Positions 1-64,000 of a DNA stretch of 64,000 nt are shown here, in pieces (the first letter of the stretch is position 1; each line of letters starts with the position of its first letter). Made by a program: the position numbers and the translations under genes. Source of the stretch: Prorocentrum cordatum (lineage: Eukaryota > Sar > Dinophyceae > Prorocentrales > Prorocentraceae); NCBI GenBank assembly GCA_963575745.1, contig CAUYUJ010014267.1:173426-237425 (forward strand). The letters are read 5' to 3'. A model generated the notes under the pieces. The model ran no database searches. It saw nothing but the letters and a program-made list of their open reading frames with translations, and was not told the DNA's origin.

Positions 1-29
1 GTCCTGGGGTGAGTCGTTCGGTCTCCTCG

Positions 30-205
30 TGGGGCCTCTTGGGGGCCTCTTGGAGGCTCTCGGGGCCTCGTGAGGGCCTCTTGGGGGTCTCATGGGAGCC
101 TCTTGGGGGCCTCTTGAGGCGTCTTGGGGCTTCCTGGGGGCGTCTTGGGGGCATCTTGGGAGCCTCTTGGGGCCTCTTGGGGGCCCGTTGGGGGACTCGT
201 CCTTC
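30..205. repeat. GGCCTCTTGGGG minisatellite
   Basis: Degenerate tandem 12-15 bp units of the form GGGGGCCTCTTG. The same unit returns at 3059-3262, 22015-22190 and 22410-22650, and in reverse complement at 34195-34315, so it is a dispersed family. No stop-free frame here looks like a protein. Confidence 0.9.
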
Positions 206-229
206 CTTGTATGATGGTCTCGGGCCCAG

Positions 230-525
230 ACCTTCGGGCCCCTCGTCCTGGCGTGCGTCGATCGGGCCCCTCCTGGTGTGTGAGTCGTTCGGGCTCCTGG
301 TGGTGTGAGTCGTTCGGGCTCCTCGTCCTGGTGTGAGTCGTTCGGGCGCCTCTATGCGTGTGCGTCGCTCGGGCCTCTCCTTGTGTGTGAATCGTTCGGG
401 CCGCCCGTCCTGGTGCTCGCCGCTCGGGCCTCTCCTAGCGTGTGAGTCGTTCGGGCTCCTCGTGGTGTGAATCGTTGGTGCCCTTCGTCCTGGGGTGAGT
501 CGTTCGGCCTCGTCGTGGGTCTCTG
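230..525. repeat. GTGTGAGTCGTTCGGGC minisatellite
   Basis: Tandem units of about 28-30 bp built on GTGTGAGTCGTTCGGGC followed by a variable CTCCTCGTCCTG or CCTCCTTGTGT spacer. The family recurs at 2595-3058, 5335-5455, 5690-6360, 13805-14025, 22195-22410 and, reversed, at 46655-46760. The stretch 526-752 after it shows no gene. Confidence 0.9.
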
Positions 526-752
526 TGGGCCCTTGTGGGCCATTGTGGGCCATTCTCAGCCCTTCTCGGCCATTGGCCAGCAATCTCCCTGTGCGAACGA
601 GCACCGATCGCTGGCGGAGCTTGTCTTCGGTGACGCTGGTTCGTGGGCTGGTTCCTGTTCGCTTGTTCCTGGGCGTTCAGTACTGCAGACTTCAGGGAGT
701 TGTGACAAAAGACGGGGATGCACAAGGGATATGACAGAGACGTAGGTCCTGA

Positions 753-962
753 AGAACGGCATATGAGCTGAAGTATTGGTCGAATAGTGGACGCAGGCAT
801 CGCGCATCTTCTCGGGGCACCACTTGGGTGTGGAAGGCATGTCGTGCGCAAGGATTCGACGCGTCGGATCCCGCGACGTAGACGTGCCAGAGGTGCTCGT
901 ACAGTGCTGCAGAATCGCCAGCAGCTACACTGCAAGGAGTGCGTCGCTGAGAAAGAATGGGT
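753..962 (+). pseudogene. Relic of the Helitron-like gene 3' end
   Basis: This segment aligns by eye with 16218-16480, the C-terminal zinc-ribbon part of the large Helitron-like gene. Shared stretches include GAGCTGAAGTATTGG, TTCTCGGGGCAC and GCAAGGAGTGCGTCGCTGA. About 50 nt in the middle are missing and the frame is not kept. It is a truncated, decayed copy of the last coding part of that element and is not functional. Confidence 0.75.
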
Positions 963-1159
963 GTCCTCTCACAGTTCTCATCCTGCGCCTCTGCCTCGTT
1001 CGATTCCTTTTCAGTTGTGTCCTTGGGATCTCGCTTTTCTTTGGTCTTGGTTTGTTGGCCGGCGCGTGTGAGTGTGCTTTCGGTGATTCGTTTATTCTCG
1101 GTTTTCGTGATGGGCTCTCTTTCGTCTTGGCTCTTTCGGGTTTGGTAGTCGTGCGGGCT

Positions 1160-1427
1160 CTTGGGATTTCCCGACTGCTGTTTCCAGGGAGTCGTGACCA
1201 AGGACGAAGGTTCGCATCGATGTGTGAGAGAGTGTATGTCCGGAAGAACTGTGGCATAATCGAGTCCAAGACATTTCGATTCCCAGTCGGTTGTCCGTCG
1301 CCATTGTGGCCCATCAGAAGTAGGAGATTAGATTCGCATCCGTTCCCCAAGAATCCCTTTGTTGCTGTGAGTTGTCTCCGCCTACCATTTGTGCAGTGAG
1401 CTTCGCTGGGCACAGACGTTCCACTCG
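1160..1427 (+). repeat. Element leader repeat, copy 1
   Basis: Homologous to 3490-3758 and, more weakly, to 6690-6900. Shared blocks include CCAGGGAGTCGTGA, GTTCCCCA, TTGTTGCTGTGAGTTGTCTC and CTACCATTT-TGCAGTGAGCTT. A weaker partial copy of its start lies at 674-760. Each copy sits immediately before an ORF, so it looks like a conserved 5' leader of one element family. Confidence 0.75.
1295..1317 (+). other. Degenerate spliced-leader (DinoSL) relic 1
   Basis: The sequence CCGTCGCCATTGTGGC with CCATCAG after it matches the 22-nt dinoflagellate spliced leader apart from three substitutions and a two-base insertion before the final AG. It lies inside the leader repeat. A genomic spliced leader at the head of an element is the expected mark of a reverse-transcribed, trans-spliced mRNA. 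Confidence 0.6.
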
Positions 1428-1590
1428 ACCTCGCTCGACCCTAACCCTTGGAACTTCTGGGAGTGGCGCTCTAAGACTGGCCGCTCGAAAGCAGCTGGCC
1501 CATCCCGTAGCTCTGCACCCGTTGGTGCCAGAAGCTCTTCCATGCAGAGGTCCGATCCATCAGCATACCGCGGAGACGCATCCTGCTGGA
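1428..1590 (+). pseudogene. Fragment related to the 3759-4499 protein
   Basis: In one frame this segment encodes DPNPWNFWEWRSKTGRS followed by a serine/arginine-rich stretch. It is nearly the same peptide as DPNPWSFWEWRSKTGRS in the protein at 3759-4499, and the DNA aligns from CCCTAACCCTTGGA onward. The frame closes at 1643 while the neighbouring frame stays open to 2238. This is therefore a fragment or a frame-shifted paralogue. Confidence 0.7.
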
Positions 1591-2238
1591 ATGTCGCTTC
1601 CCGCCAACCCTATGCCGCGCTGGGTTCCCATGGCGAACGTTGACTCGACCGCTATGTTCATCGCCTTCATCACCTGGTATCGGCAGCCCTGTTCCCGCCG
1701 CATGTTCTATGCCATGCGCATGGACACGATCATGACGCAGATCGATCACGGAGCTATCGGCCCGGTGACCGACACTGAGTGGGTCGAGGATCATTACGTT
1801 CCTATCAGGAAGGTGCTATGCGATGGTATTTTGCGCAGGCGGTGTCGAGCACATGGTGGGCATTCTATTCTCACGAATGGCTTCATCTTCCGCTGGTTCA
1901 GCCCTTTGTGGGAAAGCCTATACATGACTAACCGGAAGCCGCACCTGAACTCGCGGGTTCCCGCGGACGGCTGTGAGCACCGTGATCCAGCCGACGGTGC
2001 ACGCTCTCGTGGCAATGTTGCGCGTGACCAGTATGGGACTTGCTTGGGTCCGCGGAGCAGGTGGGCGCAGGTGGCCGCTATCATGGGCACCGAGCCACCT
2101 GACGGAGTGGGCTCTGCATCGGATGTTGCGGTGGACATGGCATTGGACCCTATTACGGATCACGTAACCGCCTCTGCGCTGAAAGAGGCTCTGGATCCAA
2201 TCTGTGAGCAAGCGGACGCGGACGACTCGCAGCTCTGA
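1591..2238 (+). CDS. Hypothetical protein (possible fragment)
   Basis: An open frame of 215 codons from an ATG at 1591. The frame is open upstream to 1372, but that part is an out-of-frame reading of the relic peptide before it. The product is not low-complexity: it has an aromatic and methionine-rich N-terminal half (YRQPCSRRMFYAMRMD, then GFIFRWFSPLWESLYM) and an acidic C-terminus. I recognise no family. It sits where the fragment of the 3759-4499 paralogue breaks off, so it may be the shifted continuation of that protein or an unrelated joined piece. No spliced-leader acceptor or intron could be placed with confidence. Confidence 0.35.
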   Translation: MSLPANPMPRWVPMANVDSTAMFIAFITWYRQPCSRRMFYAMRMDTIMTQIDHGAIGPVTDTEWVEDHYVPIRKVLCDGILRRRCRAHGGHSILTNGFIFRWFSPLWESLYMTNRKPHLNSRVPADGCEHRDPADGARSRGNVARDQYGTCLGPRSRWAQVAAIMGTEPPDGVGSASDVAVDMALDPITDHVTASALKEALDPICEQADADDSQL

Positions 2239-2385
2239 TCGCTCCACCTCAGTATCAGTCAGGGCTATTGGTAGCTTCGCGTGCAGTTTTTTGTGCGCGT
2301 GTCCCAGAGACGCGTGCTTCTATGCTACATTCGTGCCTGGTCTCATGAGCCATGTGCGTTCTCTGGGTGCCGCAGCTTCCTTTGA

Positions 2386-2592
2386 TTAGGCAGAGCTGGA
2401 CTATGTCCGACCGTGTCAATCGGCAAGCCTGATCAATTTAGTATCTCGTGCCGCGTGCGCACTGCAGGACTAGTGGGGAAAGATCGCTGGGTCGTCGACG
2501 CCGTCGTCCATAGAAGTGTCGTCGTTGAAGTCATCGTTGCCATCGTGAGCATGGATCTTGTCGTCGTCGTCGACGTCGCCGCCAGTCTCTGT
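2386..2592. repeat. Segmental duplicate of 5150-5325
   Basis: A shared block containing GCAAGCCTGATCA, TCGTGCCGCGTGCGCACTGC and CGCTGGGTCGTCGACGCC, ending in a GTCGTCGTCGAC run. In the copy at 5 kb it directly follows the block homologous to 3285-3420. Here the two blocks are apart and in reverse order, so the region has been shuffled. Confidence 0.8.
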
Positions 2593-2594
2593 CA

Positions 2595-3058
2595 GTCGTT
2601 TCGGTGCTCGTGGTGTGAGTCGTTGGGACCCTTCGTCATTCGTGGTAAGAGTATGTCGGGCCCCTCCTTGCGCGTGGGTGGTTCGGGGTTCCCTTGGGTT
2701 GGTCCTTCGGGCCTCTCGCTCTGGAATGAGTCGTTCAGGCTTCTCCTTGTGTGACTCCTTCGGGTGCCTCATTATGTGTGAATCGTTCGGGCTCCTCGTG
2801 GTATGAGCCCCCTCCTTGTGTGTGAGTCGGTCGGCCCCCTCTTCCTCGTGTAACTCGTTCGGGCTTCCCGTGGTGTGAGTAGCTGGGGGCCCGCGTCGTG
2901 GGGTGAATCGTTCGGGCTCCTCGTGGTCTGAGTAGTTCGGGCGCCTCGTCCTGGTGTGAGTCGTTCGGGCCCCTCCTTGTGGTGTGAGTCGTTCGGGCTC
3001 TTCGTGGTGTGACTCGTTGGGGCTCCTCGTCCTGGTGTGCATCGTTCGGGCTCCTCGT
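2595..3058. repeat. GTGTGAGTCGTTCGGGC minisatellite
   Basis: About sixteen degenerate units of the GTGTGAGTCGTTCGGGC family in + orientation. They run straight into the GGCCTCTTGGGG array, the same order as at 22.2-22.65 kb. Confidence 0.9.
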
Positions 3059-3262
3059 GAAGCCTCTTGGAGACCTCTTGGGGCCTCTTGGGGCCTGTTG
3101 GGGGTCTCTTGGGGGCCTCTTGGGGGCCTCTTTGGGGCTTCTTTGGGTCTCTTGGCGCTTCTTGGGGGCTCTTGGGGGCCTCTTGGGAGCCGCTTGGGGC
3201 CTCTTGGGGGCCTCTTGGGGGCCTCTCGGAGACCTCTTGGGAGCCTCCTGGGGGTCTATTGG
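3059..3262. repeat. GGCCTCTTGGGG minisatellite
   Basis: About fifteen 12-15 bp units, mostly GGGGGCCTCTTG with scattered substitutions. The array stops at 3262, just before a block shared with 5 kb. Confidence 0.9.
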
Positions 3263-3284
3263 GGTCAGGTCGAAGACGCGAACA

Positions 3285-3420
3285 CTATGTGTTCCGTGAT
3301 TCCTCAGATCTGCTCGAGGGGACCGATCTGAGAGGCGGTTTCCCCGGCTGCTCATTTTTCACCTCTCCTGTCTAAGTTGCCGCCTGGTGCTCGCGCCCGA
3401 CATAATGAGCGAACCTGCCT
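3285..3420. repeat. Segmental duplicate of 5027-5160
   Basis: Shared sequence includes GTTCCGTGA, TTCAGATCTG and GGGGACCGATCTG, followed by a pyrimidine-rich patch and GCCGCCTG. No coding frame is conserved between the copies. Confidence 0.75.
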
Positions 3421-3489
3421 TTGAGGTGCAGCCCAAAGCTGCGAGCCTGAGCAGAATGGCACCTTGTGCTGCGCGCACTGGACATTTCC

Positions 3490-3758
3490 CGGCCGCTGAT
3501 TCCAGGGAGTCGTGATCAGAGACGGAGGTCGCAAGGATGTGCGAGAGAGGCTTGTGTCCAAAGGAACTGTGCCATAATCGTGTCCAAGGCATTGCGATTC
3601 CCTGCCGGTTGTCCGCAGCCGTTGCGGCTCATCAGAGGTAGGAGATCATTCCTGCATCCGTTCCCCAGGAATCTCCTTGTTGCTGTGAGTTGTCTCTGCC
3701 TACCATTTCTGCAGTGAGCTTAGCTCGGCGCAGACGTACTCACTCGACCTCGCGCGCG
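3490..3758 (+). repeat. Element leader repeat, copy 2
   Basis: Second full copy of the leader found at 1160-1427, ending at the ATG of the 246-aa ORF. It contains TTGTTGCTGTGAGTTGTCTC, CTGCAGTGAGCTTAGCTC and the second spliced-leader relic. Confidence 0.75.
3613..3635 (+). other. Degenerate spliced-leader (DinoSL) relic 2
   Basis: CCGCAGCCGTTGCGGCTCA followed by TCAG. It has the spliced-leader layout with four substitutions and the same two-base insertion before the final AG that copy 1 has. This shows the two leaders descend from one copy. Confidence 0.55.
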
Positions 3759-4499
3759 ATGGCTACTCGTAGTGGCGAAGAACTGCGGAGTGATTGGGAT
3801 CGTGCTTTCCGTCGTGCACGCCGCGGCCCCCCTCTTCGCAGCCGCCCCGATGATCGCATGCGCTCCCAGGACGAGAAACCCGACGTAGATGACGTGCTGG
3901 CTCATGAACTACACCTATGGAAAGAGGACCCTAACCCTTGGAGTTTCTGGGAGTGGCGCTCTAAGACTGGGCGTTCGAAAACAGCTGGCGCATCCCGCAG
4001 CTCTGCGCCTGCTGGCGCAGAGGGCTCTTCTCCGCGGAGGGGCCGATCCACCAGCATACCGCGGAGAGGCATCCAGAGCAGGGCGCGCAATCGCAGCCGC
4101 AGCAAGAGCATCCCGAGGGCACGTGGATATCCGTTGGCGGGTCGGCCGCGTTGCAGGACGCATACGATGTACCCAGACAAGCCCCATGAGCGCCTCAGCA
4201 ACACCAAGAGCGTGACGAGACGTGAGCAAGAAGCTCGGACACTCCACCAGCAACAGGCTCTTGACGAAATGTCCGAGGTTTCCACCGATCGGGCTGATGA
4301 CGTGGACGACGCGCAGGTCCGCAGAGATAGCAGCTCGGCCCCCGCATCTGGTCCTGCACCTACCAGGGAAGCGAGCCACGCGTTCCTGGACGCTCGCATG
4401 ACTTTGTTGGAGGAACACGTACGGCAGTGGGCTCTGATAGTATATGCACTGTATTGCACAACTGCAGAATGTACTATTTTCCATTATGATTCTGGGTAG
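3759..4499 (+). CDS. Hypothetical element-associated protein
   Basis: An ORF of 246 codons. The ATG at 3759 (start MATRSGEELRSDWDRAFRR) was chosen over the open codons upstream because those lie in the conserved leader. Layout: a charged N-terminus; an aromatic motif DPNPWSFWEWRSKTGRS near residue 65; an arginine/serine-rich middle (about residues 75-125) with SR and RS dipeptides; a polar linker; and a C-terminus ending in TLLEEHVRQWALIVYALYC and HYDSG. That same C-terminal peptide occurs twice more, at 17231-17360 and 17879-18005, downstream of the Helitron-like gene. Its leader is also shared with that gene. It may be an accessory protein of the same family or of a non-autonomous derivative. 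No known domain is recognised. Confidence 0.5.
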   Translation: MATRSGEELRSDWDRAFRRARRGPPLRSRPDDRMRSQDEKPDVDDVLAHELHLWKEDPNPWSFWEWRSKTGRSKTAGASRSSAPAGAEGSSPRRGRSTSIPRRGIQSRARNRSRSKSIPRARGYPLAGRPRCRTHTMYPDKPHERLSNTKSVTRREQEARTLHQQQALDEMSEVSTDRADDVDDAQVRRDSSSAPASGPAPTREASHAFLDARMTLLEEHVRQWALIVYALYCTTAECTIFHYDSG

Positions 4500-4860
4500 A
4501 GCGAGTTGGGAAATGGGATGTTGCTTCAACTTGACATCCGTTGGTCAGTTCTTCAATGCAGGTTTCTATAATCTATACTGGTGCCGCTTATTCTGCTCAG
4601 GCGATGCTGCTGATTACTGTACTCGCCGTTTTTGCCTCTGACCCTTGGAGATTGCTAGGTTTCTTCGGGTGTGCGGCAGTGGGCTGCGATGGTGCATGCT
4701 CTCACGTCCAGCACTGGGATTACCTTATGATTCGCCGCTGCATCAGTACTGGGTGATGTCGCTACCTTGCCGCACCGGGAGATAGGCAGTATTATCGACG
4801 GTGTGGCCGCTACCACGGTGCAGTGGATTCCTTCGGTGACCCCCTCCTGTTGTGAGTTGT
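4500..4860 (+). repeat. 3' flank shared with 17361-18350
   Basis: No gene. The segment aligns with the flank downstream of the Helitron-like gene. Shared strings include GGGATGTTGC, CTGTACTCGCCG, CGCTGCATCAGTA and GTGGCCGCTACCACGGTGCA. It looks like a conserved 3' untranslated or terminal region of the element family. Confidence 0.75.
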
Positions 4861-4908
4861 TCGGGTCCCCTCTCCTGGACAGATTCGTTCTAGCCTCTCC
4901 TCGATGAG

Positions 4909-4940
4909 TGAGTCGTTCGGCGAGGGGCCTGAACGACTCA
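4909..4940. repeat. Minisatellite inversion hairpin, copy 1
   Basis: The arms TGAGTCGTTC (4909-4918) and GAACGACTCA (4931-4940) face each other across a 12-nt loop. Upstream the minisatellite runs in one orientation, downstream in the other. The matching structure downstream of the Helitron-like gene is at 18417-18454. Confidence 0.75.
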
Positions 4941-5026
4941 TACAAGGAAGAACTCGAACGACTCGCCCCAGGGTGAGGAGCCCCAATTACTCACACCACC
5001 TGAAGTCTGGCCCAGCACGTGCACTC

Positions 5027-5325
5027 TCTGAGTTCCGTGAGTCTTCAGATCTGGTCAAGGGGACCGATCTGGGAGGCGAGTTTCTCCTTCTGTTTCTCTT
5101 CTACCTCTCCCTCCGAACCTGCCGCCTGCCGCCAGCGCCCGACTTCATGGGCGAGCCTGATCAGTTTAGTATTTCGTGCCGCGTGCGCACTGCAGGACAG
5201 GTCGGGGGAGATCGCTGGGTCGTCGACGCCGTCGTCCATGGAATTGTCGTGTCCGAAGTCATCGTTGTCATCGTGAGCATGGATATTGTCGTCGTCGTCG
5301 ACGTCGCCGCCAGCATCTGCGACTC
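5027..5325. repeat. Duplicates of 3285-3420 and 2386-2592, joined
   Basis: Two blocks that lie apart at 2.4 and 3.3 kb are contiguous here. No gene is seen. A minus-strand reading of the GTC-rich part gives only aspartate runs. Confidence 0.75.
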
Positions 5326-5689
5326 GTTGTGACCTCTCGTCCTTCGTGGTATGAGTCTTTCGGGCCCTTCCTTGTGCGTGAGTGGTTCGGGCTTCCCTTG
5401 GGTCGGTCGTTTGGGCCTCTCGTTCTGGAGTGAGTCGTTGAGGCTGGTCCTTGTGTTACAGCAATCCTAAGAAACATTATGCGTAATCTCCAAGCACTAG
5501 TAAGCATGATGCCAACCGAGCTGCTGGCCCGAGCCCTTCCCCCCTGCACTGCCCAGGGTGGATCTGCCTTCGTCGATCTCATGTCGACGTTGCTCTGTGC
5601 TGTGCGGAGGCCTGTCGAGAAGAACCAGGGACATTCGAACTGCATAGGAGCGCAAGACAGAGCTAATGCAGGAGTTCGGTGTTCTGTGC

Positions 5690-6360
5690 GTCGCAGATAT
5701 GTGAATCGTTCGTTCCTCGTGGTGTGCATCGTTGGGGCCCTTCGTCCTTCATGGTGTGAGTCCTTCGGCCTCCTCCTTGTGTGTGAGTCGTTCAGGCTCC
5801 TCGTGATGTGAGTCGTTCGGGCCCCTCGTCCTGGTGCGCGTCGTTCGGGCCCCTCCTTGTGTGTGAATAGTTCCGTCTCCTCGTGGTGTGCGTCGTTGGG
5901 GCCTCTCGTCCTTCGTGCTGGAAGTGCTTCGGGCACTTCCTTGTGTGCGAGTCGTTCGGGCTCCTCGTGGTGTGAGTCGTTCCGGCCCCTCGTCCTGGTG
6001 TGACTCGTTCGGGCTCCTCCTTGTGTGGGAGTCGTTCGGGATCCTCGTGGTGTGAATGGTTGGGCCCCTCGTCCTGGTGTGAGTCGTTCGGGCTCCGCCT
6101 GGTGTGTGAATAGGTTGGGCTCCTCGCTGTGTGAGTCGTTCGGGCTCCTGGCCCTGGTGTGAGTCGCTCTGACGCCTCCTTGCGTGCGAGCTGTTCGGGC
6201 TGCTCGTGGTGTGAGTCGTTCGGGGTCTCTCGTCCTGGTGGAGTCGTTCGGGCTGTCGTCCTGGGGTGAGTCGTTCGGGCCCCTCCCAGTGTGTGAGTTG
6301 TTGGGGCTCTCTGCGGTGTGAATCGTGGGGGCCTTTCGTTCTGGTGTGAGTCGTTAAGGC
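5690..6360. repeat. GTGTGAGTCGTTCGGGC minisatellite, longest array
   Basis: About 670 bp with some 23 units of 28-30 bp in + orientation, more diverged toward the right end. Long minus-strand frames through it give repeated GPNDSHQDEGPERLTP-like peptides. These are artefacts of a stop-free repeat. The stretch 6361-6690 after it holds no recognisable gene. Confidence 0.9.
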
Positions 6361-6771
6361 GTCTCCTTGCATGTGTGTTGTGGAGCGCTGTACCTGCGCG
6401 TCGTGGACGTTGCTGCGATGGCAAGGTCTTGTAACCCCGCTAGCGGTCCCCCAAGGGTCGCCATGCAGACGAGATTTGCGCGAGAAGGAGCGTCTCTCTG
6501 CCCGCCCTCCACAAACATGAAGAGACGTTTGCCATATCCACCCTCCACAGGTGACTCCGTGCATTGGAATTCAAATGCGTGGTAACCGCGTGGTATGTGG
6601 AGGTAATGAGCATAGCTCTCCTAGTCGTACTGAATGCATACTGAACACTATGCGTTATTCCTGGTAGTCGAGACTAGGGACTGGGCTCCACAGGGGAGTG
6701 TGCTAACAGTTAGGGTCCAGAAGGATTTTGCCGTCAGAGGGTAGAAGGCGTTACGATTCAGTCGCGATTTT

Positions 6772-6792
6772 CCGTAGACATTGTGGCGCAAG
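6772..6792 (+). other. Degenerate spliced-leader (DinoSL) relic 3
   Basis: CCGTAGACATTGTGGCGCA followed by AG matches the dinoflagellate spliced leader with three substitutions and no gap, the best of the three copies. It lies 150 nt before the first codon of the Helitron-like gene, within sequence homologous to the leader repeats at 1.2 and 3.5 kb. It fits an mRNA-derived origin for this copy. Confidence 0.7.
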
Positions 6793-6941
6793 TCAGGTTG
6801 GCCCAAGCTAGTCTCGACCAGTGCCCATCCATCTGCTTGAGGCTCTACTGTGAGCTCCGCGTATCACTTGTGCAGTGAGTTTAGCTCCGCACGGACGCTA
6901 TTCTTCCCAATGCCTGAGGGCGTGCAGCAGAGTTCACAGAG

Positions 6942-8013
6942 ATGCCAGTCGTGGACTTACGTGAGGTTTACGCGCCCTTGCCCCGAGCGGTGCGAGAATT
7001 GCAGGGGATGCTGATGGAGACGATGCCTACAGCTGGAGACGGTGCGTGCGCCATTCATTCTGTGTGGGGCGAGTGGGAGATGGGTGAGCTGGTCAAGCGC
7101 GACGCTCGCTCGTTTCTCCGCGAAGCATTCGGTCCTACCGCTGACATCGTCAAATCGAGGCTGTCGTCCGAGGAGCTGCTGGGCGACATGGAATGGGCAC
7201 TCTGGGATTTGATCCAACCCTTTGCGAAGCAGCCCAACCCCTTCGGTGCCTCGCTGCACGCTGGAGATAACGAAGGTGAGCACGTGTGGCACTGCCTTCA
7301 GCAATCCCATTTCGACGTGGCTCAGCGCTGCGTTGAGGCATGCCGGGATGAAGTATATAAGTTCGAAGTGCACAGGGAGTGTAAAACAAGGATAATGCAA
7401 GAGTTTGGTTCTCTCTGCGTCGAAGAATTTGAGGATGTTTTCATAATGCCGTTGATGCGATCCTTGGGCTTGTTGGATAAGTACACGGCAGAAGCATCTG
7501 ATGAGTTCTGTGGAAGACGCTGCCTGAGCAAGTATGAAGCGCTGTTCGCAGGAACCCCTGGCGCTCGAGAGTGGCACAGAAGTGTCGTTGAGGATGCATG
7601 CCTTCAGAACTCATTCGATTTGATTTTTCAGTAAGATCCACGACGTGGTTGACGGCCTCGATTACGACAGTGGCGTCGACCTGGAACCGATAACGGCTTT
7701 CGCAGAGTCTGTCGACAAGGCCAGGGAATGCAACTACCAATCTGCTGGCTTGCCCGCCAATTTCTTCAATGCCGTGTACCCTGCTTATCTGGAAGCCATG
7801 AGTACGTGCGCAGATTATCATCTCAGCGATATCGAGCTGCTTGCGCTGGCGCGTTGCAAGAGGCAGAATGTAGCTATTTTCGTACACTGCTCTTCGAGGC
7901 ACGCGTTGACATACGCACGTTCGCACGTCGGAGACCCGAGCCTGCCAGTGGTGGCCACGTCCCTTCGAGATAACGGCGGACAGGGTGCCGTCCGAACACA
8001 TTTCGAGCGGCTG
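6942..8013 (+). other. OTU-type cysteine protease domain of the Helitron-like gene
   Basis: The N-terminal catalytic loop GDGACAIHSVWGE sits at 7035-7073, with the candidate Cys codon at 7047-7049 after the OTU-typical Asp-Gly. The C-terminal half is in the next frame. It has the aliphatic helix DYHLSDIELLALARC (about 7815-7860), the strand VAIFVHC, and THFERL with the candidate catalytic His at 7999-8001. The frame breaks between the halves near 7630. OTU peptidases remove ubiquitin in other settings, and their role in Helitrons is not established. Confidence 0.75.
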
Positions 8014-9264
8014 CGGGTATGCCCGCAAGAGCAGTTGCCTGAAAGGGGAAGAAGCCCGCGCGGCGATGGCTCCACTGGAGATGATGGGCACAGAGAGGCG
8101 AAGCGCCTGAGAACCCAGAGTGACAGAGCCCCGGCAGGGCCCCCCGCCGAAGAGAGGAACGGTGGAGACGGGAACGATAGAGCGTCGGGGCAAGTGACGC
8201 GGCAGGATGATGGGAGTGCCGTGGCCAAGCGAGCCAAGACAAGGGAGGAGGTCAAGCGAGAGCAGCAGGGTCAGAGTAACGAGTGCGCCCCGCTGCCGCC
8301 GCCGCCGTCTGGGGCGCGCGCTGGGCGGCGCGGCATTGGCGGAAGCTCTGGATTGCAACTGAAGCAGGCTTTCGAGACTCATAGTGGATGTGACGCTTTT
8401 TGCGACGATCACGTCAATGCTGCGGCAAGCCAGGGCGCAGCCTCGGCAATGCCAGCTGTCGCCGCGAGGGATGGAGGTCAGTGCGTCACGGACATGCTCG
8501 ATTTCTTGGGGTTCCAGCTCCCAGGCAAGGCAGGAACGCTGGCGGTCGAGGCAACTGTCAAAGACCAAGGCTTCGCTTCGGAGTCAAGCGAAGGTGCCGG
8601 CGAGGAGTCTGAAAGCGAAGGGGGCGACGGCGTGGAGGAGCAATATTTTGCAGTTCGCGCCAATGCTGAGCAGGTGGGTGGAGTGCCCGTAGAAATGGAT
8701 GCGATTGATGGCCGCTGCCGAGAACTACGTAAACTCATGCGAGAACGGCCCACGTTGCCGCTGAGAGGTGACGGCGCTAGCTTGACAGTGGCCGACCTGG
8801 AAACTGGAGTGAAGTTGCCGTTGTACTCGTGCCCCTTCCAGGACACCCAGAGCGGCTCTTGCCGTTTTCACACAAATGACCGAGCAGTTTTCCTGCATCA
8901 TATTGCTGGGGGCGCCATGGATCGCACGCATGCCAGTAAGATACGTGAGATTTGTAAGAACGACATTCCTTGGATGACGAATTTGGACTACGCGTGCGGG
9001 GCCATGGCTGTAGCCGAACGGGAGCGGTGGCCAATGCTGGGTCTGTCGACAACTCGGCGAGCCCTGAACCTGCTCGCTCTGCGGTACAACGACGAGACGA
9101 CTAGATGTCTGGCCTGTTTCATATGCGGCCAACTTCGCACGACCTGCGCAGGGTACCCGCCAGTAGATGTGCGCGGCGTGCTGCACGGTGTGGAGTACTA
9201 TGTTGGTGTATTACCTGGAGGCCCCGCATGGCAATCTCATCGACGCGCCGCTCGGCAAGCCTGA
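8014..9264 (+). other. Linker and Cys/His cluster of the Helitron-like gene
   Basis: Residues after the OTU domain form a low-complexity acidic/basic linker (about 8040-8700). A compact Cys/His region follows: SCPFQDTQSGSCRFHTND then HHIAGGAMDRTHA (about 8830-8930). It has the spacing of a zinc finger. Near 9110 comes CLACFICGQLRTTC, a second Cys cluster. These may bind DNA or metal. The frame ends at 9264, but the sense moves to another frame near 9220. Confidence 0.5.
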
Positions 9265-11110
9265 AGCCAGAACGCAGGTGAAGGGCAATCTCTTCAGCTT
9301 CTCCATGCCTTGGGACGACATCGAGATATGTTGTCGCGAAGCTTCTCAGCACGCCGAAGAGATCCACGGGGACCGGCTGAAGTTGCTTCAGGATGCTCTC
9401 GGAGTGCCACATTCGGAGGAAACGTTGGCGATGCTGGTGAACGTGCGCATCAAAGGGGGCAGCAAAAACTTGGCGCAGCACCTGAAAGGGCTGACGTTGC
9501 GCATCCCCGCAATGCGCAAATTGATGGAGCTCATGCGCGACAGCGGCTATCCAGGGTATGGCAACAACGGCCTGAACTCATTCGACAGAGTGGCAACCCG
9601 CCTCCACGAAAGATATTCCCAGAAGTACGCAGAGAAATACGGGGAGGCGAAGTTCATCCCGCAGGCAGTGCAGGATGCGGTGCAACAGGTAGAAAGGGCT
9701 GCAGATTCCCTCGTTCAAAACAAACTGGCCACGCCTCCAGAGCCGGCAAGACGGGTGCAGGATTTCGTCTCAGCGTTGAGTCCGTCATATATCGTCGCTG
9801 AGCGGAGCACCAGAGCACAGTCGAACATCTCGGAGAATTACAAGTCCGTTTTTGCCAGGTTCGGCGATATCAACATCCAGAGTGGGACGGACCTGACGAA
9901 TCAGCATACCGCCTGGTGCCTGGGCATGGCGTTTCCGTTCACGCTGCCGCGTGCTGTTGGCGGTTACGACGTCCCGCACCAACCTCGCTGGCGTCGACCA
10001 GATACGAAAGATCTTCCAACTCCACGTGGGCTTCTGCACAGGTGGCTCGAGCCGTCAGTGGGCGTAGCCCAGCGGAAGCTACCGAACGCGCATTTTGCAA
10101 TGGGGCCAGCGACCACAGTGAGGTTGTTCGATCTCACGCGCGGCTTGCCGCAGCGGATAGAAGGCCAAGTCCGACGCACTTGGGGTTTGCGCCGGCCTTG
10201 TGGAATCCATATTTTCGTGAACGCGTCAATCTCGGAGCAAGCCTGCGCATCAAGAGAGGGGAACGTTTGCAAGGCCAAAGCGCAGTGAGCGTGGAGACTG
10301 ACGCTGCCATTGCCGCTGCCGATTTACTCCAGAAGCTCGAGAAGGGTTACTACACGTTACCCGATGGCAGACGCCGAAAGATCAGCAATGATGCCAGTAA
10401 ACTGATTTTCGCAGTCGGCCTCGGCAACCTGCAGCGGCGACTCTTAGCTGATTTCCGCTTTCGATGCCGGGCCATTCCAGGCACGCAGGAGATTCGGACG
10501 AAGATTGGGCACCTGGGGATCTGGGCTTGCGTTAACTCCGGAAATGGCATATTCTGTATTATTTCCCCAGGAGAGCGGCACAATTATCTAGCGCTCAGGC
10601 TCAGCAGGTACCGCCGATCCCTTCGTTGCAAGCGAGAGCAGGAGACAGCAGTGGGCAAGAAGCGATTCGCCGAGCCTGGAGCCGTCGCCAGAGGACGAGT
10701 TTGAGGTCCACATTCCTGGATATGACACGCGTCGCTTGTTCCTCGCAGAGGACCCCTTGGCCGCCTCCAACGCATTCTTCGTGCAGATCCGCGCGGTCTT
10801 GGCGACGATGCTTGGAGTGCGCATGCGCCCTCGCTGTCCGCAATGCTCTGAGTCTGGATCGCCGTGCCAGGACGCCCTCGGCAGCAACGCTGAAGCCATG
10901 GGAGGCATTGCCGGGCGCGTGGACGCTTTGTTCGGCGCCGTGGAGGCTCAGAAAACGACGGGGGGGCTGCATTATCATTTTTTCATGTTCGTTCAGCGCC
11001 TGCACCAGTTCGCCACGCTGAAGGAGATCGCGCAGAAAATCGAGGAAGGTCTCGTGAATGCGACGGAGCTGAAGCATTTCCTCGGGCAAATCTGTTGTGA
11101 AAGATACCCC
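9215..11110 (+). other. Helitron N-terminal and HUH Rep domain
   Basis: The segment holds AWCLGMAFPFTLPRAVGGYD (about 9910-9970), the family block before the Rep domain. FAPALWNPYFRERVNLG follows near 10190, then IPGTQEIRTKIGHLGIWACV and GERHNYLALRLSRYRR. DPLAASNAFF, GVRMRPRCPQC and GGIAGRVDALFGAVEAQ lead to LHYHFFMFVQ, where the His-x-His of the HUH metal site is at 10970-10978. HUH proteins nick one DNA strand and join to it through tyrosine. I cannot place the catalytic Tyr with certainty. Frame changes at 10.18 and 10.61 kb. Confidence 0.75.
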
Positions 11111-13329
11111 GACGTGGACCAATTTGCTAGAGAGAGAACTTCGCTGGAGCAGAACTTCCCGACATACTCGGAGTCGTCCGAATGCTCTGGATCGTCAGCG
11201 TGGGGGGAGTTGAAATTGGGCCGATTGCCTCGGTTCGTAAATGATGACGCAAGAGCTGGTCTGCGCTCGTCCGCGCAGGGGGCTCCAGGGGATGCTCAGA
11301 AGCTCGGCCTGAACTGCGACGACGCCTCTTTCAAGGAGAAGTTCAACGGCGCGCTACAGTATTTCATGTGTCGGTGCCAGCACCACATTCATCGACTGGT
11401 GATGGATTCGAAGACCAAGCAGGAGAAGCGTTTGGTGCCCAACGCCTGCGCCTCCAAGAAGAACAAGAGAGAGTGCAAGCACGAGGCGCCGTGGACCAAC
11501 AGAGTGTCTCCCGAGTGGATGACGGCGCCGCTGCTGGTTTGCAAGGGCATCGCCAAGAAGTTCACTTTGCGCACAAGCGGAGTCCGAAATTGGCTGGGGC
11601 AAACTCTCGGACTGCGCAATGAAAAGTGGCTGAACGGGTGCATGCCGGGCCTGTGCGTCGCTTTTGCAGGAAGCAACAGTGACGTGAAACCGAATGACCG
11701 ACTGCCGATCATCGAGCAAACGCATGAGACTTGCTGCAGGAAGAAACGCTGCATCATGAAGAAGCAGAGTCTGGGGCGAGCCACTCGAGCAACTCAGCGC
11801 ACGCAGGTAGTTACGAATGGATATTTCGGGGGATACATTGGCAAGCGACAGCCCGCGGGCACGTTGGAGACCAAGAAATGCGTAGACAAGCTGTTTACCT
11901 TGAGGGCGAAGATACAGGGCAGGGGCAAAGCGGCGCAGCTCAGAGCAAACAGCGGGAGACTGATAACGGAACTCGAGATGAACAGCACGTACCGAGGCGC
12001 CGTGGAAGTGTGCAACCTGCGCTGTAATCAGGACCAGAGCGACCTTCTGAAGGCAGAGTGCATCCGAACCTTCAACGAGCATACGATTGATGGGCGGGCG
12101 TGGATGAACAGGTTGGAAACATCGCAGACTGCGTCGCAGATGAAGGACAGCAGCGTGACGACGTACGTGCCGCCGGCTCGCAAACCTCACCTGAGGACAG
12201 ACCGATCCAGAGTGAACGAGTTGGACGCCTACGGGTATCGCCCTCTGCAGCACCCTTGGAAGTTGTTGTCGGCGTACGAGTTCTTGCGGCAGTGGAGGTG
12301 CGAACCACTACTGGTTCCGACACACTACTTGAACCGCAACCTGCCACCGCGAACTGCGTGGACACAAGGAGGTCAACAATCAATCAGGAGCAAACAGTAC
12401 AAGGCTGGAGAGGTCGCCGCGAAGCCTGGAGAGCATTACATCGTAGTGACACCCGAGACCGACGAGTATTTCGTGTTCCCGCATGACGCAGGCGTCTTCT
12501 GCCACTCCTGGGTTCTGGTCAGGAAGGCGAGGCCGGACGCGGTTGTCATCGAAGGCTTGCCGATGCCCAGCGTACACAAGAGTTCTACGTACAACGCTCA
12601 GTATTGCAGTCTATTGTTCCGCCCTTGGACGCTCTATGGAGGAGACGTGTGTGCGCCTCACCTGAGTATGTTGGGGATGGAGTCTGCGGTACTGCGGCGT
12701 TGGCAGGAGGCCCAACATCAGTCGCCCCAGGTTCGAGCTTCGTGTAGACTGACCAAAAAGACAACCTCAACAGGGACGCCATCGACGTTGGACAGCGTAT
12801 CCTGGAAGACCGCCTGGGACGAGCACGCGCGCGGGAACGTGGTCAGCCAGGCAGCGGCGAAACTCATCCAGAGTTTCCTGCTGAATACGATGGCGTCGTC
12901 TGGCAAGGCGGCAGATGATCAGAGCGAGGCAGATGCGTCGGAGGAAGAGCAAGATATGCCTCCGCTGAGCCTCCCTGGTGGAAAGTTTCAACAACTGCTC
13001 CAATCGGATAAAGAAGAGGACAGCCTCGGCGAGAAGTGGACCGCCTCGGCGAAAACGAAAGTGAAAGCTTCGGAGAACAGCCGAGTGAAGAAAAGTGCCC
13101 GACTGCACGAGTATGAACAAAGCCACCGCGTCGGAGAGCGAGCGTGGAAGACGGAACCCTCTGGCGTCGAGGCTGGAGACCGTGCATGTCCGGAACATAT
13201 CTTCGAGCATGCGTACCAGGACCACCTCGCAGCTCTATCCGCAAGTGGCACGAGCCAGAAGGCACACGATGCTCCCTTCGACGAGAAGCGAGATGCTGCT
13301 GCTTCGTTCAACCCTGCAGGGAATGGCTT

Positions 13330-13753
13330 CACCAGCATCGACAAAGCGTTTGCTTCCATATTGGCGAGCTCGAAGATCCCGAACGCAAAACAGCTCCAGT
13401 TTCTCGAGCACTTTCTTCGACGTTTGAAGACTGAGTGGCTGGAGAAGCAGCAGGGCAACGTGAACCATAATTCCGAGGAGCCTCTGCTGGACGTAGTGCA
13501 CGGATTTCCGGGCACCGGAAAAAGTGCCGTCATTGGCTGGATGCGGTACTTAATGGAGGAAGGTCTCGGTCGGGAGCACGGCGTTCAGTTCGTGTGCTTG
13601 GCGTTTCAAAATGGCATGGCGGCGCAGATCAACGGCCACACGGTGCACCACTGGAGCGGCATCCCGGCGCGGAACGACGACGGGAATGCCACGGGCGACA
13701 GGCACAAGCAGTCCATGAAGTGCGGGGCCCTGCGCGTGATCATCATCGACGAG
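13330..13753 (+). other. PIF1-like helicase, motifs I and II (5' exon)
   Basis: Walker A is GFPGTGKS at 13502-13525, preceded by VVH, with QLQFLEHFLRRL as the typical PIF1 lead-in. Motif Ia is CLAFQNGMAAQINGHTVHHW. Walker B starts as IIIDE at 13739-13753, where the exon ends. It is part of the reading frame 10736-13798. The last 15 codons of that frame (after 13753) are intron. Confidence 0.85.
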
Positions 13754-14165
13754 GTCCCGAGGGCACCGAACGAGTCACTCCATGGAGTACATCGTTGAGT
13801 GCCCTCGACGTGGTGTGAGTCGTTCGGGGTCCTCGTGTGTGGATTGTTGGGGCTCTTCCTCTTGGTGTGAGTCTTCCGGGCCCTTCGTCCTGATGTGAGG
13901 CCTTCGAGCTCCTCCTGGTGCGAGTCGCGTTGGAGTTCGTGGTCGTGTGAGTTGTTCGGGCCCCTCGTAGTGGTGTGAGTCGTTCGGGCTGCACGTGGTG
14001 TGAGTCGTTCGGGCTCTTCGTCACCTCCAACGGCGGCATCTGGGCAAATTCTGATAATTCTCTAGTGTGCCCCGGGCGTCTCCATGTTTGCAAGACCTGT
14101 GGAGGCAATGAGCATAGCTCAGCGCAGACAGAAAAAGAGATATGTTCTGTATGCAACATTTCCAG
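13754..14165 (+). other. 412-nt GT-AG intron inside Walker B
   Basis: The donor context is GACGAG|GTCCCG and the acceptor is TTTCCAG|GTGAGC, with AGGT repeated at both edges as in many dinoflagellate introns. Removing it joins IIIDE to VSMMSAELLG and restores the helicase motif in phase. The body is mainly the GTGTGAGTCGTTCGGGC minisatellite (13805-14025). Confidence 0.85.
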
Positions 14166-15485
14166 GTGAGCATGATGTCCGCGGAGCTGCTGGGCACCCT
14201 GGAACGAGCGGTCAGCGCCGCTGTCCGTGCGAGGGGCACGTGCAAGAAGAGGGCGGGGGAATTGCATCGCGCCTTCGGGGGAGTGAACGTGGTCATGTGC
14301 GCTGATTTTTGGCAGTTGCACCCCGTGACGGGCACCTTCCTGGCATCACCCTCTGGGCGTGCCCGCAGGGTGCGCGCACCGCGCGTTGGAGCTGTTCTGG
14401 CAAGACGGCGTCGACAGCGTGCGATCTTTCTGGCAGTTGACCGAATTGATGAGGTGTGACGATGCATGGTACAACTCGTTCCTGGGCCAGAGCAGAGTAG
14501 GAAATCTCAGCATGGAGGACTACAGCTACTTCCACGGGCTCCCGACGTTGACGTCCCCGAGCGCGGGCAAGTGCGTTTGCAACGACGACGTGGTGGACGA
14601 CCCAGTACTGGGCCCGTATCGCAAGACTTTGGGGGAACGCTTCTCAGGAGGGTGCGCCGACATGGCGGCGCTTCTGAACTCGCCAGAGGGCGAGTGCGAA
14701 GAGTGCCGTGCGGAGCGAGGCAAGAGACACAGGGTTCTGACCGACGCTGACTCGCTGGCGCCAGAGCTTCGCATGAACCCATTCAGCGGCGCACCTGCTC
14801 TGTACACCTTCAACGTGCCCAGGTACTTCGCGACGAACCTGCGCGCGAGGGAGTTTGCCAAGCAGAAGAACGTCCAGCTCTCGTGGTGCTACGCTCGAGA
14901 TGCGCCGCTGCATCCAGGAGATCGCGATTTGCCGAAGGAGAAATTGGACGAGAAATTGTTCTCCTGGCTGAAGAGGCACGACCAGGAGACGGGCAACATT
15001 CCGAGCATCTACCCATTGGCCAAAGGCATGCCCATTCGGTTGACGGACAACGTCGATCGAAGCAGACGACTCTACAGACACCGAAAGAGAGTGATTCACG
15101 GATGGACTCTGGCGCCTGATTGCAGTCCCCAGGAGATCGATGGCGAGTTCATATTGGATAGGTTGCCCATGGTGATCTACATCCATTTCCCGGAAGCACA
15201 GTGGACAATAGGGAAGCTGCCGACGGGCGTATACCCGTTGAAGCGAAGATCCAGGACCTGGAAAGTCAACAAGCACACGGGCATCGAAGCTCGACGCACG
15301 GGCCTCTGGATTCTCCCCGACTTCGCGTCCACCGCTCACATGATCCAGGGGGCGACGTTGGAAGCGGCATTCGCGGACCTGCAGCATTGGTCCAGCAGGG
15401 CGTCCATGACAGCTCAGATTGCTGCCTACGTATGCTTGTCCAGAGTGAAGCGATTGCCAAACATCTGCGTCATGCAGCCGTTCTC
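14166..15485 (+). other. PIF1-like helicase, motifs III to VI (3' exon)
   Basis: VSMMSAELLGTLE completes Walker B. Motif III is CADFWQLHPVTGTFLA (about 14297-14344). After a one-base frame change near 14350 come LFWQDGVDSVRSFWQLTELMR and, much later, LPDFASTAHMIQGATLEAAFADL and AYVCLSRVKRLPNI, the PIF1 motifs V and VI (about 15317-15460). Apart from the frame change all ATPase motifs are present, so decay is recent. Confidence 0.8.
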
Positions 15486-15599
15486 CACTTTTCTGTTCGG
15501 CCTCGGCAACCCAGTGGGGCCCGAGCGACTGATGCGGAAGCTGTCTGGCCAGATCACAGCAGACGAGGCGACCCATGAATGGAGTACGCTTGATGAGGA

Positions 15600-16681
15600 G
15601 GCCGCTGAGTGTGAGAAGATGGACCCCATGGCGAGGCAGCACCTGTGCGCCTGCTGCTACCTCAAAGGGAAGCAGGAGTACATGCTCGACGCTCGCGACT
15701 TCGGCATGAAAGCAGCCGCCGACTTCTACGAGAAGTACGCGTCGCAAGGGAGGTGGACGAGATGCATGGACTGCGCGCGCGAGAGCTGCCCAATGCCTTG
15801 TCCGTCTGCGCGGGCGGCCGAGGCTTCCCAAGGGGTGGCCGATGGCAACGCTCCAAGGAGAATCCCGCCAGATCATTCAATATGCAAGCGGCGTGTGGAA
15901 CGTGATGACTGGAAGAAGAGCCTGACCCCGCAGAGCCACGGGTGTGCTGCTTGCAAAGATGTTTCTGACGAAGGCGTGTGGGGCCCGAATATTATGAAAC
16001 ATCATCGGTGTGCCGATAGAGACCTCGTGTGCCCCGGCTGCGCAGGCAGAGAAAGGGTTCGCGCCCGGCAACATCGAGGAGCACCAGTGCGAAGATTGCA
16101 TGGAGCACTTGGGCAGCCTCGCGTTCGACAAGCACGTCTTGTACAACGCGAAGAGGCAAGAGAAGTCCCGTTTGGTGTGTCTGGACTGTCAGACGAAGCT
16201 GCGGTGTGGAAAATGTGCAACGGCGTATGAACTGAAGTACTGGCCGAAGTCTGAACGCAAGAATCACGCGTCTTCACGGGGCACAACTTTGGTCTGCAAA
16301 GCATGCCGTGCGCTAGGATTCGACCCGACGGATCTGGAGACGTACATGTGCCAGAGGTGCACTTGCAGGTTCGGCGCCCGTAAGTTCAACCAAACGCTAC
16401 TGGAGAACCACATGCATCACAATCGCATGAAGCTACAGTGCAAGGAGTGCGTCGCTGACGTCGAAGAAAGAGTGCGCCACCTGCGCAAAGCACTGCAGAA
16501 GAGCCAGCGAAAGTGCAAGTGCCATTGCCGCATTCACCAGGCCAAATGCCCGCTGACCCCCGTCTTTTTCGGAGAGAAGCGCTGGCCGGGCAGCGACGGA
16601 GCGATATCCGCCGACGACCGCAAGTTCTTGGACGAATTGCAACCGATGCCAGAATGGTGGAGCAAAGCCTGGGGACGATGA
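15600..16681 (+). other. C-terminal zinc-ribbon (Stc1-like) region
   Basis: Several CxxC pairs occur in order: CACCYLKGKQEYM, CMDCARESC, CAACKDV, CPGC, then CEDC, CLDC, CGKC, CKAC, CQRC and CKEC. The spacing around LVCKACRALGFDPTDLETYMC to LQCKEC recalls the Stc1 domain known from dinoflagellate element proteins. The frame changes near 16,050. The stop at 16,679-16,681 follows MPEWWSKAWGR. Assignment to Stc1 is from memory of the pattern. Confidence 0.5.
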
Positions 16682-16927
16682 GGTACGGCGCGGAGCTCGT
16701 CGTCTCAGTCGTACTTCTGGCGACACTACCTCTGGGTATAGTGAGGCTGGGAACAGGATGTTGCCTCAATGGGTTCGGGGGTTCTTGTATACATGGCGAC
16801 GGCTTCGGTATCTATCCAATGGTGGATGTGCGTGGCTCATTTTCAGTGGCGCTTCAGGTGGGCTGTACTAGAGGACGCAGCTTGCTAGTGGGACTTGTAC
16901 TCCACTCGGCTGAACCCCGTACTCTGA
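16682..16927 (+). other. Helitron-like gene 3' flank, no gene
   Basis: Contains CTCTGGGTATAGTGAGGCTGG and GGATGTTGCCTCAA, which match the sequence after the stop in the two repeat units that follow and in the 4.5-kb copy. Probably the 3' untranslated region. Confidence 0.6.
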
Positions 16928-17575
16928 TTCTCTGGTGCTGATTAGTGTACTCCGTGATGGTGATGATTACCCTGTTCTTGTGGGAGTGCGGGTTTCTGTA
17001 CTCAGTGATGGTTCATTGGTGAGATGACGTTTGGATACATTGCGCAATCTGTCATGAGTGGTGCTTCTGTGGAGTCCAGGCAGTTGCATGAATGGGCGTG
17101 GGCGTTCATTGGGTTCAGTGGATTTGTTTGGCGCCCTCCTCTTTTTGAGAGTCGTTCGAGCTTTCCGTCCTGGTATGAAGCGTTCGGGCCCCTCCTCGTT
17201 CTCGGAGTCGTTCGGCGAGACGCCTAGGCAAGAGAGCCACGCGTATCTGGACGCCCGCATGACTTTGTTGGAGGAACACGTACGGCATTGGGCTCCGATG
17301 GTGTATGCTCTGTATTGCACGACTGTCGAGTGCACTTCGTACCACTATGACTCTGGGTAGAGCGAGTCGGGACACGGGATGTTGCCTCAACTCAGCTTCT
17401 GTTCGTGGGTTCTCTGGTGCTGGTTTCTGTATTCTGTAATGGTGCTGATTATTCTGCTCAAGTGATGGTGCTGGTTACTGTACTCGCCGCTATTGCCTCT
17501 TATTCTTGGTGATTGCTGGGTTCCTCCGGGTGTCCAGCACTGGGATGAGATGGTGTATAGTCTCTCGTGCTTTGG
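16928..17575 (+). repeat. 648-bp tandem duplication, unit 1
   Basis: Direct repeat with unit 2 at an offset of exactly 648 bp (GAGATGACGTTTGGATACAT at 17021 and 17669). The unit holds a short coding relic and the shared 3' flank. Identity by eye is above 90 percent. Confidence 0.9.
17231..17360 (+). pseudogene. C-terminal fragment of the 3759-type protein, copy A
   Basis: Encodes ESHAYLDARMTLLEEHV, then RHWAPMVYALYC and a terminal HYDSG before a stop. This is the end of the 246-aa protein at 3759-4499. The upstream part of that protein is absent; minisatellite-like sequence (SFSESFGETPRQ) takes its place. A fragment only. Confidence 0.7.
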
Positions 17576-18222
17576 TTCTCTGGTGTTGATTAGTGTACTC
17601 CGTGATGGTGCTGGTTACCCTGTTCTGGTGGGAGTGCGGGTTTCTGTACTCAGTGATGGTTCATTGGTGAGATGACGTTTGGATACATTGCGCCATCTGC
17701 CATGAGTGGTGCTTCTGTGGAGCTCAGGCAGTTGCATGAATGGGTGTGGGCGTTCATTGGGTTCAGTGGATTTGTTCGGTGCCCTCCTCTTTTTCAGAGT
17801 CGTTCGAGCTTCCCTTCCTGGTATGAAGCGTGCGGGCCCCTCCTCGCTCTCGGAGTCGATCGGCGAGACGCCTAGGCAAGAGAGCCACGCGTTTGAGGAC
17901 GCCCGTATGACTTTGTTGGAGGAACACGTACGGCATTGGGCTCCGATGGTGTATGCTCTGTATTGCACGACTGTCGAGTGCACTTCTTACCACTATGACT
18001 CTGGGGAGAGCGAGTGGGGAGACGGGATGTTGCCTCAATTGAGTTTCTGTTCGTGGGTTCGCTGATACTGGTTTCTGTATTCTGTACTGGTGCTTGTTAT
18101 TATGCTCAGGTGAGGGTGCTGGTTAGTGTACTCGCCGCTATTGCCTCTTATTCTTGGTGATTGCGGGGTTCCTTCGGGTGTCCGGCAGTGGGCTGAGATG
18201 GTGTATAGTCTCTCGTCCAGTA
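17576..18222 (+). repeat. 648-bp tandem duplication, unit 2
   Basis: Second copy of the 648-bp unit, from CTCTGGTGTTGATTAGTG to the sequence before GTCCAGTACTGGG. It differs from unit 1 by scattered substitutions only. Confidence 0.9.
17879..18065 (+). pseudogene. C-terminal fragment of the 3759-type protein, copy B
   Basis: Same peptide as copy A (ESHAFEDARMTLLEEHV and so on), but the stop after HYDSG is mutated from TAG to GAG. The frame runs on for 20 residues to 18,065. Confidence 0.65.
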
Positions 18223-18416
18223 CTGGGAGTACCTTGTGATACACCGCTGCATCAGTAATGGGTGGTATCGCTACTTTGCCACACTGGGATATCAGGCAGT
18301 TTTAGCCGTGGGCGTGGCCGCTACCACGGTGCAGTGGATTCGTTCGGTGCTCTCCTCCTGGTGTGAGTAGTTCGGGTCCCCCCTCCTGGTCAGAGTCGTT
18401 CGGGCCCCTCCTCGAT

Positions 18417-18454
18417 GTGTGAGTCGTTCGGCGAGGGGCCCGAACGACTCACAC
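18417..18454. repeat. Minisatellite inversion hairpin, copy 2
   Basis: Perfect 14-bp arms, GTGTGAGTCGTTCG (18417-18430) and CGAACGACTCACAC (18441-18454), around the loop GCGAGGGGCC. The arms are the core of the dispersed minisatellite. The sequence after it is in the opposite orientation. Same structure as at 4909-4940. Confidence 0.85.
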
Positions 18455-18639
18455 AAGGAAGGGCCCGAACGACTCACACCAGGGCGAGGGGCCCCAACGA
18501 CGCACACCACCTGCATTCTGGTCCAGGACGTCGCCGTCGTGTGAGTCGACAGAGTCGGTTACGTGTAGGACTCGAGGACGACCGCCTTCTGTCTTGCCTC
18601 CCATCGCCTTCTCTCCCTCGTCCTCTTCCTCCTCTTCGG

Positions 18640-19085
<446 letters not shown>

Positions 19086-19189
19086 AATTCCCTAACAGCG
19101 TAGACTGATAGGTTTCTAGTTGACTCAAAAGAGCTCACAGATCACTCCACAGGGGGGTCCGGGCAGGCGTTGGGAGTTGCCGGCCGGCA

Positions 19190-19645
19190 GGGTGCCGGGC
19201 CTGTGCCGGGCTCGTTTTTCACCAACAGTCACACACTTCGTGCTCGTCGACCTCTCAGAACCCCATTCCCAGGCCACATTCTGAATAACCGGATGCAACA
19301 GTCACACACTTGGTGCTCCTTGACCTCCCAGAACGCCATTCCCGGGCCACATTTTGGATGCCCGGAGCCAACTGTAGGCCACTTCGTGGCTCTTCAAGTT
19401 CCCAGAACTCCATTCCCGGGCACATTTTGAATGCCCGGAGCCAACTGTAGGCCACTTCGTGTTCTTCTAGTTCCCAGAACTCCATTCCCGCCCCACATAA
19501 TTTTGGATGCCCGGAGCCAACTGTAGGCCACTTTGTGTTCTTCGACTTCCCAGGTTTTATTCCCGAGCGTTTGGATGCCCGGGCCAACTGTTAGGCCCTT
19601 CGTGCTCTTCGAGTTCCCAGAATTCCATTCCCGGGCCACATTTTG
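19190..19645. repeat. About 68-bp tandem repeat
   Basis: Six to seven degenerate units containing CCCAGAACTCCATTCCCGGG, CACATTTTGAATGCCCGGAG and CCAACTGTAGGCCACTTCGT. No coding signal. Confidence 0.85.
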
Positions 19646-19649
19646 AATG

Positions 19650-21320
19650 CTGGTGTGGCAGGCTGAGGCTGAGGCAGGCTGAGGCTGAGGCAGGCTGAGG
19701 CTTGAGGCCGAGCGGGAGGCAGTCTGCGCTGAGCGGGAGGCAGTCTGAGGCTGAGGCTGAAGCCGGCTGAGGTTGGATGGCAAGCAGGCTGAGGCTGAGG
19801 CTGATGCAGGCTGAGGCTGAGGCAGGCTGAGGCTGAGGCCGAGGCTGAAGGCAGACTGAGGCTGAGGCTGAAGCAGGCTGAGGCTGAGGCTGTGGCAGGC
19901 TGAGGCTGAGGCTGAGGCAGGCTGATGCTGAGGCAGGCTGAGGCTGAGGCTGAGGCTGATGCAGGCTGAGGCTGAGGCAGGCTGAGGCTGAGGCCGAGGC
20001 CGACGGCAGACTGAGGCTGAGGCTGAAGCAGGCTGAGGCTGTGGCAGAGGCAGGCTGAGGCTGAGGCTGAGGCAGGCTGATGCTGAGGCAGGCTGAGGCT
20101 GAGGCTGAGGCTGAGGCTGAGGCTGAGGCTGAGGCTGAGGCTGATGCAGGCTGAGGCTGAGGCAGGTTGAGGCGGAGGCCGAGGCTGAAGGCAGGCTGAG
20201 GCTGAGGCTGAAGCAGGCTGAGGCTGAGGCTGAGGCAGGCTGAGGCTGAGGCTGAGGCAGGCTGATGCTGAGGCAGGCTGAGGCTGAGGCTGAGGCTCAT
20301 GCAGGCTGAGGCTGAGGCAGGCGGAGGCTGAGGTCGAGGCTGAAGGGCCAGATGTGAGTGGAGGCTGAAGCCGGCTGAGGCTTGGAGGCCCAAGGCAGGC
20401 TGCGGCTGATGTGCTGGGCGTGAGGGCTGAAGGCAGGCTTGAGGCTGAGCTGGCGAACTGAGGCTGAGGCAGGTCTCGAGCTGAGAGGCGGGGGGCGCCG
20501 AGCGAGGTTGAGAGGAAGGACTAGAGGATGAGGCTTTTGAAGAGGCGGAGGTGAGGCTGAGGGCAGGCTGAGGCTGAGGCTGATGAAGGCTGAGCTGAGG
20601 CAGGCGGAGGCTGAGGCTGAGGTGATGCAGGCCCTGATGGCTGCGGCAGGGCCTAGGCTGAGTCGGATTAAGGCTGAAGCAGACTGAGGCTGAGGCTTGA
20701 AGCGGCCTGAGGTGAGGATGTGAGGCAGACGCTGAGGCAGGCTGATGCTGAGGCAGGGTGAGGCTGAGGCTGTGGCTGATGCAGGCTGAGGCTGAGGCAG
20801 GCTGAGGCTGAGGCCGAGGCTGAAGGCAGGCTGAGGCTGAGGCTGAAGCAGGCTGAGGCTGAGGCTGAGGCAGGCTGAGGTAGGCTGAGGCAGGCTGATG
20901 CTGAGGCAGGCTGAGGCTGTTGGCTGATTGATGCTGTGGTGATGCTGAGCAGGCTGAGCGGGGGCTGAGGCAGGCTGAGGCTGAGGCTGAGGCAGGCTGA
21001 TGCTGAGGCAGGCTGAGGCTGAGGCTGAGGCTGACAGGCTGAGGCTGAGGCTGAGGCCGAGGCTGAAGGCAGACTGAGGCTGAGGCTGAAGCAGGCTGAG
21101 GCTGAGGCTGAGGCAGGCTGAGGCTGAGGCTGAGGCAGGCTGATGCTGAGGCAGGCTGAGGCTGAGGCTGAGGCTGATGCAGGCTGAGGCTGAGGCAGGC
21201 GGAGGCTGAGGCCGAGGCTGGAGGCAGACTGATGCTGAGGCTGAAGCAGGCTGAGGCTGAGGCTGAGGCAGGCTGAGGCTGAGGCAGGCTGAGGCTGAGG
21301 CTGAGGCTGAGGCTGTGTGA
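19650..21320. repeat. GAGGCT satellite
   Basis: About 1.7 kb of (GAGGCT)n with regularly placed GCAGGCT and CTGATGCAG variants, giving a higher-order period of roughly 25-35 bp. Minus-strand frames read as repeated SLSLPQPQPASAS and are not genes. Confidence 0.95.
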
Positions 21321-21559
21321 CTGCGACTGCCGTTGCCACTGCGACTGTCATCGCGAATGCGACTACGACTGCGAGAACAGCAGAATTCTACAACTGGATT
21401 CTCATCCGAATCTTAAGGGGAATGCTTCCAGATGTGCTCCTACACATCGATGTTAGGTTGCTTTGCCGGGATAATTCCCGTATCAGCGGTAGTAGCAAAC
21501 GTAGTCGTCAACGTCGTCGTCGCACTAGTTGCCTCAGTAACAGAGGCAGTCACTAGAGC

Positions 21560-22000
<441 letters not shown>

Positions 22001-22014
22001 AAAGTAGTAGTAGA

Positions 22015-22650
22015 TGTCTTTTGGAAGCTGCTCGGAGGCCTCTTGGGGCGTCTTCGGCGCCTCTTGGGGCCTCTTGGGGACCTCTTGGGGGTATCTTTGG
22101 GGCCTCATGGAGACCTCTTGTGGGCCATCTGGGGACCTCTTGGGGCCATATGGTGGACCTCTGGGGGCCCTCTTGGGGGGCTTGTATGAGCGCTGCCCCT
22201 CCTCCTGGTGTGACTCGTTCGGGCTCCTCGTGGTGTGAGTCGTTCGAGGCCCGCGTCGTGGTGTGAGTCGTTCGGGCTCCTCGTGGTGTGAGTCGGTCGG
22301 GCGCCTCGTCCTGGTATGAGTCGTTCGGGCCCCTCCTTGTGGTGTGAGTCGTTCGGGCTCTTCGTGGTGTGAGTCGTTCGGGCCCCTCGTCCTGGTGTGA
22401 GTCGTTCGGGCTCCTCGTGGGGCCTCTTGGGGGCCTCTTGGGGGCGTCTTGGGGGCGTCTTGGGGCCTCTTGGGGGCCTCTTGGGGGCCTCTTGGGGGCC
22501 TCTTGGGGGCTCTTGGGCCTCTGGGGGGCCTCGTGGGGGCCTGTTGAGAGCCTCTGGGGGCCTCTTGGGGGCCTCTTGGGGGCCTCTTGGAGGCCTCTTG
22601 GGAGCCTCCTGGGGACATCTTGGGGCCTCTTGGGGGCCTCTTGCGACCTC
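22015..22650. repeat. Compound minisatellite, both families
   Basis: GGCCTCTTGGGG units (22015-22190), GTGTGAGTCGTTCGGGC units (22195-22410), then GGCCTCTTGGGG units again (22410-22650). The two families are joined in the same way as at 2595-3262. Confidence 0.9.
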
Positions 22651-22666
22651 CGCAGAAGCGCAAATA

Positions 22667-22817
22667 AGCGCTACCCCCTGAGAAGGACAAAATGAGCCCA
22701 AAACCTTCGTAAAATCAATGATTTTGAGAACAAGGAAGAGGAGCGCTGCCCTCTCAGAAGGCCAACATGGGGCCGAAACCGTAGTAAAATCAATGACTTT
22801 GGCTTCACAGAAGAGGA
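22667..22817. repeat. Two 76-bp direct repeats
   Basis: Units start GCGCTACCCCCTGAGAAGG and GCGCTGCCCTCTCAGAAGG and share GTAAAATCAATGA. The stretch 22818-23090 after them has G/C-rich runs and no gene. Confidence 0.7.
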
Positions 22818-23089
22818 GAGGGTTCTTTCGGCGTCCCCCCGTCGGGGGCAGAATCCTCGTGAGGGGTGTCGTTTTTTAGCCCTCCCAGGAGTCGAAAAAG
22901 ACCCCTCCAACGACCCGCGGCCCGCCCTCTCCAGACCCAGGGGGAGGGGGTAGGGGGAGGGGTAAACCCCTCCCCGAAGGGGAAGAAGGGGGGTTGAGGA
23001 CAGAGAGAGCTCCCTAAACCACTCACGCCCAAAGGGCTGGTGGGATTAAGGAGAAGAAAAAGGAGAACAAGGGCCCGGCCGATTCCTTG

Positions 23090-23770
23090 CTATTCTTCCC
23101 AATCCAGGTCCCTCACATTTTTTGTATCCCGGTTCCTTCTTATTCTCCTCATCCCCATTCCTTCCTAATCCTTTCATTCCGTTTTCATCCTGTTCCTTCA
23201 ATTCCGGTTCCCCGCATTTCTTCCTATTCTGGAGCCGTCCCACTCTCCCCATTCCCGTTCCTTCCCTCTGGATCCTCCCGTTCTGGCGCTTTCCTACTCC
23301 CGTTCGGGCGCCTTCCTACTCTTCCTATTCTGGTTTCCTCCCACTCTTCTACCAGCTCCCTCCCACTCCACATATTCCGGTTCCCTCCCTCCGATTTCCG
23401 GTTCCTTCCCATCTCCCATTCCGGCCTTGCCCAATTCTTCCCATTCCGAGTTCTCATCCATTCCGGCTTCCTCCACTCCTCTCATTCCGGCTTGCTTCCA
23501 CTCTTCCCTGTCTAGCCCATTTGCTCCATTCAGGGCGTCCTGATTCCGAGCCCACCCACTCGCATTGCTGCCCCCTCCTATTCCTATCCTTGCTATTCTC
23601 GCTTATTCCCAATTCCCACTCCAGCTCTTCCCACTACTTGTTGTCCGGGCGCCTTCCACTCTTTGCAAACCGGCGTTTTCGGTTTTTTTCTATCCGAGAG
23701 TCTTCCCGCTGTTCCTTGTTCTTAGCTCCTCCCTTTCTTCCCATTGCGGCTTTTCTTTGATCCCGCCCTC
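23090..23770. repeat. CATTCCGGTTCCTTCC pyrimidine-rich minisatellite
   Basis: About 680 bp of degenerate 15-25 bp units such as CCCATTCCGGTTCCTTCC. Stop-poor because it is pyrimidine-rich. Not a gene. A short (TA)n run follows at 23833-23870. Confidence 0.85.
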
Positions 23771-24156
23771 TGGGAACCCGAACTTGTAAGGCATGATTCT
23801 GGCGGCCAAACGAAAACCGCGCGACCCGCAAACATTGATATATATCTATATATATATATATATATCCCAAAGCATCTATGTCAACCCAAAAAGGATCAAT
23901 TTTCCTTGAATCCGTGCTCCCAATTGCGGTCATGCTCGCAAAATATTGCACACATTCCTTTGGATTCTAGAAAATTCGTGTGATACGTATGCACGGATAT
24001 GAAAGATACCACGTGTTGGTAATCCATCACATGTGTTACTGGATGTTTGTTTTCTGATTAATCCCTCTCTCGCACGCAATCAAGGTTCTCAAATGGGCAT
24101 TGGGCGCAAAAGGCGGCGCAATGATTGCGGAATGACAGCAGGCAAGCTAGCTAAGC

Positions 24157-24345
24157 AAGTTTGGAGGAGGAGGAGGAGGAGGAGGAGGAGCGAACGACCC
24201 CCTGAGAGAGCGTTGGGAGGAGGAGGAGGAGGAGGAGGAGGAAGACGAGGGTGGAGGAGGAGGATGAGGACGAAGAGGAGGAGAAAGACGAAGAGGAAGA
24301 GGAGGAGGAATGAGGAGGAGGAAGAGGAGGAAACAGCGAGATCGT
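24157..24345. repeat. (GGA)n purine array
   Basis: Imperfect GGA/GAA repeat. The flanks 23871-24156 and 24346-25035 were read on both strands and show no recognisable gene. Confidence 0.9.
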
Positions 24346-25039
24346 CCAGCGGGCAAACGGCCTTTAGTTTCAGAGTGGGAATGACCGACCATTCTTCCAA
24401 CACCACAAGGTTCACGGTTGTTGTTACATAGTGCTGAAGAACTGCCACTGTCTGTGTACAAGGCCTGACGCAATGTTCCACCGTATCCGCACATGTAGGT
24501 ACCTAGGGTTTTCTTTGGCCAGCGCTAGCAATAACAACACGCGTTGTTTGCCTTATCGTTTAAATAGTTCTGCCCCGAGATATTGCGGTAGCCCCAGACT
24601 CACTCGTATTAATCCTTCTCGGCCGTGTTCAAAATCTCTCCCCTATGTTGTTGATGCCAGGTCGCGGGTTTTCGTGCGGGTAAACGGAGAGACCACAATA
24701 ATGCCGCAAAACAATACTACACCTATTAGATCAAACCGTCGGTCGTCGTCAAGTGGGATGGGTATGTGCATTTTTTGGTATGTGCATTTCTGGGGAGCCC
24801 AAACCATCTCTCTAAGTCCTGCCCTGGCTAATAACCGCGACCGACACCTCCACCCGCATATCCGGCAAAGATTCGCTCTCAGCCTGCAACGGCGTTGGTG
24901 GGGAATCTTGGGAATGGCATTGCAAACGGCGGTAACCAAATGTGTCGTAGGGCCTGGGGGGGGACTTACCGCGAACGCTACGTGAGCCTCAGTGTCCTCT
25001 GGCGGACATGTAAATCCTGTGGGTTGCTGCTGCGCCTTC

Positions 25040-25577
25040 CCACTCTTCCTCCTCCTCCTCCTCATCCTCTTCCTCCTCCTCCTCCTCCTGCTCCTCCTGC
25101 TCCTCCTGCTCCTCCTCCTGCTCCTGCTCCTGCTCTTGCGTTCCTGCTCATCCTCCTCCTCCTCCTCCTCCTCCTCCTTAGCCTCCGCCTCCACCTCCGC
25201 CTCCTCCTCCCCCTCCTCCTCCTCCTCCTATTAGTATTGTCATGATTGCTCTTCTTCTTGTTATTATTGTATTAGAAGTATTATTGTGATGAGTCTTAGT
25301 ATTACTAGTACTTATTCATACGGTTACTATGCTTATTATTATTAGTATTATTATTATTAAATTATACTTCTTACTATTATAACTACTATCATGAATCTTG
25401 TTCTTATTATTATCAGCCTGCTCATTATTGTTCTTCTTCTGATTATCTCATTTTCATTCGTATTGTTTGTACTATGATTATTCATTGTATTATTCTTCGT
25501 ATGCTACTTATTCCTGGTCTACTTATTATTATTATTCCTCCTCCTCTTCCTCCTCCTCCTCCTCCTCCTCCTCCTTT
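25040..25577. repeat. (CCT)n arrays around an AT-rich (TTATTA) block
   Basis: CCT-rich at 25040-25235, then about 290 bp of TTATTA/TTCTTA-rich DNA, then CCT again at 25535-25577. The AT-rich block stands out in this GC-rich window. Confidence 0.9.
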
Positions 25578-25579
25578 GT

Positions 25580-26575
25580 ACCTGCGTAGCCTGGCGTTTT
25601 GGCTTCGCAGGTGCAGATTCTCACCCGTCTTAAGTTTTCTGGACGGTCGTTTGCGGGAAAAAATGTGCGGTGTTCGATGCTTGGCGGATCGTGGTAATTG
25701 TTCGATGTGGCCAAAAAAAACAGTATCAACCCTCCCGATTCCAACGATATTTGCGCGCACGCACTTACCATTTATGTATTTATTGCGTTGAGCCTCCATT
25801 ATGGTTGGTTGCCGTATTTGCATTGTCGTGGGGGTCCCGGCCGTCATTTTTGACCGCGATGCCACTCCAACGGCGATATCACAAAACATACATGTGATAT
25901 CCAATGCCAACAATGCTTTTTCTCGTTGAGTGCATGAAGATGCATGTCAGATTCTGAGGGTTTTGCCCCAGCCGCCATATTATCCCACGTAGATCCGTTG
26001 GTCCATCCCATGCTTACGCAAGTTCGCCGGGCGAATTCGGCGGCCATTGAACCATCGGGAATGATCTACGTTCTGTGCAAGACCCCTAGATGGTAGATGG
26101 TATCCCTCCCTGCCTTTGCGCTAAGCTTTCGAAGGAATCTGCCCAACTGGCCCAAGATGCTGCGGGTGCTGATCGCACAGAACCACGCGGCTTCAACCCG
26201 GCACACACCTCAAAGAAAATGTTGCTTGGGCCACCATAATGTCGCAAGTTATTCCGTGCACTTCTTCAGCCAATCATTCTTGGTCTGGGCTGTCGAATCC
26301 AGTTTCGAAAATGTTCACGACGTAGTTGGCGCGTGCTTCGGCTGCAGCTCTGGATTCCATTGCGCCGGCAGCGTTGTCCGCAGCAAGTGGTTCAGTCTCG
26401 GCACCGCGTAGAAATGGAGCAGGAGCTATACTACCTCTGAAGCGAAGGGAGCTGAGGTAGTGTTTGTAGTAGCTTCGCCTTCTCCTCTGCCAGCGCGGAC
26501 TCTTGAATGCGGTGCAAGGCCGGTCGCACAGCCAAGCCCTGTTGCCCCCCCATCTCCTTGCCGCATCGCATAGAC
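25580..26575. other. No gene seen
   Basis: Non-repetitive sequence of mixed composition. The frames present are short and composition-driven. An exon of a host gene could be missed here. Confidence 0.5.
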
Positions 26576-26577
26576 CG

Positions 26578-26880
26578 ATTATAGAAACCCGCATTGGCAT
26601 TATGGAAACACGCATAGGCAATCATGGAAACCCGCGCAGGCAATTATGGAAATCCGCGCGCAAACAATATTGGAAAACACAAATTACGGAAGTCCGCGTT
26701 GGCAGATATGGAAGCCCGCGCGCATACTTATGAAAACCCGCGTGCGCAATTATGGAAACCCACGCGAGCAATCATAGAAACCCGCGCGGGCAAGCATGGA
26801 AACCCGCGTGGGGAATTATGGAAACCCGCGTTCAATTATGGGAACCCGTGTTCAGCGATGGGAGCCCGCGTCTCCCCTTC
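26578..26880. repeat. About 21-bp minisatellite, ATGGAAACCCGCG
   Basis: About fourteen degenerate units of the form CAATTATGGAAACCCGCGCG. Later units are more diverged (ATGGGAACCCG, ATGGGAGCCCG). Confidence 0.9.
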
Positions 26881-27960
26881 CCATAACTTCTGTCCATTTC
26901 CATGTGGAATGGGGCCCGAACCCGGGAACAGAGATCGTCCTGGGATGAGCCGCCCTTGTTTTGCGGCGGTGGATTTTGCCCAGCGCGTTGCTGGCGGGCC
27001 ATGCATTGACCTCTTGCTTTCCCGACCACAAGGTGGAGTGACGAAATTTCGCTGCAGTTTTTCGCCGAGGTAAACAATCGCACCACGATCGCAACCACGC
27101 GCGCCCACTATCCGGGATACCCCCGGAGGTTCGCCAATGCGACTGCCCGCGCGGGCCAGGGCGTTTTGCGCCGCGGTCGGAGACCCAGGTGCCGGGGCGC
27201 TCGACATAGGCGAGAGTCGGGAAGTGGTCAGGTCGAGGCCTTCTTTTTAGTCTGTGCCGCAAGCGCAGCGCGCGGCGATTTTTGAACAAAACTAGCGCGG
27301 CGAGGAAACAAGAGTCGCGCAGAGGCATTGCTCGCGAACGGCGGCGCAGCGAATGCAAAAATGCAGGCCAAAAGGACGGGGAGAGGAACGGGGGGATGAG
27401 CCGCGACCGCTCGAAGAGAAACGTTCTGGATCAAACGATTTCAAGCCCAAACATCGCGGCGTTTCCAGGTGGGTGGCAGGCAGATTGGAGCGCAGGTGCG
27501 AAGCGACAGTGGCAATTATTTCCTAACACAGCCCGCCGCCCGCGCAATCGCATCAATTGCGTTCTTCATTTTAGCGCCCAGCAGGGCGCGACAGCGTCCG
27601 CGGGTCATCGAGAACATTCAAATAATACATGCGAAGTTCAACCCCCCGACAACCAAGTGCAGGCGCCACTCGTCTCGCGGAGGAATCGGCATGGGAATGC
27701 GCGCGAATGCGCGCTTCACATTCCTACGTGGAATTATCACGCGCATCTCGGCAAAGACATACCCCGAAACGATTGAGATATTTCTTTTCTCCGCCCAGCG
27801 CCAAGCCCCCCGCAAAGGTTCGCTGCCATCTCAGAGCGCCCGCGCGGATCAAATTGTTCAGAGAACATGCCGACCCCCAAATGCCCGCGCACGTTTTTCA
27901 CAGATGCGGATTGTCTCGCCTTGGTTCACCTGTTGTTGCGGCGCGTTTTATCGCGGCCAG
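26881..27960. other. No gene seen
   Basis: GC-rich unique sequence with overlapping short frames on both strands. None has recognisable motifs. Possible unrecognised exons cannot be excluded. Confidence 0.45.
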
Positions 27961-27964
27961 TGTA

Positions 27965-27983
27965 GATCCTCCACACACACGCA

Positions 27984-28015
<32 letters not shown>

Positions 28016-28050
28016 AGCACACAAGCACACACACACACACACGCACACGC

Positions 28051-28092
<42 letters not shown>

Positions 28093-28130
28093 GCACGCAC
28101 ACACACACACCGCACGCCCCACCCCCCCAC
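27965..28130. repeat. (CA)n / (CACG)n microsatellite
   Basis: CACACA and CACGCACG repeats with a few CAAG interruptions, ending in a short C-rich run. Confidence 0.95.
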
Positions 28131-28220
28131 CCACCACGCACGAGGTTGGCAGCGTGGAGCTGTCGTGCGCGCGCCCACTCCACGAGGGTGATCCGTTGTT
28201 CGGCGTGCGCGGGAATTCTG

Positions 28221-28604
28221 TTACAATTTACGAAGTTGATCCAGGGCGTTTTTTTGTTGCCCCCCCCTACGTGTTCTCTCTGCGCGTTTTCCTGCGCGTC
28301 CAGCTATCCCGATGAGCTTCCAGAAGACGATCGCAATTTGGCGCCGCGCGTCTGCGCCGCAATGCGCGATTTCTTGCGGGAAAAAACGCCCGCAGCAGAC
28401 GATTGAGCTGCGGCGCGGCCATGCTATTTCTAAGCAATGGAATTTTGATGGTAAATCGTTCAATGTGCATTCGATAGCAGCCGCACGGAGGCGCCTCTGA
28501 ATCAAGTCGCCCACGCTCTCCAGGCACACCAGCAGGTCCTCACAGGTCCGCCCGGCCATCTCCGCGCCGCGATGCCCCAAACATAGAAAGACCTCCACTC
28601 CCAC
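28221..28604 (-). other. Weak coding-like segment
   Basis: A 127-codon minus-strand frame includes HRGAEMAGRTCEDLLVCLES and VGDLIQRRLRAAAIECTLND, which are not low-complexity. No family is recognised and no splice partners were found. It may be an isolated exon or chance. Confidence 0.2.
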
Positions 28605-28867
28605 AGCACCATGGACAACTAGCTACCTATCGAGGAGTTCGCCATGGCATCGCCAGGCTTCCAAATGAATGGGGCCACATTGACGAAGCACACACCCGGG
28701 AGGAGATCAACGTCAGCGTGCGAACATCGAAGACAATATCGAAATGCATCGGAGGCCCTTTCCTACGTACTCTGACGCAAACCTGGTCCTGGGTCGCCGC
28801 GGGCGGGGCTGCCCAGTAGATGGGCGATTGGCACTCACAGGCCTCTGGCCTTTCTGCTCGCCCGCTT

Positions 28868-29310
28868 CCTCCTCCTCCTCCTCCCCCTCCTCCTCCTCCT
28901 GATCATCACTCTCCTCCTCCTCCTCCTCCTCCTCCTCCTCCTCCTCCTCCTCCTCCTCCTCCTCCTCCTCCTCCTCCTCCTCCTCCAACGCTAGGAGCGG
29001 GAAGCCAGTGCGGAAGGGAACGGCACACGAGCTTGGAGAGTGCTCCCCTTGCCGCCTCGCATATGCATTTGCGCTCCCCTGCCCACGGAGGACACGCTCT
29101 TTCCGACATCTGAACCCTCCTCCTCCTCCTCCTCCTCCTCCTCCTATTCCTTCTTTTCCTCCTCAGTCTCCTCCGTCTCCTCCTCCTCCGTCTCCTCCTC
29201 CTCCTCCTCCTCCTCCTCCTCCTCCTCCTCCTCCTCCTCCTCCTACTCGGGCTTGGCTCGTCCTCCCCCTCCGTCTCCTCCTCCTCCTCCTCCTGCCCTC
29301 CTCCCCCCCC
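28868..29310. repeat. (CTC)n arrays
   Basis: CTC/CCT repeats at 28868-28988 and 29120-29310 with about 130 bp of unique sequence between them. Confidence 0.95.
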
Positions 29311-30165
29311 CTTCGGAGAGATCTTCGGATGGAATAGTACCAGAACCCAAAGGCGACTACAACAGCCTCGACAAAACGCGAAGGACGAGGGCGCAACTGA
29401 CACGAAATACATGTCGACTGATCTCGCACTCGTGCGAAGAGGGGAGTTGAGCCACGCAGCCCCGGTGTTGACTTCAGATGGGCTGGCACCAGGAAGCCAG
29501 CCGATCGACACATGAAGAGCTCGTGGACCCAGTGCCCCGGCTCTCAGAGCTTTCCGAAATACTCCCAACAGATCTCGACCACCACCCGCGATGCACGTAG
29601 CCGACCTTGACCAAAAGGTATTCGCTACAAACCAGACGAGACCTCGGCGGAGGTTTGTGGGGGAGCCGATACGAACATTACAAAACACATCTTGAGGAAG
29701 GAGTCTTCGCTACGGGCGCAGCACGACGTCGCCAACAGGGTCGCAAGCATGTCATCAAGGATGTCATGGTGATCCCTAACGGCAGTGTTGATACCCAACT
29801 CACGAGTCGAATAAATATCCAGCGGGGACACTTTCTGGCGGCTGGTGGCAAAAGCGTTCATGAAACTGCAGTGTGGACAAACACTTCCGTACTGAAGTGT
29901 GGCCAAACAACTTTGGAATCCAATATCTGTACGAAACCATGTCAGCAAGAATACACATGCTCCAAAGCTTGTTTTGGATGTTTTTTGCGCGGGGTTCGAC
30001 AGACCGCCCCAAGGGAACGCCCATATCGCGCAGAGCGTGCCCCGCTCCGACACGCCGCTCAGTCGGGCCGCCAGTGCAAGAGGAATTGGGCGCGTGGCCG
30101 GGAAGCGAAGGAGCCGGCAGGGGGTTCAGGCAGTGACGGTAGAGCACAGGTAGCGTCAGTGAGGG
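29311..30165. other. No gene seen
   Basis: Unique sequence. A 187-codon + frame (29607-30170) and a 142-codon minus frame (29625-30053) overlap each other and neither has recognisable motifs. Confidence 0.45.
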
Positions 30166-30169
30166 AGTA

Positions 30170-30410
30170 GGACGACGACGACAACGAGGGCGAGAAGGGA
30201 GGAACAGGAGAGGGAGGAAGAAGAAGGGAGGGAGAGGAGGAGCAAGGACAAGAAGGAAGGAGGAGAAAGGAGGAGGGGCGCGTGAGGGAGGGAGGGCGCG
30301 AGGCAGGGAGGGAGGGAGGGAGGGAGGGAGAGAAGAAGGGAGGCAGGGACGGAGGAAGGGAGGAAGGAGGAATGCAAGGAGGGAGGGGAGGACGATGACG
30401 AGAAAGTAGG
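30170..30410. repeat. (GGGA)n purine-rich array
   Basis: GGGAGGGAGGAAG-type repeats, degenerate. Confidence 0.9.
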
Positions 30411-30425
30411 CGCAGCGAAGCAAGC

Positions 30426-31181
30426 TCAGCCGGTGGCTCTATCTGACGGCGACGCCTGATTATGCTCGGGCCCCCTCAGAGCGGCTCGTGTCGAGGCCGC
30501 CAACCACTGCCCTAACACGACGTGGAGCACGACCGCAGTGGCCGCGAGTCCGAGGGCGATCCAGCCCATCGGCGCGAGTACCACGTTGAGCGCGCTCCCG
30601 TTCAGACCGCCCAGGTCGTAGCTGCTCTTGATGTTGTCCTGGGAGGACGTCAACTGCTCTCAGATCCGACATTGAAAATGGATGCAGCGTCGCGAAAAAT
30701 CACGACTGGAGCTCTAGACCACATCTTTCTGAGCCATTTTCCGAGCCAGATCTCTGTGAGGGTCCCAGAAACGACCGAAATCGCCAGTTGTGAAAAAAAT
30801 GCAACACCCAGATCTGAGGGTGTACTCCTGCACCGATCCTGCCCAGGCCCACCCTGGGCCCCCGGACCGGCCCGGCCAGGATTGGCTTCGGCGGATAATG
30901 AATTGGCGCCCCCTAGAGTCCGTGATGTAGAACTCTCGAAAGCATATCTTCTCCGTCGCCTGCAGCTGCCATCGCCGCTCCTCCTCCTCCTCCTCCTCCT
31001 CCTCCTCCTCGTCCTCCTCCTCCTCTTCCTCCTCCTCCTCGTACACTTCCTCCTCCTCCTCCTCGTCCTCCTCCTCCTTCTTCGTCTACTCCTCCTCCTC
31101 CTCCTCCTCCTCTTCTTCCTCCTCCTCCTCCTCGTGACATCAACATCCAGATCACCATCATCATCGAGATCATCATCCTCG

Positions 31182-31235
<54 letters not shown>

Positions 31236-31505
31236 GAGGCAGAGGCAGCATCAGCATCAGCATCATCAGCATCATCATCAGTATCATCATCATCATGATC
31301 AGCAGCATCATCATTAGCAGCATCAGCACCAGCATCAGCAGCATCAGCATCAGCATCAGCATCAGCATCATATCAGCATCAGCATCAGCATCAGCATCAG
31401 CATCAGCATCAAAAACAAAATCATCACAATCTGCAGCATCACCATCGTCAGCAGCATCATCATAATAAGAATCATAATCATCATCATCATCATCAGCATC
31501 ATCAG

Positions 31506-31542
<37 letters not shown>

Positions 31543-31568
31543 GGCATCATTATCGCCATCATCGGCAC

Positions 31569-31627
<59 letters not shown>

Positions 31628-31998
31628 CCGTCACCATCACCATCACCATTGACATCATCCTTATCAGAATCACCAGCATCATCATCATAACCATCAACAT
31701 CCGCATCATCGTCATCATCATCAGCAACATCATTATCGCAATTTACATCATCATCAGAAGCAGCATCATCAGCATAATCATCTGCATCAGCATCATCATC
31801 GTCATCATCATTACTATCGTCATCAGCATCAGCATCATCATCATTACCGAAATCATCATTATCCCCACCATCATCACCACCTGCATCATCATCAGCATCC
31901 ATCGGCAGCATCATCACCACCACCACCATTATCATCATCACCACCACCATCGTCATCACCACCACATTCATCATCATCACCATCATCACCATCATCAC

Positions 31999-32031
<33 letters not shown>

Positions 32032-33903
32032 GCGTTTCCTCCTGCTCCTGCTCCTCTTCCTTTGTCGCCATACTGTCGAGGGCAACGATGAAGCCGGAGA
32101 GCAAGAACAGCGCCACTGTCCCCAGAAGTGTCGCGCGCACATGCGTGCCTAGGAGGATAAGGAGGAGGAGGACGACGACGACCACAAACATGAAGAGGAC
32201 GAGGAGAAGTGAGAGAAGATTGCCTAGTTGCCCCCAGTTGGAAATCTCAGCGTACTTCTTCACGTACTCAGCTTCCTTCTGTTCCAGCTTCCGTACCTCG
32301 TCATGCTCTGGCCGATGCGTTTCGAGAAGCTGATCCCCCGATTCCTCGACTCGCTGCATTATGCCGTATGCGAAGAGAAGAGTGGCGCCTACCTGACAAG
32401 CAGCAGCAATCCCTGTGGCTACAGTGGCGATCATGCTCCACACTCCTTCGGTGGCGCCCTCCTTGGTTAACAGCACCCCCACGAGGGTTTGTGGGATGAC
32501 GCTCACCAGGATGACTGGACATGTGCCAAGAAGCATCCCAGGAATGTTCAGCTGGAGTATGCCGCAGAGTACGCTCGTTGGGAAGTCAGGGCCCGCCACC
32601 AATATGCAAACCTTGAACAGCTTGAACCCCTCCTCCTTGAGCACCGCCTCCGTCGCCAAGACGCCCACCTTGGTTACGCCAACGAAATGCTGCACTTTCA
32701 CAGATTTGCCCATAAAGTAGCCGAGCGAATACTGGCCAATGCACGCCAATAACTTCGCCCCGCTTCCCGCAACGCATGCCAGCACCAGGCCGACCCAAAT
32801 GCCGACGGAACCCTCTTTCTGTGACTGCGCTCCCAGCACGACACCAGCAAACAGATAGACCGCACTCCCAGGGACGATGGGGTTCAAGAACATCAACAGC
32901 CCGATTGCCCACACCATCGCGAAGATGGCGCCTATCTCTAGACCCGCCGCCTCGATCTCCCCGTTCAGGTAGGAGAAGAAGATGAATGTTGCCTTCGAGC
33001 CGACCGCTAGCAGGATGAATATTTCTGCCAGCACGCAGACCTTGCCAAAGATGTCTGTCCAGTCCCACTTCTCCAGGCACTCCCGCAGCCGCCTGCCGGA
33101 CGGCGTCTGCCAGTGGGCGCTCCCCTCGCTCGCGCCCTCCCCGCCGTAGTAATTGGTGCAGCTCTTCCGCACCTGCTGGCGCACCTGTCCCCGGAGTCGA
33201 GCAGATGCGCAGATCCACCGTCTTCCTCCTCCCGCAAATGGACGCAAAAAGTGGAACCCTTCACTCTGCCACCCCCCTCCCTGCAGATTCAAAGTTGAAC
33301 CCATGCATTCCGCAGAAAAAGCGTGAGGGGACAAAGGAAGTGGAACCCCCAGGGCCTCCGCTAGGCCCGACCCAATTTTGAATATGGGGGGAGGGGGGGG
33401 GGGTACGAACAAGGGGTCGAACACGAAAGGGTTTATCTGTTGCCCCCTTACCGTCCCTCCCCTTCCTCTGATTGCGTTCCTCCTTCCTGGGACATGTGTG
33501 GGGGATGGACATGGTGGACCTGTATGGTTGTTCTTCTCCAGACCTGATCAAGAATTACGAGAAAGGGGATCACGACATTCATGCCTCCAACAGCGACCGC
33601 CTTCACCCAATTAGACTGCAGAATGGAGATGACGTTCTTCATCAGTGGCGTCTCATCCTTCATCTCGTCGAGGGAATGCCCATCCACCTCCCAGGACAGC
33701 CACAGGAGCATGACGAAGAACGCGATACACGTCAAGGCCAGCATTGCGGACCCCAGCTTCGCAGCGGCACCGGACACGTACAGCGAAGTGTACATCATTG
33801 CAACGGCGAGGGCGACGATGAGCAAGAAACGCTTCATGAACGCGAGGAGCGCCTCCTTCTTGCTCTGGACTGCCACATCTTCGGGCCTCGAGATCTTCGC
33901 CAT
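30426..33903 (-). CDS. Multi-pass membrane protein (possible VTT/DedA-like), spliced
   Basis: Proposed CDS on the minus strand: exon 1 33903-33544, exon 2 33184-32042, exon 3 30638-30426, about 571 residues. Exon 1 starts MAKISRPEDVAVQSKK (ACC before the ATG, G after it). It has three hydrophobic segments and ends FLVILDQ. Exon 2 begins VRQQVRKSC and carries LEKWDWTDIFGKVCVLAE, a Pro-Gly turn NPIVPGSAVYLFAG between helices, and GPDFPTSVLCGIL before another helix, which recalls VTT/DedA membrane proteins. About ten membrane segments in all. The 33543-33185 junction is strong. The last exon adds DNIKSSYDLGGLNG and a final helix, MGWIALGLAATAVVLHVVLG. If the second intron is not removed, the frame continues to an Asp-rich tail and stops at 31892. 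It is the only host-like gene in the window. The family call is tentative. Confidence 0.65.
30980..31138. repeat. (CCT)n array
   Basis: CTCCTC repeats with CGT and CTT interruptions. Confidence 0.95.
31139..32035. repeat. (CAT)n array
   Basis: About 900 bp of CAT/CAG-interrupted trinucleotide repeat. The minus-strand readings (poly-Asp, poly-Met) are artefacts of the repeat, apart from a possible short acidic tail if the upstream gene is read through. Confidence 0.95.
33185..33543 (-). other. 359-nt GT-AG intron of the membrane-protein gene
   Basis: The donor is GATCAG|GTCTGG and the acceptor GGACAG|GTGCGC, with AGGT at both edges. Joining gives LDQ-VRQQV in phase 0. It contains a G-run near 33385-33402. 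Confidence 0.8.
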
Positions 33904-33935
33904 GGTGTTCGAGAACAGCAAGCAGAAACATACAC

Positions 33936-33937
33936 CT
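33936..33937 (-). promoter_or_regulatory. Candidate spliced-leader acceptor
   Basis: On the minus strand GATTCCTCTTCTAG|G ends 33 nt before the chosen ATG at 33903. It is a pyrimidine-rich tract closed by AG, as needed for trans-splicing of the leader. Confidence 0.35.
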
Positions 33938-34194
33938 AGAAGAGGAATCAATCCCACAGAGCAGCAAGCAAAACGAACTACACATCTGGGCGGGAATACC
34001 TGTAAGGCCACCGTTGGGGAGAGAAGGAAGCCGAGGGGGGATGGGTGCAGTTTTCGGATTGCGATGTGCGCCAGAACGAGAAATGCGTCCCCGCAAAAAC
34101 GGAACCCCCAGATCCCTGGCCCCTACACAAGGTCACCCAAGATCTCCAGACTTCTGGAACATCTGCCGAGCCGTGCCAAGTGGCCGGCGGCGGT

Positions 34195-34315
34195 CCCCCG
34201 AGGCCCCGAAGACGGCCCAAGAGGACCCCGAGACGGCCACAGAGCGCTCCAGAACGCCTACGATGGCCCCAAGAAGGCCCACCAGGGCCCCCCCAGATCG
34301 CCCCAAGAGAGCCTG
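34195..34315. repeat. GGCCTCTTGGGG family, reverse orientation
   Basis: CCCAAGAGGACC and CCCCAAGAAGGCC units are the reverse complement of the GGCCTCTTGGGG family. The stretch 34316-35575 was read on both strands and shows no gene. Confidence 0.7.
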
Positions 34316-35579
34316 AGACGCAAAAGGCTACCACTTTCCTGTACACTGGTTGGTATGCTTGCATACTTCTCTCGTTTTCGGGCTTCTGGCGCTTCCTTAC
34401 ACACATATACAGATATACGTAGATTCAAAAAAATGCTTGCACTGAGGCGTCAGTACTTCTGCTCTGAGGAATCGCCCGTCGTCTGGGCCTGTCTGCTGGT
34501 CTGCAGCCGCCTCGTCACCGCCCGTCGTCTGGGCCTGTCTGCAAGTATGGCGGATATGTTGCCGCCGTCGCCGCCCCGTCGCCGCCAAAACTTCGCTCTC
34601 CTCTGAAAAAATGAAGACCTATCGCCCCCCTGGGATTGTCAGGCCACCGTGGAAATGTGCAATTTACATACAACGCCGCCCCGTTGCTCATTCCGAGTAT
34701 GACTTACTCATACCATTCCAGCTAAGCCAACCCCCCCCCATCATCATCGTCAAAGAACACTATGAACGCACACTCGTCTATCGAACAATATCCGTCTGCA
34801 AGAACTAATCGCAAAACAATAGGCGGAACGCACACGCGCGCGTTGTCGCGCGCGCATGCCAAAATTCTTCAAGAGCTCAGGTTTCACAAAGAATTCAAAA
34901 ACGGATAGCCCGAAACATATACAAAACACAAACGTGGTGTTCAACATGGCCTTTCTAAAAAAATGCGTATCCGCGCTTTTGCGAAAACATAGCTGTTTGA
35001 TGAAAAAATGTGAAACATCTGGTTTTCGACGCGTTCATCTCGTGCGACCAAACAGCTTCTATCGTGCGCGCATCTTGGGGGGTGGTGGGGGGCGATCCTT
35101 GTCAAATCACACCATGCGAGCCACTCGCGCACGTCGGCCGCGCGCGCGTCGAAACCATTCCAAATACTTCATCACCAACCTGTGGACACCATCATCGTCA
35201 TCGGCATAACAGCACCTGCGCCGTCGTTGGCCTTGCCGACGACATTGTCACCATCGCCACCAGCATCGCCACTATCATCAAAATGTCTGCCGTTGTCGAC
35301 GCCGCCGTGATACCGCGTCCGCCCGAACCAACGACTCGCACTGAAGTGCCCGCGCGTCAGCGCGGCCTGCGAGACGCACTGGGAAGTGTCCACCGGTCAG
35401 CGCCACCGCGGCCGCGTCGATCGCGCCAGGGACCAGCTGGCCGCTCTGCGCACGAGCCTGCTCGCGCTAGCGTGGCCGCAGCGATGTGTCAGCCAGCACC
35501 AAGCAGTCATCGCAACCGCCGCCGTTTTGAAAACCAAGTTGCGGGCAGGTGAGTGGGATGATTGCGCGAGCAGTGGATG

Positions 35580-35890
35580 ATTGCGCGAACAGGCTGACTT
35601 TCACCACGTATATTGCACCACGTGGATTCCACCACTTAGATTACAGTTTACACATTGCACCAGATAGATTGCGCGACAAATATTGCATAACGTCGACTGC
35701 ACAACATACGTTGCACCACACAGACTGTGCACAACTTCATAACCAAACAACGCATAGGTTGCACAACACATAGATTGCATTACAAATTGATAGTTTGCAC
35801 CACCTGAATTGCCCAACGCGTAGCAGGCACACCATATTCTGCACCACCTAGATTGCGCCACAGCTTATGCACAACATACATTGCTAGGAA
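35580..35890. repeat. Degenerate TTGCACCACATAGA repeat
   Basis: Loosely spaced 15-20 bp units such as ATTGCACCACCTAGATTGC. AT-richer than the neighbours. No coding frame. Confidence 0.7.
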
Positions 35891-36149
35891 GACACCCCTT
35901 GGGGTCCACACTGGCTAACACAATGTACATGTTTGCAACGATCTCGCGATAGATCTAGCGACACCACTGTCTACCGATCGGTCACATTACCCGTCGATCT
36001 TACGAACTATCGTTACCACGATCCAGATATCGATATAACTTATTATCGGCCCCACTATCAAATAATATGTATCGATATCGATACGTTAACCGATGCCAAT
36101 ACCGCTGTATTCGTCAAAATATGGATATGAACTATCGGAGGTCGGTCAT

Positions 36150-36720
36150 ACGCCACGGGACAACCACGTGACAACTCCGGGGCAAGTGCACAATAACAAC
36201 GGGAAAACCACGGGATGACCACTAAAGACCTACAGGACAACAGCGGGTCAACCAACAAGACAAGCACACGAAAGCCGCAAGGCAACCACGGGACAACCAC
36301 GTACCAACCACGAGAAAACTACGGAATAACCACGGAGCAACAACAAGACAATCACAAGACAACCATCGGGGCACCCACAGGACAACCGTGGAAAAACGTC
36401 GTGACAACAGCGGGACCGACAGCAACACCACCGCTGGGTCACCAAAGGACAACCACGGGACCAACGAGGAGCAATCGCAAACCAGCCACGGCACTTCCAC
36501 GAGACAACCACGGAACGACCACGGGACAACCACGGGACAACCACAGGACAACTGCGGGGCAACCACGGGACAACACGGGACCAAAACACCGAACAGCCAC
36601 AGAACGACCACGAGACAACCAGCACGACAACCAGCGGGACAACAAGGGGGACAACCACGGGACAACCACTGGGAGGACCACGGGGCCATCACGGGACACT
36701 CATCGGAATCACAACCAATT
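36150..36720. repeat. GGGACAACCACG minisatellite
   Basis: About 570 bp of degenerate 10-15 bp units, CACGGGACAAC. A frame of 222 codons through it (Thr/Gln/Gly/Asn-rich) reflects the repeat. A (CGT)n run follows at 36780-36835, then two related G/C-run blocks to 36980. Confidence 0.9.
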
Positions 36721-36984
36721 TGGGGCAACTATCGAGGTCGTCGTGGGCGAGTCGGTCGGGCGGATGGGCGGGACACGCCGTCATCGTCGTAGTCGTCTTC
36801 GTCGTCGTCGTCGTCGTCGTCGTCGCTCGTCGCCATCGCCGAAAAGGGGGGGAAGGTTGACGCCCCCCACGACTTTCCCTTGAAAGACGGAGGGGAAACG
36901 AGAAGGGGTCGAAGCCCCCCCCCGTCCTGACATTTGAAAGGGGGGGGGGGTCGAAACCCCTCCCCCACCCTGACCCAGCGCTCA

Positions 36985-37300
36985 GAAGATGCTCACTCAC
37001 CCGCACCCATCGCGAAACTCAGACTCAGCTCAACATTGTCATATCCAGGTCCATGCGTGTTCAGCATAATTAAACCGAGACTTACGCAAACACGATCAGG
37101 CATCTTTCCGACCGATTACGTAGTCTTGCACAGACTCACTCAAAACTCAGACTCACTCGATTCTCAGACACTCAATATTAAGACCCACTCACACCTCAGA
37201 CCCACTCACACTCGGGCTCGCGCACTCAGACCACACACTCATATACACTCTTAGCCACACATTACTGGCACCCTGTCACTCGAACTCAAACCCACCCATA
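36985..37300. repeat. ACTCAGACTC-type degenerate repeat
   Basis: ACTCACACTCAGAC-like units. Related sequence lies at 63660-63950, on the far side of the giant element. Confidence 0.7.
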
Positions 37301-37329
37301 CTCACTCCTCGTAAACGAACCCGTCCATG

Positions 37330-37860
37330 ATCGCCGCAGCAGGCGCGGCACTCGGGCACCCCAAGGAGGCGCCGCCGAGGGGGCAGGACTCCGGCCCGTT
37401 GGCGGTCAGATTGTGGGGTGCTGCGAGCGAGGTGCCCGCTTGGCGTCGCCGACCCCTCTGCTTTGTGAGCCCCGTGGCCACCGCAATGCAGCAGGCGTGG
37501 CATCTGGGCACCTCAAGCGGGAGCCGCCAGGGGGTAGAGCGCTTGCCCGTTCGCGGCCCGATCATGAGGATGTCTCGAGCGGGGGCGCCGACTCCTCTGC
37601 TCCTCCTCCTCCTCCTCCTCCCCCCCCCTCCTCCTCCTTCTCCTCCTCCTCTTCCTCCTCCTCCTCCTCCTCGTCCTCCTCCTCCTCCTCCTCCTTTGAG
37701 AGCCTCGCGATCACAGCGAGAGACTAGACATAGCACCTGGGAGCCCCAGGGAAGAGGAGCCAGGGAGGGGTCCACTGGCCCGTTCGCGGCGAGAGACTGT
37801 GGGGATGTCTCGAGCAAAGCGCCCGTTTGGCGCCCCCGACGTCCTCCGTCTTGAAAATGA
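37330..37860. repeat. Dispersed CGGGCACCCCAAGG unit
   Basis: Contains CATGATCGCCGCAG, CTCGGGCACCCCAAGGAGG, GCCCGTTCGCGG and GATGTCTCGAGCG, each found again at 62450-63150, 63430-63600 and 63925-64000. A (CTC)n run interrupts it at 37600-37695. Confidence 0.75.
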
Positions 37861-37909
37861 TACTGGAGAAAAACCCCAATCAGATTTTTGTCAATCTTCC
37901 AATTGCTCC

Positions 37910-38062
37910 CTTATAGGGCTATAGGGCTATAGGGCTATCGGGCTATTAGGGGGGTAAGGCTATCGGGCTATAGGGCATAGGGCTATAGGACTGTGACCTA
38001 TAGGGCCATAGGGCTATAGGGCTATAGGGCTACTGGGCTACTGGGCTATTGGGCTATTGGGC
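37910..38062. repeat. (GGGCTATAG/GGGCTATT)n satellite
   Basis: About seventeen 8-9 bp units. The last ones are GGGCTATT. The array is cut at 38064 by the giant element and resumes as TATTGGGC at 62229. Confidence 0.9.
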
Positions 38063-38064
38063 TA
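38063..38064. repeat. Target-site duplication TA (pair at 62229-62230)
   Basis: TA borders both ends. TTGGGC also occurs on both sides, but it is explained by the 8-bp satellite in which the element sits. Confidence 0.75.
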
Positions 38065-38093
38065 ATCCAGAAGCCGCATTAAAGTGATCATTT
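38065..38093 (+). repeat. Terminal inverted repeat, left
   Basis: Starts ATCCAGAAGCCGCATTAAAG and ends TGATCATTT. It is a perfect reverse complement of 62200-62228; the flanking TA extends the symmetry to 31 nt. Confidence 0.95.
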
Positions 38094-38104
38094 GTTTTTT
38101 GGCC

Positions 38105-38186
38105 CCCCCTCTGTCACAGAGGGGGTCAAATATGCCCCCCCTCTGTCACAGAGGGGTTCCCAGATGCCCCCCCTCTGTCACGGAGG
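38105..38186. repeat. Subterminal palindromes, left (3 copies)
   Basis: CCCCCTCTGT-C-ACAGAGGGGG at 38105-38125, with slightly shorter or mutated copies near 38138 and 38169. Spacing is 32 bp. Probable binding sites for the transposase or structural end signals. Confidence 0.9.
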
Positions 38187-38498
38187 ACCTCGTTCTGGGT
38201 GCTCTTCTGCCACGGGAGCTCCCGATACGATTGGAGACGATAAAATGCGATAGCGGGATGGGGGATTGGAGGGGGAGGGAGAAGAAAACGATGAAGGAGA
38301 GGAGGCAACGACAGCACCGATGAAAGCACCGATTTCTTTTTCCTTCTCCGCTCGGGCAGCGGTCGCCGAGCACGACGGCGCGCGCGAGTCGCCGCCGCTC
38401 ACGATGCATTGGCAAGGCCTCCGCTGCTGCGGAGGGTCGACGTTCGGCCGATGAGGCCTCCCTCCGCTGCTGCGGAGGGGCGGCTCCTGTGCGATGGT

Positions 38499-39011
38499 TC
38501 AACTAAGCTTTTCCCAGGGATTGGTTTCGGGGGGGGGTTCGACCCACCTCCAAGTCGTGGTCGCGACCTCCCAGTGCCCCTGGCCGCTACTCCACCCACT
38601 GTGGCTGCTCCACCAGTCACTGGGGCGTTGGTCGCTGCCGAATGCAACTTGCATGTCGCGCCAGGCGGAGTCGACCATGCGGTCCTGCAGCGAGGAAGCC
38701 TCGCCGCTCGGCTGTTGCCACTCGCGCTCCTCGCCCTCCTTGGTGCGCCACCACTCATCCCTGCGCCACTCCTCGTCTGTTGGTTGCTGCCGTGGCGTTT
38801 GTGGCCTCCGCTGCTGCGGGGGCTCTGGCGGCTCGTGGCCGAGGGCAGCGATCGCGTCCGAGATGTAGATGGCGGCGCCGCGCTGCCCTCGCTGCTCCAG
38901 CGGCGCAGGCCCTGGAGATGGGCACTGCGGGGTCGGCTGCCACCTGGGGGGTGATAAATAATTATTTCTATATCCCCTCCCTGTCAACTCCCGCCCCTTC
39001 CCGACACTCAT
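38499..39011 (-). CDS. Small Trp-rich hypothetical protein (weak)
   Basis: 170 codons whose ATG overlaps the stop of the nuclease-fold gene upstream (ATGA). The product is polar and rich in Trp, Gln and Glu (EEWRRDEWWRTKEGEEREW, then WWSSHSGWSSGQGHWE). One mini-hairpin inside reads in frame as PPQQRRP. It could be a separate gene, a frame-shifted end of the upstream gene, or its last exon after an acceptor at CACCCCCCAG|G. No family is recognised. The segment 38190-38498 next to it holds two more hairpins and no gene. Confidence 0.35.
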   Translation of the reverse strand: MSVGKGRELTGRGYRNNYLSPPRWQPTPQCPSPGPAPLEQRGQRGAAIYISDAIAALGHEPPEPPQQRRPQTPRQQPTDEEWRRDEWWRTKEGEEREWQQPSGEASSLQDRMVDSAWRDMQVAFGSDQRPSDWWSSHSGWSSGQGHWEVATTTWRWVEPPPETNPWEKLS

Positions 39012-41083
39012 TTCCTTATGTCATTCCCTCTCCTCCCTCCTGCCCTCCCCGTGCGCCACCGCCCCTCTCCCCCCCTCCCCCTTTCAACCCCCCGCCGCGA
39101 CCTTCCATCGCCAGCCGCGGGCATGTCGCGGCCGTCGTCCGCGCTTTCGTCTGCCCATCTTGGTGGGCGCCACGCCTGTTGGGCGCGCTCGTCTTGCTCG
39201 TCCCTCTCGCTGTGCTGCTCTGGTGCCTGGCGCTCGGGTCCGTGCTGCTCGGGCGGCAGCGGCGCCCTGAGCGCAGCTGCCAGCTGTTTCTGGGCGCGCC
39301 TGTCTTTCTTCTCTTTGGCTCTCTCCTGCTTCCTCCCCGGCGAACGCACGCTGGCCATGCGCATTTGGAACAGGAGAGGGTAGTGGGCGCCGCCGTGCCA
39401 GCGCCCCTCCACCTCCACGGTCTCTGGCGGGAACGTCTTCTGCAACGCGCGGAAGAGGGTCACCTCGCGATTACTAGAGAAGCGGTGGTCCCCTCTAGCC
39501 TCAGCCTCGGCGCGCCTCAGTTTCTCACTCTCCTTCTCTTGGATCTTGCGTTGGCATTCCTCTGACTGAGTCAGTAAATCCTGGAGGTGCTCGCGGGCGT
39601 CTTTTTTCGGGTAGTAGCAAGAGTAAGGCATCCCAGGGCCTCCGTTCTGGCTGTGGTGCCAGTACGTCGGCTGCGATGATGGGCTGGTGGCGGCCCCCGC
39701 TGCTGCGGGGGCCTCTGCCTTGCTTCTGTTACGGTACCCGATCTCACCGATCACCGACTTGCGTGCGAAGAGCAACCCCGTCTCGTCTCTGTCGTGCACG
39801 GCGCTCAGCGGCCAGCACAGGGTGTACTCGCCAGGCCTGTTGAGAACGAAGATGCCGCAGCTGTCCAAGCACGGAGTGCCGTCCAATCCGCGCCAGAAGT
39901 ACGCTGCTGCCGTCTCCAATCGCATGCCTAGACCCCGAAGACTCGGCAGCGTCTGTGTGAGCGCCATGTTGAAATCCCCACAAAGGATGTCAACGCTGTT
40001 GTCCTGCAAGATGGTCGCCAACCTCGGCCACCACGTCTTGTGAGCCTCGTTAAAGCCTCTGGAATTTTTCGCCGTGTCGCGGTGGAGGTGCACCGCGCGC
40101 GCCCGCACTTTCGAGCCGAAGTGGGCGTAGGTTTGATCGAAGTAGAGCTCAACCACCATGATCCTCGAGAACGCTTCCATCTTGCGCCCTCTTGCTGTTC
40201 TGTAGTGGCCGTCGACACTCCTTTCCCAGTGGAGCAGCCGCATTTCGTAACACAGATTTGCGCGCGCAGCGATGCACAAGGACTTGTCCTCACGCCCGCG
40301 CAGGGTCAAGTATTCGTACTCTGGTCGATTCTGGAGCTGTTGGCAATCGCCAACACTCGCAGCACGACTTCCTCTTGCTGTCGCCATCGCTGCTGCGGGG
40401 GCGACAAAAGGCCCACCGCTGCTGCTGCTTTGGCCCTCCGCTGCTGACGCCCCCGCTGCTGCGGGGGCGTCCGCCTGCAGCGGCGGTGGTCTCCCTGGCC
40501 GCTGTAGGATTGACTCCATCTGCTCCTCACATTCCGCAAAGCACGCCACGAGAGCAGGGCAATGCCGCAGCTGCAACTCAAGTCTCCGCCGCTGGTCCGC
40601 GTGGTTGGTCTCGCTCGGCATGGAGCCCCAGTTCCCGAACAGGACGGAAAGGTTGCCCACGTTGTCGTTCCGTGGCCTGTTCACGTCAGCCGCTCTTCTT
40701 TCGCAGAAGAACTTTGGCGGGACGGTGTCGCGAAGACGGCATTCGCGCCGCTCGACGTCGTTGGGCGGCCTGCAGCCCCTAAATTCCTGAGGCTCTTCGT
40801 CGTCGCTCGGATCCACCACGGAGTCGCCTGGGCGGGTGCGTATCGTAGAAACTTCTGATCGCGCCGCCGCTGCTGAGCTTGAGACGCCAGGCCGCGCAGC
40901 CCCCGCTGCTGCGGGGGTTCTCTCTGGCACAAGGGCCCAAGGACCCTTCCAGGGTTCTGCCTGACCACCTACAGGTCGCCAAACCTTCCCAGATTTCGCT
41001 GTGAACACTGCCGTCAGTCGGCCCCGAGGCCCCGCTGCTGCGGGGCCCAATGGGCTGCTGCTGCTGCTGGCGGCCGCGGCCAT
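39008..41083 (-). CDS. Endonuclease/exonuclease/phosphatase-fold protein
   Basis: 691 codons, single open frame, ATG at 41083. Residues 1-250 are low-complexity and carry most of the mini-hairpins, read as PAAAG. A globular core follows: YEMRLLHWERSVDGHYRT, SRIMVVELYFDQTYAHFGSK, RARAVHLHRDTAKNS, WWPRLATILQ and VDILCGDFNMAL, with GDFN at 39968-39979. Order and spacing match the EEP (AP-endonuclease-like) fold, and GDFN is its metal/phosphate loop. The final Ser/Asp-His motif is not evident, so activity is uncertain. The C-terminus is long, charged and coiled-coil-like, then basic (RGGEGRW). No reverse transcriptase is nearby, so it is not an ordinary LINE endonuclease. It is the leftmost large gene and lies downstream of the transposase. 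Confidence 0.7.
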   Translation of the reverse strand: MAAAASSSSSPLGPAAAGPRGRLTAVFTAKSGKVWRPVGGQAEPWKGPWALVPERTPAAAGAARPGVSSSAAAARSEVSTIRTRPGDSVVDPSDDEEPQEFRGCRPPNDVERRECRLRDTVPPKFFCERRAADVNRPRNDNVGNLSVLFGNWGSMPSETNHADQRRRLELQLRHCPALVACFAECEEQMESILQRPGRPPPLQADAPAAAGASAAEGQSSSSGGPFVAPAAAMATARGSRAASVGDCQQLQNRPEYEYLTLRGREDKSLCIAARANLCYEMRLLHWERSVDGHYRTARGRKMEAFSRIMVVELYFDQTYAHFGSKVRARAVHLHRDTAKNSRGFNEAHKTWWPRLATILQDNSVDILCGDFNMALTQTLPSLRGLGMRLETAAAYFWRGLDGTPCLDSCGIFVLNRPGEYTLCWPLSAVHDRDETGLLFARKSVIGEIGYRNRSKAEAPAAAGAATSPSSQPTYWHHSQNGGPGMPYSCYYPKKDAREHLQDLLTQSEECQRKIQEKESEKLRRAEAEARGDHRFSSNREVTLFRALQKTFPPETVEVEGRWHGGAHYPLLFQMRMASVRSPGRKQERAKEKKDRRAQKQLAAALRAPLPPEQHGPERQAPEQHSERDEQDERAQQAWRPPRWADESADDGRDMPAAGDGRSRRGVERGRGGEGRWRTGRAGGRRGNDIRK
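39692..39713 (-). repeat. Example of the GCAGCAGC mini-hairpin family
   Basis: Nine-base perfect arms (GGCCCCCGC and its complement) around TGCT. Other perfect members have different arms, for example GCGCCGC at 46222-46239. The longest has 21-bp arms at 45483-45528. About sixty members lie at 38.4-61.6 kb. On the coding strand they read GCAGCAGC and give PAAAG, PRSSG or PQQRG by phase. Confidence 0.9.
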
Positions 41084-41209
41084 CGCCCCCTGCCCCCGCG
41101 TTGCAGGGGGGGCGGCCGTCAGAGCCGAACTCCTGGGGCCGAAACGGCGGTGGAAGGAGGGGGACGGGGCGAAGAGGAGGAAGACGGGGCGGATAGGGAA
41201 GGAAAGGGC

Positions 41210-41475
<266 letters not shown>

Positions 41476-41761
41476 ATAGAGAGAGGAATGATATAATGAC
41501 CAGGAGAGATCAGGGAGAAGGAGGGGGGAGAGCAGGAGGAGGGGCGGAGTGATCGACACCCGCGTGGTTTTCTCCCCCTGCCTGCTCTCCCCCTCCTCTC
41601 ACCTCCTCCCCCGTCCCCCCTCCTCCCTGTTTCTTCTGCGCAAGGCCTGCGCTACGTCCGCGCGCGCACGCGGCACCTCAGTCGCAGGCAGGTGGAAGAG
41701 CAGCGGCTGCTGCCCGAACTCACACCCCGCGCCTCGCCGCTGCTGCGGCGGGCCGCGCCTC

Positions 41762-41980
41762 TCAGAGGCCCCCAGCTGCAGGGAGCGCAAGCGCCAGGGA
41801 GCCAGACAGACGGCGTCGCGTCTCACTGTGCACAAACATGCTGAAAGCTCTCGGGTTGCCCCCCAAGTACTCGTCTATGACGTTCTGCAACCATGTGGCA
41901 AACGTCTCCGGCCACTTTCCACCGAAGTCCTCCATGCCAGCGGCGTCCCATTCCCGCCGAAACCAGTCAAAATCTGACCG
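41762..41980 (-). other. Likely C-terminal exon of the transposase
   Basis: In another frame, after an AG at 41981, the peptide RSDFDWFRREWDAAG leads to FATWLQNVIDEY and AFSMFVHSET before a stop at 41762. It is globular, unlike the tail SPCDFGFWAFCSSAVRF read in the exon 2 frame. The donor is not settled; GAT at 42110 gives a phase-0 join. Confidence 0.5.
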
Positions 41981-44900
41981 CTGAGCTGCAGAAAGCCCAG
42001 AACCCAAAATCGCAAGGCGATTCAGCGCGTCGCACCTCGACGTTCGACCCGCCACGCCTCCGCAGCTGCGAAGGCCCGCGCCCAGCTCGGATAACCCGAC
42101 ATGCTTCATCCTGTGTTTGATATCTATGGCTGCCTCTGCGTCTAAGAGTTTGGCTTGCTGTGTCCTCAGCAGCTTGCGCGCTTTCTTTACGTCGTCCCCC
42201 CAGGCGGGTTAGCTCTTCTCTGCGCCGCGCCTCGACATCCCGCTGTCGTTTCTCGTTTCTGAGCGTCGCCTCGCGGGCGTCCTCGTATGCTGCGAGGGCT
42301 CGCTGAACCCCAGGATCTTCCTTCGACACTTCACGCACTCGCCTCCGTTCTTTCCGTAATTGCGTCTCCATGAACGTGGCCCCCGCGATGTCGCCCCAGC
42401 TGCGCAACTCCTCAGCGATCGACGAATACGTTCTCATCAATTCAGACGTCTGCTCCGCAGTTTCCATACGAGACGTCGACAGGCCAGGCGGTGCCTCCAG
42501 CGCGCTCTCCCCCGCCGCTGCTGCGGTGAGACTTTGATTGGCCCATTCGTAGTCAAACTCGCCAGCGGCGCTCCACCCGTCGTCGTCCTCGCTCCCATCA
42601 TCTTCATCTCCTTCGAGGGCGTCGACGGAATTGCCACCCTCAGTGCCCCCGCTGCTGCGGAGACCCTCGGCTGCGTCTTCCGCCCCCTCCATGCCATGCC
42701 AAATCTTGTCGCCCTCGTCCAGAGCCGTGTCGTCTCCAAGGTTTGCGAACACGTCGTCGCAGTGGCCGCGTCGAGGGTGCGGGAGGACCAATCGCATGAT
42801 GTCTTTGTAAGTCCATCTCAAGCGCCCCGCCTGTACCTCTTCTTCGACCTCCGCTACTGCGGCGGCGACCTTCTTACGCATCCCCAACTTTCTCCAGAAA
42901 TGGCCTGCCTCCTTGCATATGCGCGCGTCCAAGTCCGCATCCCACAGATTTGCCTTGAAACCAGTTTCCCAGTACCCGTCTGCCGCAGCCAAGTGAAGAC
43001 TCATTTGGGACATCACTTCCACCATCAAGTCAATGCATTCTAACTTGTCCAGCTGTGGGACGCACTGGCCCAGCCTCATGGCTCTCAGCAGCGCGGCTCC
43101 TTCTCTCTTCATGTACTCGCGCTTGGCGTGTTGATTCAGATGTGTGTCCACAGTTTGGAGGATTGGGGTTACGCCGCCCCCGTGCGGGATGAACACGTAC
43201 CCTCGAGACCAACATAGCTTACTCACAAGCGGGGACAAGTGAGGGCCATGATCATCCGCCATCATAATTCTCCACTCCCGCTGCTGCGGAGGCTCTGGCA
43301 GATGAGGGAGGTGGCGGTCCAGGTACGCGAGCACGCACGGTGTCCGGTAAGACCCCTTGGTGCTGGTGGTCGCCGACACCCATCTGCCGAACCCTCGGCG
43401 CCGAAGGTGTTCGAGCAGGCGCGGCCTCAACTTCTCTCCTCCCCCCTCCGCCTTGAACATGCACTCCATCGGTGGGGGGCCTTCTCTCCGCAGTCGATCC
43501 TTGTCGCTCATTGTCATGAAATTGGCCGTCCACCGCTCCCGCACCGCGCCGTGGCACTCCACCAGTGGCACTTCGACCCCCGCTACTGCGAGGGTCCTCA
43601 CGCCAGCTGATCCTGTTTCATTGTGGTGGAAAGGCGACTGGTCGAAGTTCTCCATCTCGGGATCCTGCTCGTTGAGTAGCACGCACGCGGCGCGCACCCT
43701 AAACACGTTCAGCCAGCCTCGCTCGAGGCGCTCTTCCAAGACGGGCAGCGGGCACTTGTACTTCCTGTTCGGGTACCGCATGCTGAGGCCGTATTCCTTG
43801 CGCCAGGAGGCCCACCAGCGCGACCTCAACTCCACGGCGGCGGGTCGCTGCCCGATCCGCAGCTGCTGCGTGACGTACTCGCTCATGAGCTCCAACGCTT
43901 TGGTCTGGAGCATGCTTTGCGTGAACCTTGCTATCTTCGCTGGCTCTCTTTGGGTACTTCGCAGTCCACTTTTGATCATCTTCCAATCCACACTGTGCCG
44001 AATGGAACTCCACCATTCAAACAGAGCTTGCCGCAACCAAGGGCATTTTCGAGCTGGGCCCTGTCCCTGTTGTGGTATCCTTTTCCGCCCTTTCCACTTC
44101 AGGAGGCGCCCCTGCCCGTGCTGCTTCTCGTGTCCCCGCGGCTGCCGAACAGCCTCCGCTACTGCGGAGGCGTATTTCGACGACAGAAAAGCCTTGTGCC
44201 AGCGCCGCACAACGTGCGTGCGCTTCCTGAGAGGGAGACGGGACATGGAACCCCAGTCCCACGCATCCATGAATGAACGCGCCCCTCCATACGGAAAGCG
44301 GTCTCCAGGCGTCCAGCCTAAAGAGCGCATGTGCTCGTCGAAAGCACCCGCTATCTCCATCCTCGAGCACAGGAGCGACGGGACCACCACGCGCTTCTTG
44401 TTCTGGGCGGGGGCTTTGCGCTCGCAGCCGCGGTTCCTGTACCTCAAGAGCTGCTCCTCCCGCTCTGCGGGCATCAACTCCCGAGCTACGTCCAGGGCGC
44501 ACGCAGCGTCTGTCAGTCCTGTCCACCATTGGATGGCTTGCACGAGCTCCTGACAGACAGCCTCGGCGTCGACTTCCACCACGGCCAAGTCCTCAGGTGG
44601 CGCCGCCGCTGCTGCGGCGGCAACGCCCTGTGCTCTCGGAGGGGCGGCGTGGCCAGGCTGCGGGACAAGTTCTTCGTCGTCTAAGGCGCTCTGCAGGCGA
44701 CGAAGCTCCTGGACGTCATCCTGCGTGACTTCTTGTGTCAGGACCATCGCGTCGAGGAACCACGCCAGCCGCGCCCTTTGCACGATGTAGTCCGCGATGT
44801 CCTGGCGGGCGGGCATGGAGGAGGGGCAAGGAGACTCGGTGGGGAGGGCACGAGGGGAGAGAAGGGCGGGATGGGAGAGGCATGAAGGCAGAATGGGGAG

Positions 44901-46436
44901 ACAAGGAGGGGAAGAGCATGTGGGGGCAGCAGAGATGGAAGCGAAGGATCAGGGTGGTCGGAGAGAGCAACTGTCCTGGCGGAGCTCCCTGCGAGACTCT
45001 CGCGTGGAAACCTCCTGGGTCATCTGCAACATGCAATCCAAACCGCAGTCCCCGTCTGCGACTGTGGACACGACGAACACACCGAGAGCCGAATAGAAAC
45101 CGTCCACCGTCGAAGCATCTCCCGTGAAATCCACAAAGTCGGTGGAGACGCCTGCGATAAAATGATTGCATCGAAACAAAGGATACTCCTCCGACACGGG
45201 GGCCCAGTCCGGTGGCCCCGAGTCTCGGGGGACGGCGCAACACGCGATCGCGTCCACCGCAGGCTCGCGGGTTAACTCCTCTAGTTTCCACGGCGGCAAG
45301 ACAGCTTTGCAAAGGTCGACTCTGTTGCGTCCTTCCCACACGTAGACGCGCACCTTCCGCAACAGCGCAAAGATTACGAAAGCAGAATATCCTATCCACT
45401 CTCGGCCTCCCCCCGGCCTTCCGCGAATACTGCGCGACAGCTTCATCAATTTCTCGAAGCACCTCTGGCCTTGTTCTGAAAGTGCCCCTGCAGGCGCCCC
45501 CGCTGCTGCGGGGGCGCCTGCAGGGGCAACCGCAGCGCCTGCTGTCGCGGCTGTCTGTTCACAGGCGGTAACTGCCGCAACTTCCGCCCCTGGAAGCACG
45601 GGTTCCGCTACGTCGCGAACAGCAAGCGGGGCGGGTTGGGGGAAAGCGACAGGGGCAACCTCCTTTGCTGAGAGAGCTGCTGTTGCCGCGGAGTCCTTCA
45701 AGGCAGACTCCACTGCGGAAGCGGCCTCGGCGATTGCGTCGGCGCCATGCGCGCCAGCAGGACCTACGGACGCCTCCGCTGTGGCGGGCTCTGCAGAAGG
45801 GCACGCGCACGGCGCCGCCGCCACTTCAGGAGGAGGCGCGCACGCTTCCGCTGACGCACCCGCTGCTGCGGGGCCGTCAGAAGAGCCCACATACGGCTCC
45901 GCTGCCACTTCAGCAGGGGCCACGCACGCCTCCGCTGACGGCCCCGCTGCTGCGGGGCCTTCAGCAGGGCCCACCGACGGCTCCGCTGCCGCTTCAGCAG
46001 GGGCCTCGCACGCCTCGGCCGGCGCCTCCGCTGCTGCGGGGGCTCCCGCTCCTGCGGGCCACCCGCCCGCGCATTGCACTAAATGCCAGGGCGCTTGCAA
46101 GTCTGACCACTTATTGTAGTCCACGGAACCGTCCGCCAGACGATGGTCGCTGGGACACGGCCACTGCGAGCAGAAATGAATCTTCTTACACATGCGTCTG
46201 CCAGAGTCATAATGGCAAGCCGCGCCGCTGCTGCGGCGCATAACGTACCCGAATCCGAATATTGTCCCCTTTAGTTTCCGTGGGTTCATGAGCACGAAAA
46301 AGGGGTCTTTCTTTTTGTCTTCTTGGTACCAAAACTCCACAAATTCGTTGGCCTCGCGGTCGTGCCCGACTCGCAGAGGCGCGTTTGCAGGGCGAGCGTC
46401 TCCTGGGTCTGGAGGCGGAGCGGCTGCGGCTGCCAT
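41762..46436 (-). CDS. DDE transposase with N-terminal OTU-like domain (spliced)
   Basis: Exon 1 is 46436-44976 (ATG at 46436 preferred; the frame is open to 46619) and exon 2 is 44801-41967, about 1,431 residues. Exon 1 has a short folded N-terminus (EFVEFWYQEDKKKDPFFVLMNPRK), a long Ala/Pro/Glu-rich linker with mini-hairpins, then WIGYSAFVIFALLRKVRVYV, a CNHF motif and ADGDCGLDCML. Exon 2 continues DIADYIVQRARLAWFLDAM. A basic helical region follows, then the catalytic core: NFDQSPFHHNETGS (Asp codon 43641-43643), MADDHGPH (43251-43256) and ILQTVDTHLNQ (43146-43148). The Asp triad has about 129 and 35 residues between members, as in DDE_1/pogo-type enzymes. The acidic C-terminus probably continues into another exon ending at 41762. 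It would cut and insert this element at TA. Confidence 0.8.
44802..44975 (-). other. 174-nt GA-AG intron of the transposase gene
   Basis: CGCCAGGACA is present at both edges: exon 1 ends CTCCGCCAG|GACAGT and exon 2 follows CCCGCCAG|GACATC. Removal joins RRELRQ to DIADYI in frame and removes the stop at 44949-44951. The intron is pyrimidine-rich. Confidence 0.75.
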
Positions 46437-46654
46437 GATGCCGAAGCCATGCGCGCGCACACGCGGCCGCCCTCTGGTCTCGAGCCCAGCGCTGCAGGGC
46501 AAGCAAACGGCCGCATCCCCCCACAAGGAGGATGTACAAGGGGGCGGGAGGAACGAGGAACAAGGGAGATATGCGGGGACCAGCGGACACACGCCTGAAA
46601 AAAACACGACCGTCGGCATGCTTCGCGAGGGTTGCTGCTGTGAGATGGGCTGGT

Positions 46655-46760
46655 GAGGAGGGGCCCGAACGACTCACACCAGGACGAGCGGCCCGAACGA
46701 CGCGCAGAAAACTCAGAAGCATGCGCACACGAACGAACGCCCCGAACGACTCCGAGAACA
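46655..46760. repeat. GTGTGAGTCGTTCGGGC minisatellite inside the giant element, reversed
   Basis: GGCCCGAACGACTCACACCAGG and shorter related units, in the orientation opposite to the arrays of 0-22 kb. The family is thus present both in host DNA and within the element. Confidence 0.8.
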
Positions 46761-46764
46761 CTCC

Positions 46765-47318
46765 CCAGAAAACAAGGCCAGAATGTAGGAAGTCGTCGAC
46801 ATCGTCGTCGAGGGAAGGCGAACGCGGCACGGGGGATGATGATAGTCTCCTCTTCCACCGTGAAGCAAGAGCCCCCCCCAAAAAAAAGCGGGCCGCTCGG
46901 GCGTTTGTACTAGACGCCAAAAGTGCAACATCCCTGCAGGCCGCCTCTGCAGGAATTGAGGCGCAGCCCCTCCCGCAGCCGCACTGCGGATGCGCCAGCG
47001 GGCGCGGGGGAGCGGCGGTGGCGCCAGCGCGCAGCTGGTAGCTGTCCCCTCCTCCCCCCCCATCATGGCGATGATGAGAATGATGAGCATCCTACGATGA
47101 TGAGGCCCTATGTCCTGTCCCAGAGTCTCGGGCCCCGCCCTGGGCCGCGGGCCACGCCCCTGCGACCGTGTTATATATACATACATATATATATATATAC
47201 ACACATATACGTATGTACATACATATACGTCGACACACCATACATACACAATATATACATATATGCATCATGTAATCAGTCAGCGGAGGCCCGACGCCGC
47301 CCAAGACGACCGCACGGA
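46765..47318. other. Intergenic segment with ATAC-rich microsatellite
   Basis: TATATATACATACATATA-type repeat at 47160-47270. The remainder shows no gene. Confidence 0.7.
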
Positions 47319-47370
47319 GCGAGAGGCAGAGCGTGCCTCGAGACAATATTTTCTGTTTCTCAGGGGTTTT

Positions 47371-47862
47371 CTATGGTTGGCGACGCGCCGCCACCTGCTT
47401 CGCTTTCGATGCGCCCTTCACGGTTCCGAGGAGATCCGCCATGGGATCCCGACCTTTTTCTCCCGCTGCTGCGGGAGATCCTGCTGCAACCCCCGCTGCT
47501 GCGGAAGCGTTTTTCACAGGAGTCGACGCTTCATCCACGTTGCCTCCTTCTCCGACGCGAAGCTTCCCAAGCACTTGCTCTAACATTGTCGTTTCGTTCA
47601 AGGCGCCCTTCACGGCGCTGAGACCACGGACCACCTTGAGCATGCACAGGCGGTGCTTTCCGACGGGCACGAAGGCTTCTAGGCTTTCCTCGCCGCCAAA
47701 GGGAACATAGCGCTCCTCAAATTCCAGAGCAAATCCCGATGTTCCCTCGTGACTTCGGCACAGTCCGCCCGTCGCGCAGAGCACCCCCATGCTCGCGTCA
47801 TCTTGGCGCGCTGCTTTCCCGATGACGACATCCCGCCATGTTTCCGATGCCTTGCGTTTCAT
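47371..47862 (-). pseudogene. Truncated copy of the 48769-49725 gene
   Basis: Begins MKRKASETWRDVVIGKAARQ and follows the paralogue to PMADLLGTVK, then diverges after KGASKAK. The last two thirds of the gene are missing. Both internal hairpins are at the same places as in the intact copy, so duplication came after they were present. The duplicated DNA runs 47320-47998. Confidence 0.8.
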
Positions 47863-48009
47863 GCCGCCGCGCGCAAGCCCTCGCTGCTGCGAAGGCGCCC
47901 GCGTTCTAGGTGTCAACTCCCCTCACTGGTGATCCGCCTGAAAACGGCTATGGAAAGCGGACTCCTCGTCTCGAACAAATCCTCCTACTTCTCATCGGAC
48001 TCCAAAACC

Positions 48010-48399
48010 TAACCACTTCTTGTGGTCGCTTCTCCACGGCCACTGCGAGCATAAATGAATATTCTTCCATGTGCGTTTGCCATATTCATAATGGCAAGCC
48101 GCGCCGCTGCTGCGGCGCATAACGTAATTGCCCGAATCCGAATATTGGTCTCTGTAGTTTCCGTGGATTCATGAGCACTCTGTCGGGGTCTTTAGTTTTG
48201 TCGTGTTGCTATAAAAACTCCACATTCGTTGACCTCGCGGTCGTGCCCGACCCGCAGAGGCGCGTTTGCAGGGCGAGCGTCGCCTGGGTCTGGGGGCGGA
48301 GCGGCTGCGGCGGCCACGATGCGGAAGCCATGCGCGCGCACACGCGGCCGCCCTCTTGTCTCGAGCCCAGCGCCGCAGGGCAAGCAAACGGCCGCATCC
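48010..48399 (-). pseudogene. Truncated copy of the transposase N-terminal region
   Basis: Matches 46125-46510 nearly base for base, including one mini-hairpin at 48106. The frame is broken by small indels: the reading runs from PANAPLRVGHDREVNE to a stop within 20 residues. It abuts the truncated copy of the neighbouring gene, so both were duplicated together. Confidence 0.8.
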
Positions 48400-48459
48400 T
48401 CGCAATGATCCTCCTGTCGGTGCTGCTAGTGTGATGTTGCTGCTGCTGTTGCTCCTCCT

Positions 48460-48493
<34 letters not shown>

Positions 48494-48768
48494 ATCCTAC
48501 TGGTCCCAACCCCTCCGCCCCGTCCTCGCCAGATTCCGCGAGTTCCTTTTTGTCCTCTAGCGCGCGAGCGCTGGAGAGCCGCAGGCTCGCGATCCCCCGC
48601 GCGCGCCCTAACCCCTGCCCAGTCGACAGGAACCCGCAGGCATCCACCTCAGCGGTCAGCGCGCCGCTGGTGCGGTGCATGCACCGAGTCTGTTTGCACA
48701 AAAAAAGCCGTTGTAGCGGTCAGCGCGCCGCTGCTGCGGCGCGCGCCAGCGAGCGGATAACGAGGGCA

Positions 48769-49725
48769 TCACTGCTGTGTGTCCTGTTTGATGGCTTTCT
48801 GGACCACGTCCTCCAAGAACGCTAGAAGAACCTGCTTTTGCTGCGCACGGGTGGACTGTTTCAAGGGCGTCGTCACTTCCGTCAACGCCACGCCTGTGGA
48901 CCATTTCTCCTCGTTCAGATCCTGAATCCTGGAGGCCCATGTTCGGCCTGCCATTGGCCCTCCTTTGACCTCCAGTGTCCACATCCCAGACGGGCACCAC
49001 CTGGTGGTCCACGGGCGCTTCTCGTCCAAAGCGTCGTCCTCGTCGTCGTCGTTGGGTTCGGGGGCGCTTTTGCCCTGGCTCTCCTCGCACAGGTAATGCA
49101 GAAGCCAAGGCAGGTCCTGACTATGAACGAGTAGTTGCCCATATTTGTTCTCATACACACAAATCTCTTTCGTGTCGGCCTCATCTGGCTTAGGAGACAT
49201 CGGCATGGTTACTCTGCAGAGCGTGCCTCGAGGAAACCCTTTCTGTTTCTCAGGGGTTTTCTTCGCTTTCGATGCGGCCTTGACGGTGCCAAGGAGATCC
49301 GCCATGGGATCCCGACCTTTTTCTCCCGCTGCTGCGGGAGACCCTGCTGCAACCCCCGCTGCTGCGGGGGCCTCTTTCACAGGAGTCGCCGCTTCATCCA
49401 CGTTGTATCCTTCTCCAGCGCGAAGCTTCTCATACAATTGTTCTAACAAGTTTGTTTCGTTCAAGGCGCCCTTCACGGCACTGTGGCCACCGACCACTTT
49501 GAGCATCCACAGGCGGTGCTTTCCGACGGGCACGAAGGCTTCATTGCTCATCTCGCCGCCCAAGACAACACAGCGCTCCTCGCATTCCAGAGCAAATCCC
49601 GCTGCTCCCTCGTGACTTCGGCACAGCCCGCCCGTCACGCAGAGCACCCCCATGCTCGCGCCATCTTGGCGCGCTGCTTTCCCGACAGCGACCTCCCGCC
49701 ATGTGTCCTCTGCCTTGCGTTTCAT
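48769..49725 (-). CDS. Unknown cargo protein A (318 aa)
   Basis: ATG at 49725 (MKRKAEDTWREVAVGKAARQ). The frame is open to 49794 but the extension reads through a hairpin (PSQQRG). The N-terminal domain (residues 1-100) has ASMGVLCVTGGLCRSHEGAA and AFVPVGKHRLWMLKVVGG. A linker carries two hairpins (PAAAGVAAGSPAAAG). The C-terminal domain has RGTLCRVTMPM, ICVYENKYGQLLVHSQDLP, an acidic run and TRWCPSGMWTLEVKGG, and ends with an amphipathic helix. It looks like two beta-rich modules. No family is recognised. A truncated copy lies at 47371-47862. Between 48400 and 48768 are a (CTC)n run, one hairpin and no gene. Confidence 0.65.
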   Translation of the reverse strand: MKRKAEDTWREVAVGKAARQDGASMGVLCVTGGLCRSHEGAAGFALECEERCVVLGGEMSNEAFVPVGKHRLWMLKVVGGHSAVKGALNETNLLEQLYEKLRAGEGYNVDEAATPVKEAPAAAGVAAGSPAAAGEKGRDPMADLLGTVKAASKAKKTPEKQKGFPRGTLCRVTMPMSPKPDEADTKEICVYENKYGQLLVHSQDLPWLLHYLCEESQGKSAPEPNDDDEDDALDEKRPWTTRWCPSGMWTLEVKGGPMAGRTWASRIQDLNEEKWSTGVALTEVTTPLKQSTRAQQKQVLLAFLEDVVQKAIKQDTQQ

Positions 49726-49974
49726 GCCGCCGTGCGCAAGCCCCCGCTGCTGCGAAGGCGCGCGCGCCCTAATTAGGTGTCGCCCCCCCCTCAAAAGTGA
49801 ACCGCCTGAAAACGGCTATGGAAGGCGGACTCCTCGTCTCGAACAGATCCTCCTACTCCTCATCCGCATCATGCTCCCTCCACGAGATTCTTTCCATCTC
49901 ATCCAACCCATCCCCCTCCTTCTCTCCGAACGAGCACAGCTGCCTTCCCTGTCCCTTGACCGCCCCTCTGCCCC

Positions 49975-50280
49975 TTGAGGGGGGGCCTTGTGTGCTCTGA
50001 CCGACCCTCTGTCCCACAGGGGGGGGGGGCGCCCTGATCGAACGACCACCCCTGTTTCACAGAGGAGGGCGCGCGGAAACGCACGACCCCACCCCCTCTG
50101 TGACAGAGGGGGCCCCGCGCTTTTCCACCCGACCCCCTCTGTGACAGAGGGGGGTCCCGCGGAAAAGCGCGGGACCCCCTCTGTCACAGGGGGGGTCCCG
50201 CGGACAAGCGCGGGACCCCCTCTGTCACAGAGGGGGTCGGCCTTGTGTGCTTCGACCGCCCCCCTGTCCCACAGAGCGTC
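49975..50280. repeat. Internal array of the same palindrome
   Basis: At least six CCCCTCTGT(G/C)ACAGAGGGG units, about 35-40 bp apart, some degenerate. The central base is G on the left side and C on the right, so the array is inverted about 50165. A second hairpin, GTCCCGCG with CGCGGGAC, lies at the centre. It separates two blocks of genes. Confidence 0.85.
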
Positions 50281-50792
50281 CCGCGAACAGGACGGCAGGA
50301 CGATGAGCAGGACGATGAGCACGGAGAGAGGAAAACAGGACACGGGAGGGAGGCGGGAACGGACGAGGGGGGACGGAGACGGAGGCGAGGCGCGAGGGGA
50401 GGGCAGGACGAACATAGAGGGAGAGGAGCAGGACGAGACCTGGCAGGGGATATGCACCAGGAGAGAGATCTCATGGAGGAAGAGGAGGGGAGGGGACGAG
50501 AGGCACTCACATTTTCCGCATTTGCAGGCCCTCGCACTTGCTCCATTTCTCAGCGGCCGCCGCGCCGCCATGAAAATTGACGTACCACCGGCACTACTGC
50601 GGCTGATGCGTGACCTCTCCCATCCCTGTCTGGTGCTGTTTCTGCTGCCCCCCTCCCCCCTCCCTCTTCGACCTCCTCTCCCCGCCCTTTTCCTCCTCCC
50701 CTCCAGCTGACGGCTGCGGGCTGCGACGGGTGGATCATCGACCGCTGTCATCTGCCGCTCCGTTTCGCGCACCCCCCGCTGCTGCGGCGGGA
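50281..50792. other. Intergenic, repeat shared with 58800-59050
   Basis: GATATGCACCAGGAGAGAG, CCATTTCTCAGCG and CGTGACCTCTCCCATCCCTG are shared with 58.8-59.05 kb. No gene. One hairpin at 50777. Confidence 0.7.
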
Positions 50793-53282
50793 TCACGCGA
50801 AGTGGGCCCCCTGGCCAGGGATTGTCATCTTGCCGCTCTTGGGGGTTTTCCGTCCCTCCTCGGCGTCCTTCTTCCGTTTCTTCTCCTGCTCTTTCTGCTC
50901 CTTTTGCCATGCCTGCTTCTCCTTGTGGGTGTCGGTGGCCCTCTTCTCCTTTGTGATCTGCAGCATCAGCCGATCTCCGCGCACCAGCGGCACCGTGTTG
51001 TGCATGCACGGGACAAGCACGCTGCAGACGCGGAGGGGGGCGGCTGGCGGGCACTTTGTCATTGTCTGGAACTCTTGTGGTCGAAGTGCAACGTTGAACT
51101 TCCAGTGCTCCTGTCCCTGCACTAGCTGGGCTCGGGCAAGTTCTTCTGGTGTCATCCTCTCAACTCCCCAAAAGAAGTGCAAGGACTCGGTACCTCCGAA
51201 CTTAAACTGGTACGGATTCTCTTCCTGTTCGGCCTCGCCCTGTGCAGGCGCCGCTGCTGCGGGGGCCGCCTCGTCGAGCTGCGGACCCACGGGCGCCTCG
51301 CCCTGCGCAGCCCCCGCTGCTGCGGAGGCCGCTTCCTGCGGCGCGGGCTTGAGCTCCAGCTCTGGTAATTTGAAATCAGGTTGTGCCCAATATGTTTCCA
51401 TTTTCTCGACAGGAGTCGGACGTTTCTCACCGACTAGCACCTCCACTGCCCGCGGATTGCTCGAGACTTTCGGGAAAATCTTCGCGGTGGGGCAGCAAGG
51501 GAAGAGCATCAGTTTCCCCTCGGCGATGTCCCCAGTAGCCACCACATGGACACTCTTGGCTTGAACGTCATATTGCATCTGGACGGGTTGGGCGCAAGTG
51601 TCCGCGTGACGATGGAAGCCAGTCATGACTTCCGCGATGCTTGCTTGGTGCCACCTGTCTGTGTCGAGATTGCCAGACGGAGCCGAAGCGTGCCACGATT
51701 TCACTGGGACCACCATCAGGCTGTTCACGGGCTTGGACACTTCAGACATCTGCCTGTTCAGAGGCTTGTCTTCTTCGTTGAACTCTATCAATACTGGCTG
51801 CGGGCGAGAGCCCTCGCCACCTCCGCTGCTGCGAGGGCCGGGTTTCTCGGGGGCCGCGGGCAACTTGTCGGTCCACGGCGCAGGAGGGGGCGGGAACTCT
51901 TTCTGTGCGTTCTTTTCCATTTTCTGCCAGGCCTCGCGTACTTCAGCATAGTGCGGACGCACTGTCTCGCACACGGCCTCCACAACTGCCTCCCGACGAG
52001 GTTTGGTAGCCTTCACCCTTACGTGCACCTGGTAGAAGGTGTCCGTCGCAGTCAGAACCGCCCCCGCGGTCAAAGTCGCGCTCTTCTCCTCCCCGTGGGC
52101 CTCCGCTGCTGCGGGGGCCAATATGCGACGGACATACCCCAACAAAGAATTGAGCTCCTGTATCCGACTGTTGCCCTCGCTGTGTCCCCAAGCCGTTTCC
52201 GGCGCGGGGCATTGTCCGCACCTCGGCTCTTGCGAGTACGCCCTCATGACAAGGGCTACCTTCACATGGGGACAATCTATGGGGAGTTGGTTGAGAACGC
52301 TCCAGGTGGCTGGTGCCAGGGAACGTATTTTGTGATCCACCCAACGTCGATCATAATCTAGAATTTGCGGTATGAGCTGCCCTGATGCGGCCCCCACGTT
52401 GATGACGAAAGTAAACATGTCCTCGAACCATTTGGCCTTGGCGTACTCGGGATGTCGTTGCGCGCAAGCCTTGAGAACAGTTTCGTACGAGATATTCACG
52501 GGGTGTCCTGTCTCAGATCCGCACGATGCTTTCTTGCCCGCCGCTGCTGCGGTGGCGACGAAATCAGCGACGGACGTCAGGACCTCGATTTCGTGAGAGG
52601 TCACACCTTTTCCCTGTGGGTCGTTCAGGGCCGCGGAAATGATCGCGGGGCCTTGCGCGAAGACGGCATCGAAGTGAATTTCCCACGAGAGCACCTCGCA
52701 AAGCAAACCGTTATCGAGCACGTCCATGAGTTCTGTGAACTTCGGTGCGCGACGCATTTTTGGGATATCCCAGGAACCACCTGTACCTGTCTGGAACTCC
52801 TCCAAACCACATCCTTTGTGGTCTTCGGGAATGACCCACACTGCGCCGTGCTTGAGGTTCAGCAGACCAAGGGTTAGGGTGCAGTGGCTCAGCGCCCCGT
52901 AGTTGAACGTTGACAAGCTTGTGTACGCCGAGCGTAGAGCCTCCACGGACTTCGTTTTCTGCAAGTTGTGGTCCGCGTGCGCCGTGTACGGCCTGCCATG
53001 GAGGCGCTCGTAATCGGCCTTCTTCCCCGCAGGGAGTTCCTGAACAACCACTGCTTCGTGCTGCGCCTCGTTCAAGAGGAACCTGTCTTTCAGAATGCCA
53101 CACAGGAGATTAACCACTCTGGCAGCGGAGGGGTACGTCCCACCTCTGTTCTGCGGGTGGACGCAGATATCCTCCAAGGAAATTTTGGCCTTCAGCCGCT
53201 GGCCCTCGGAGTCCTTCAAGGCATAGCGGCTGCGCAACGTGGCGGCATCATTCAGGGGGCCTGACTTGATGTCCTCGGACAT
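50793..53282 (-). CDS. Unknown cargo protein B (829 aa)
   Basis: An intact frame from the ATG at 53282 (MSEDIKSGPLNDAATLRSRY). The N-terminal 75 residues include HPQNRGGTYPSAARVVNLLC. Residues to about 370 look globular (STFNYGALSHCTLTLGLLNL, WVIPEDHKGCG, VLSWEIHFDAVFAQGPAI). QEPRCGQCPAPETAWGH contains a CxxC pair. The middle has hairpin-encoded linkers (PAAAEA, PRSSGG, SAAAGA). The C-terminal part includes GTESLHFFWGVERMTPEELA and ends in a Lys/Glu-rich coiled coil and a basic tail. No family is recognised. A broken fragment of the PHVKVAL region recurs at 58680-58760. A (GA)n tract lies 180 nt upstream. Confidence 0.7.
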   Translation of the reverse strand: MSEDIKSGPLNDAATLRSRYALKDSEGQRLKAKISLEDICVHPQNRGGTYPSAARVVNLLCGILKDRFLLNEAQHEAVVVQELPAGKKADYERLHGRPYTAHADHNLQKTKSVEALRSAYTSLSTFNYGALSHCTLTLGLLNLKHGAVWVIPEDHKGCGLEEFQTGTGGSWDIPKMRRAPKFTELMDVLDNGLLCEVLSWEIHFDAVFAQGPAIISAALNDPQGKGVTSHEIEVLTSVADFVATAAAAGKKASCGSETGHPVNISYETVLKACAQRHPEYAKAKWFEDMFTFVINVGAASGQLIPQILDYDRRWVDHKIRSLAPATWSVLNQLPIDCPHVKVALVMRAYSQEPRCGQCPAPETAWGHSEGNSRIQELNSLLGYVRRILAPAAAEAHGEEKSATLTAGAVLTATDTFYQVHVRVKATKPRREAVVEAVCETVRPHYAEVREAWQKMEKNAQKEFPPPPAPWTDKLPAAPEKPGPRSSGGGEGSRPQPVLIEFNEEDKPLNRQMSEVSKPVNSLMVVPVKSWHASAPSGNLDTDRWHQASIAEVMTGFHRHADTCAQPVQMQYDVQAKSVHVVATGDIAEGKLMLFPCCPTAKIFPKVSSNPRAVEVLVGEKRPTPVEKMETYWAQPDFKLPELELKPAPQEAASAAAGAAQGEAPVGPQLDEAAPAAAAPAQGEAEQEENPYQFKFGGTESLHFFWGVERMTPEELARAQLVQGQEHWKFNVALRPQEFQTMTKCPPAAPLRVCSVLVPCMHNTVPLVRGDRLMLQITKEKRATDTHKEKQAWQKEQKEQEKKRKKDAEEGRKTPKSGKMTIPGQGAHFA

Positions 53283-53459
53283 CTATCCAGGCGCCCCCGC
53301 TGCTGCGGGGGCAGCTTCCCAAACAGATGCTCCGCGACGGTTGCCCCCGCTGCTGCGGGGCCCCGCTTAAAGCACGAGTGCCTGTCGCGCGCGCGGACAG
53401 AAGGAGGGGCCTCACGGATCCGCGGCCTGCCCGCACTTGAGCAAAAGGAGAAGGAGAGG

Positions 53460-53580
<121 letters not shown>

Positions 53581-54081
53581 GAACGGCGGGTCGACGCGGC
53601 CCTCTCAGCTTTTCGATACGCGCACATCCGCCTGAACAGGAGAAGCATTGATACATCGGCCCCCCCCTGTGTGAGAGAAAGGTTGCCCACCCCGAACCCA
53701 TCTGTGAGAGAAAGGGGCGCTGTGAGAGTTGCGTGTATGGAAGCGATGATCACTACAAAGACATAATGACGGGCGGGAGGTTGCAGGAGGGAGTGCAAGG
53801 GGAAGCGAAGCAAAGGAGAGAGCAGGACACAGGTGACAGCACAGATGTCGTGTTTTCCCCCACACCGCATGCGATGCCGCACGCGACGCGCGAAACCGCG
53901 CTCCCCCGCGCGCGCGCGAGTGCGCCCCTCCGCCGAGGTCACCCCCCCTCGGCGAAATTCTCGCGACATCCCTCCGCTGCTGCGGAGGAGCGTTCCCCTT
54001 GTGCGCTCGGGATGTCGTGGTCATCCTGAGGACCGTACAATCAACCATGTGGGGGCACTGTCGTGTTCATCCGCCCCGTAA

Positions 54082-54552
54082 TTACATGCGAAGGGGGTCG
54101 GCGCCTTCTTGCCAGGAGCTGCCGACTGGCGGCATCTTGGACCCTAGTTTGTACCAGTTGCCCCAATGGTCGCGGTACCAAAGTGCCTGATCGAACCCAT
54201 CGTCATCTTCCACGCCTGTCCTCCGAGCAGTCTTCTCATCCCACAACCCACCACGCTCCAAGACAGCAGCCCCCGCTGCTGCGAGGGCTACAGCAGCCCC
54301 CGCTACTGCGAGGGTTTGTTTCTTGGAGCTCGCCTTGCGCCGAGCTAGCGGCCGCGCGGCCGCCTCCGCCGACGCTGCCGTGGGTCGAGCCGCCGCCCCA
54401 GCGCGCTTGCTCGAATGAGGTCTGTGGTCCGGTTTCCGAAAACCCCTCTTCTCGCCGACGCGGCATCGTCCCGTCCTTGTGTCGGGTTTCCTATTCCTCT
54501 TCTCGCCGACGCGGCATCGCCCGATCCTTGTGTCGGGCTTCCTAACCCTCAT
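54082..54552 (-). CDS. Small basic hypothetical protein (156 aa)
   Basis: ATG at 54552. The N-terminus has a repeated RKPDTRIGRCRVGEKR-type segment (two to three copies). A hydrophobic alanine stretch follows, LAVAGAAVALAAAGAAVLE, where two hairpins (one with CTACTGC) are read in frame. The C-terminus is compact: GFDQALWYRDHWGNWYKLGSK. No family is recognised. Its DNA repeat and the nearby GGTCCC array suggest slippage. It may be a real short gene or a frame kept open by repeats. Confidence 0.4.
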   Translation of the reverse strand: MRVRKPDTRIGRCRVGEKRNRKPDTRTGRCRVGEKRGFRKPDHRPHSSKRAGAAARPTAASAEAAARPLARRKASSKKQTLAVAGAAVALAAAGAAVLERGGLWDEKTARRTGVEDDDGFDQALWYRDHWGNWYKLGSKMPPVGSSWQEGADPLRM

Positions 54553-54629
54553 GGCTGGCGATCTCGAACCCAAACGGCACGGCAGAGATTGGGAGCGGGA
54601 CAAAGAGGTGACACATGGAGCGGGACAGG

Positions 54630-54850
54630 GGCGGGGAGCCCAGGACGGGCAGCAGGACCGACCACGGGACCGGGACCGGGACCAGCACCCCCGTTCCCGG
54701 TCCCGGTCCCGGTCCCGGCCCCGGTCCCGGTCCCGGTCCCGTGGTCGGTTCTGCTGCTCGTCCAGGGCTCCCCGTCCCTGTCCCGCTCCCGGTCCCGGTC
54801 CCGCTCTCCCCCTGGTCCCGGTCCCGGTCCCGGTGTCGGTCCTGGCCCCT
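54630..54850. repeat. (GGTCCC)n hexanucleotide array
   Basis: GGTCCCGGTCCC and its complement CGGGACCGGGAC occur in the two halves, giving a large potential hairpin. Frames through it (RDRDRD, GTGTGT) are artefacts. Confidence 0.9.
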
Positions 54851-55103
54851 GCAGGACCCCTCCTCCTCCTCCTCCTCTTGCTCGCCCCCCTTTCCCCCCC
54901 AGCAAAAAGCAAACGACGACGACGAGCACGGCGACAACGACCACGATTTCTTCAGCCGCTCAATGCGAGCGCCTGCCTCCTCGCGCGCGCGCGCGCCGAG
55001 CCCGGGCCTCAGATCTCTTAATTATGCTAACCCCCGCTGCTGCGGAGATCACCCCTGCGGAGACCACCCCCGCTGCTGCGGAGGTCTCCGCAGCCGCGCG
55101 CCG

Positions 55104-55808
55104 TCAGCTGGAGTCGCTTGAAGGGCTGCGGCGCCGCGACAATGCCTCGAACGCGTCACTGTTGAACGCAAACGTGTCCGCAGGAAGCGGCGACTCCCTG
55201 GAGAGGAGCTGCGGCGGGGGAGGCTGCGGCGGCGGCCTCGGGACGAGCGGCGCTGCCAGAGGGCGGGGCGTCTGCGACTCTCTTGGCAGGAGCCGCTTCG
55301 GCGGAGGGTGCGGCGGCTGGCTCGGGACGAGCCGCGGTGGCGTAGGGTGCGGTGTCTCCTCCAGCGGGGGGGCCCCGCGGCGTCCTCCTCCACGCGGGGG
55401 AAATGGCGGCGGTGGTGGCATCATTGGCGGCATGCCTGGCGGACGGCACATCTGGCCTGGGAGGAGCGGGCGCCATGCCCTCGGCCTCAGCATCACCTGA
55501 CCTGTGCGGGGGGGGTGCGCGGGCGGCGCGGGCAGGAACCGCCCTGCCCACGCCGCCCTGCGGTCGCCGCCCTCCACCTGCCCACTGCGTCTGGAGCGGC
55601 TGCGCCCCCTCTGCTCCTGCCCTCTGCGTCTGGAGCGGCTGCGCCCCCGCTGCTGCGAGGGCACTCTCCTCATTCGGTCTTTGCTCCTCTGCTCCCGCTT
55701 TCTGCGTGTGGAACGGCTGCCCCCCCGCTGCTGCGAGGGCTTCTTCCTCTTTGGGGTTCTGCTCCTGATATCTTTCTTCTTGTTATTCTTCTTCTTGTTT
55801 TTCTTCAT
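55104..55808 (-). CDS. RS/proline-rich hypothetical protein (weak)
   Basis: 234 codons from the ATG at 55808 (MKKNKKKNNKKKDIRSR). Lys-rich start, then Arg/Ser repeats interrupted by hairpins read as PSQQRG, then Pro-rich sequence (MPPMMPPPPPFPPRGGG) and a Ser-rich end. Composition is extreme throughout. It may be a nucleic-acid-binding tail protein, the frame-shifted end of the 596-aa protein upstream, or not a gene. Confidence 0.3.
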   Translation of the reverse strand: MKKNKKKNNKKKDIRSRTPKRKKPSQQRGGSRSTRRKREQRSKDRMRRVPSQQRGRSRSRRRGQEQRGRSRSRRSGQVEGGDRRAAWAGRFLPAPPAHPPRTGQVMLRPRAWRPLLPGQMCRPPGMPPMMPPPPPFPPRGGGRRGAPPLEETPHPTPPRLVPSQPPHPPPKRLLPRESQTPRPLAAPLVPRPPPQPPPPQLLSRESPLPADTFAFNSDAFEALSRRRSPSSDSS

Positions 55809-55917
55809 CTTCTCCTTCTCCTTCTTCTCCTCCCTCTCACCTCTGTCAGGGTTGCTCTGTTCGTCCTGGGGCGGCGTGAGGCTGCAGGAGTCGATCCAGA
55901 GCGGGGCCTCGTCGCCC

Positions 55918-57708
55918 TCAAGCTCCTCCTGGGCTCCGTGCGCCCCCGCTGCTGCGGAGGCTGCTGCTGCAGATTCTGTCTCCGCCTCCTCCTGGTCTCC
56001 GTGCGCCTCCGCTGCTGCTGAGGCTGTTGCTTCGGGTTCTGTCTCCGCCCACTCTCCCCGCTGTTTTTTCCCACTTGGCTTCCCGCTTCCGATCCTTCTT
56101 CCTGGCCGCGGCGCCTTTGCCAGACTTCCTGTTCTTGGCTTCTACAAAAACGAACAATGTGTGGCAATGTTCCGTGAGGCGGTTCGCATCCTGGGCCTTG
56201 TGGATCACCCTGTGCAAGTGCGGCCAGTCATATGTATCCTGCTCCTTGCGCTCCGCGTCCGTGAGCCTGACCCAGGTCGGACGCGCCACCCAATCCAACT
56301 GGCGGTACTGCAGGCTGGTGAGGAGCCTCCGCTGCTGCGGAGGCTGGGAATCCTGATTCAACCAGTGCGGCAGATCAGGCTGCCCGCCCGCAGGGCACTC
56401 GCGAACCTGAGCGGGGCCAAGAATCACGATGTAGTGCGGGTGCGTCACGTGACAACCTTTTGTCGGACACCACAAAGCCAAGCCGAGTACGCCTGTACCA
56501 GACGCGCCGCAACTTCTGAGCAGCTCCGAAAGATCCTCCCTGCCTGCGTCAAAGATCCCAGCGAGAATACGCACTCGGTTCCACAACACCAGGTTCCGCA
56601 GCCCGTTGCGGAAGTTTTCGGGCCACGGGTGTCCCGCGAGGCTCGTCTGGTGTCGGAAGAACACGCCCCCCACTGCTATGGAGAGTTTGCCTTCCTTTGC
56701 TTTCGGATTGTGAGCCACCGCTGCCAGGGTCACCGACCAGGCCTGAACCAGGAACTTCCCGTGGCAGTGCCAGCGAAGCACCTCGCACTGCTCGACGCGC
56801 TCGGGAACCCAGAGGAGAGCCCCAACGCACTCGCGCGCGACCTCCCCGTGGAAGCCACTTTGGCGGATGAGATCGTCGAGATGTTGCTTCCGCCGATCGC
56901 GATTGATGCGTGCACCAGGCTCGAAGGAGACTAAGACGACCCCTTCGCGCCTGTCCCTGACAGCTGCGACCCAATCCGACAGGGAGGCGCCCGCGCGCAG
57001 GACGAGGGAAGCAAAAGCCAGATTCACGCGCGCCTCTGTCTGCCCCTCCTGCACCTGGTCTTCGTCGTCGTACAGCAGGGGCACAAGAGGCTTGGAATGG
57101 CTCGGGCCGCGCTCTTCCGATGGGAAGTGCGGGCGGCCTTCCTCTGGGAAGCCCTCTTGGACAGGAAGCGCTGGCGACCGAGCCTTCGAGGTCAAGGCGA
57201 GAGTCTTGATCACGCGGGCCCCCGCTGCTGCGGAGGAGCTTTCACGCAGTTTGCGTGCTGCGATCAGAGCCTGCCGATGTTGCCAATTAGTCGTGCAGGG
57301 AGATCTCGGTCTCGGGTCATCGGAGCCACCCTGTCCAGGCTCGATTACCACTGCGGCGGCGCCTGGCTCCACGGATGCCCCCGCTGCTGCGCAAGCCGCC
57401 TCCTCAGCCGTTATGACTACAAGGCGGTTGGCGGCGGCCGTTAACTTCCGCGCATCTTCGATCAGGCCATTCTGCATCAATTCCTGGGCAACCAGCAGGG
57501 TCTGCGAAACGCTTTCCTGGGCATCAGACATCGACGAAAACAATGACCGCAGTTTCGTTGCAACCTCCCCCCCCGCTGCTGCGGAGGCCGGTGCTGGATC
57601 TGCCATTCCATGCGGAACTGCATCAGGGGCCTCCTCTGGCAGCCCCCGCTGCTGCGGAGACTTCGGCAGAGGTTCCTGCGCGGCTCCAGTCGCGCCAGGC
57701 TGCTCCAT
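55918..57708 (-). CDS. Unknown cargo protein C (596 aa), EEP-like core suspected
   Basis: The ATG at 57708 (MEQPGATGAAQEPLPKSP) was preferred; codons upstream are open to a GTG at 57780. The N-terminal 200 residues are linker-like with hairpins (PQQRGL, SAAAGG, CAAAGA). The core (about 230-450) includes VNLAFASLVLRAGASLSDWV, VLVSFEPGARINRDRRKQHL, VLRWHCHGKFLVQAWSVTLA and LVLWNRVRILAGIFDAG. This resembles the strand order of an EEP fold, but GDFN is replaced by AGIFDA, so catalysis is unlikely. After it come GLALWCPTKGCHVTHPHYIV and WPHLHRVIHKAQD. The C-terminus is basic, then two 20-residue Ser/Gly repeats. The start region is duplicated at 59531-60526. Confidence 0.6.
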   Translation of the reverse strand: MEQPGATGAAQEPLPKSPQQRGLPEEAPDAVPHGMADPAPASAAAGGEVATKLRSLFSSMSDAQESVSQTLLVAQELMQNGLIEDARKLTAAANRLVVITAEEAACAAAGASVEPGAAAVVIEPGQGGSDDPRPRSPCTTNWQHRQALIAARKLRESSSAAAGARVIKTLALTSKARSPALPVQEGFPEEGRPHFPSEERGPSHSKPLVPLLYDDEDQVQEGQTEARVNLAFASLVLRAGASLSDWVAAVRDRREGVVLVSFEPGARINRDRRKQHLDDLIRQSGFHGEVARECVGALLWVPERVEQCEVLRWHCHGKFLVQAWSVTLAAVAHNPKAKEGKLSIAVGGVFFRHQTSLAGHPWPENFRNGLRNLVLWNRVRILAGIFDAGREDLSELLRSCGASGTGVLGLALWCPTKGCHVTHPHYIVILGPAQVRECPAGGQPDLPHWLNQDSQPPQQRRLLTSLQYRQLDWVARPTWVRLTDAERKEQDTYDWPHLHRVIHKAQDANRLTEHCHTLFVFVEAKNRKSGKGAAARKKDRKREAKWEKTAGRVGGDRTRSNSLSSSGGARRPGGGGDRICSSSLRSSGGARSPGGA

Positions 57709-58670
57709 GCCCCGGGCCGCTCCCGTCGCGGAGGCGGGCGGGCGCGGCGGGGGGCAGACCTGCAACGGCTGCGGATTCACTTTATCGCAATGCCATCCCT
57801 CCCTGCGCTCAAATGACTTTTCCCCTTGCGCCGCTCTGCTGCTCCCACTTCTGAACTACCTCATCCCTTCTACCTCTGCCTGCTCCCTCCTCTTCCTGTT
57901 CAGTCCTCCCTCCTCCCTCCACCGCGCTCATTTCTCCTTGCTCCCTTCTCTGCTCCTCCTACGTGGGGCGTTTCACGACAACGACGACGACGACGCCGAC
58001 GAGAACGATGACCACGACGGCGACAACGAGGGCAACGACGACCACGACGACGACGACGAGGACGATGACCACGACGGCTACCAGCGACGACGACTAGCGA
58101 CGACGACGATCGACGACGACGACGCCGACCACGACGACGACGGCGAGGACGACAACGAGCGACGACGACGACGACAACCGACGCCGACGAGGAACGACGA
58201 CGACGAACGAGGACGACGATTACGACGACGAGATGACGAAGGATCGAAGATCGAACCTCGAAGTGCGAAGCTTCGAAATTCAAACTTCGATCTTCGAACT
58301 CCGAACTTCCAGCTTCTAACTGCGAACGTCGCTGGGGTGCCAGGGATGGACTGGGATGGAGGGAAAATGGGAAGGAAAAGCGAGGAAGCGGGAGAGGAAG
58401 TTGGAGGAGAACGAACAGGCGTGGAGCGACGAGGAACGGGCGGCGAGGAGCCGACGTTGAGGGCGGCGGGATGGGGGGACAGGGAGGAGAGGGGAGACTT
58501 CAAAACGAAAATCGCGCCACGGCGCCTGCACGCGCGCCCCCGATCTCGGCGGCCGACGCGCGCGCCCCTGCAGAAATGCAACGCGCCCTTAATTCGAGCC
58601 CCGCTGCTGCGGAGCCACCTACTCCACAACCAAATCGTCTGGGGAGCTGTTCGGACCCCAAACTACTAAT
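57630..58670. repeat. About 1-kb direct duplication, copy 1
   Basis: Repeats at 59531-60526 with an offset of 1.86-1.90 kb. It covers the start of protein C and the upstream segment with a (GAC)n array (57970-58230). Copy 2 lacks a short piece that contains the ATG at 57708. Confidence 0.9.
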
Positions 58671-58674
58671 TAGT

Positions 58675-59050
58675 TCTTCAGCCACTCGGCTCTTGCGAGT
58701 CCGCCCTCATGACAAAGGGCAACCTTCACATGGGGACACTCAATGGGGTGTTGATTGAGAACGCCCCATGTGGCTGGTGGCAGGAACGGACGAGGGGGGG
58801 CGGATAGAGGAGCAGGACGAGCACTGGCAGGGGATATGCACCAGGAGAGAGATCTCATGGAGGAAGAGGAGGGGAGGGGACGAGAGCCACTCATAATTAA
58901 GCGCACGCAGGCCCACGCACGTGCTCCATTTCTCAGCGACCGCCGCGCCGCCATGAGAACTGTCGTACCACCGCCGCTAATGCGGCGGATGCGTGACCTC
59001 TCCCATCCCTGTCCTGCGCTGTTTCTGCTACCGCCCTCCCCCCTTCCAGC
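58675..59050 (-). pseudogene. Patchwork of protein B fragment and intergenic repeat
   Basis: 58680-58760 matches 52220-52310 inside protein B (VLNQHPIECPHVKVAL, then out of frame). Directly next to it 58800-59050 matches 50440-50650, which lies 1.6 kb away in the parent. Two non-adjacent pieces have been joined. Confidence 0.75.
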
Positions 59051-59206
59051 CAAGCTCGGGTTTCATGCTCGGAGACGGGCGCGGCTGGCGGCTCTTAGTG
59101 CGGGTGCGCGTGCTGCCTCCAACTCCTCATCCCCCTCCTCCTCCTCTCCTCATCCCCCCTCCTCTTCCTCCTCGTCCTCCTCTATCGGCCCAGCTCCGAT
59201 CGCCGC

Positions 59207-59506
59207 TCAGCTCTCCTGGTGCGGCTGGCGGCAAAAGTGCCGAATATTGCCTGGGATGTCCTTCACCTTCTTCTTCGACATCTCAAGCATCATCTTGCCC
59301 ATCTCCTCGGTGCGGCGCGCCTCCTCCATCATCTGCCGCGCCTGGTCGACGAGCATCTGGCCCTTCACTCCAACGGCGCGTGCATGGCGGCAACGATTGC
59401 GCCACTGGAGAAACCGCACCACCATGGTCGCCCAGTGCCAAACACTGCCCTCCGTCGTGATGAGCTCGAAGTCATCGACGTCGTACTTGCCCGCGATGCT
59501 CGCCAT
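59207..59506 (-). CDS. Short hypothetical protein or fragment (99 aa)
   Basis: ATG at 59506 (MASIAGKYDVDDFELITTEG). It has WHWATMVVRFLQWRNRCRHA, then a Met/Glu/Lys-rich helix (MMEEARRTEEMGKMMLEMSK). Natural composition and no repeats, unlike the rest of this patch. It may be a small gene or a captured piece of a cargo gene not otherwise in the window. No family is recognised. Confidence 0.4.
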   Translation of the reverse strand: MASIAGKYDVDDFELITTEGSVWHWATMVVRFLQWRNRCRHARAVGVKGQMLVDQARQMMEEARRTEEMGKMMLEMSKKKVKDIPGNIRHFCRQPHQES

Positions 59507-59530
59507 AGCGGCGCAAAAACCGCGAAGGAG

Positions 59531-60526
59531 CCTCCTCTGGCAGTCCCCGCTGCTGCGGAGACTTCGGCAGAGGCTCCTGCGCGGCTCCAGTCGCGGAGGC
59601 GGGCGGGCGCGGCGGGAGGCAGACCTGCAACGGCTGCGGCTTCACTTTATCGCATTTCCATCCCTCCCTGCACTCACATGGCTTTTCCCATTGCGCCAGT
59701 CTGCTGCTCCCACTTCTGAACTACCTCATCCCTTCTACCTCCATCTGCACCCTCCTCTTCCTGTTCAATCCTCCCTCCTCCCTCCACCGTGCTCATTTCT
59801 CCTTACTCCCTTCTCTGCTCCTCCTACGTGGGGCGTTTCACGACAACGACGACGACGATGACCACGACGGCGACAACGAGGGCGACGACGACCACGACGA
59901 CGACGACGAGGACGATGACCACGACGGCGACCAGCGACGACGACTAGCGACGACAACGACCGACGACGACGACGCCGACCACGACGACGACGGCGACGAC
60001 GACAACGAGCGACGACGACAACGACAATCGACGCCGACGAGGAACGACGACGACGAACGAGGACGACGATTACGACGACGAGATGACGAAGGTTCGAAGA
60101 TCGAACCTCGAAGTGCGAAGCTTCGAAATTCAAACTGCAACCTTCGAACTCCGAACTTCAAACTTCGAACTGCGAACTTCGCTGGGGTGCCAGGGATGCA
60201 ATGGGATGGAGGGAAAAATGGGAAGGAGAGAACGAGGAAGCGGGAGAGGAAATTGGAGGAGAACGAACAGGCGTGGAGCGACGAGGAACGGGCGGCGAGG
60301 AGCCGACGTTGAGGGCGGCGGGATGGGGGGACAGGGAGGAGAGGGAAGACTTCTTTACGAAGATCGCGCCACGGCGCCTGCACGAGCGCCCCCGATCTCG
60401 GCGGCCGACGCGCGCGCCCCTGCAGAAATGCAACGCGCCCTTCATTCGAGCCCCGCTGCTGCTGCGGAGCCATCTACTCCGAAACCAAATCGTCTGGGGA
60501 GTTATTCGGTCCCAAAACTACTGTTT
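59531..60526. repeat. About 1-kb direct duplication, copy 2
   Basis: Second copy of 57630-58670, with the (GAC)n array at 59838-60080. Its left-hand edge supplies the stop codon of the next gene. Confidence 0.9.
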
Positions 60527-61663
60527 GCCACCCGCTGCTGCGGACGCCGAGGGCCTGGTGCTGGACGCCGCGGCCCCGCTGCTGCGGGGCCCCTGAGAGG
60601 GCGTCGGCCTCCCCTTCTCTCTGGCGGCGTCGAACTTGACCTTACGCTCCACACCGAGGTCCTTGTACCAGCGAAAAGTTCCTGACCCGTCGCTCCCGCC
60701 CAAACCCGCGGCTGGTGGCCTCACCGTGTCCGCGTGGGGGACGAGGGGCAGAGCTTCGACCTTCCTGTCGCCCCAGTGCGGGTGTAAACGGACGCCTGTC
60801 CCGTCGTCGCGGTGCAACACGAAATCCCACATCGGCAGCTTCACTTTCACCCGCTGCCCCGCGAACTGTCGCGCGCGCACAATACTCTGACGCATGTGGT
60901 CGTAGCTGTTTGGCCGGACTTCGAGGGAACAGCCGATCAGAGCCCCGCTGCTGCGGGGCCCCTCCACGACCTCCCTGATATCTTCCTCCCTGAGCGTCGC
61001 CACCATCTCTTGCCACCGCCAAGGGACTTCCTCGTCGCTTTTGAAACCAAAGCTCGTCCTCGCACCGTGGTCGCAAACAGCGACCATGGTGGGCTTCGCA
61101 TTGTCAAACCACTTGGCTTCTGACTCGAACGGGGCAGTTGGGTCTTCATTCAGATGGCGCCACCATTTCAACGCTTGATTGTGTTGCTTAAACGAAGTGC
61201 CGAGCCTCTCTTCATAACTCAAAAAATAATTAACATCAAACTTCTCAAAATCCTGGGGCCCGCGCGCCGCCGCCGCTGCGGTGGCGCGGGGCTCCTGCGC
61301 CGCAGGCGCGGCTCGGGATCCCGACCCCTCTCCTGAAACTGTGTTCCCAAGTTCTGGTACGTTTCGGAGGGCAGCCCTCACGAAATTATCGAATTCGGGC
61401 TTGCCGAGACCAGGGGCGCGGGGGCTCACAACGCTAAGCGCGGCGAAGCGAGACGGCCGTTGAGACGAGACCGCCGCCGCTGCTGCGGCGGCAGGGCCAT
61501 CGCGCCATTTGGCGTCCTCCGTTGGCGTGTGCCCGTCTTGTCGCCAGTCTCTCCAACCCCTCGCTGACCAATCATGGCCGTCCTCCCAGCCACGCCAGCC
61601 GCTGCTGCGGCTATCCCACCATCCTCCCGCGCCATCCCATGTGTATCCGCCTGCATCGCCCAT
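60518..61663 (-). CDS. Unknown cargo protein D (381 aa)
   Basis: ATG at 61663 (MGDAGGYTWDGAGGWWDSR). The frame is open to 62209, but that part reads through the subterminal palindromes and a T-rich leader. The N-terminus is Gly/Trp/Arg-rich (GWRGWEDGHDWSARGWRDW), like an RNA- or DNA-binding tail. Folded segments follow: LGKPEFDNFVRAALRNVPEL, FDVNYFLSYEERLGTSFKQH, QALKWWRHLNEDPTAPFESE, CSLEVRPNSYDHMRQSIVRA and KVKLPMWDFVLHRDDGTGV. Hairpins read as PRSSGA, AAAAA and SAAAGG. The stop at 60518 lies in the duplicated block, so the C-terminus may be truncated. First gene inside the right end. No family is recognised. Confidence 0.6.
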   Translation of the reverse strand: MGDAGGYTWDGAGGWWDSRSSGWRGWEDGHDWSARGWRDWRQDGHTPTEDAKWRDGPAAAAAAAVSSQRPSRFAALSVVSPRAPGLGKPEFDNFVRAALRNVPELGNTVSGEGSGSRAAPAAQEPRATAAAAARGPQDFEKFDVNYFLSYEERLGTSFKQHNQALKWWRHLNEDPTAPFESEAKWFDNAKPTMVAVCDHGARTSFGFKSDEEVPWRWQEMVATLREEDIREVVEGPRSSGALIGCSLEVRPNSYDHMRQSIVRARQFAGQRVKVKLPMWDFVLHRDDGTGVRLHPHWGDRKVEALPLVPHADTVRPPAAGLGGSDGSGTFRWYKDLGVERKVKFDAAREKGRPTPSQGPRSSGAAASSTRPSASAAAGGKQ

Positions 61664-62110
61664 TGCAAGACGATGGCGCAGGCGCGCGTTAGGCCGCGAC
61701 GGGCCCAGCTGCACCGGTGCTCGCGGGCGATCCCACGGGCGCGGGGTGGTTTGAGCATAGCGGCGGCGGACGACGCGACGTGATTGGACGGCGGAGAACT
61801 TGAAAGGAAGGGGGGTTGGAAACGAATGAACGAAGTGGACGAAGAGCGGAAATCGAACCAGAGGGAGGCGAAAAAAGAGCGGAAAAGAATAAGGACATGC
61901 AGACGAAGGAGAGTGACGAGGTAGATGGCGGGCCAGAACGGCAACGGAGGATAATGTGGTGGAAATTGTGAAAAGGACGCATGGAACAACACGACGAGGA
62001 TCACAGACGCAAAGATGATGAGCGCAGTGGTAGCATGACATATCCGAAATCAAGAAGCAGGATGAGGAGGAACGGGATGACGAGCAACTCTGTCGCAGAG
62101 AGCCCCCGAA
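61664..62110. other. Right-end leader region, no gene
   Basis: On the minus strand it is pyrimidine-rich, with CTTCCTTTCAAG at about 61797-61808 as a possible trans-splice acceptor for protein D. Likely promoter and leader of the gene row. Confidence 0.35.
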
Positions 62111-62114
62111 CGCA

Positions 62115-62198
62115 CCCCCTCTGTCACAGAGGGCCTCCGAACGCACCCCCTCTGTCACAGAGGGGGTCCGAAAAACACCCCCTCTGTCACAGAGGGGG
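62115..62198. repeat. Subterminal palindromes, right (3 copies)
   Basis: Same palindrome at 62146-62166 and 62178-62198 (perfect 10-bp arms) and near 62115 (8-bp arms). Spacing is 31-32 bp. Confidence 0.9.
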
Positions 62199-62199
62199 G

Positions 62200-62228
62200 A
62201 AATGATCACTTTAATGCGGCTTCTGGAT
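62200..62228 (-). repeat. Terminal inverted repeat, right
   Basis: Perfect inverse of 38065-38093. The last subterminal palindrome ends one base before it, versus 11 nt of spacer on the left. Confidence 0.95.
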
Positions 62229-62244
62229 TATTGGGCACTCCCTG

Positions 62245-62400
62245 GCAACCGGGCACCCCCGGGCACCCGGGCACCCGGGCACCCGGGCCCTGCCACCGAA
62301 ATCGGCCACGCACCTCACCGGCCACCCGGGCACCCGGGCACCGCCGGGCACCCGGGCACCCGGGCCCGGCCACCGAAGTCGGCCACGCACCTCACCGAAC
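62245..62400. repeat. (CGGGCACC)n satellite
   Basis: Tandem CGGGCACC units with two copies of a CACCGAA(A/G)TCGGCCACGC insert. Host flank of the giant element. Confidence 0.9.
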
Positions 62401-62449
62401 CCTTTCATCCGCTAGGACCCCCACAGAGGCAAGCTCTGATTGGGGAGTC

Positions 62450-63150
62450 TCCGTGGCCACATCGAGTGAGCAGCCAAAGTCCTCGGGCACCCCAAGGAGG
62501 GGCCGCCCGGGGGGGGGGGGGGGGCGTTCGCGCCTTCGCGCGTGGAGGTGGCTCGAGCGGCTTGCTCGTCTGGCGTCGTCGGCTCCAGCCTCATGATCAC
62601 CGCGGCATGGCGGCGTAGCACTTCTCCTCCTCCTCCTCCTCCTCCTCCTCCTCCTCCTCCTCCTCCTCCTCCTCCTCCTCCTCCTCCTCCTCCTCCTCCT
62701 CCTCCCCTCCTCCTCCTCCCCCCCCCTCCCTCCTCCTCCCCCTCCTCCTCCTCCTCCTCCTCCTCCTCCTCCTCCTCCTCCTCCTCCTCCTCCTCCTCCT
62801 CCTCCTCCTCCTCCTCCTCCTCCTCCTCCTGCACACCACGGAGGAGCCGCCAGCGGGGGGAGCAGGGGCACTTGCCCCGTCGCGCCCAGAGGACGGGGAT
62901 GTCTCGAGCGGCTCGCTCGTTCGCCGCCGACTCCTCTCCCCTTGAACACTTCTCCTGGCTACCGCGAGCGAGCAGGCACAGCACGTGGGCACCCCAAGGG
63001 GGTGCCGCTCTGGGGGGCAGGGGGAGGCCGCCTGCCCGTTCGCGGCCACACTGTGGGGGTGCCTCGATCGGCTCGCTCGTTCTGCATCGACGAGTCCGCT
63101 TCCGTCAAAGCCACCTGAACACCGCGATGTGTCAGGCACAGCACTTGGGC
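62450..63150. repeat. Dispersed CGGGCACCCCAAGG unit with (CTC)n
   Basis: Three copies of the unit seen at 37.33-37.86 kb, interrupted by about 210 bp of CTC repeat (62622-62830). A G-run lies at 62510-62523. Confidence 0.85.
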
Positions 63151-64000
63151 CAACATGGGAGAAGCCGCCGGTACATAGGGAATCGAACTCTATACACCGA
63201 CGCTTCTTCCGGCCCTGCATTAGAATTTACACTGGAGAGCGGATCCTGGTGTATGTAATACGGGACCCTGGTGTATACACTTTTCGATATTTCCCCGGGA
63301 CGTCGGGGAAAAAGTATACACCACACCACCCAAGCGTCGTCCTCGACCCTCAAGAAATCCTGGGATTGAAAACAGCCCGCCACTGGTAATGTATATGTTC
63401 CAGTTTCCGAATACATGCTACACTTGCCCGTTCGCGCCCAAATCTCGTGGGGGGCGGCGTGTAGTGCGAAACGCTGGGCTGGACACCCCCGACTCACATC
63501 CCGTCAGGGTCCCAAGACCATCCCGACAAAGCAGGCACAGCATTGGGGCGCTCCGCGGGGGAGCCACCCGGGAGCGCTCAGTCGCTACAGGCTAAGATTC
63601 TCCCAGTCATTCAATCGAAGCAGGCAGTGCCACGGATTGGGATTGGTGTGATGTCTCTGCATCCTTCCTTCCCGTCTTCTCCCTCTCTCACATCGAAACG
63701 AACCTCACACTTCGAGCCACCCATACTCAGGCCAGCCGAACTCTGGCCCATAAGCACAGTCCGGTCACTCGCACTCATACACGCCCATGCTCAAAGTCAC
63801 TGGTTATCAGGCCACTCGCACTCAGATGCATTCATATCCAACTTGGTCATACCCCGGCCAAGGCACACATACGACTCACGCACAGCATACTCAAACACAC
63901 GCATACTCAGACTCACCCGTAATCAGAGCCTCATGATCACATCGATGTAGCGGTCATAGCATTCGGGCACTCCAAGGGCGGACCCACCACGGGATGTTCT
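63151..64000. repeat. Flanking repeats, no gene
   Basis: 63151-63420 is unique with a repeated GTGTATACAC-like motif. 63430-63600 is another CGGGCACC-type unit, 63660-63950 is CACTCGCACTCA-type repeat as at 37.0-37.3 kb, and another unit begins at 63925. No gene was recognised. Confidence 0.7.

Follow-up and report, generated by a model that had tools for sequence, protein, structure and literature searches.

The 24-kb element and its copies in the host genome

The window, a stretch of 64,000 nucleotides of Prorocentrum cordatum DNA, contains a unit of 24,164 bp (38065-62228) that is enclosed by an inverted repeat exact over 29 nt, with a left arm at 38065..38093 (plus strand) and a right arm at 62200..62228 (minus strand), as an earlier sequence-only reading of the same DNA had described. 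The element ends read ATCCAG...CTGGAT. Directly outside them, at 38063..38064 and 62229..62230, lie two TA dinucleotides, which the sequence and the other copies identify as the target-site duplication; the left-flank GGGCTATT repeat resumes for a few bases past the right-hand TA. The matching subterminal palindromes noted earlier were also found: two of the CCCCCTCTGTCACAGAGGGGG type inside the left end (38103..38156) and three inside the right end (62115..62199), with three further palindromes of this type in mid-element (50092..50236). An internal segmental duplication occupies 57711..60462, its copies being ~1.85 kb apart.

Both arms recur across the host assembly. A search with a 28-nt core of the end sequence, of the kind that the sequence-only reading had suggested, returned 240 + 248 = 488 matches with ≤3 mismatches, whereas the reversed control gave 0 + 0 at the same threshold; the 29-nt inverted repeat is therefore far beyond chance. 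Among 100 ends listed, at least 16 convergent pairs span 23.8-24.5 kb. The six full copies that were read and aligned are all collinear with the window element across 24 kb, at 96.6-99.4% identity, which rules out two short elements with ends alike by chance. The sequence-only reading had also considered that no other copies might share these ends together with this content; the full-length copies have both. The only longer copy read, C225 (28.1 kb), has no extra cargo: it matches the element apart from Ns and a 1.9-kb piece that is repeated. Other long end pairs are present in the host assembly, for example C303, C3958, C8102 and C4224.

TA is found at both ends in 19 of the 20 copies checked, including the window element, C225 and derivatives of 213 bp and 7.9 kb; the exception, C3081, reads TA/GA. 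That the 24-kb copies reflect segmental duplication of one locus instead of transposition is most improbable: C217 and C5670 share one exactly identical 300-nt flank, in inverted orientation, as such duplication would predict, but comparison of the 40 flanks of 20 copies gave no long match between copies beyond this pair, and both the ends and the TA recur in the 213-bp derivative.

Genes of the element

The transposase gene lies on the minus strand. Exon 1 (44976..46619) encodes an N-terminal region that is fused to the transposase in P0002, P0004 and L064 as well, and whose DGDC motif we take to be OTU-like; a Pfam scan of this region gave no OTU match in the window ORF or in the 7 of 61 homologues scanned. 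A predicted 174-nt intron (44802..44975, minus strand; CGCCAG/GACAG...CGCCAG/GACATC), proposed from the sequence and from the reading of P0002 and P0004, would separate it from exon 2 (41967..44801), to which homologue alignment and fold assign the DD34D domain and a coiled C-terminal part. The C-terminal continuation, located by homologue and copy comparison, is in another frame (41765..42208, minus strand). Here, a G run at ~42196 is one base longer in the window copy than in 6/6 other copies, and an A run at ~46598 in exon 1 likewise holds a base found only in the window.

The catalytic triad consists of D392, D522 and D557 (numbering of the 949-aa ORF), with 34 residues between the last two. 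It is conserved in all 51 sequences of an alignment comprising 50 of the 61 homologue matches and the window, from which triad and spacing were themselves picked. The predicted fold of the catalytic domain is of the mariner type, with an RNase-H fold closest to Mos1/SETMAR. Pfam gave neither a transposase match nor a CENP-B-type DNA-binding domain in the window ORF or in the 7 of 61 homologues scanned, and a PDB sequence search with the transposase gave no relevant match. The DD34D spacing is that of the mariner family as described in the available part of PMC7325037. Taken together, the unit does carry its own DDE transposase, as the sequence-only reading held, while the pogo/CENP-B assignment made there looks less likely: the enzyme resembles a DD34D, Mos1-like member of the mariner class.

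The remaining genes are also read on the minus strand. The product of 39008..41083 is presumably EEP-like, as judged by its CGDFN (GDFN-type) motif and by a gene order common with the L065 locus; it has no Pfam match and no relevant PDB sequence match, and the window copy of the gene is without 28 nt that 6/6 other copies have. The 829-aa gene (50793..53282) has homologues and is present in other copies, and residues 524-783 of its product have a predicted SET-like fold. A 645-aa frame (55918..57780) shares 64% identity over 111 aa with part of P0076, a protein in which an EEP part is combined with a 645-like part. This ORF was considered as a second EEP and rejected, as the profile match came from P0076 and was gone once P0076 was removed. 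The frame meets a stop in 6/6 other copies, and the window has a private base at ~56064. A 341-aa ORF (open frame 348; 48769..49794) has a partial diverged duplicate at 47371-47916, and the ORF list adds a 563-aa ORF at 60518..62209. Across the 10 ORFs scanned, Pfam gave no match to any family above its cut-off. The spliced leader matches the window once, with 3 mismatches, outside the element, which does not confirm the spliced-leader processing suggested in the sequence-only reading.

All three genes searched for homologues (transposase, 829-aa and EEP-like) are on the minus strand and the full copies are collinear, which bears out a single giant TIR transposon with co-oriented genes. The stricter claim that only the minus strand codes is borne out for these three genes alone: the plus strand holds long ORFs as well, such as 56867-58669, and copy comparison does not discriminate. 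Between copies, minus-strand frames give pN/pS of 0.59-1.94 (16 frames), with frame-breaking indels in many, and plus-strand frames 0.52-1.26 (9 frames), so that pN/pS cannot tell the strands apart. In the 829-aa gene the ratio is 0.89-1.10 (18 sequences, C114 being counted twice, as L054 and as a full copy). There is no sign in pN/pS of purifying selection on the ORFs among copies. The ORFs thus evolve nearly neutrally between copies, and most copies may for this reason be dead passengers.

The search of species genomes for relatives found one, the metagenomic locus L064. In L065, a divergent locus of the same genome, an EEP-like relative follows a relative of the OTU-transposase; at an E value of 0.001 this locus is matched by P0074 and not by the window EEP protein, and its transposase frame is broken by stops. 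Candidate siblings of L065 are C14152, C14260, C20811, C20955 and C21070. The order of OTU-transposase and EEP-like relatives is weakly seen in L064 too. This recurrence suggests that the genes belong to the element itself, and "cargo", as they were first called, is probably the wrong word; the giant multi-gene unit that was claimed along with it stands.

Gene-sense hairpins

Between 38422 and 61609 the minus strand carries 53 copies of a hairpin core, CGCAGCAGCG, by sequence count, 45 of them with the full CCGCAGCAGCGG. In gene sense the hairpin reads CCGC-AGCA-GCGG. All 53 cores are on the minus (coding) strand and none on the plus strand, and the other 39.8 kb of the window contain none. 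Across the host genome the hairpin 12-mer has 15,283 matches, as against 12,336 for the reversed control, and is not confined to the family, scattered single matches being present in other contigs. Slippage of GCT repeats was considered as an origin and is inconsistent with the matching arms in the window.

Relatives carry hairpins of a related form with another loop. L065, located in DNA by means of a motif predicted from protein footprints, has CGC-AGTN-GCG at 22 to 0 in gene sense, and L064 has CGC-AATN-ACG, again at 22 to 0; the related forms are CCGC-AGCA-GCGG, CCGC-AGTN-GCGG and CCGC-AATN-ACGG. The orientation is shown in three DNA loci, one complete element and two partial loci (L065, L064). 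In L065 the degenerate consensus occurs on both strands (CGCARYNRCG at 23 to 14, CCGCARYNRCGG at 19 to 8), in part since an AGTT loop read in reverse complement also satisfies it; the one-way orientation holds for the AGTN form alone. Outer arms are not clearly above shuffled sequence in either relative (L065, 59 vs 53.0, sd 3.5; L064, 77 vs 74.2, sd 3.3).

Two properties bear on a role in RNA, with mixed results. G-U pairs are more frequent on the coding strand than on the other (38 vs 10 in the window; 52 vs 16 in the three loci). By folding energy the coding strand has a significant advantage in L065 alone; in the window its advantage falls short of significance, and in L064 the other strand is favoured. 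Among copies, cores vary in 4/443 G/C columns, compared to 481/13607 elsewhere (p 0.001). In a 17-copy subset, which leaves out L052 (the window's own locus) and C114 (a duplicate of L054), the comparison is 5/134 vs 388/4959 and is not significant (p 0.098); G/C columns alone vary at 4.9% in this subset and CpG columns at 3.9%.

Proposed role of the hairpins and relation to known elements

The structural features and the copies make it very probable that the unit is a mariner-class DNA transposon of giant size with several genes, within a wider class in which an OTU-transposase gene is followed by an EEP-like gene and gene-sense hairpins extend over the whole element. Its DD34D transposase would act on the 29-nt terminal repeats and duplicate TA, with movement probably by cut-and-paste. 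The loop differs by family (AGCA, AGTN or AATN-A). We tentatively propose, at somewhat less than an even chance, that the hairpins act at the RNA level: an element protein would bind them as an address tag carried by element transcripts, serving protection, export, translation control or self-recognition. Judging by folds and motifs, one might guess that the SET-like and OTU-like accessory proteins modify the host response and the EEP-like one nucleic acid. It is conceivable, although the balance leans against it, that these elements form a class of giant mariner-like transposons not described before, in which a family-specific sense hairpin marks the whole transcript about every 300-450 nt, coding sequences included, and the loop is rewritten in concert as families diverge. 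This would be an RNA-protein self-recognition code, the first in a eukaryotic DNA transposon.

A rather unlikely alternative treats the hairpins as selfish palindromes of no use to the transposon, within which they proliferate in the manner of Rickettsia palindromic elements or bacterial REP sequences; the EEP-like protein may help to spread them. Gains or losses at single sites would fit: the hairpin at 45501, with a perfect 21-bp stem, corresponds to a 21-nt difference between copies and is absent in C7891 and C9058, and C7891 alone has one at ~39256. So would the reading frames, since 24 of the 36 hairpins inside listed ORFs fall in the mild Ala-Ala-Ala frame. Selfish spread is harder to reconcile with a gene-sense orientation at every site in all three loci, outside ORFs too, and with the 47 of 57 sites that are present in all seven copies. 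Moreover, the prevailing footprint shifts with relatedness in transposase and 829-aa homologues alike, although near transposase homologues show both footprint types; these counts were taken over related sequences and are hence not independent.

That the hairpins arise incidentally from selection on proteins for Ala/Gly-rich linkers in GC-rich codons is barely credible and largely contradicted: most in-ORF hairpins read AAA, and the four EEP-like homologues show the AAAG reading only, but one and the same core falls in three frames (24 AAA, 7 RSS, 5 QQ), 17 of the 53 hairpins lie outside listed ORFs, and distant homologues show a single nucleotide motif, AGTN, as footprints in three reading frames (AVA, PQSR/PQLR, RS[RGC]G).

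Starships, Mavericks/Polintons and Teratorn are likewise giant eukaryotic mobile elements with many genes, and their enzymes are a tyrosine recombinase (the Starship captain), a retroviral-type integrase with PolB, and piggyBac, respectively. Polintons/Mavericks make a 5-6 bp target duplication; CACTA/EnSpm elements have CACTA ends and a 3-bp duplication. Here, the duplication is TA and the ends differ from CACTA. It is very unlikely that the unit is an integrated virus-like or Polinton/Maverick-like element and not a transposon: its size, several proteins of no assigned family and the EEP-like and OTU-like proteins would suit such an origin, but it has a TA duplication and a DD34D transposase, two IMG/VR scans with transposase and 829-aa profiles gave no relative, and Pfam gave no polymerase (PolB included), capsid, packaging or retroviral-type integrase family in the 10 ORFs, none of which matched any family. 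The same Pfam scan gave no Starship-type captain, and the exact end sequence is absent from IMG/VR.

Mariner elements are usually short and single-gene, Tec and TBE elements are much smaller than 24 kb, and the En/Spm elements of Chondrus crispus have a CACTA transposase and a different target duplication. The mariner-class transposon described here resembles Tc1/mariner (IS630-Tc1-mariner) elements of the DD34D family in its TA duplication, TIRs, DD34D triad and Mos1/SETMAR-like fold; it is unlike mariner in its 24-kb length, its several genes, the OTU-like region and long coiled C-terminus of its transposase, and its element-wide hairpins. The available sections of PMC7325037 and PMC4724952 describe Tec and TBE of ciliates as alveolate Tc1/mariner relatives with three ORFs and different accessory genes (a site-specific recombinase; a zinc-finger/kinase protein), and these sections mention no such hairpins. 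Enlarged TIR elements, of 16-20 kb with 4-5 ORFs, are likewise reported for C. crispus En/Spm (CACTA) in the accessible text of PMC6431247, which also states that transposition efficiency drops above ~6-kb cargo. If the element moves as proposed, then in nature an enzyme of the mariner class disperses a multi-gene unit of 24 kb, well beyond that size. Fungal DNA transposons encoding TET/JBP dioxygenases likewise carry an epigenetic modifier (PMC12730594, in part); unlike them, the present element would carry a predicted SET-like fold, and the transposase lineages differ. Among titles and abstract openings in PMC (as distinct from subscription papers and preprints), no dinoflagellate giant TIR transposon and no such one-way hairpins were found; in the text seen of one dinoflagellate paper with "giant transposon" (PMC11071213), the phrase occurs only in a Polinton reference.

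The one-way, family-specific hairpins pose a testable puzzle: either they tag RNA, or they are a parasite that lives on another parasite. Rickettsia palindromic elements and REP sequences, both bacterial, are short dispersed palindromes, some inside genes, and the organelle palindromes of Volvox are reportedly short and dispersed. Unlike these, the hairpins here are concentrated in one transposon class, lie in gene sense and have a family-specific loop. Since one motif was predictable from protein sequences and was then located in DNA, it also offers a way of detecting and classifying such elements in raw genomes.

Ends, copies and insertion sites of the element

In the window, the element is bounded by a perfect 29-nt inverted repeat running from 38065 to 62228. 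The exact arms, each with TA immediately outside, bear out the sequence-only reading, which had proposed this repeat as the boundary of the unit. A GGGCTATT repeat makes up the left flank and resumes for a few bases past the TA on the right side, which is what insertion at a TA within that repeat would produce.

Two of the checks suggested by that reading, a host search with the end sequence and an alignment of full-length copies, returned further elements. The end core, searched with up to three mismatches in the host assembly (4.13 Gb, 21,875 contigs), gave 240 forward and 248 reverse matches; the reversed control gave none. Among the matches listed (100 places), 16 convergent pairs (32 ends) span 23.8-24.5 kb; other convergent pairs lie as little as 213 bp and as much as 54 kb apart, and many of the listed ends lack a partner. 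Six full copies were read (23,998-24,171 bp); all are collinear with the window unit and 96.6-99.4% identical to it (96.4-99.4% across all pairs). The 829-aa gene is open, with no internal stop, in 50 of its 55 scored host copies, these being the best-scoring 55 of 5,631 first-look candidates.

Of 20 copies examined for TA, 19 are flanked by it on both sides: the window unit, five of the six full copies, the copy on contig C225, the 213-bp and 7.9-kb derivatives, and all 10 further pairs. On contig C3081, GA replaces TA at the right end, through mutation or an imprecise event. The 213-bp locus on C3538 (L027) is a miniature derivative reduced to its two ends and flanked by TA on each side. These 20 copies have 40 flanks totalling 15,365 nt, in which the sole long between-copy match joins the C217 left flank to the C5670 right flank (300/300 nt, inverted); the two elements may have recombined or may have inserted at the same position within a repeat. 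Two other between-copy matches are short. Within-copy flank similarity occurs at C9058, C3538, C4958 and C8868. The C9058 flanks (L024, L026) have 162 nt in common at 94%, inverted, at distances from the ends that are not mirrored.

Substitutions between the seven aligned copies, over the whole element, run strongly from A/T to G/C. Per-base rates from majority to minority are 0.069 for T>C and 0.064 for A>G, versus 0.016 for C>T and 0.020 for G>A, a pattern that agrees with a mutation or conversion bias towards GC. The element also contains two long (AG)n tracts (41182-41500 and 53436-53600), which differ in length between copies. Single homopolymer-run bases at 42196, 46598, 56064 and other positions are unique to the window copy among the seven and are possible assembly errors.

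In mariner transposition, a DD34D transposase acts on the terminal inverted repeats, at TA. The unit shows most of the Tc1/mariner marks tested, and its movement by the DD34D transposase, acting on the inverted repeats at TA, would fit the structural data. In profile scans, neither the window ORF nor the 7 homologues scanned (of 61) matched a Pfam transposase family. Multi-ORF mariner relatives, Tec and TBE, are described in PMC7325037 and PMC4724952, and CACTA elements of 16-20 kb in PMC6431247. Among papers retrieved from the open-access PMC literature, no title or opening of an abstract describes a 24-kb mariner-class unit that combines the OTU-transposase, EEP-like and 829-aa genes and has one-way hairpins.

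One-way hairpins in the element and its relatives

The hairpin core reads CGCTGCTGCG on the plus strand and CGCAGCAGCG in the sense of the genes. The unit holds 53 CGCTGCTGCG cores (0.25 expected), with none on its opposite strand and none in the remaining 39.8 kb of the window. Full copies carry 51-55 cores each, one-way in six of six, and the core is absent from all 40 flanks. Of 57 hairpin sites, 47 are present in all seven copies. Beyond the core, each arm was compared with its own partner: 240 of 265 cells pair, versus 194.5 (sd 4.7) with shuffled arms. Within listed ORFs lie 36 of the 53 hairpins, read as AAA (24), RSS (7) or QQ (5); the other 17 lie outside. Genome-wide, the 12-mer CCGCTGCTGCGG has 15,283 matches versus 12,336 for the reversed control, a modest excess, and it also occurs at background level elsewhere in the genome. 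Among the matches listed (100 places), 43 fall in a single copy at C114 and share a strand, 19 form a single run at C146, all on the strand opposite to that at C114, and 38 are scattered.

The nine nearest transposase homologues contain peptide footprints of the AGCA loop (AAAG, 11 vs 1.5 expected; PQQR, 5 vs 0.03; RSSG, 4 vs 0.2) and also AVA (20 vs 3.0). In the 52 more distant ones (P0010-P0061), AVA[DEGA] occurs 325 times vs 18 expected, PQSR and PQLR 11 times each, and RSRG, RSGG and RSCG 57, 29 and 24 times; these correspond to the three frames of CCGC-AGTN-GCGG. The 829-aa homologues P0062-P0068 carry AAAG (8 vs 0.5) and RSSG (5 vs 0.07), P0069-P0072 carry AVA (23 vs 1.2), and four EEP-like homologues carry AAAG only (9 vs 0.2).

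From these footprints, TCCGCAGTCGCGGA was predicted in the host, where it has 66 matches (control, 45), including six same-strand pairs within 10 kb. One such locus was fetched (L065, 8 kb). All 22 of its CGCAGTNGCG cores lie on the same strand; strand bias is weaker for the degenerate consensus CGCARYNRCG (23 to 14). The hairpin strand encodes an OTU-transposase relative, 34-36% identical with stops interrupting the frame, followed by an EEP-like relative (P0074 match, 22.6%, E 1.5e-8), an order common to L065 and the window. The 7.7-kb contig L064 encodes a transposase relative (34%) and carries 22 copies of CGCAATNACG, all in gene sense. Similarity of its second ORF to the EEP-like N-terminus is weak, each search having a single target (blastp E 0.004; HMM 15.6 bits unfiltered, no match once the filters are on). 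L064 (NHDG01000044.1) is filed under a planctomycete MAG; it looks eukaryotic and is probably misbinned. The hairpins appear to be a property of the class, as judged from three motifs that we aligned ourselves and from L064 and L065 as partial loci.

Possible role of the hairpins

The constant sense orientation of the hairpins, also outside ORFs, argues that they act in RNA. An excess of G-U pairs on the coding strand likewise points to RNA: 52 to 16 over three loci, and 38 to 10 in the window (p 0.001 with mutation bias taken into account). An RNA address tag is our tentative reading, held at somewhat under an even chance because folding energies disagree between loci and significant conservation of the cores among copies is seen in one data set but not in the other. 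That the hairpins are instead selfish palindromes we regard as somewhat less likely than the RNA tag. A giant mariner-like class with a family-specific hairpin code is likewise given somewhat under an even chance; it is rated slightly lower than at first sight since in L065 the degenerate consensus lies on both strands and since the 12-mer exceeds its genome-wide control by a modest margin.

Other features of the window

Two adjacent plus-strand ORFs, 10736-13798 and 14359-16230, possibly represent a helicase-encoding mobile element; at the end of the first, an AAA_30-type helicase begins (E 3.4e-5, a match that falls short of the curated cut-off). At 6772-6792 (+) lies a spliced-leader-like sequence with three mismatches to the dinoflagellate spliced leader (0 in 100 shuffles), which may mark a retroposed gene.
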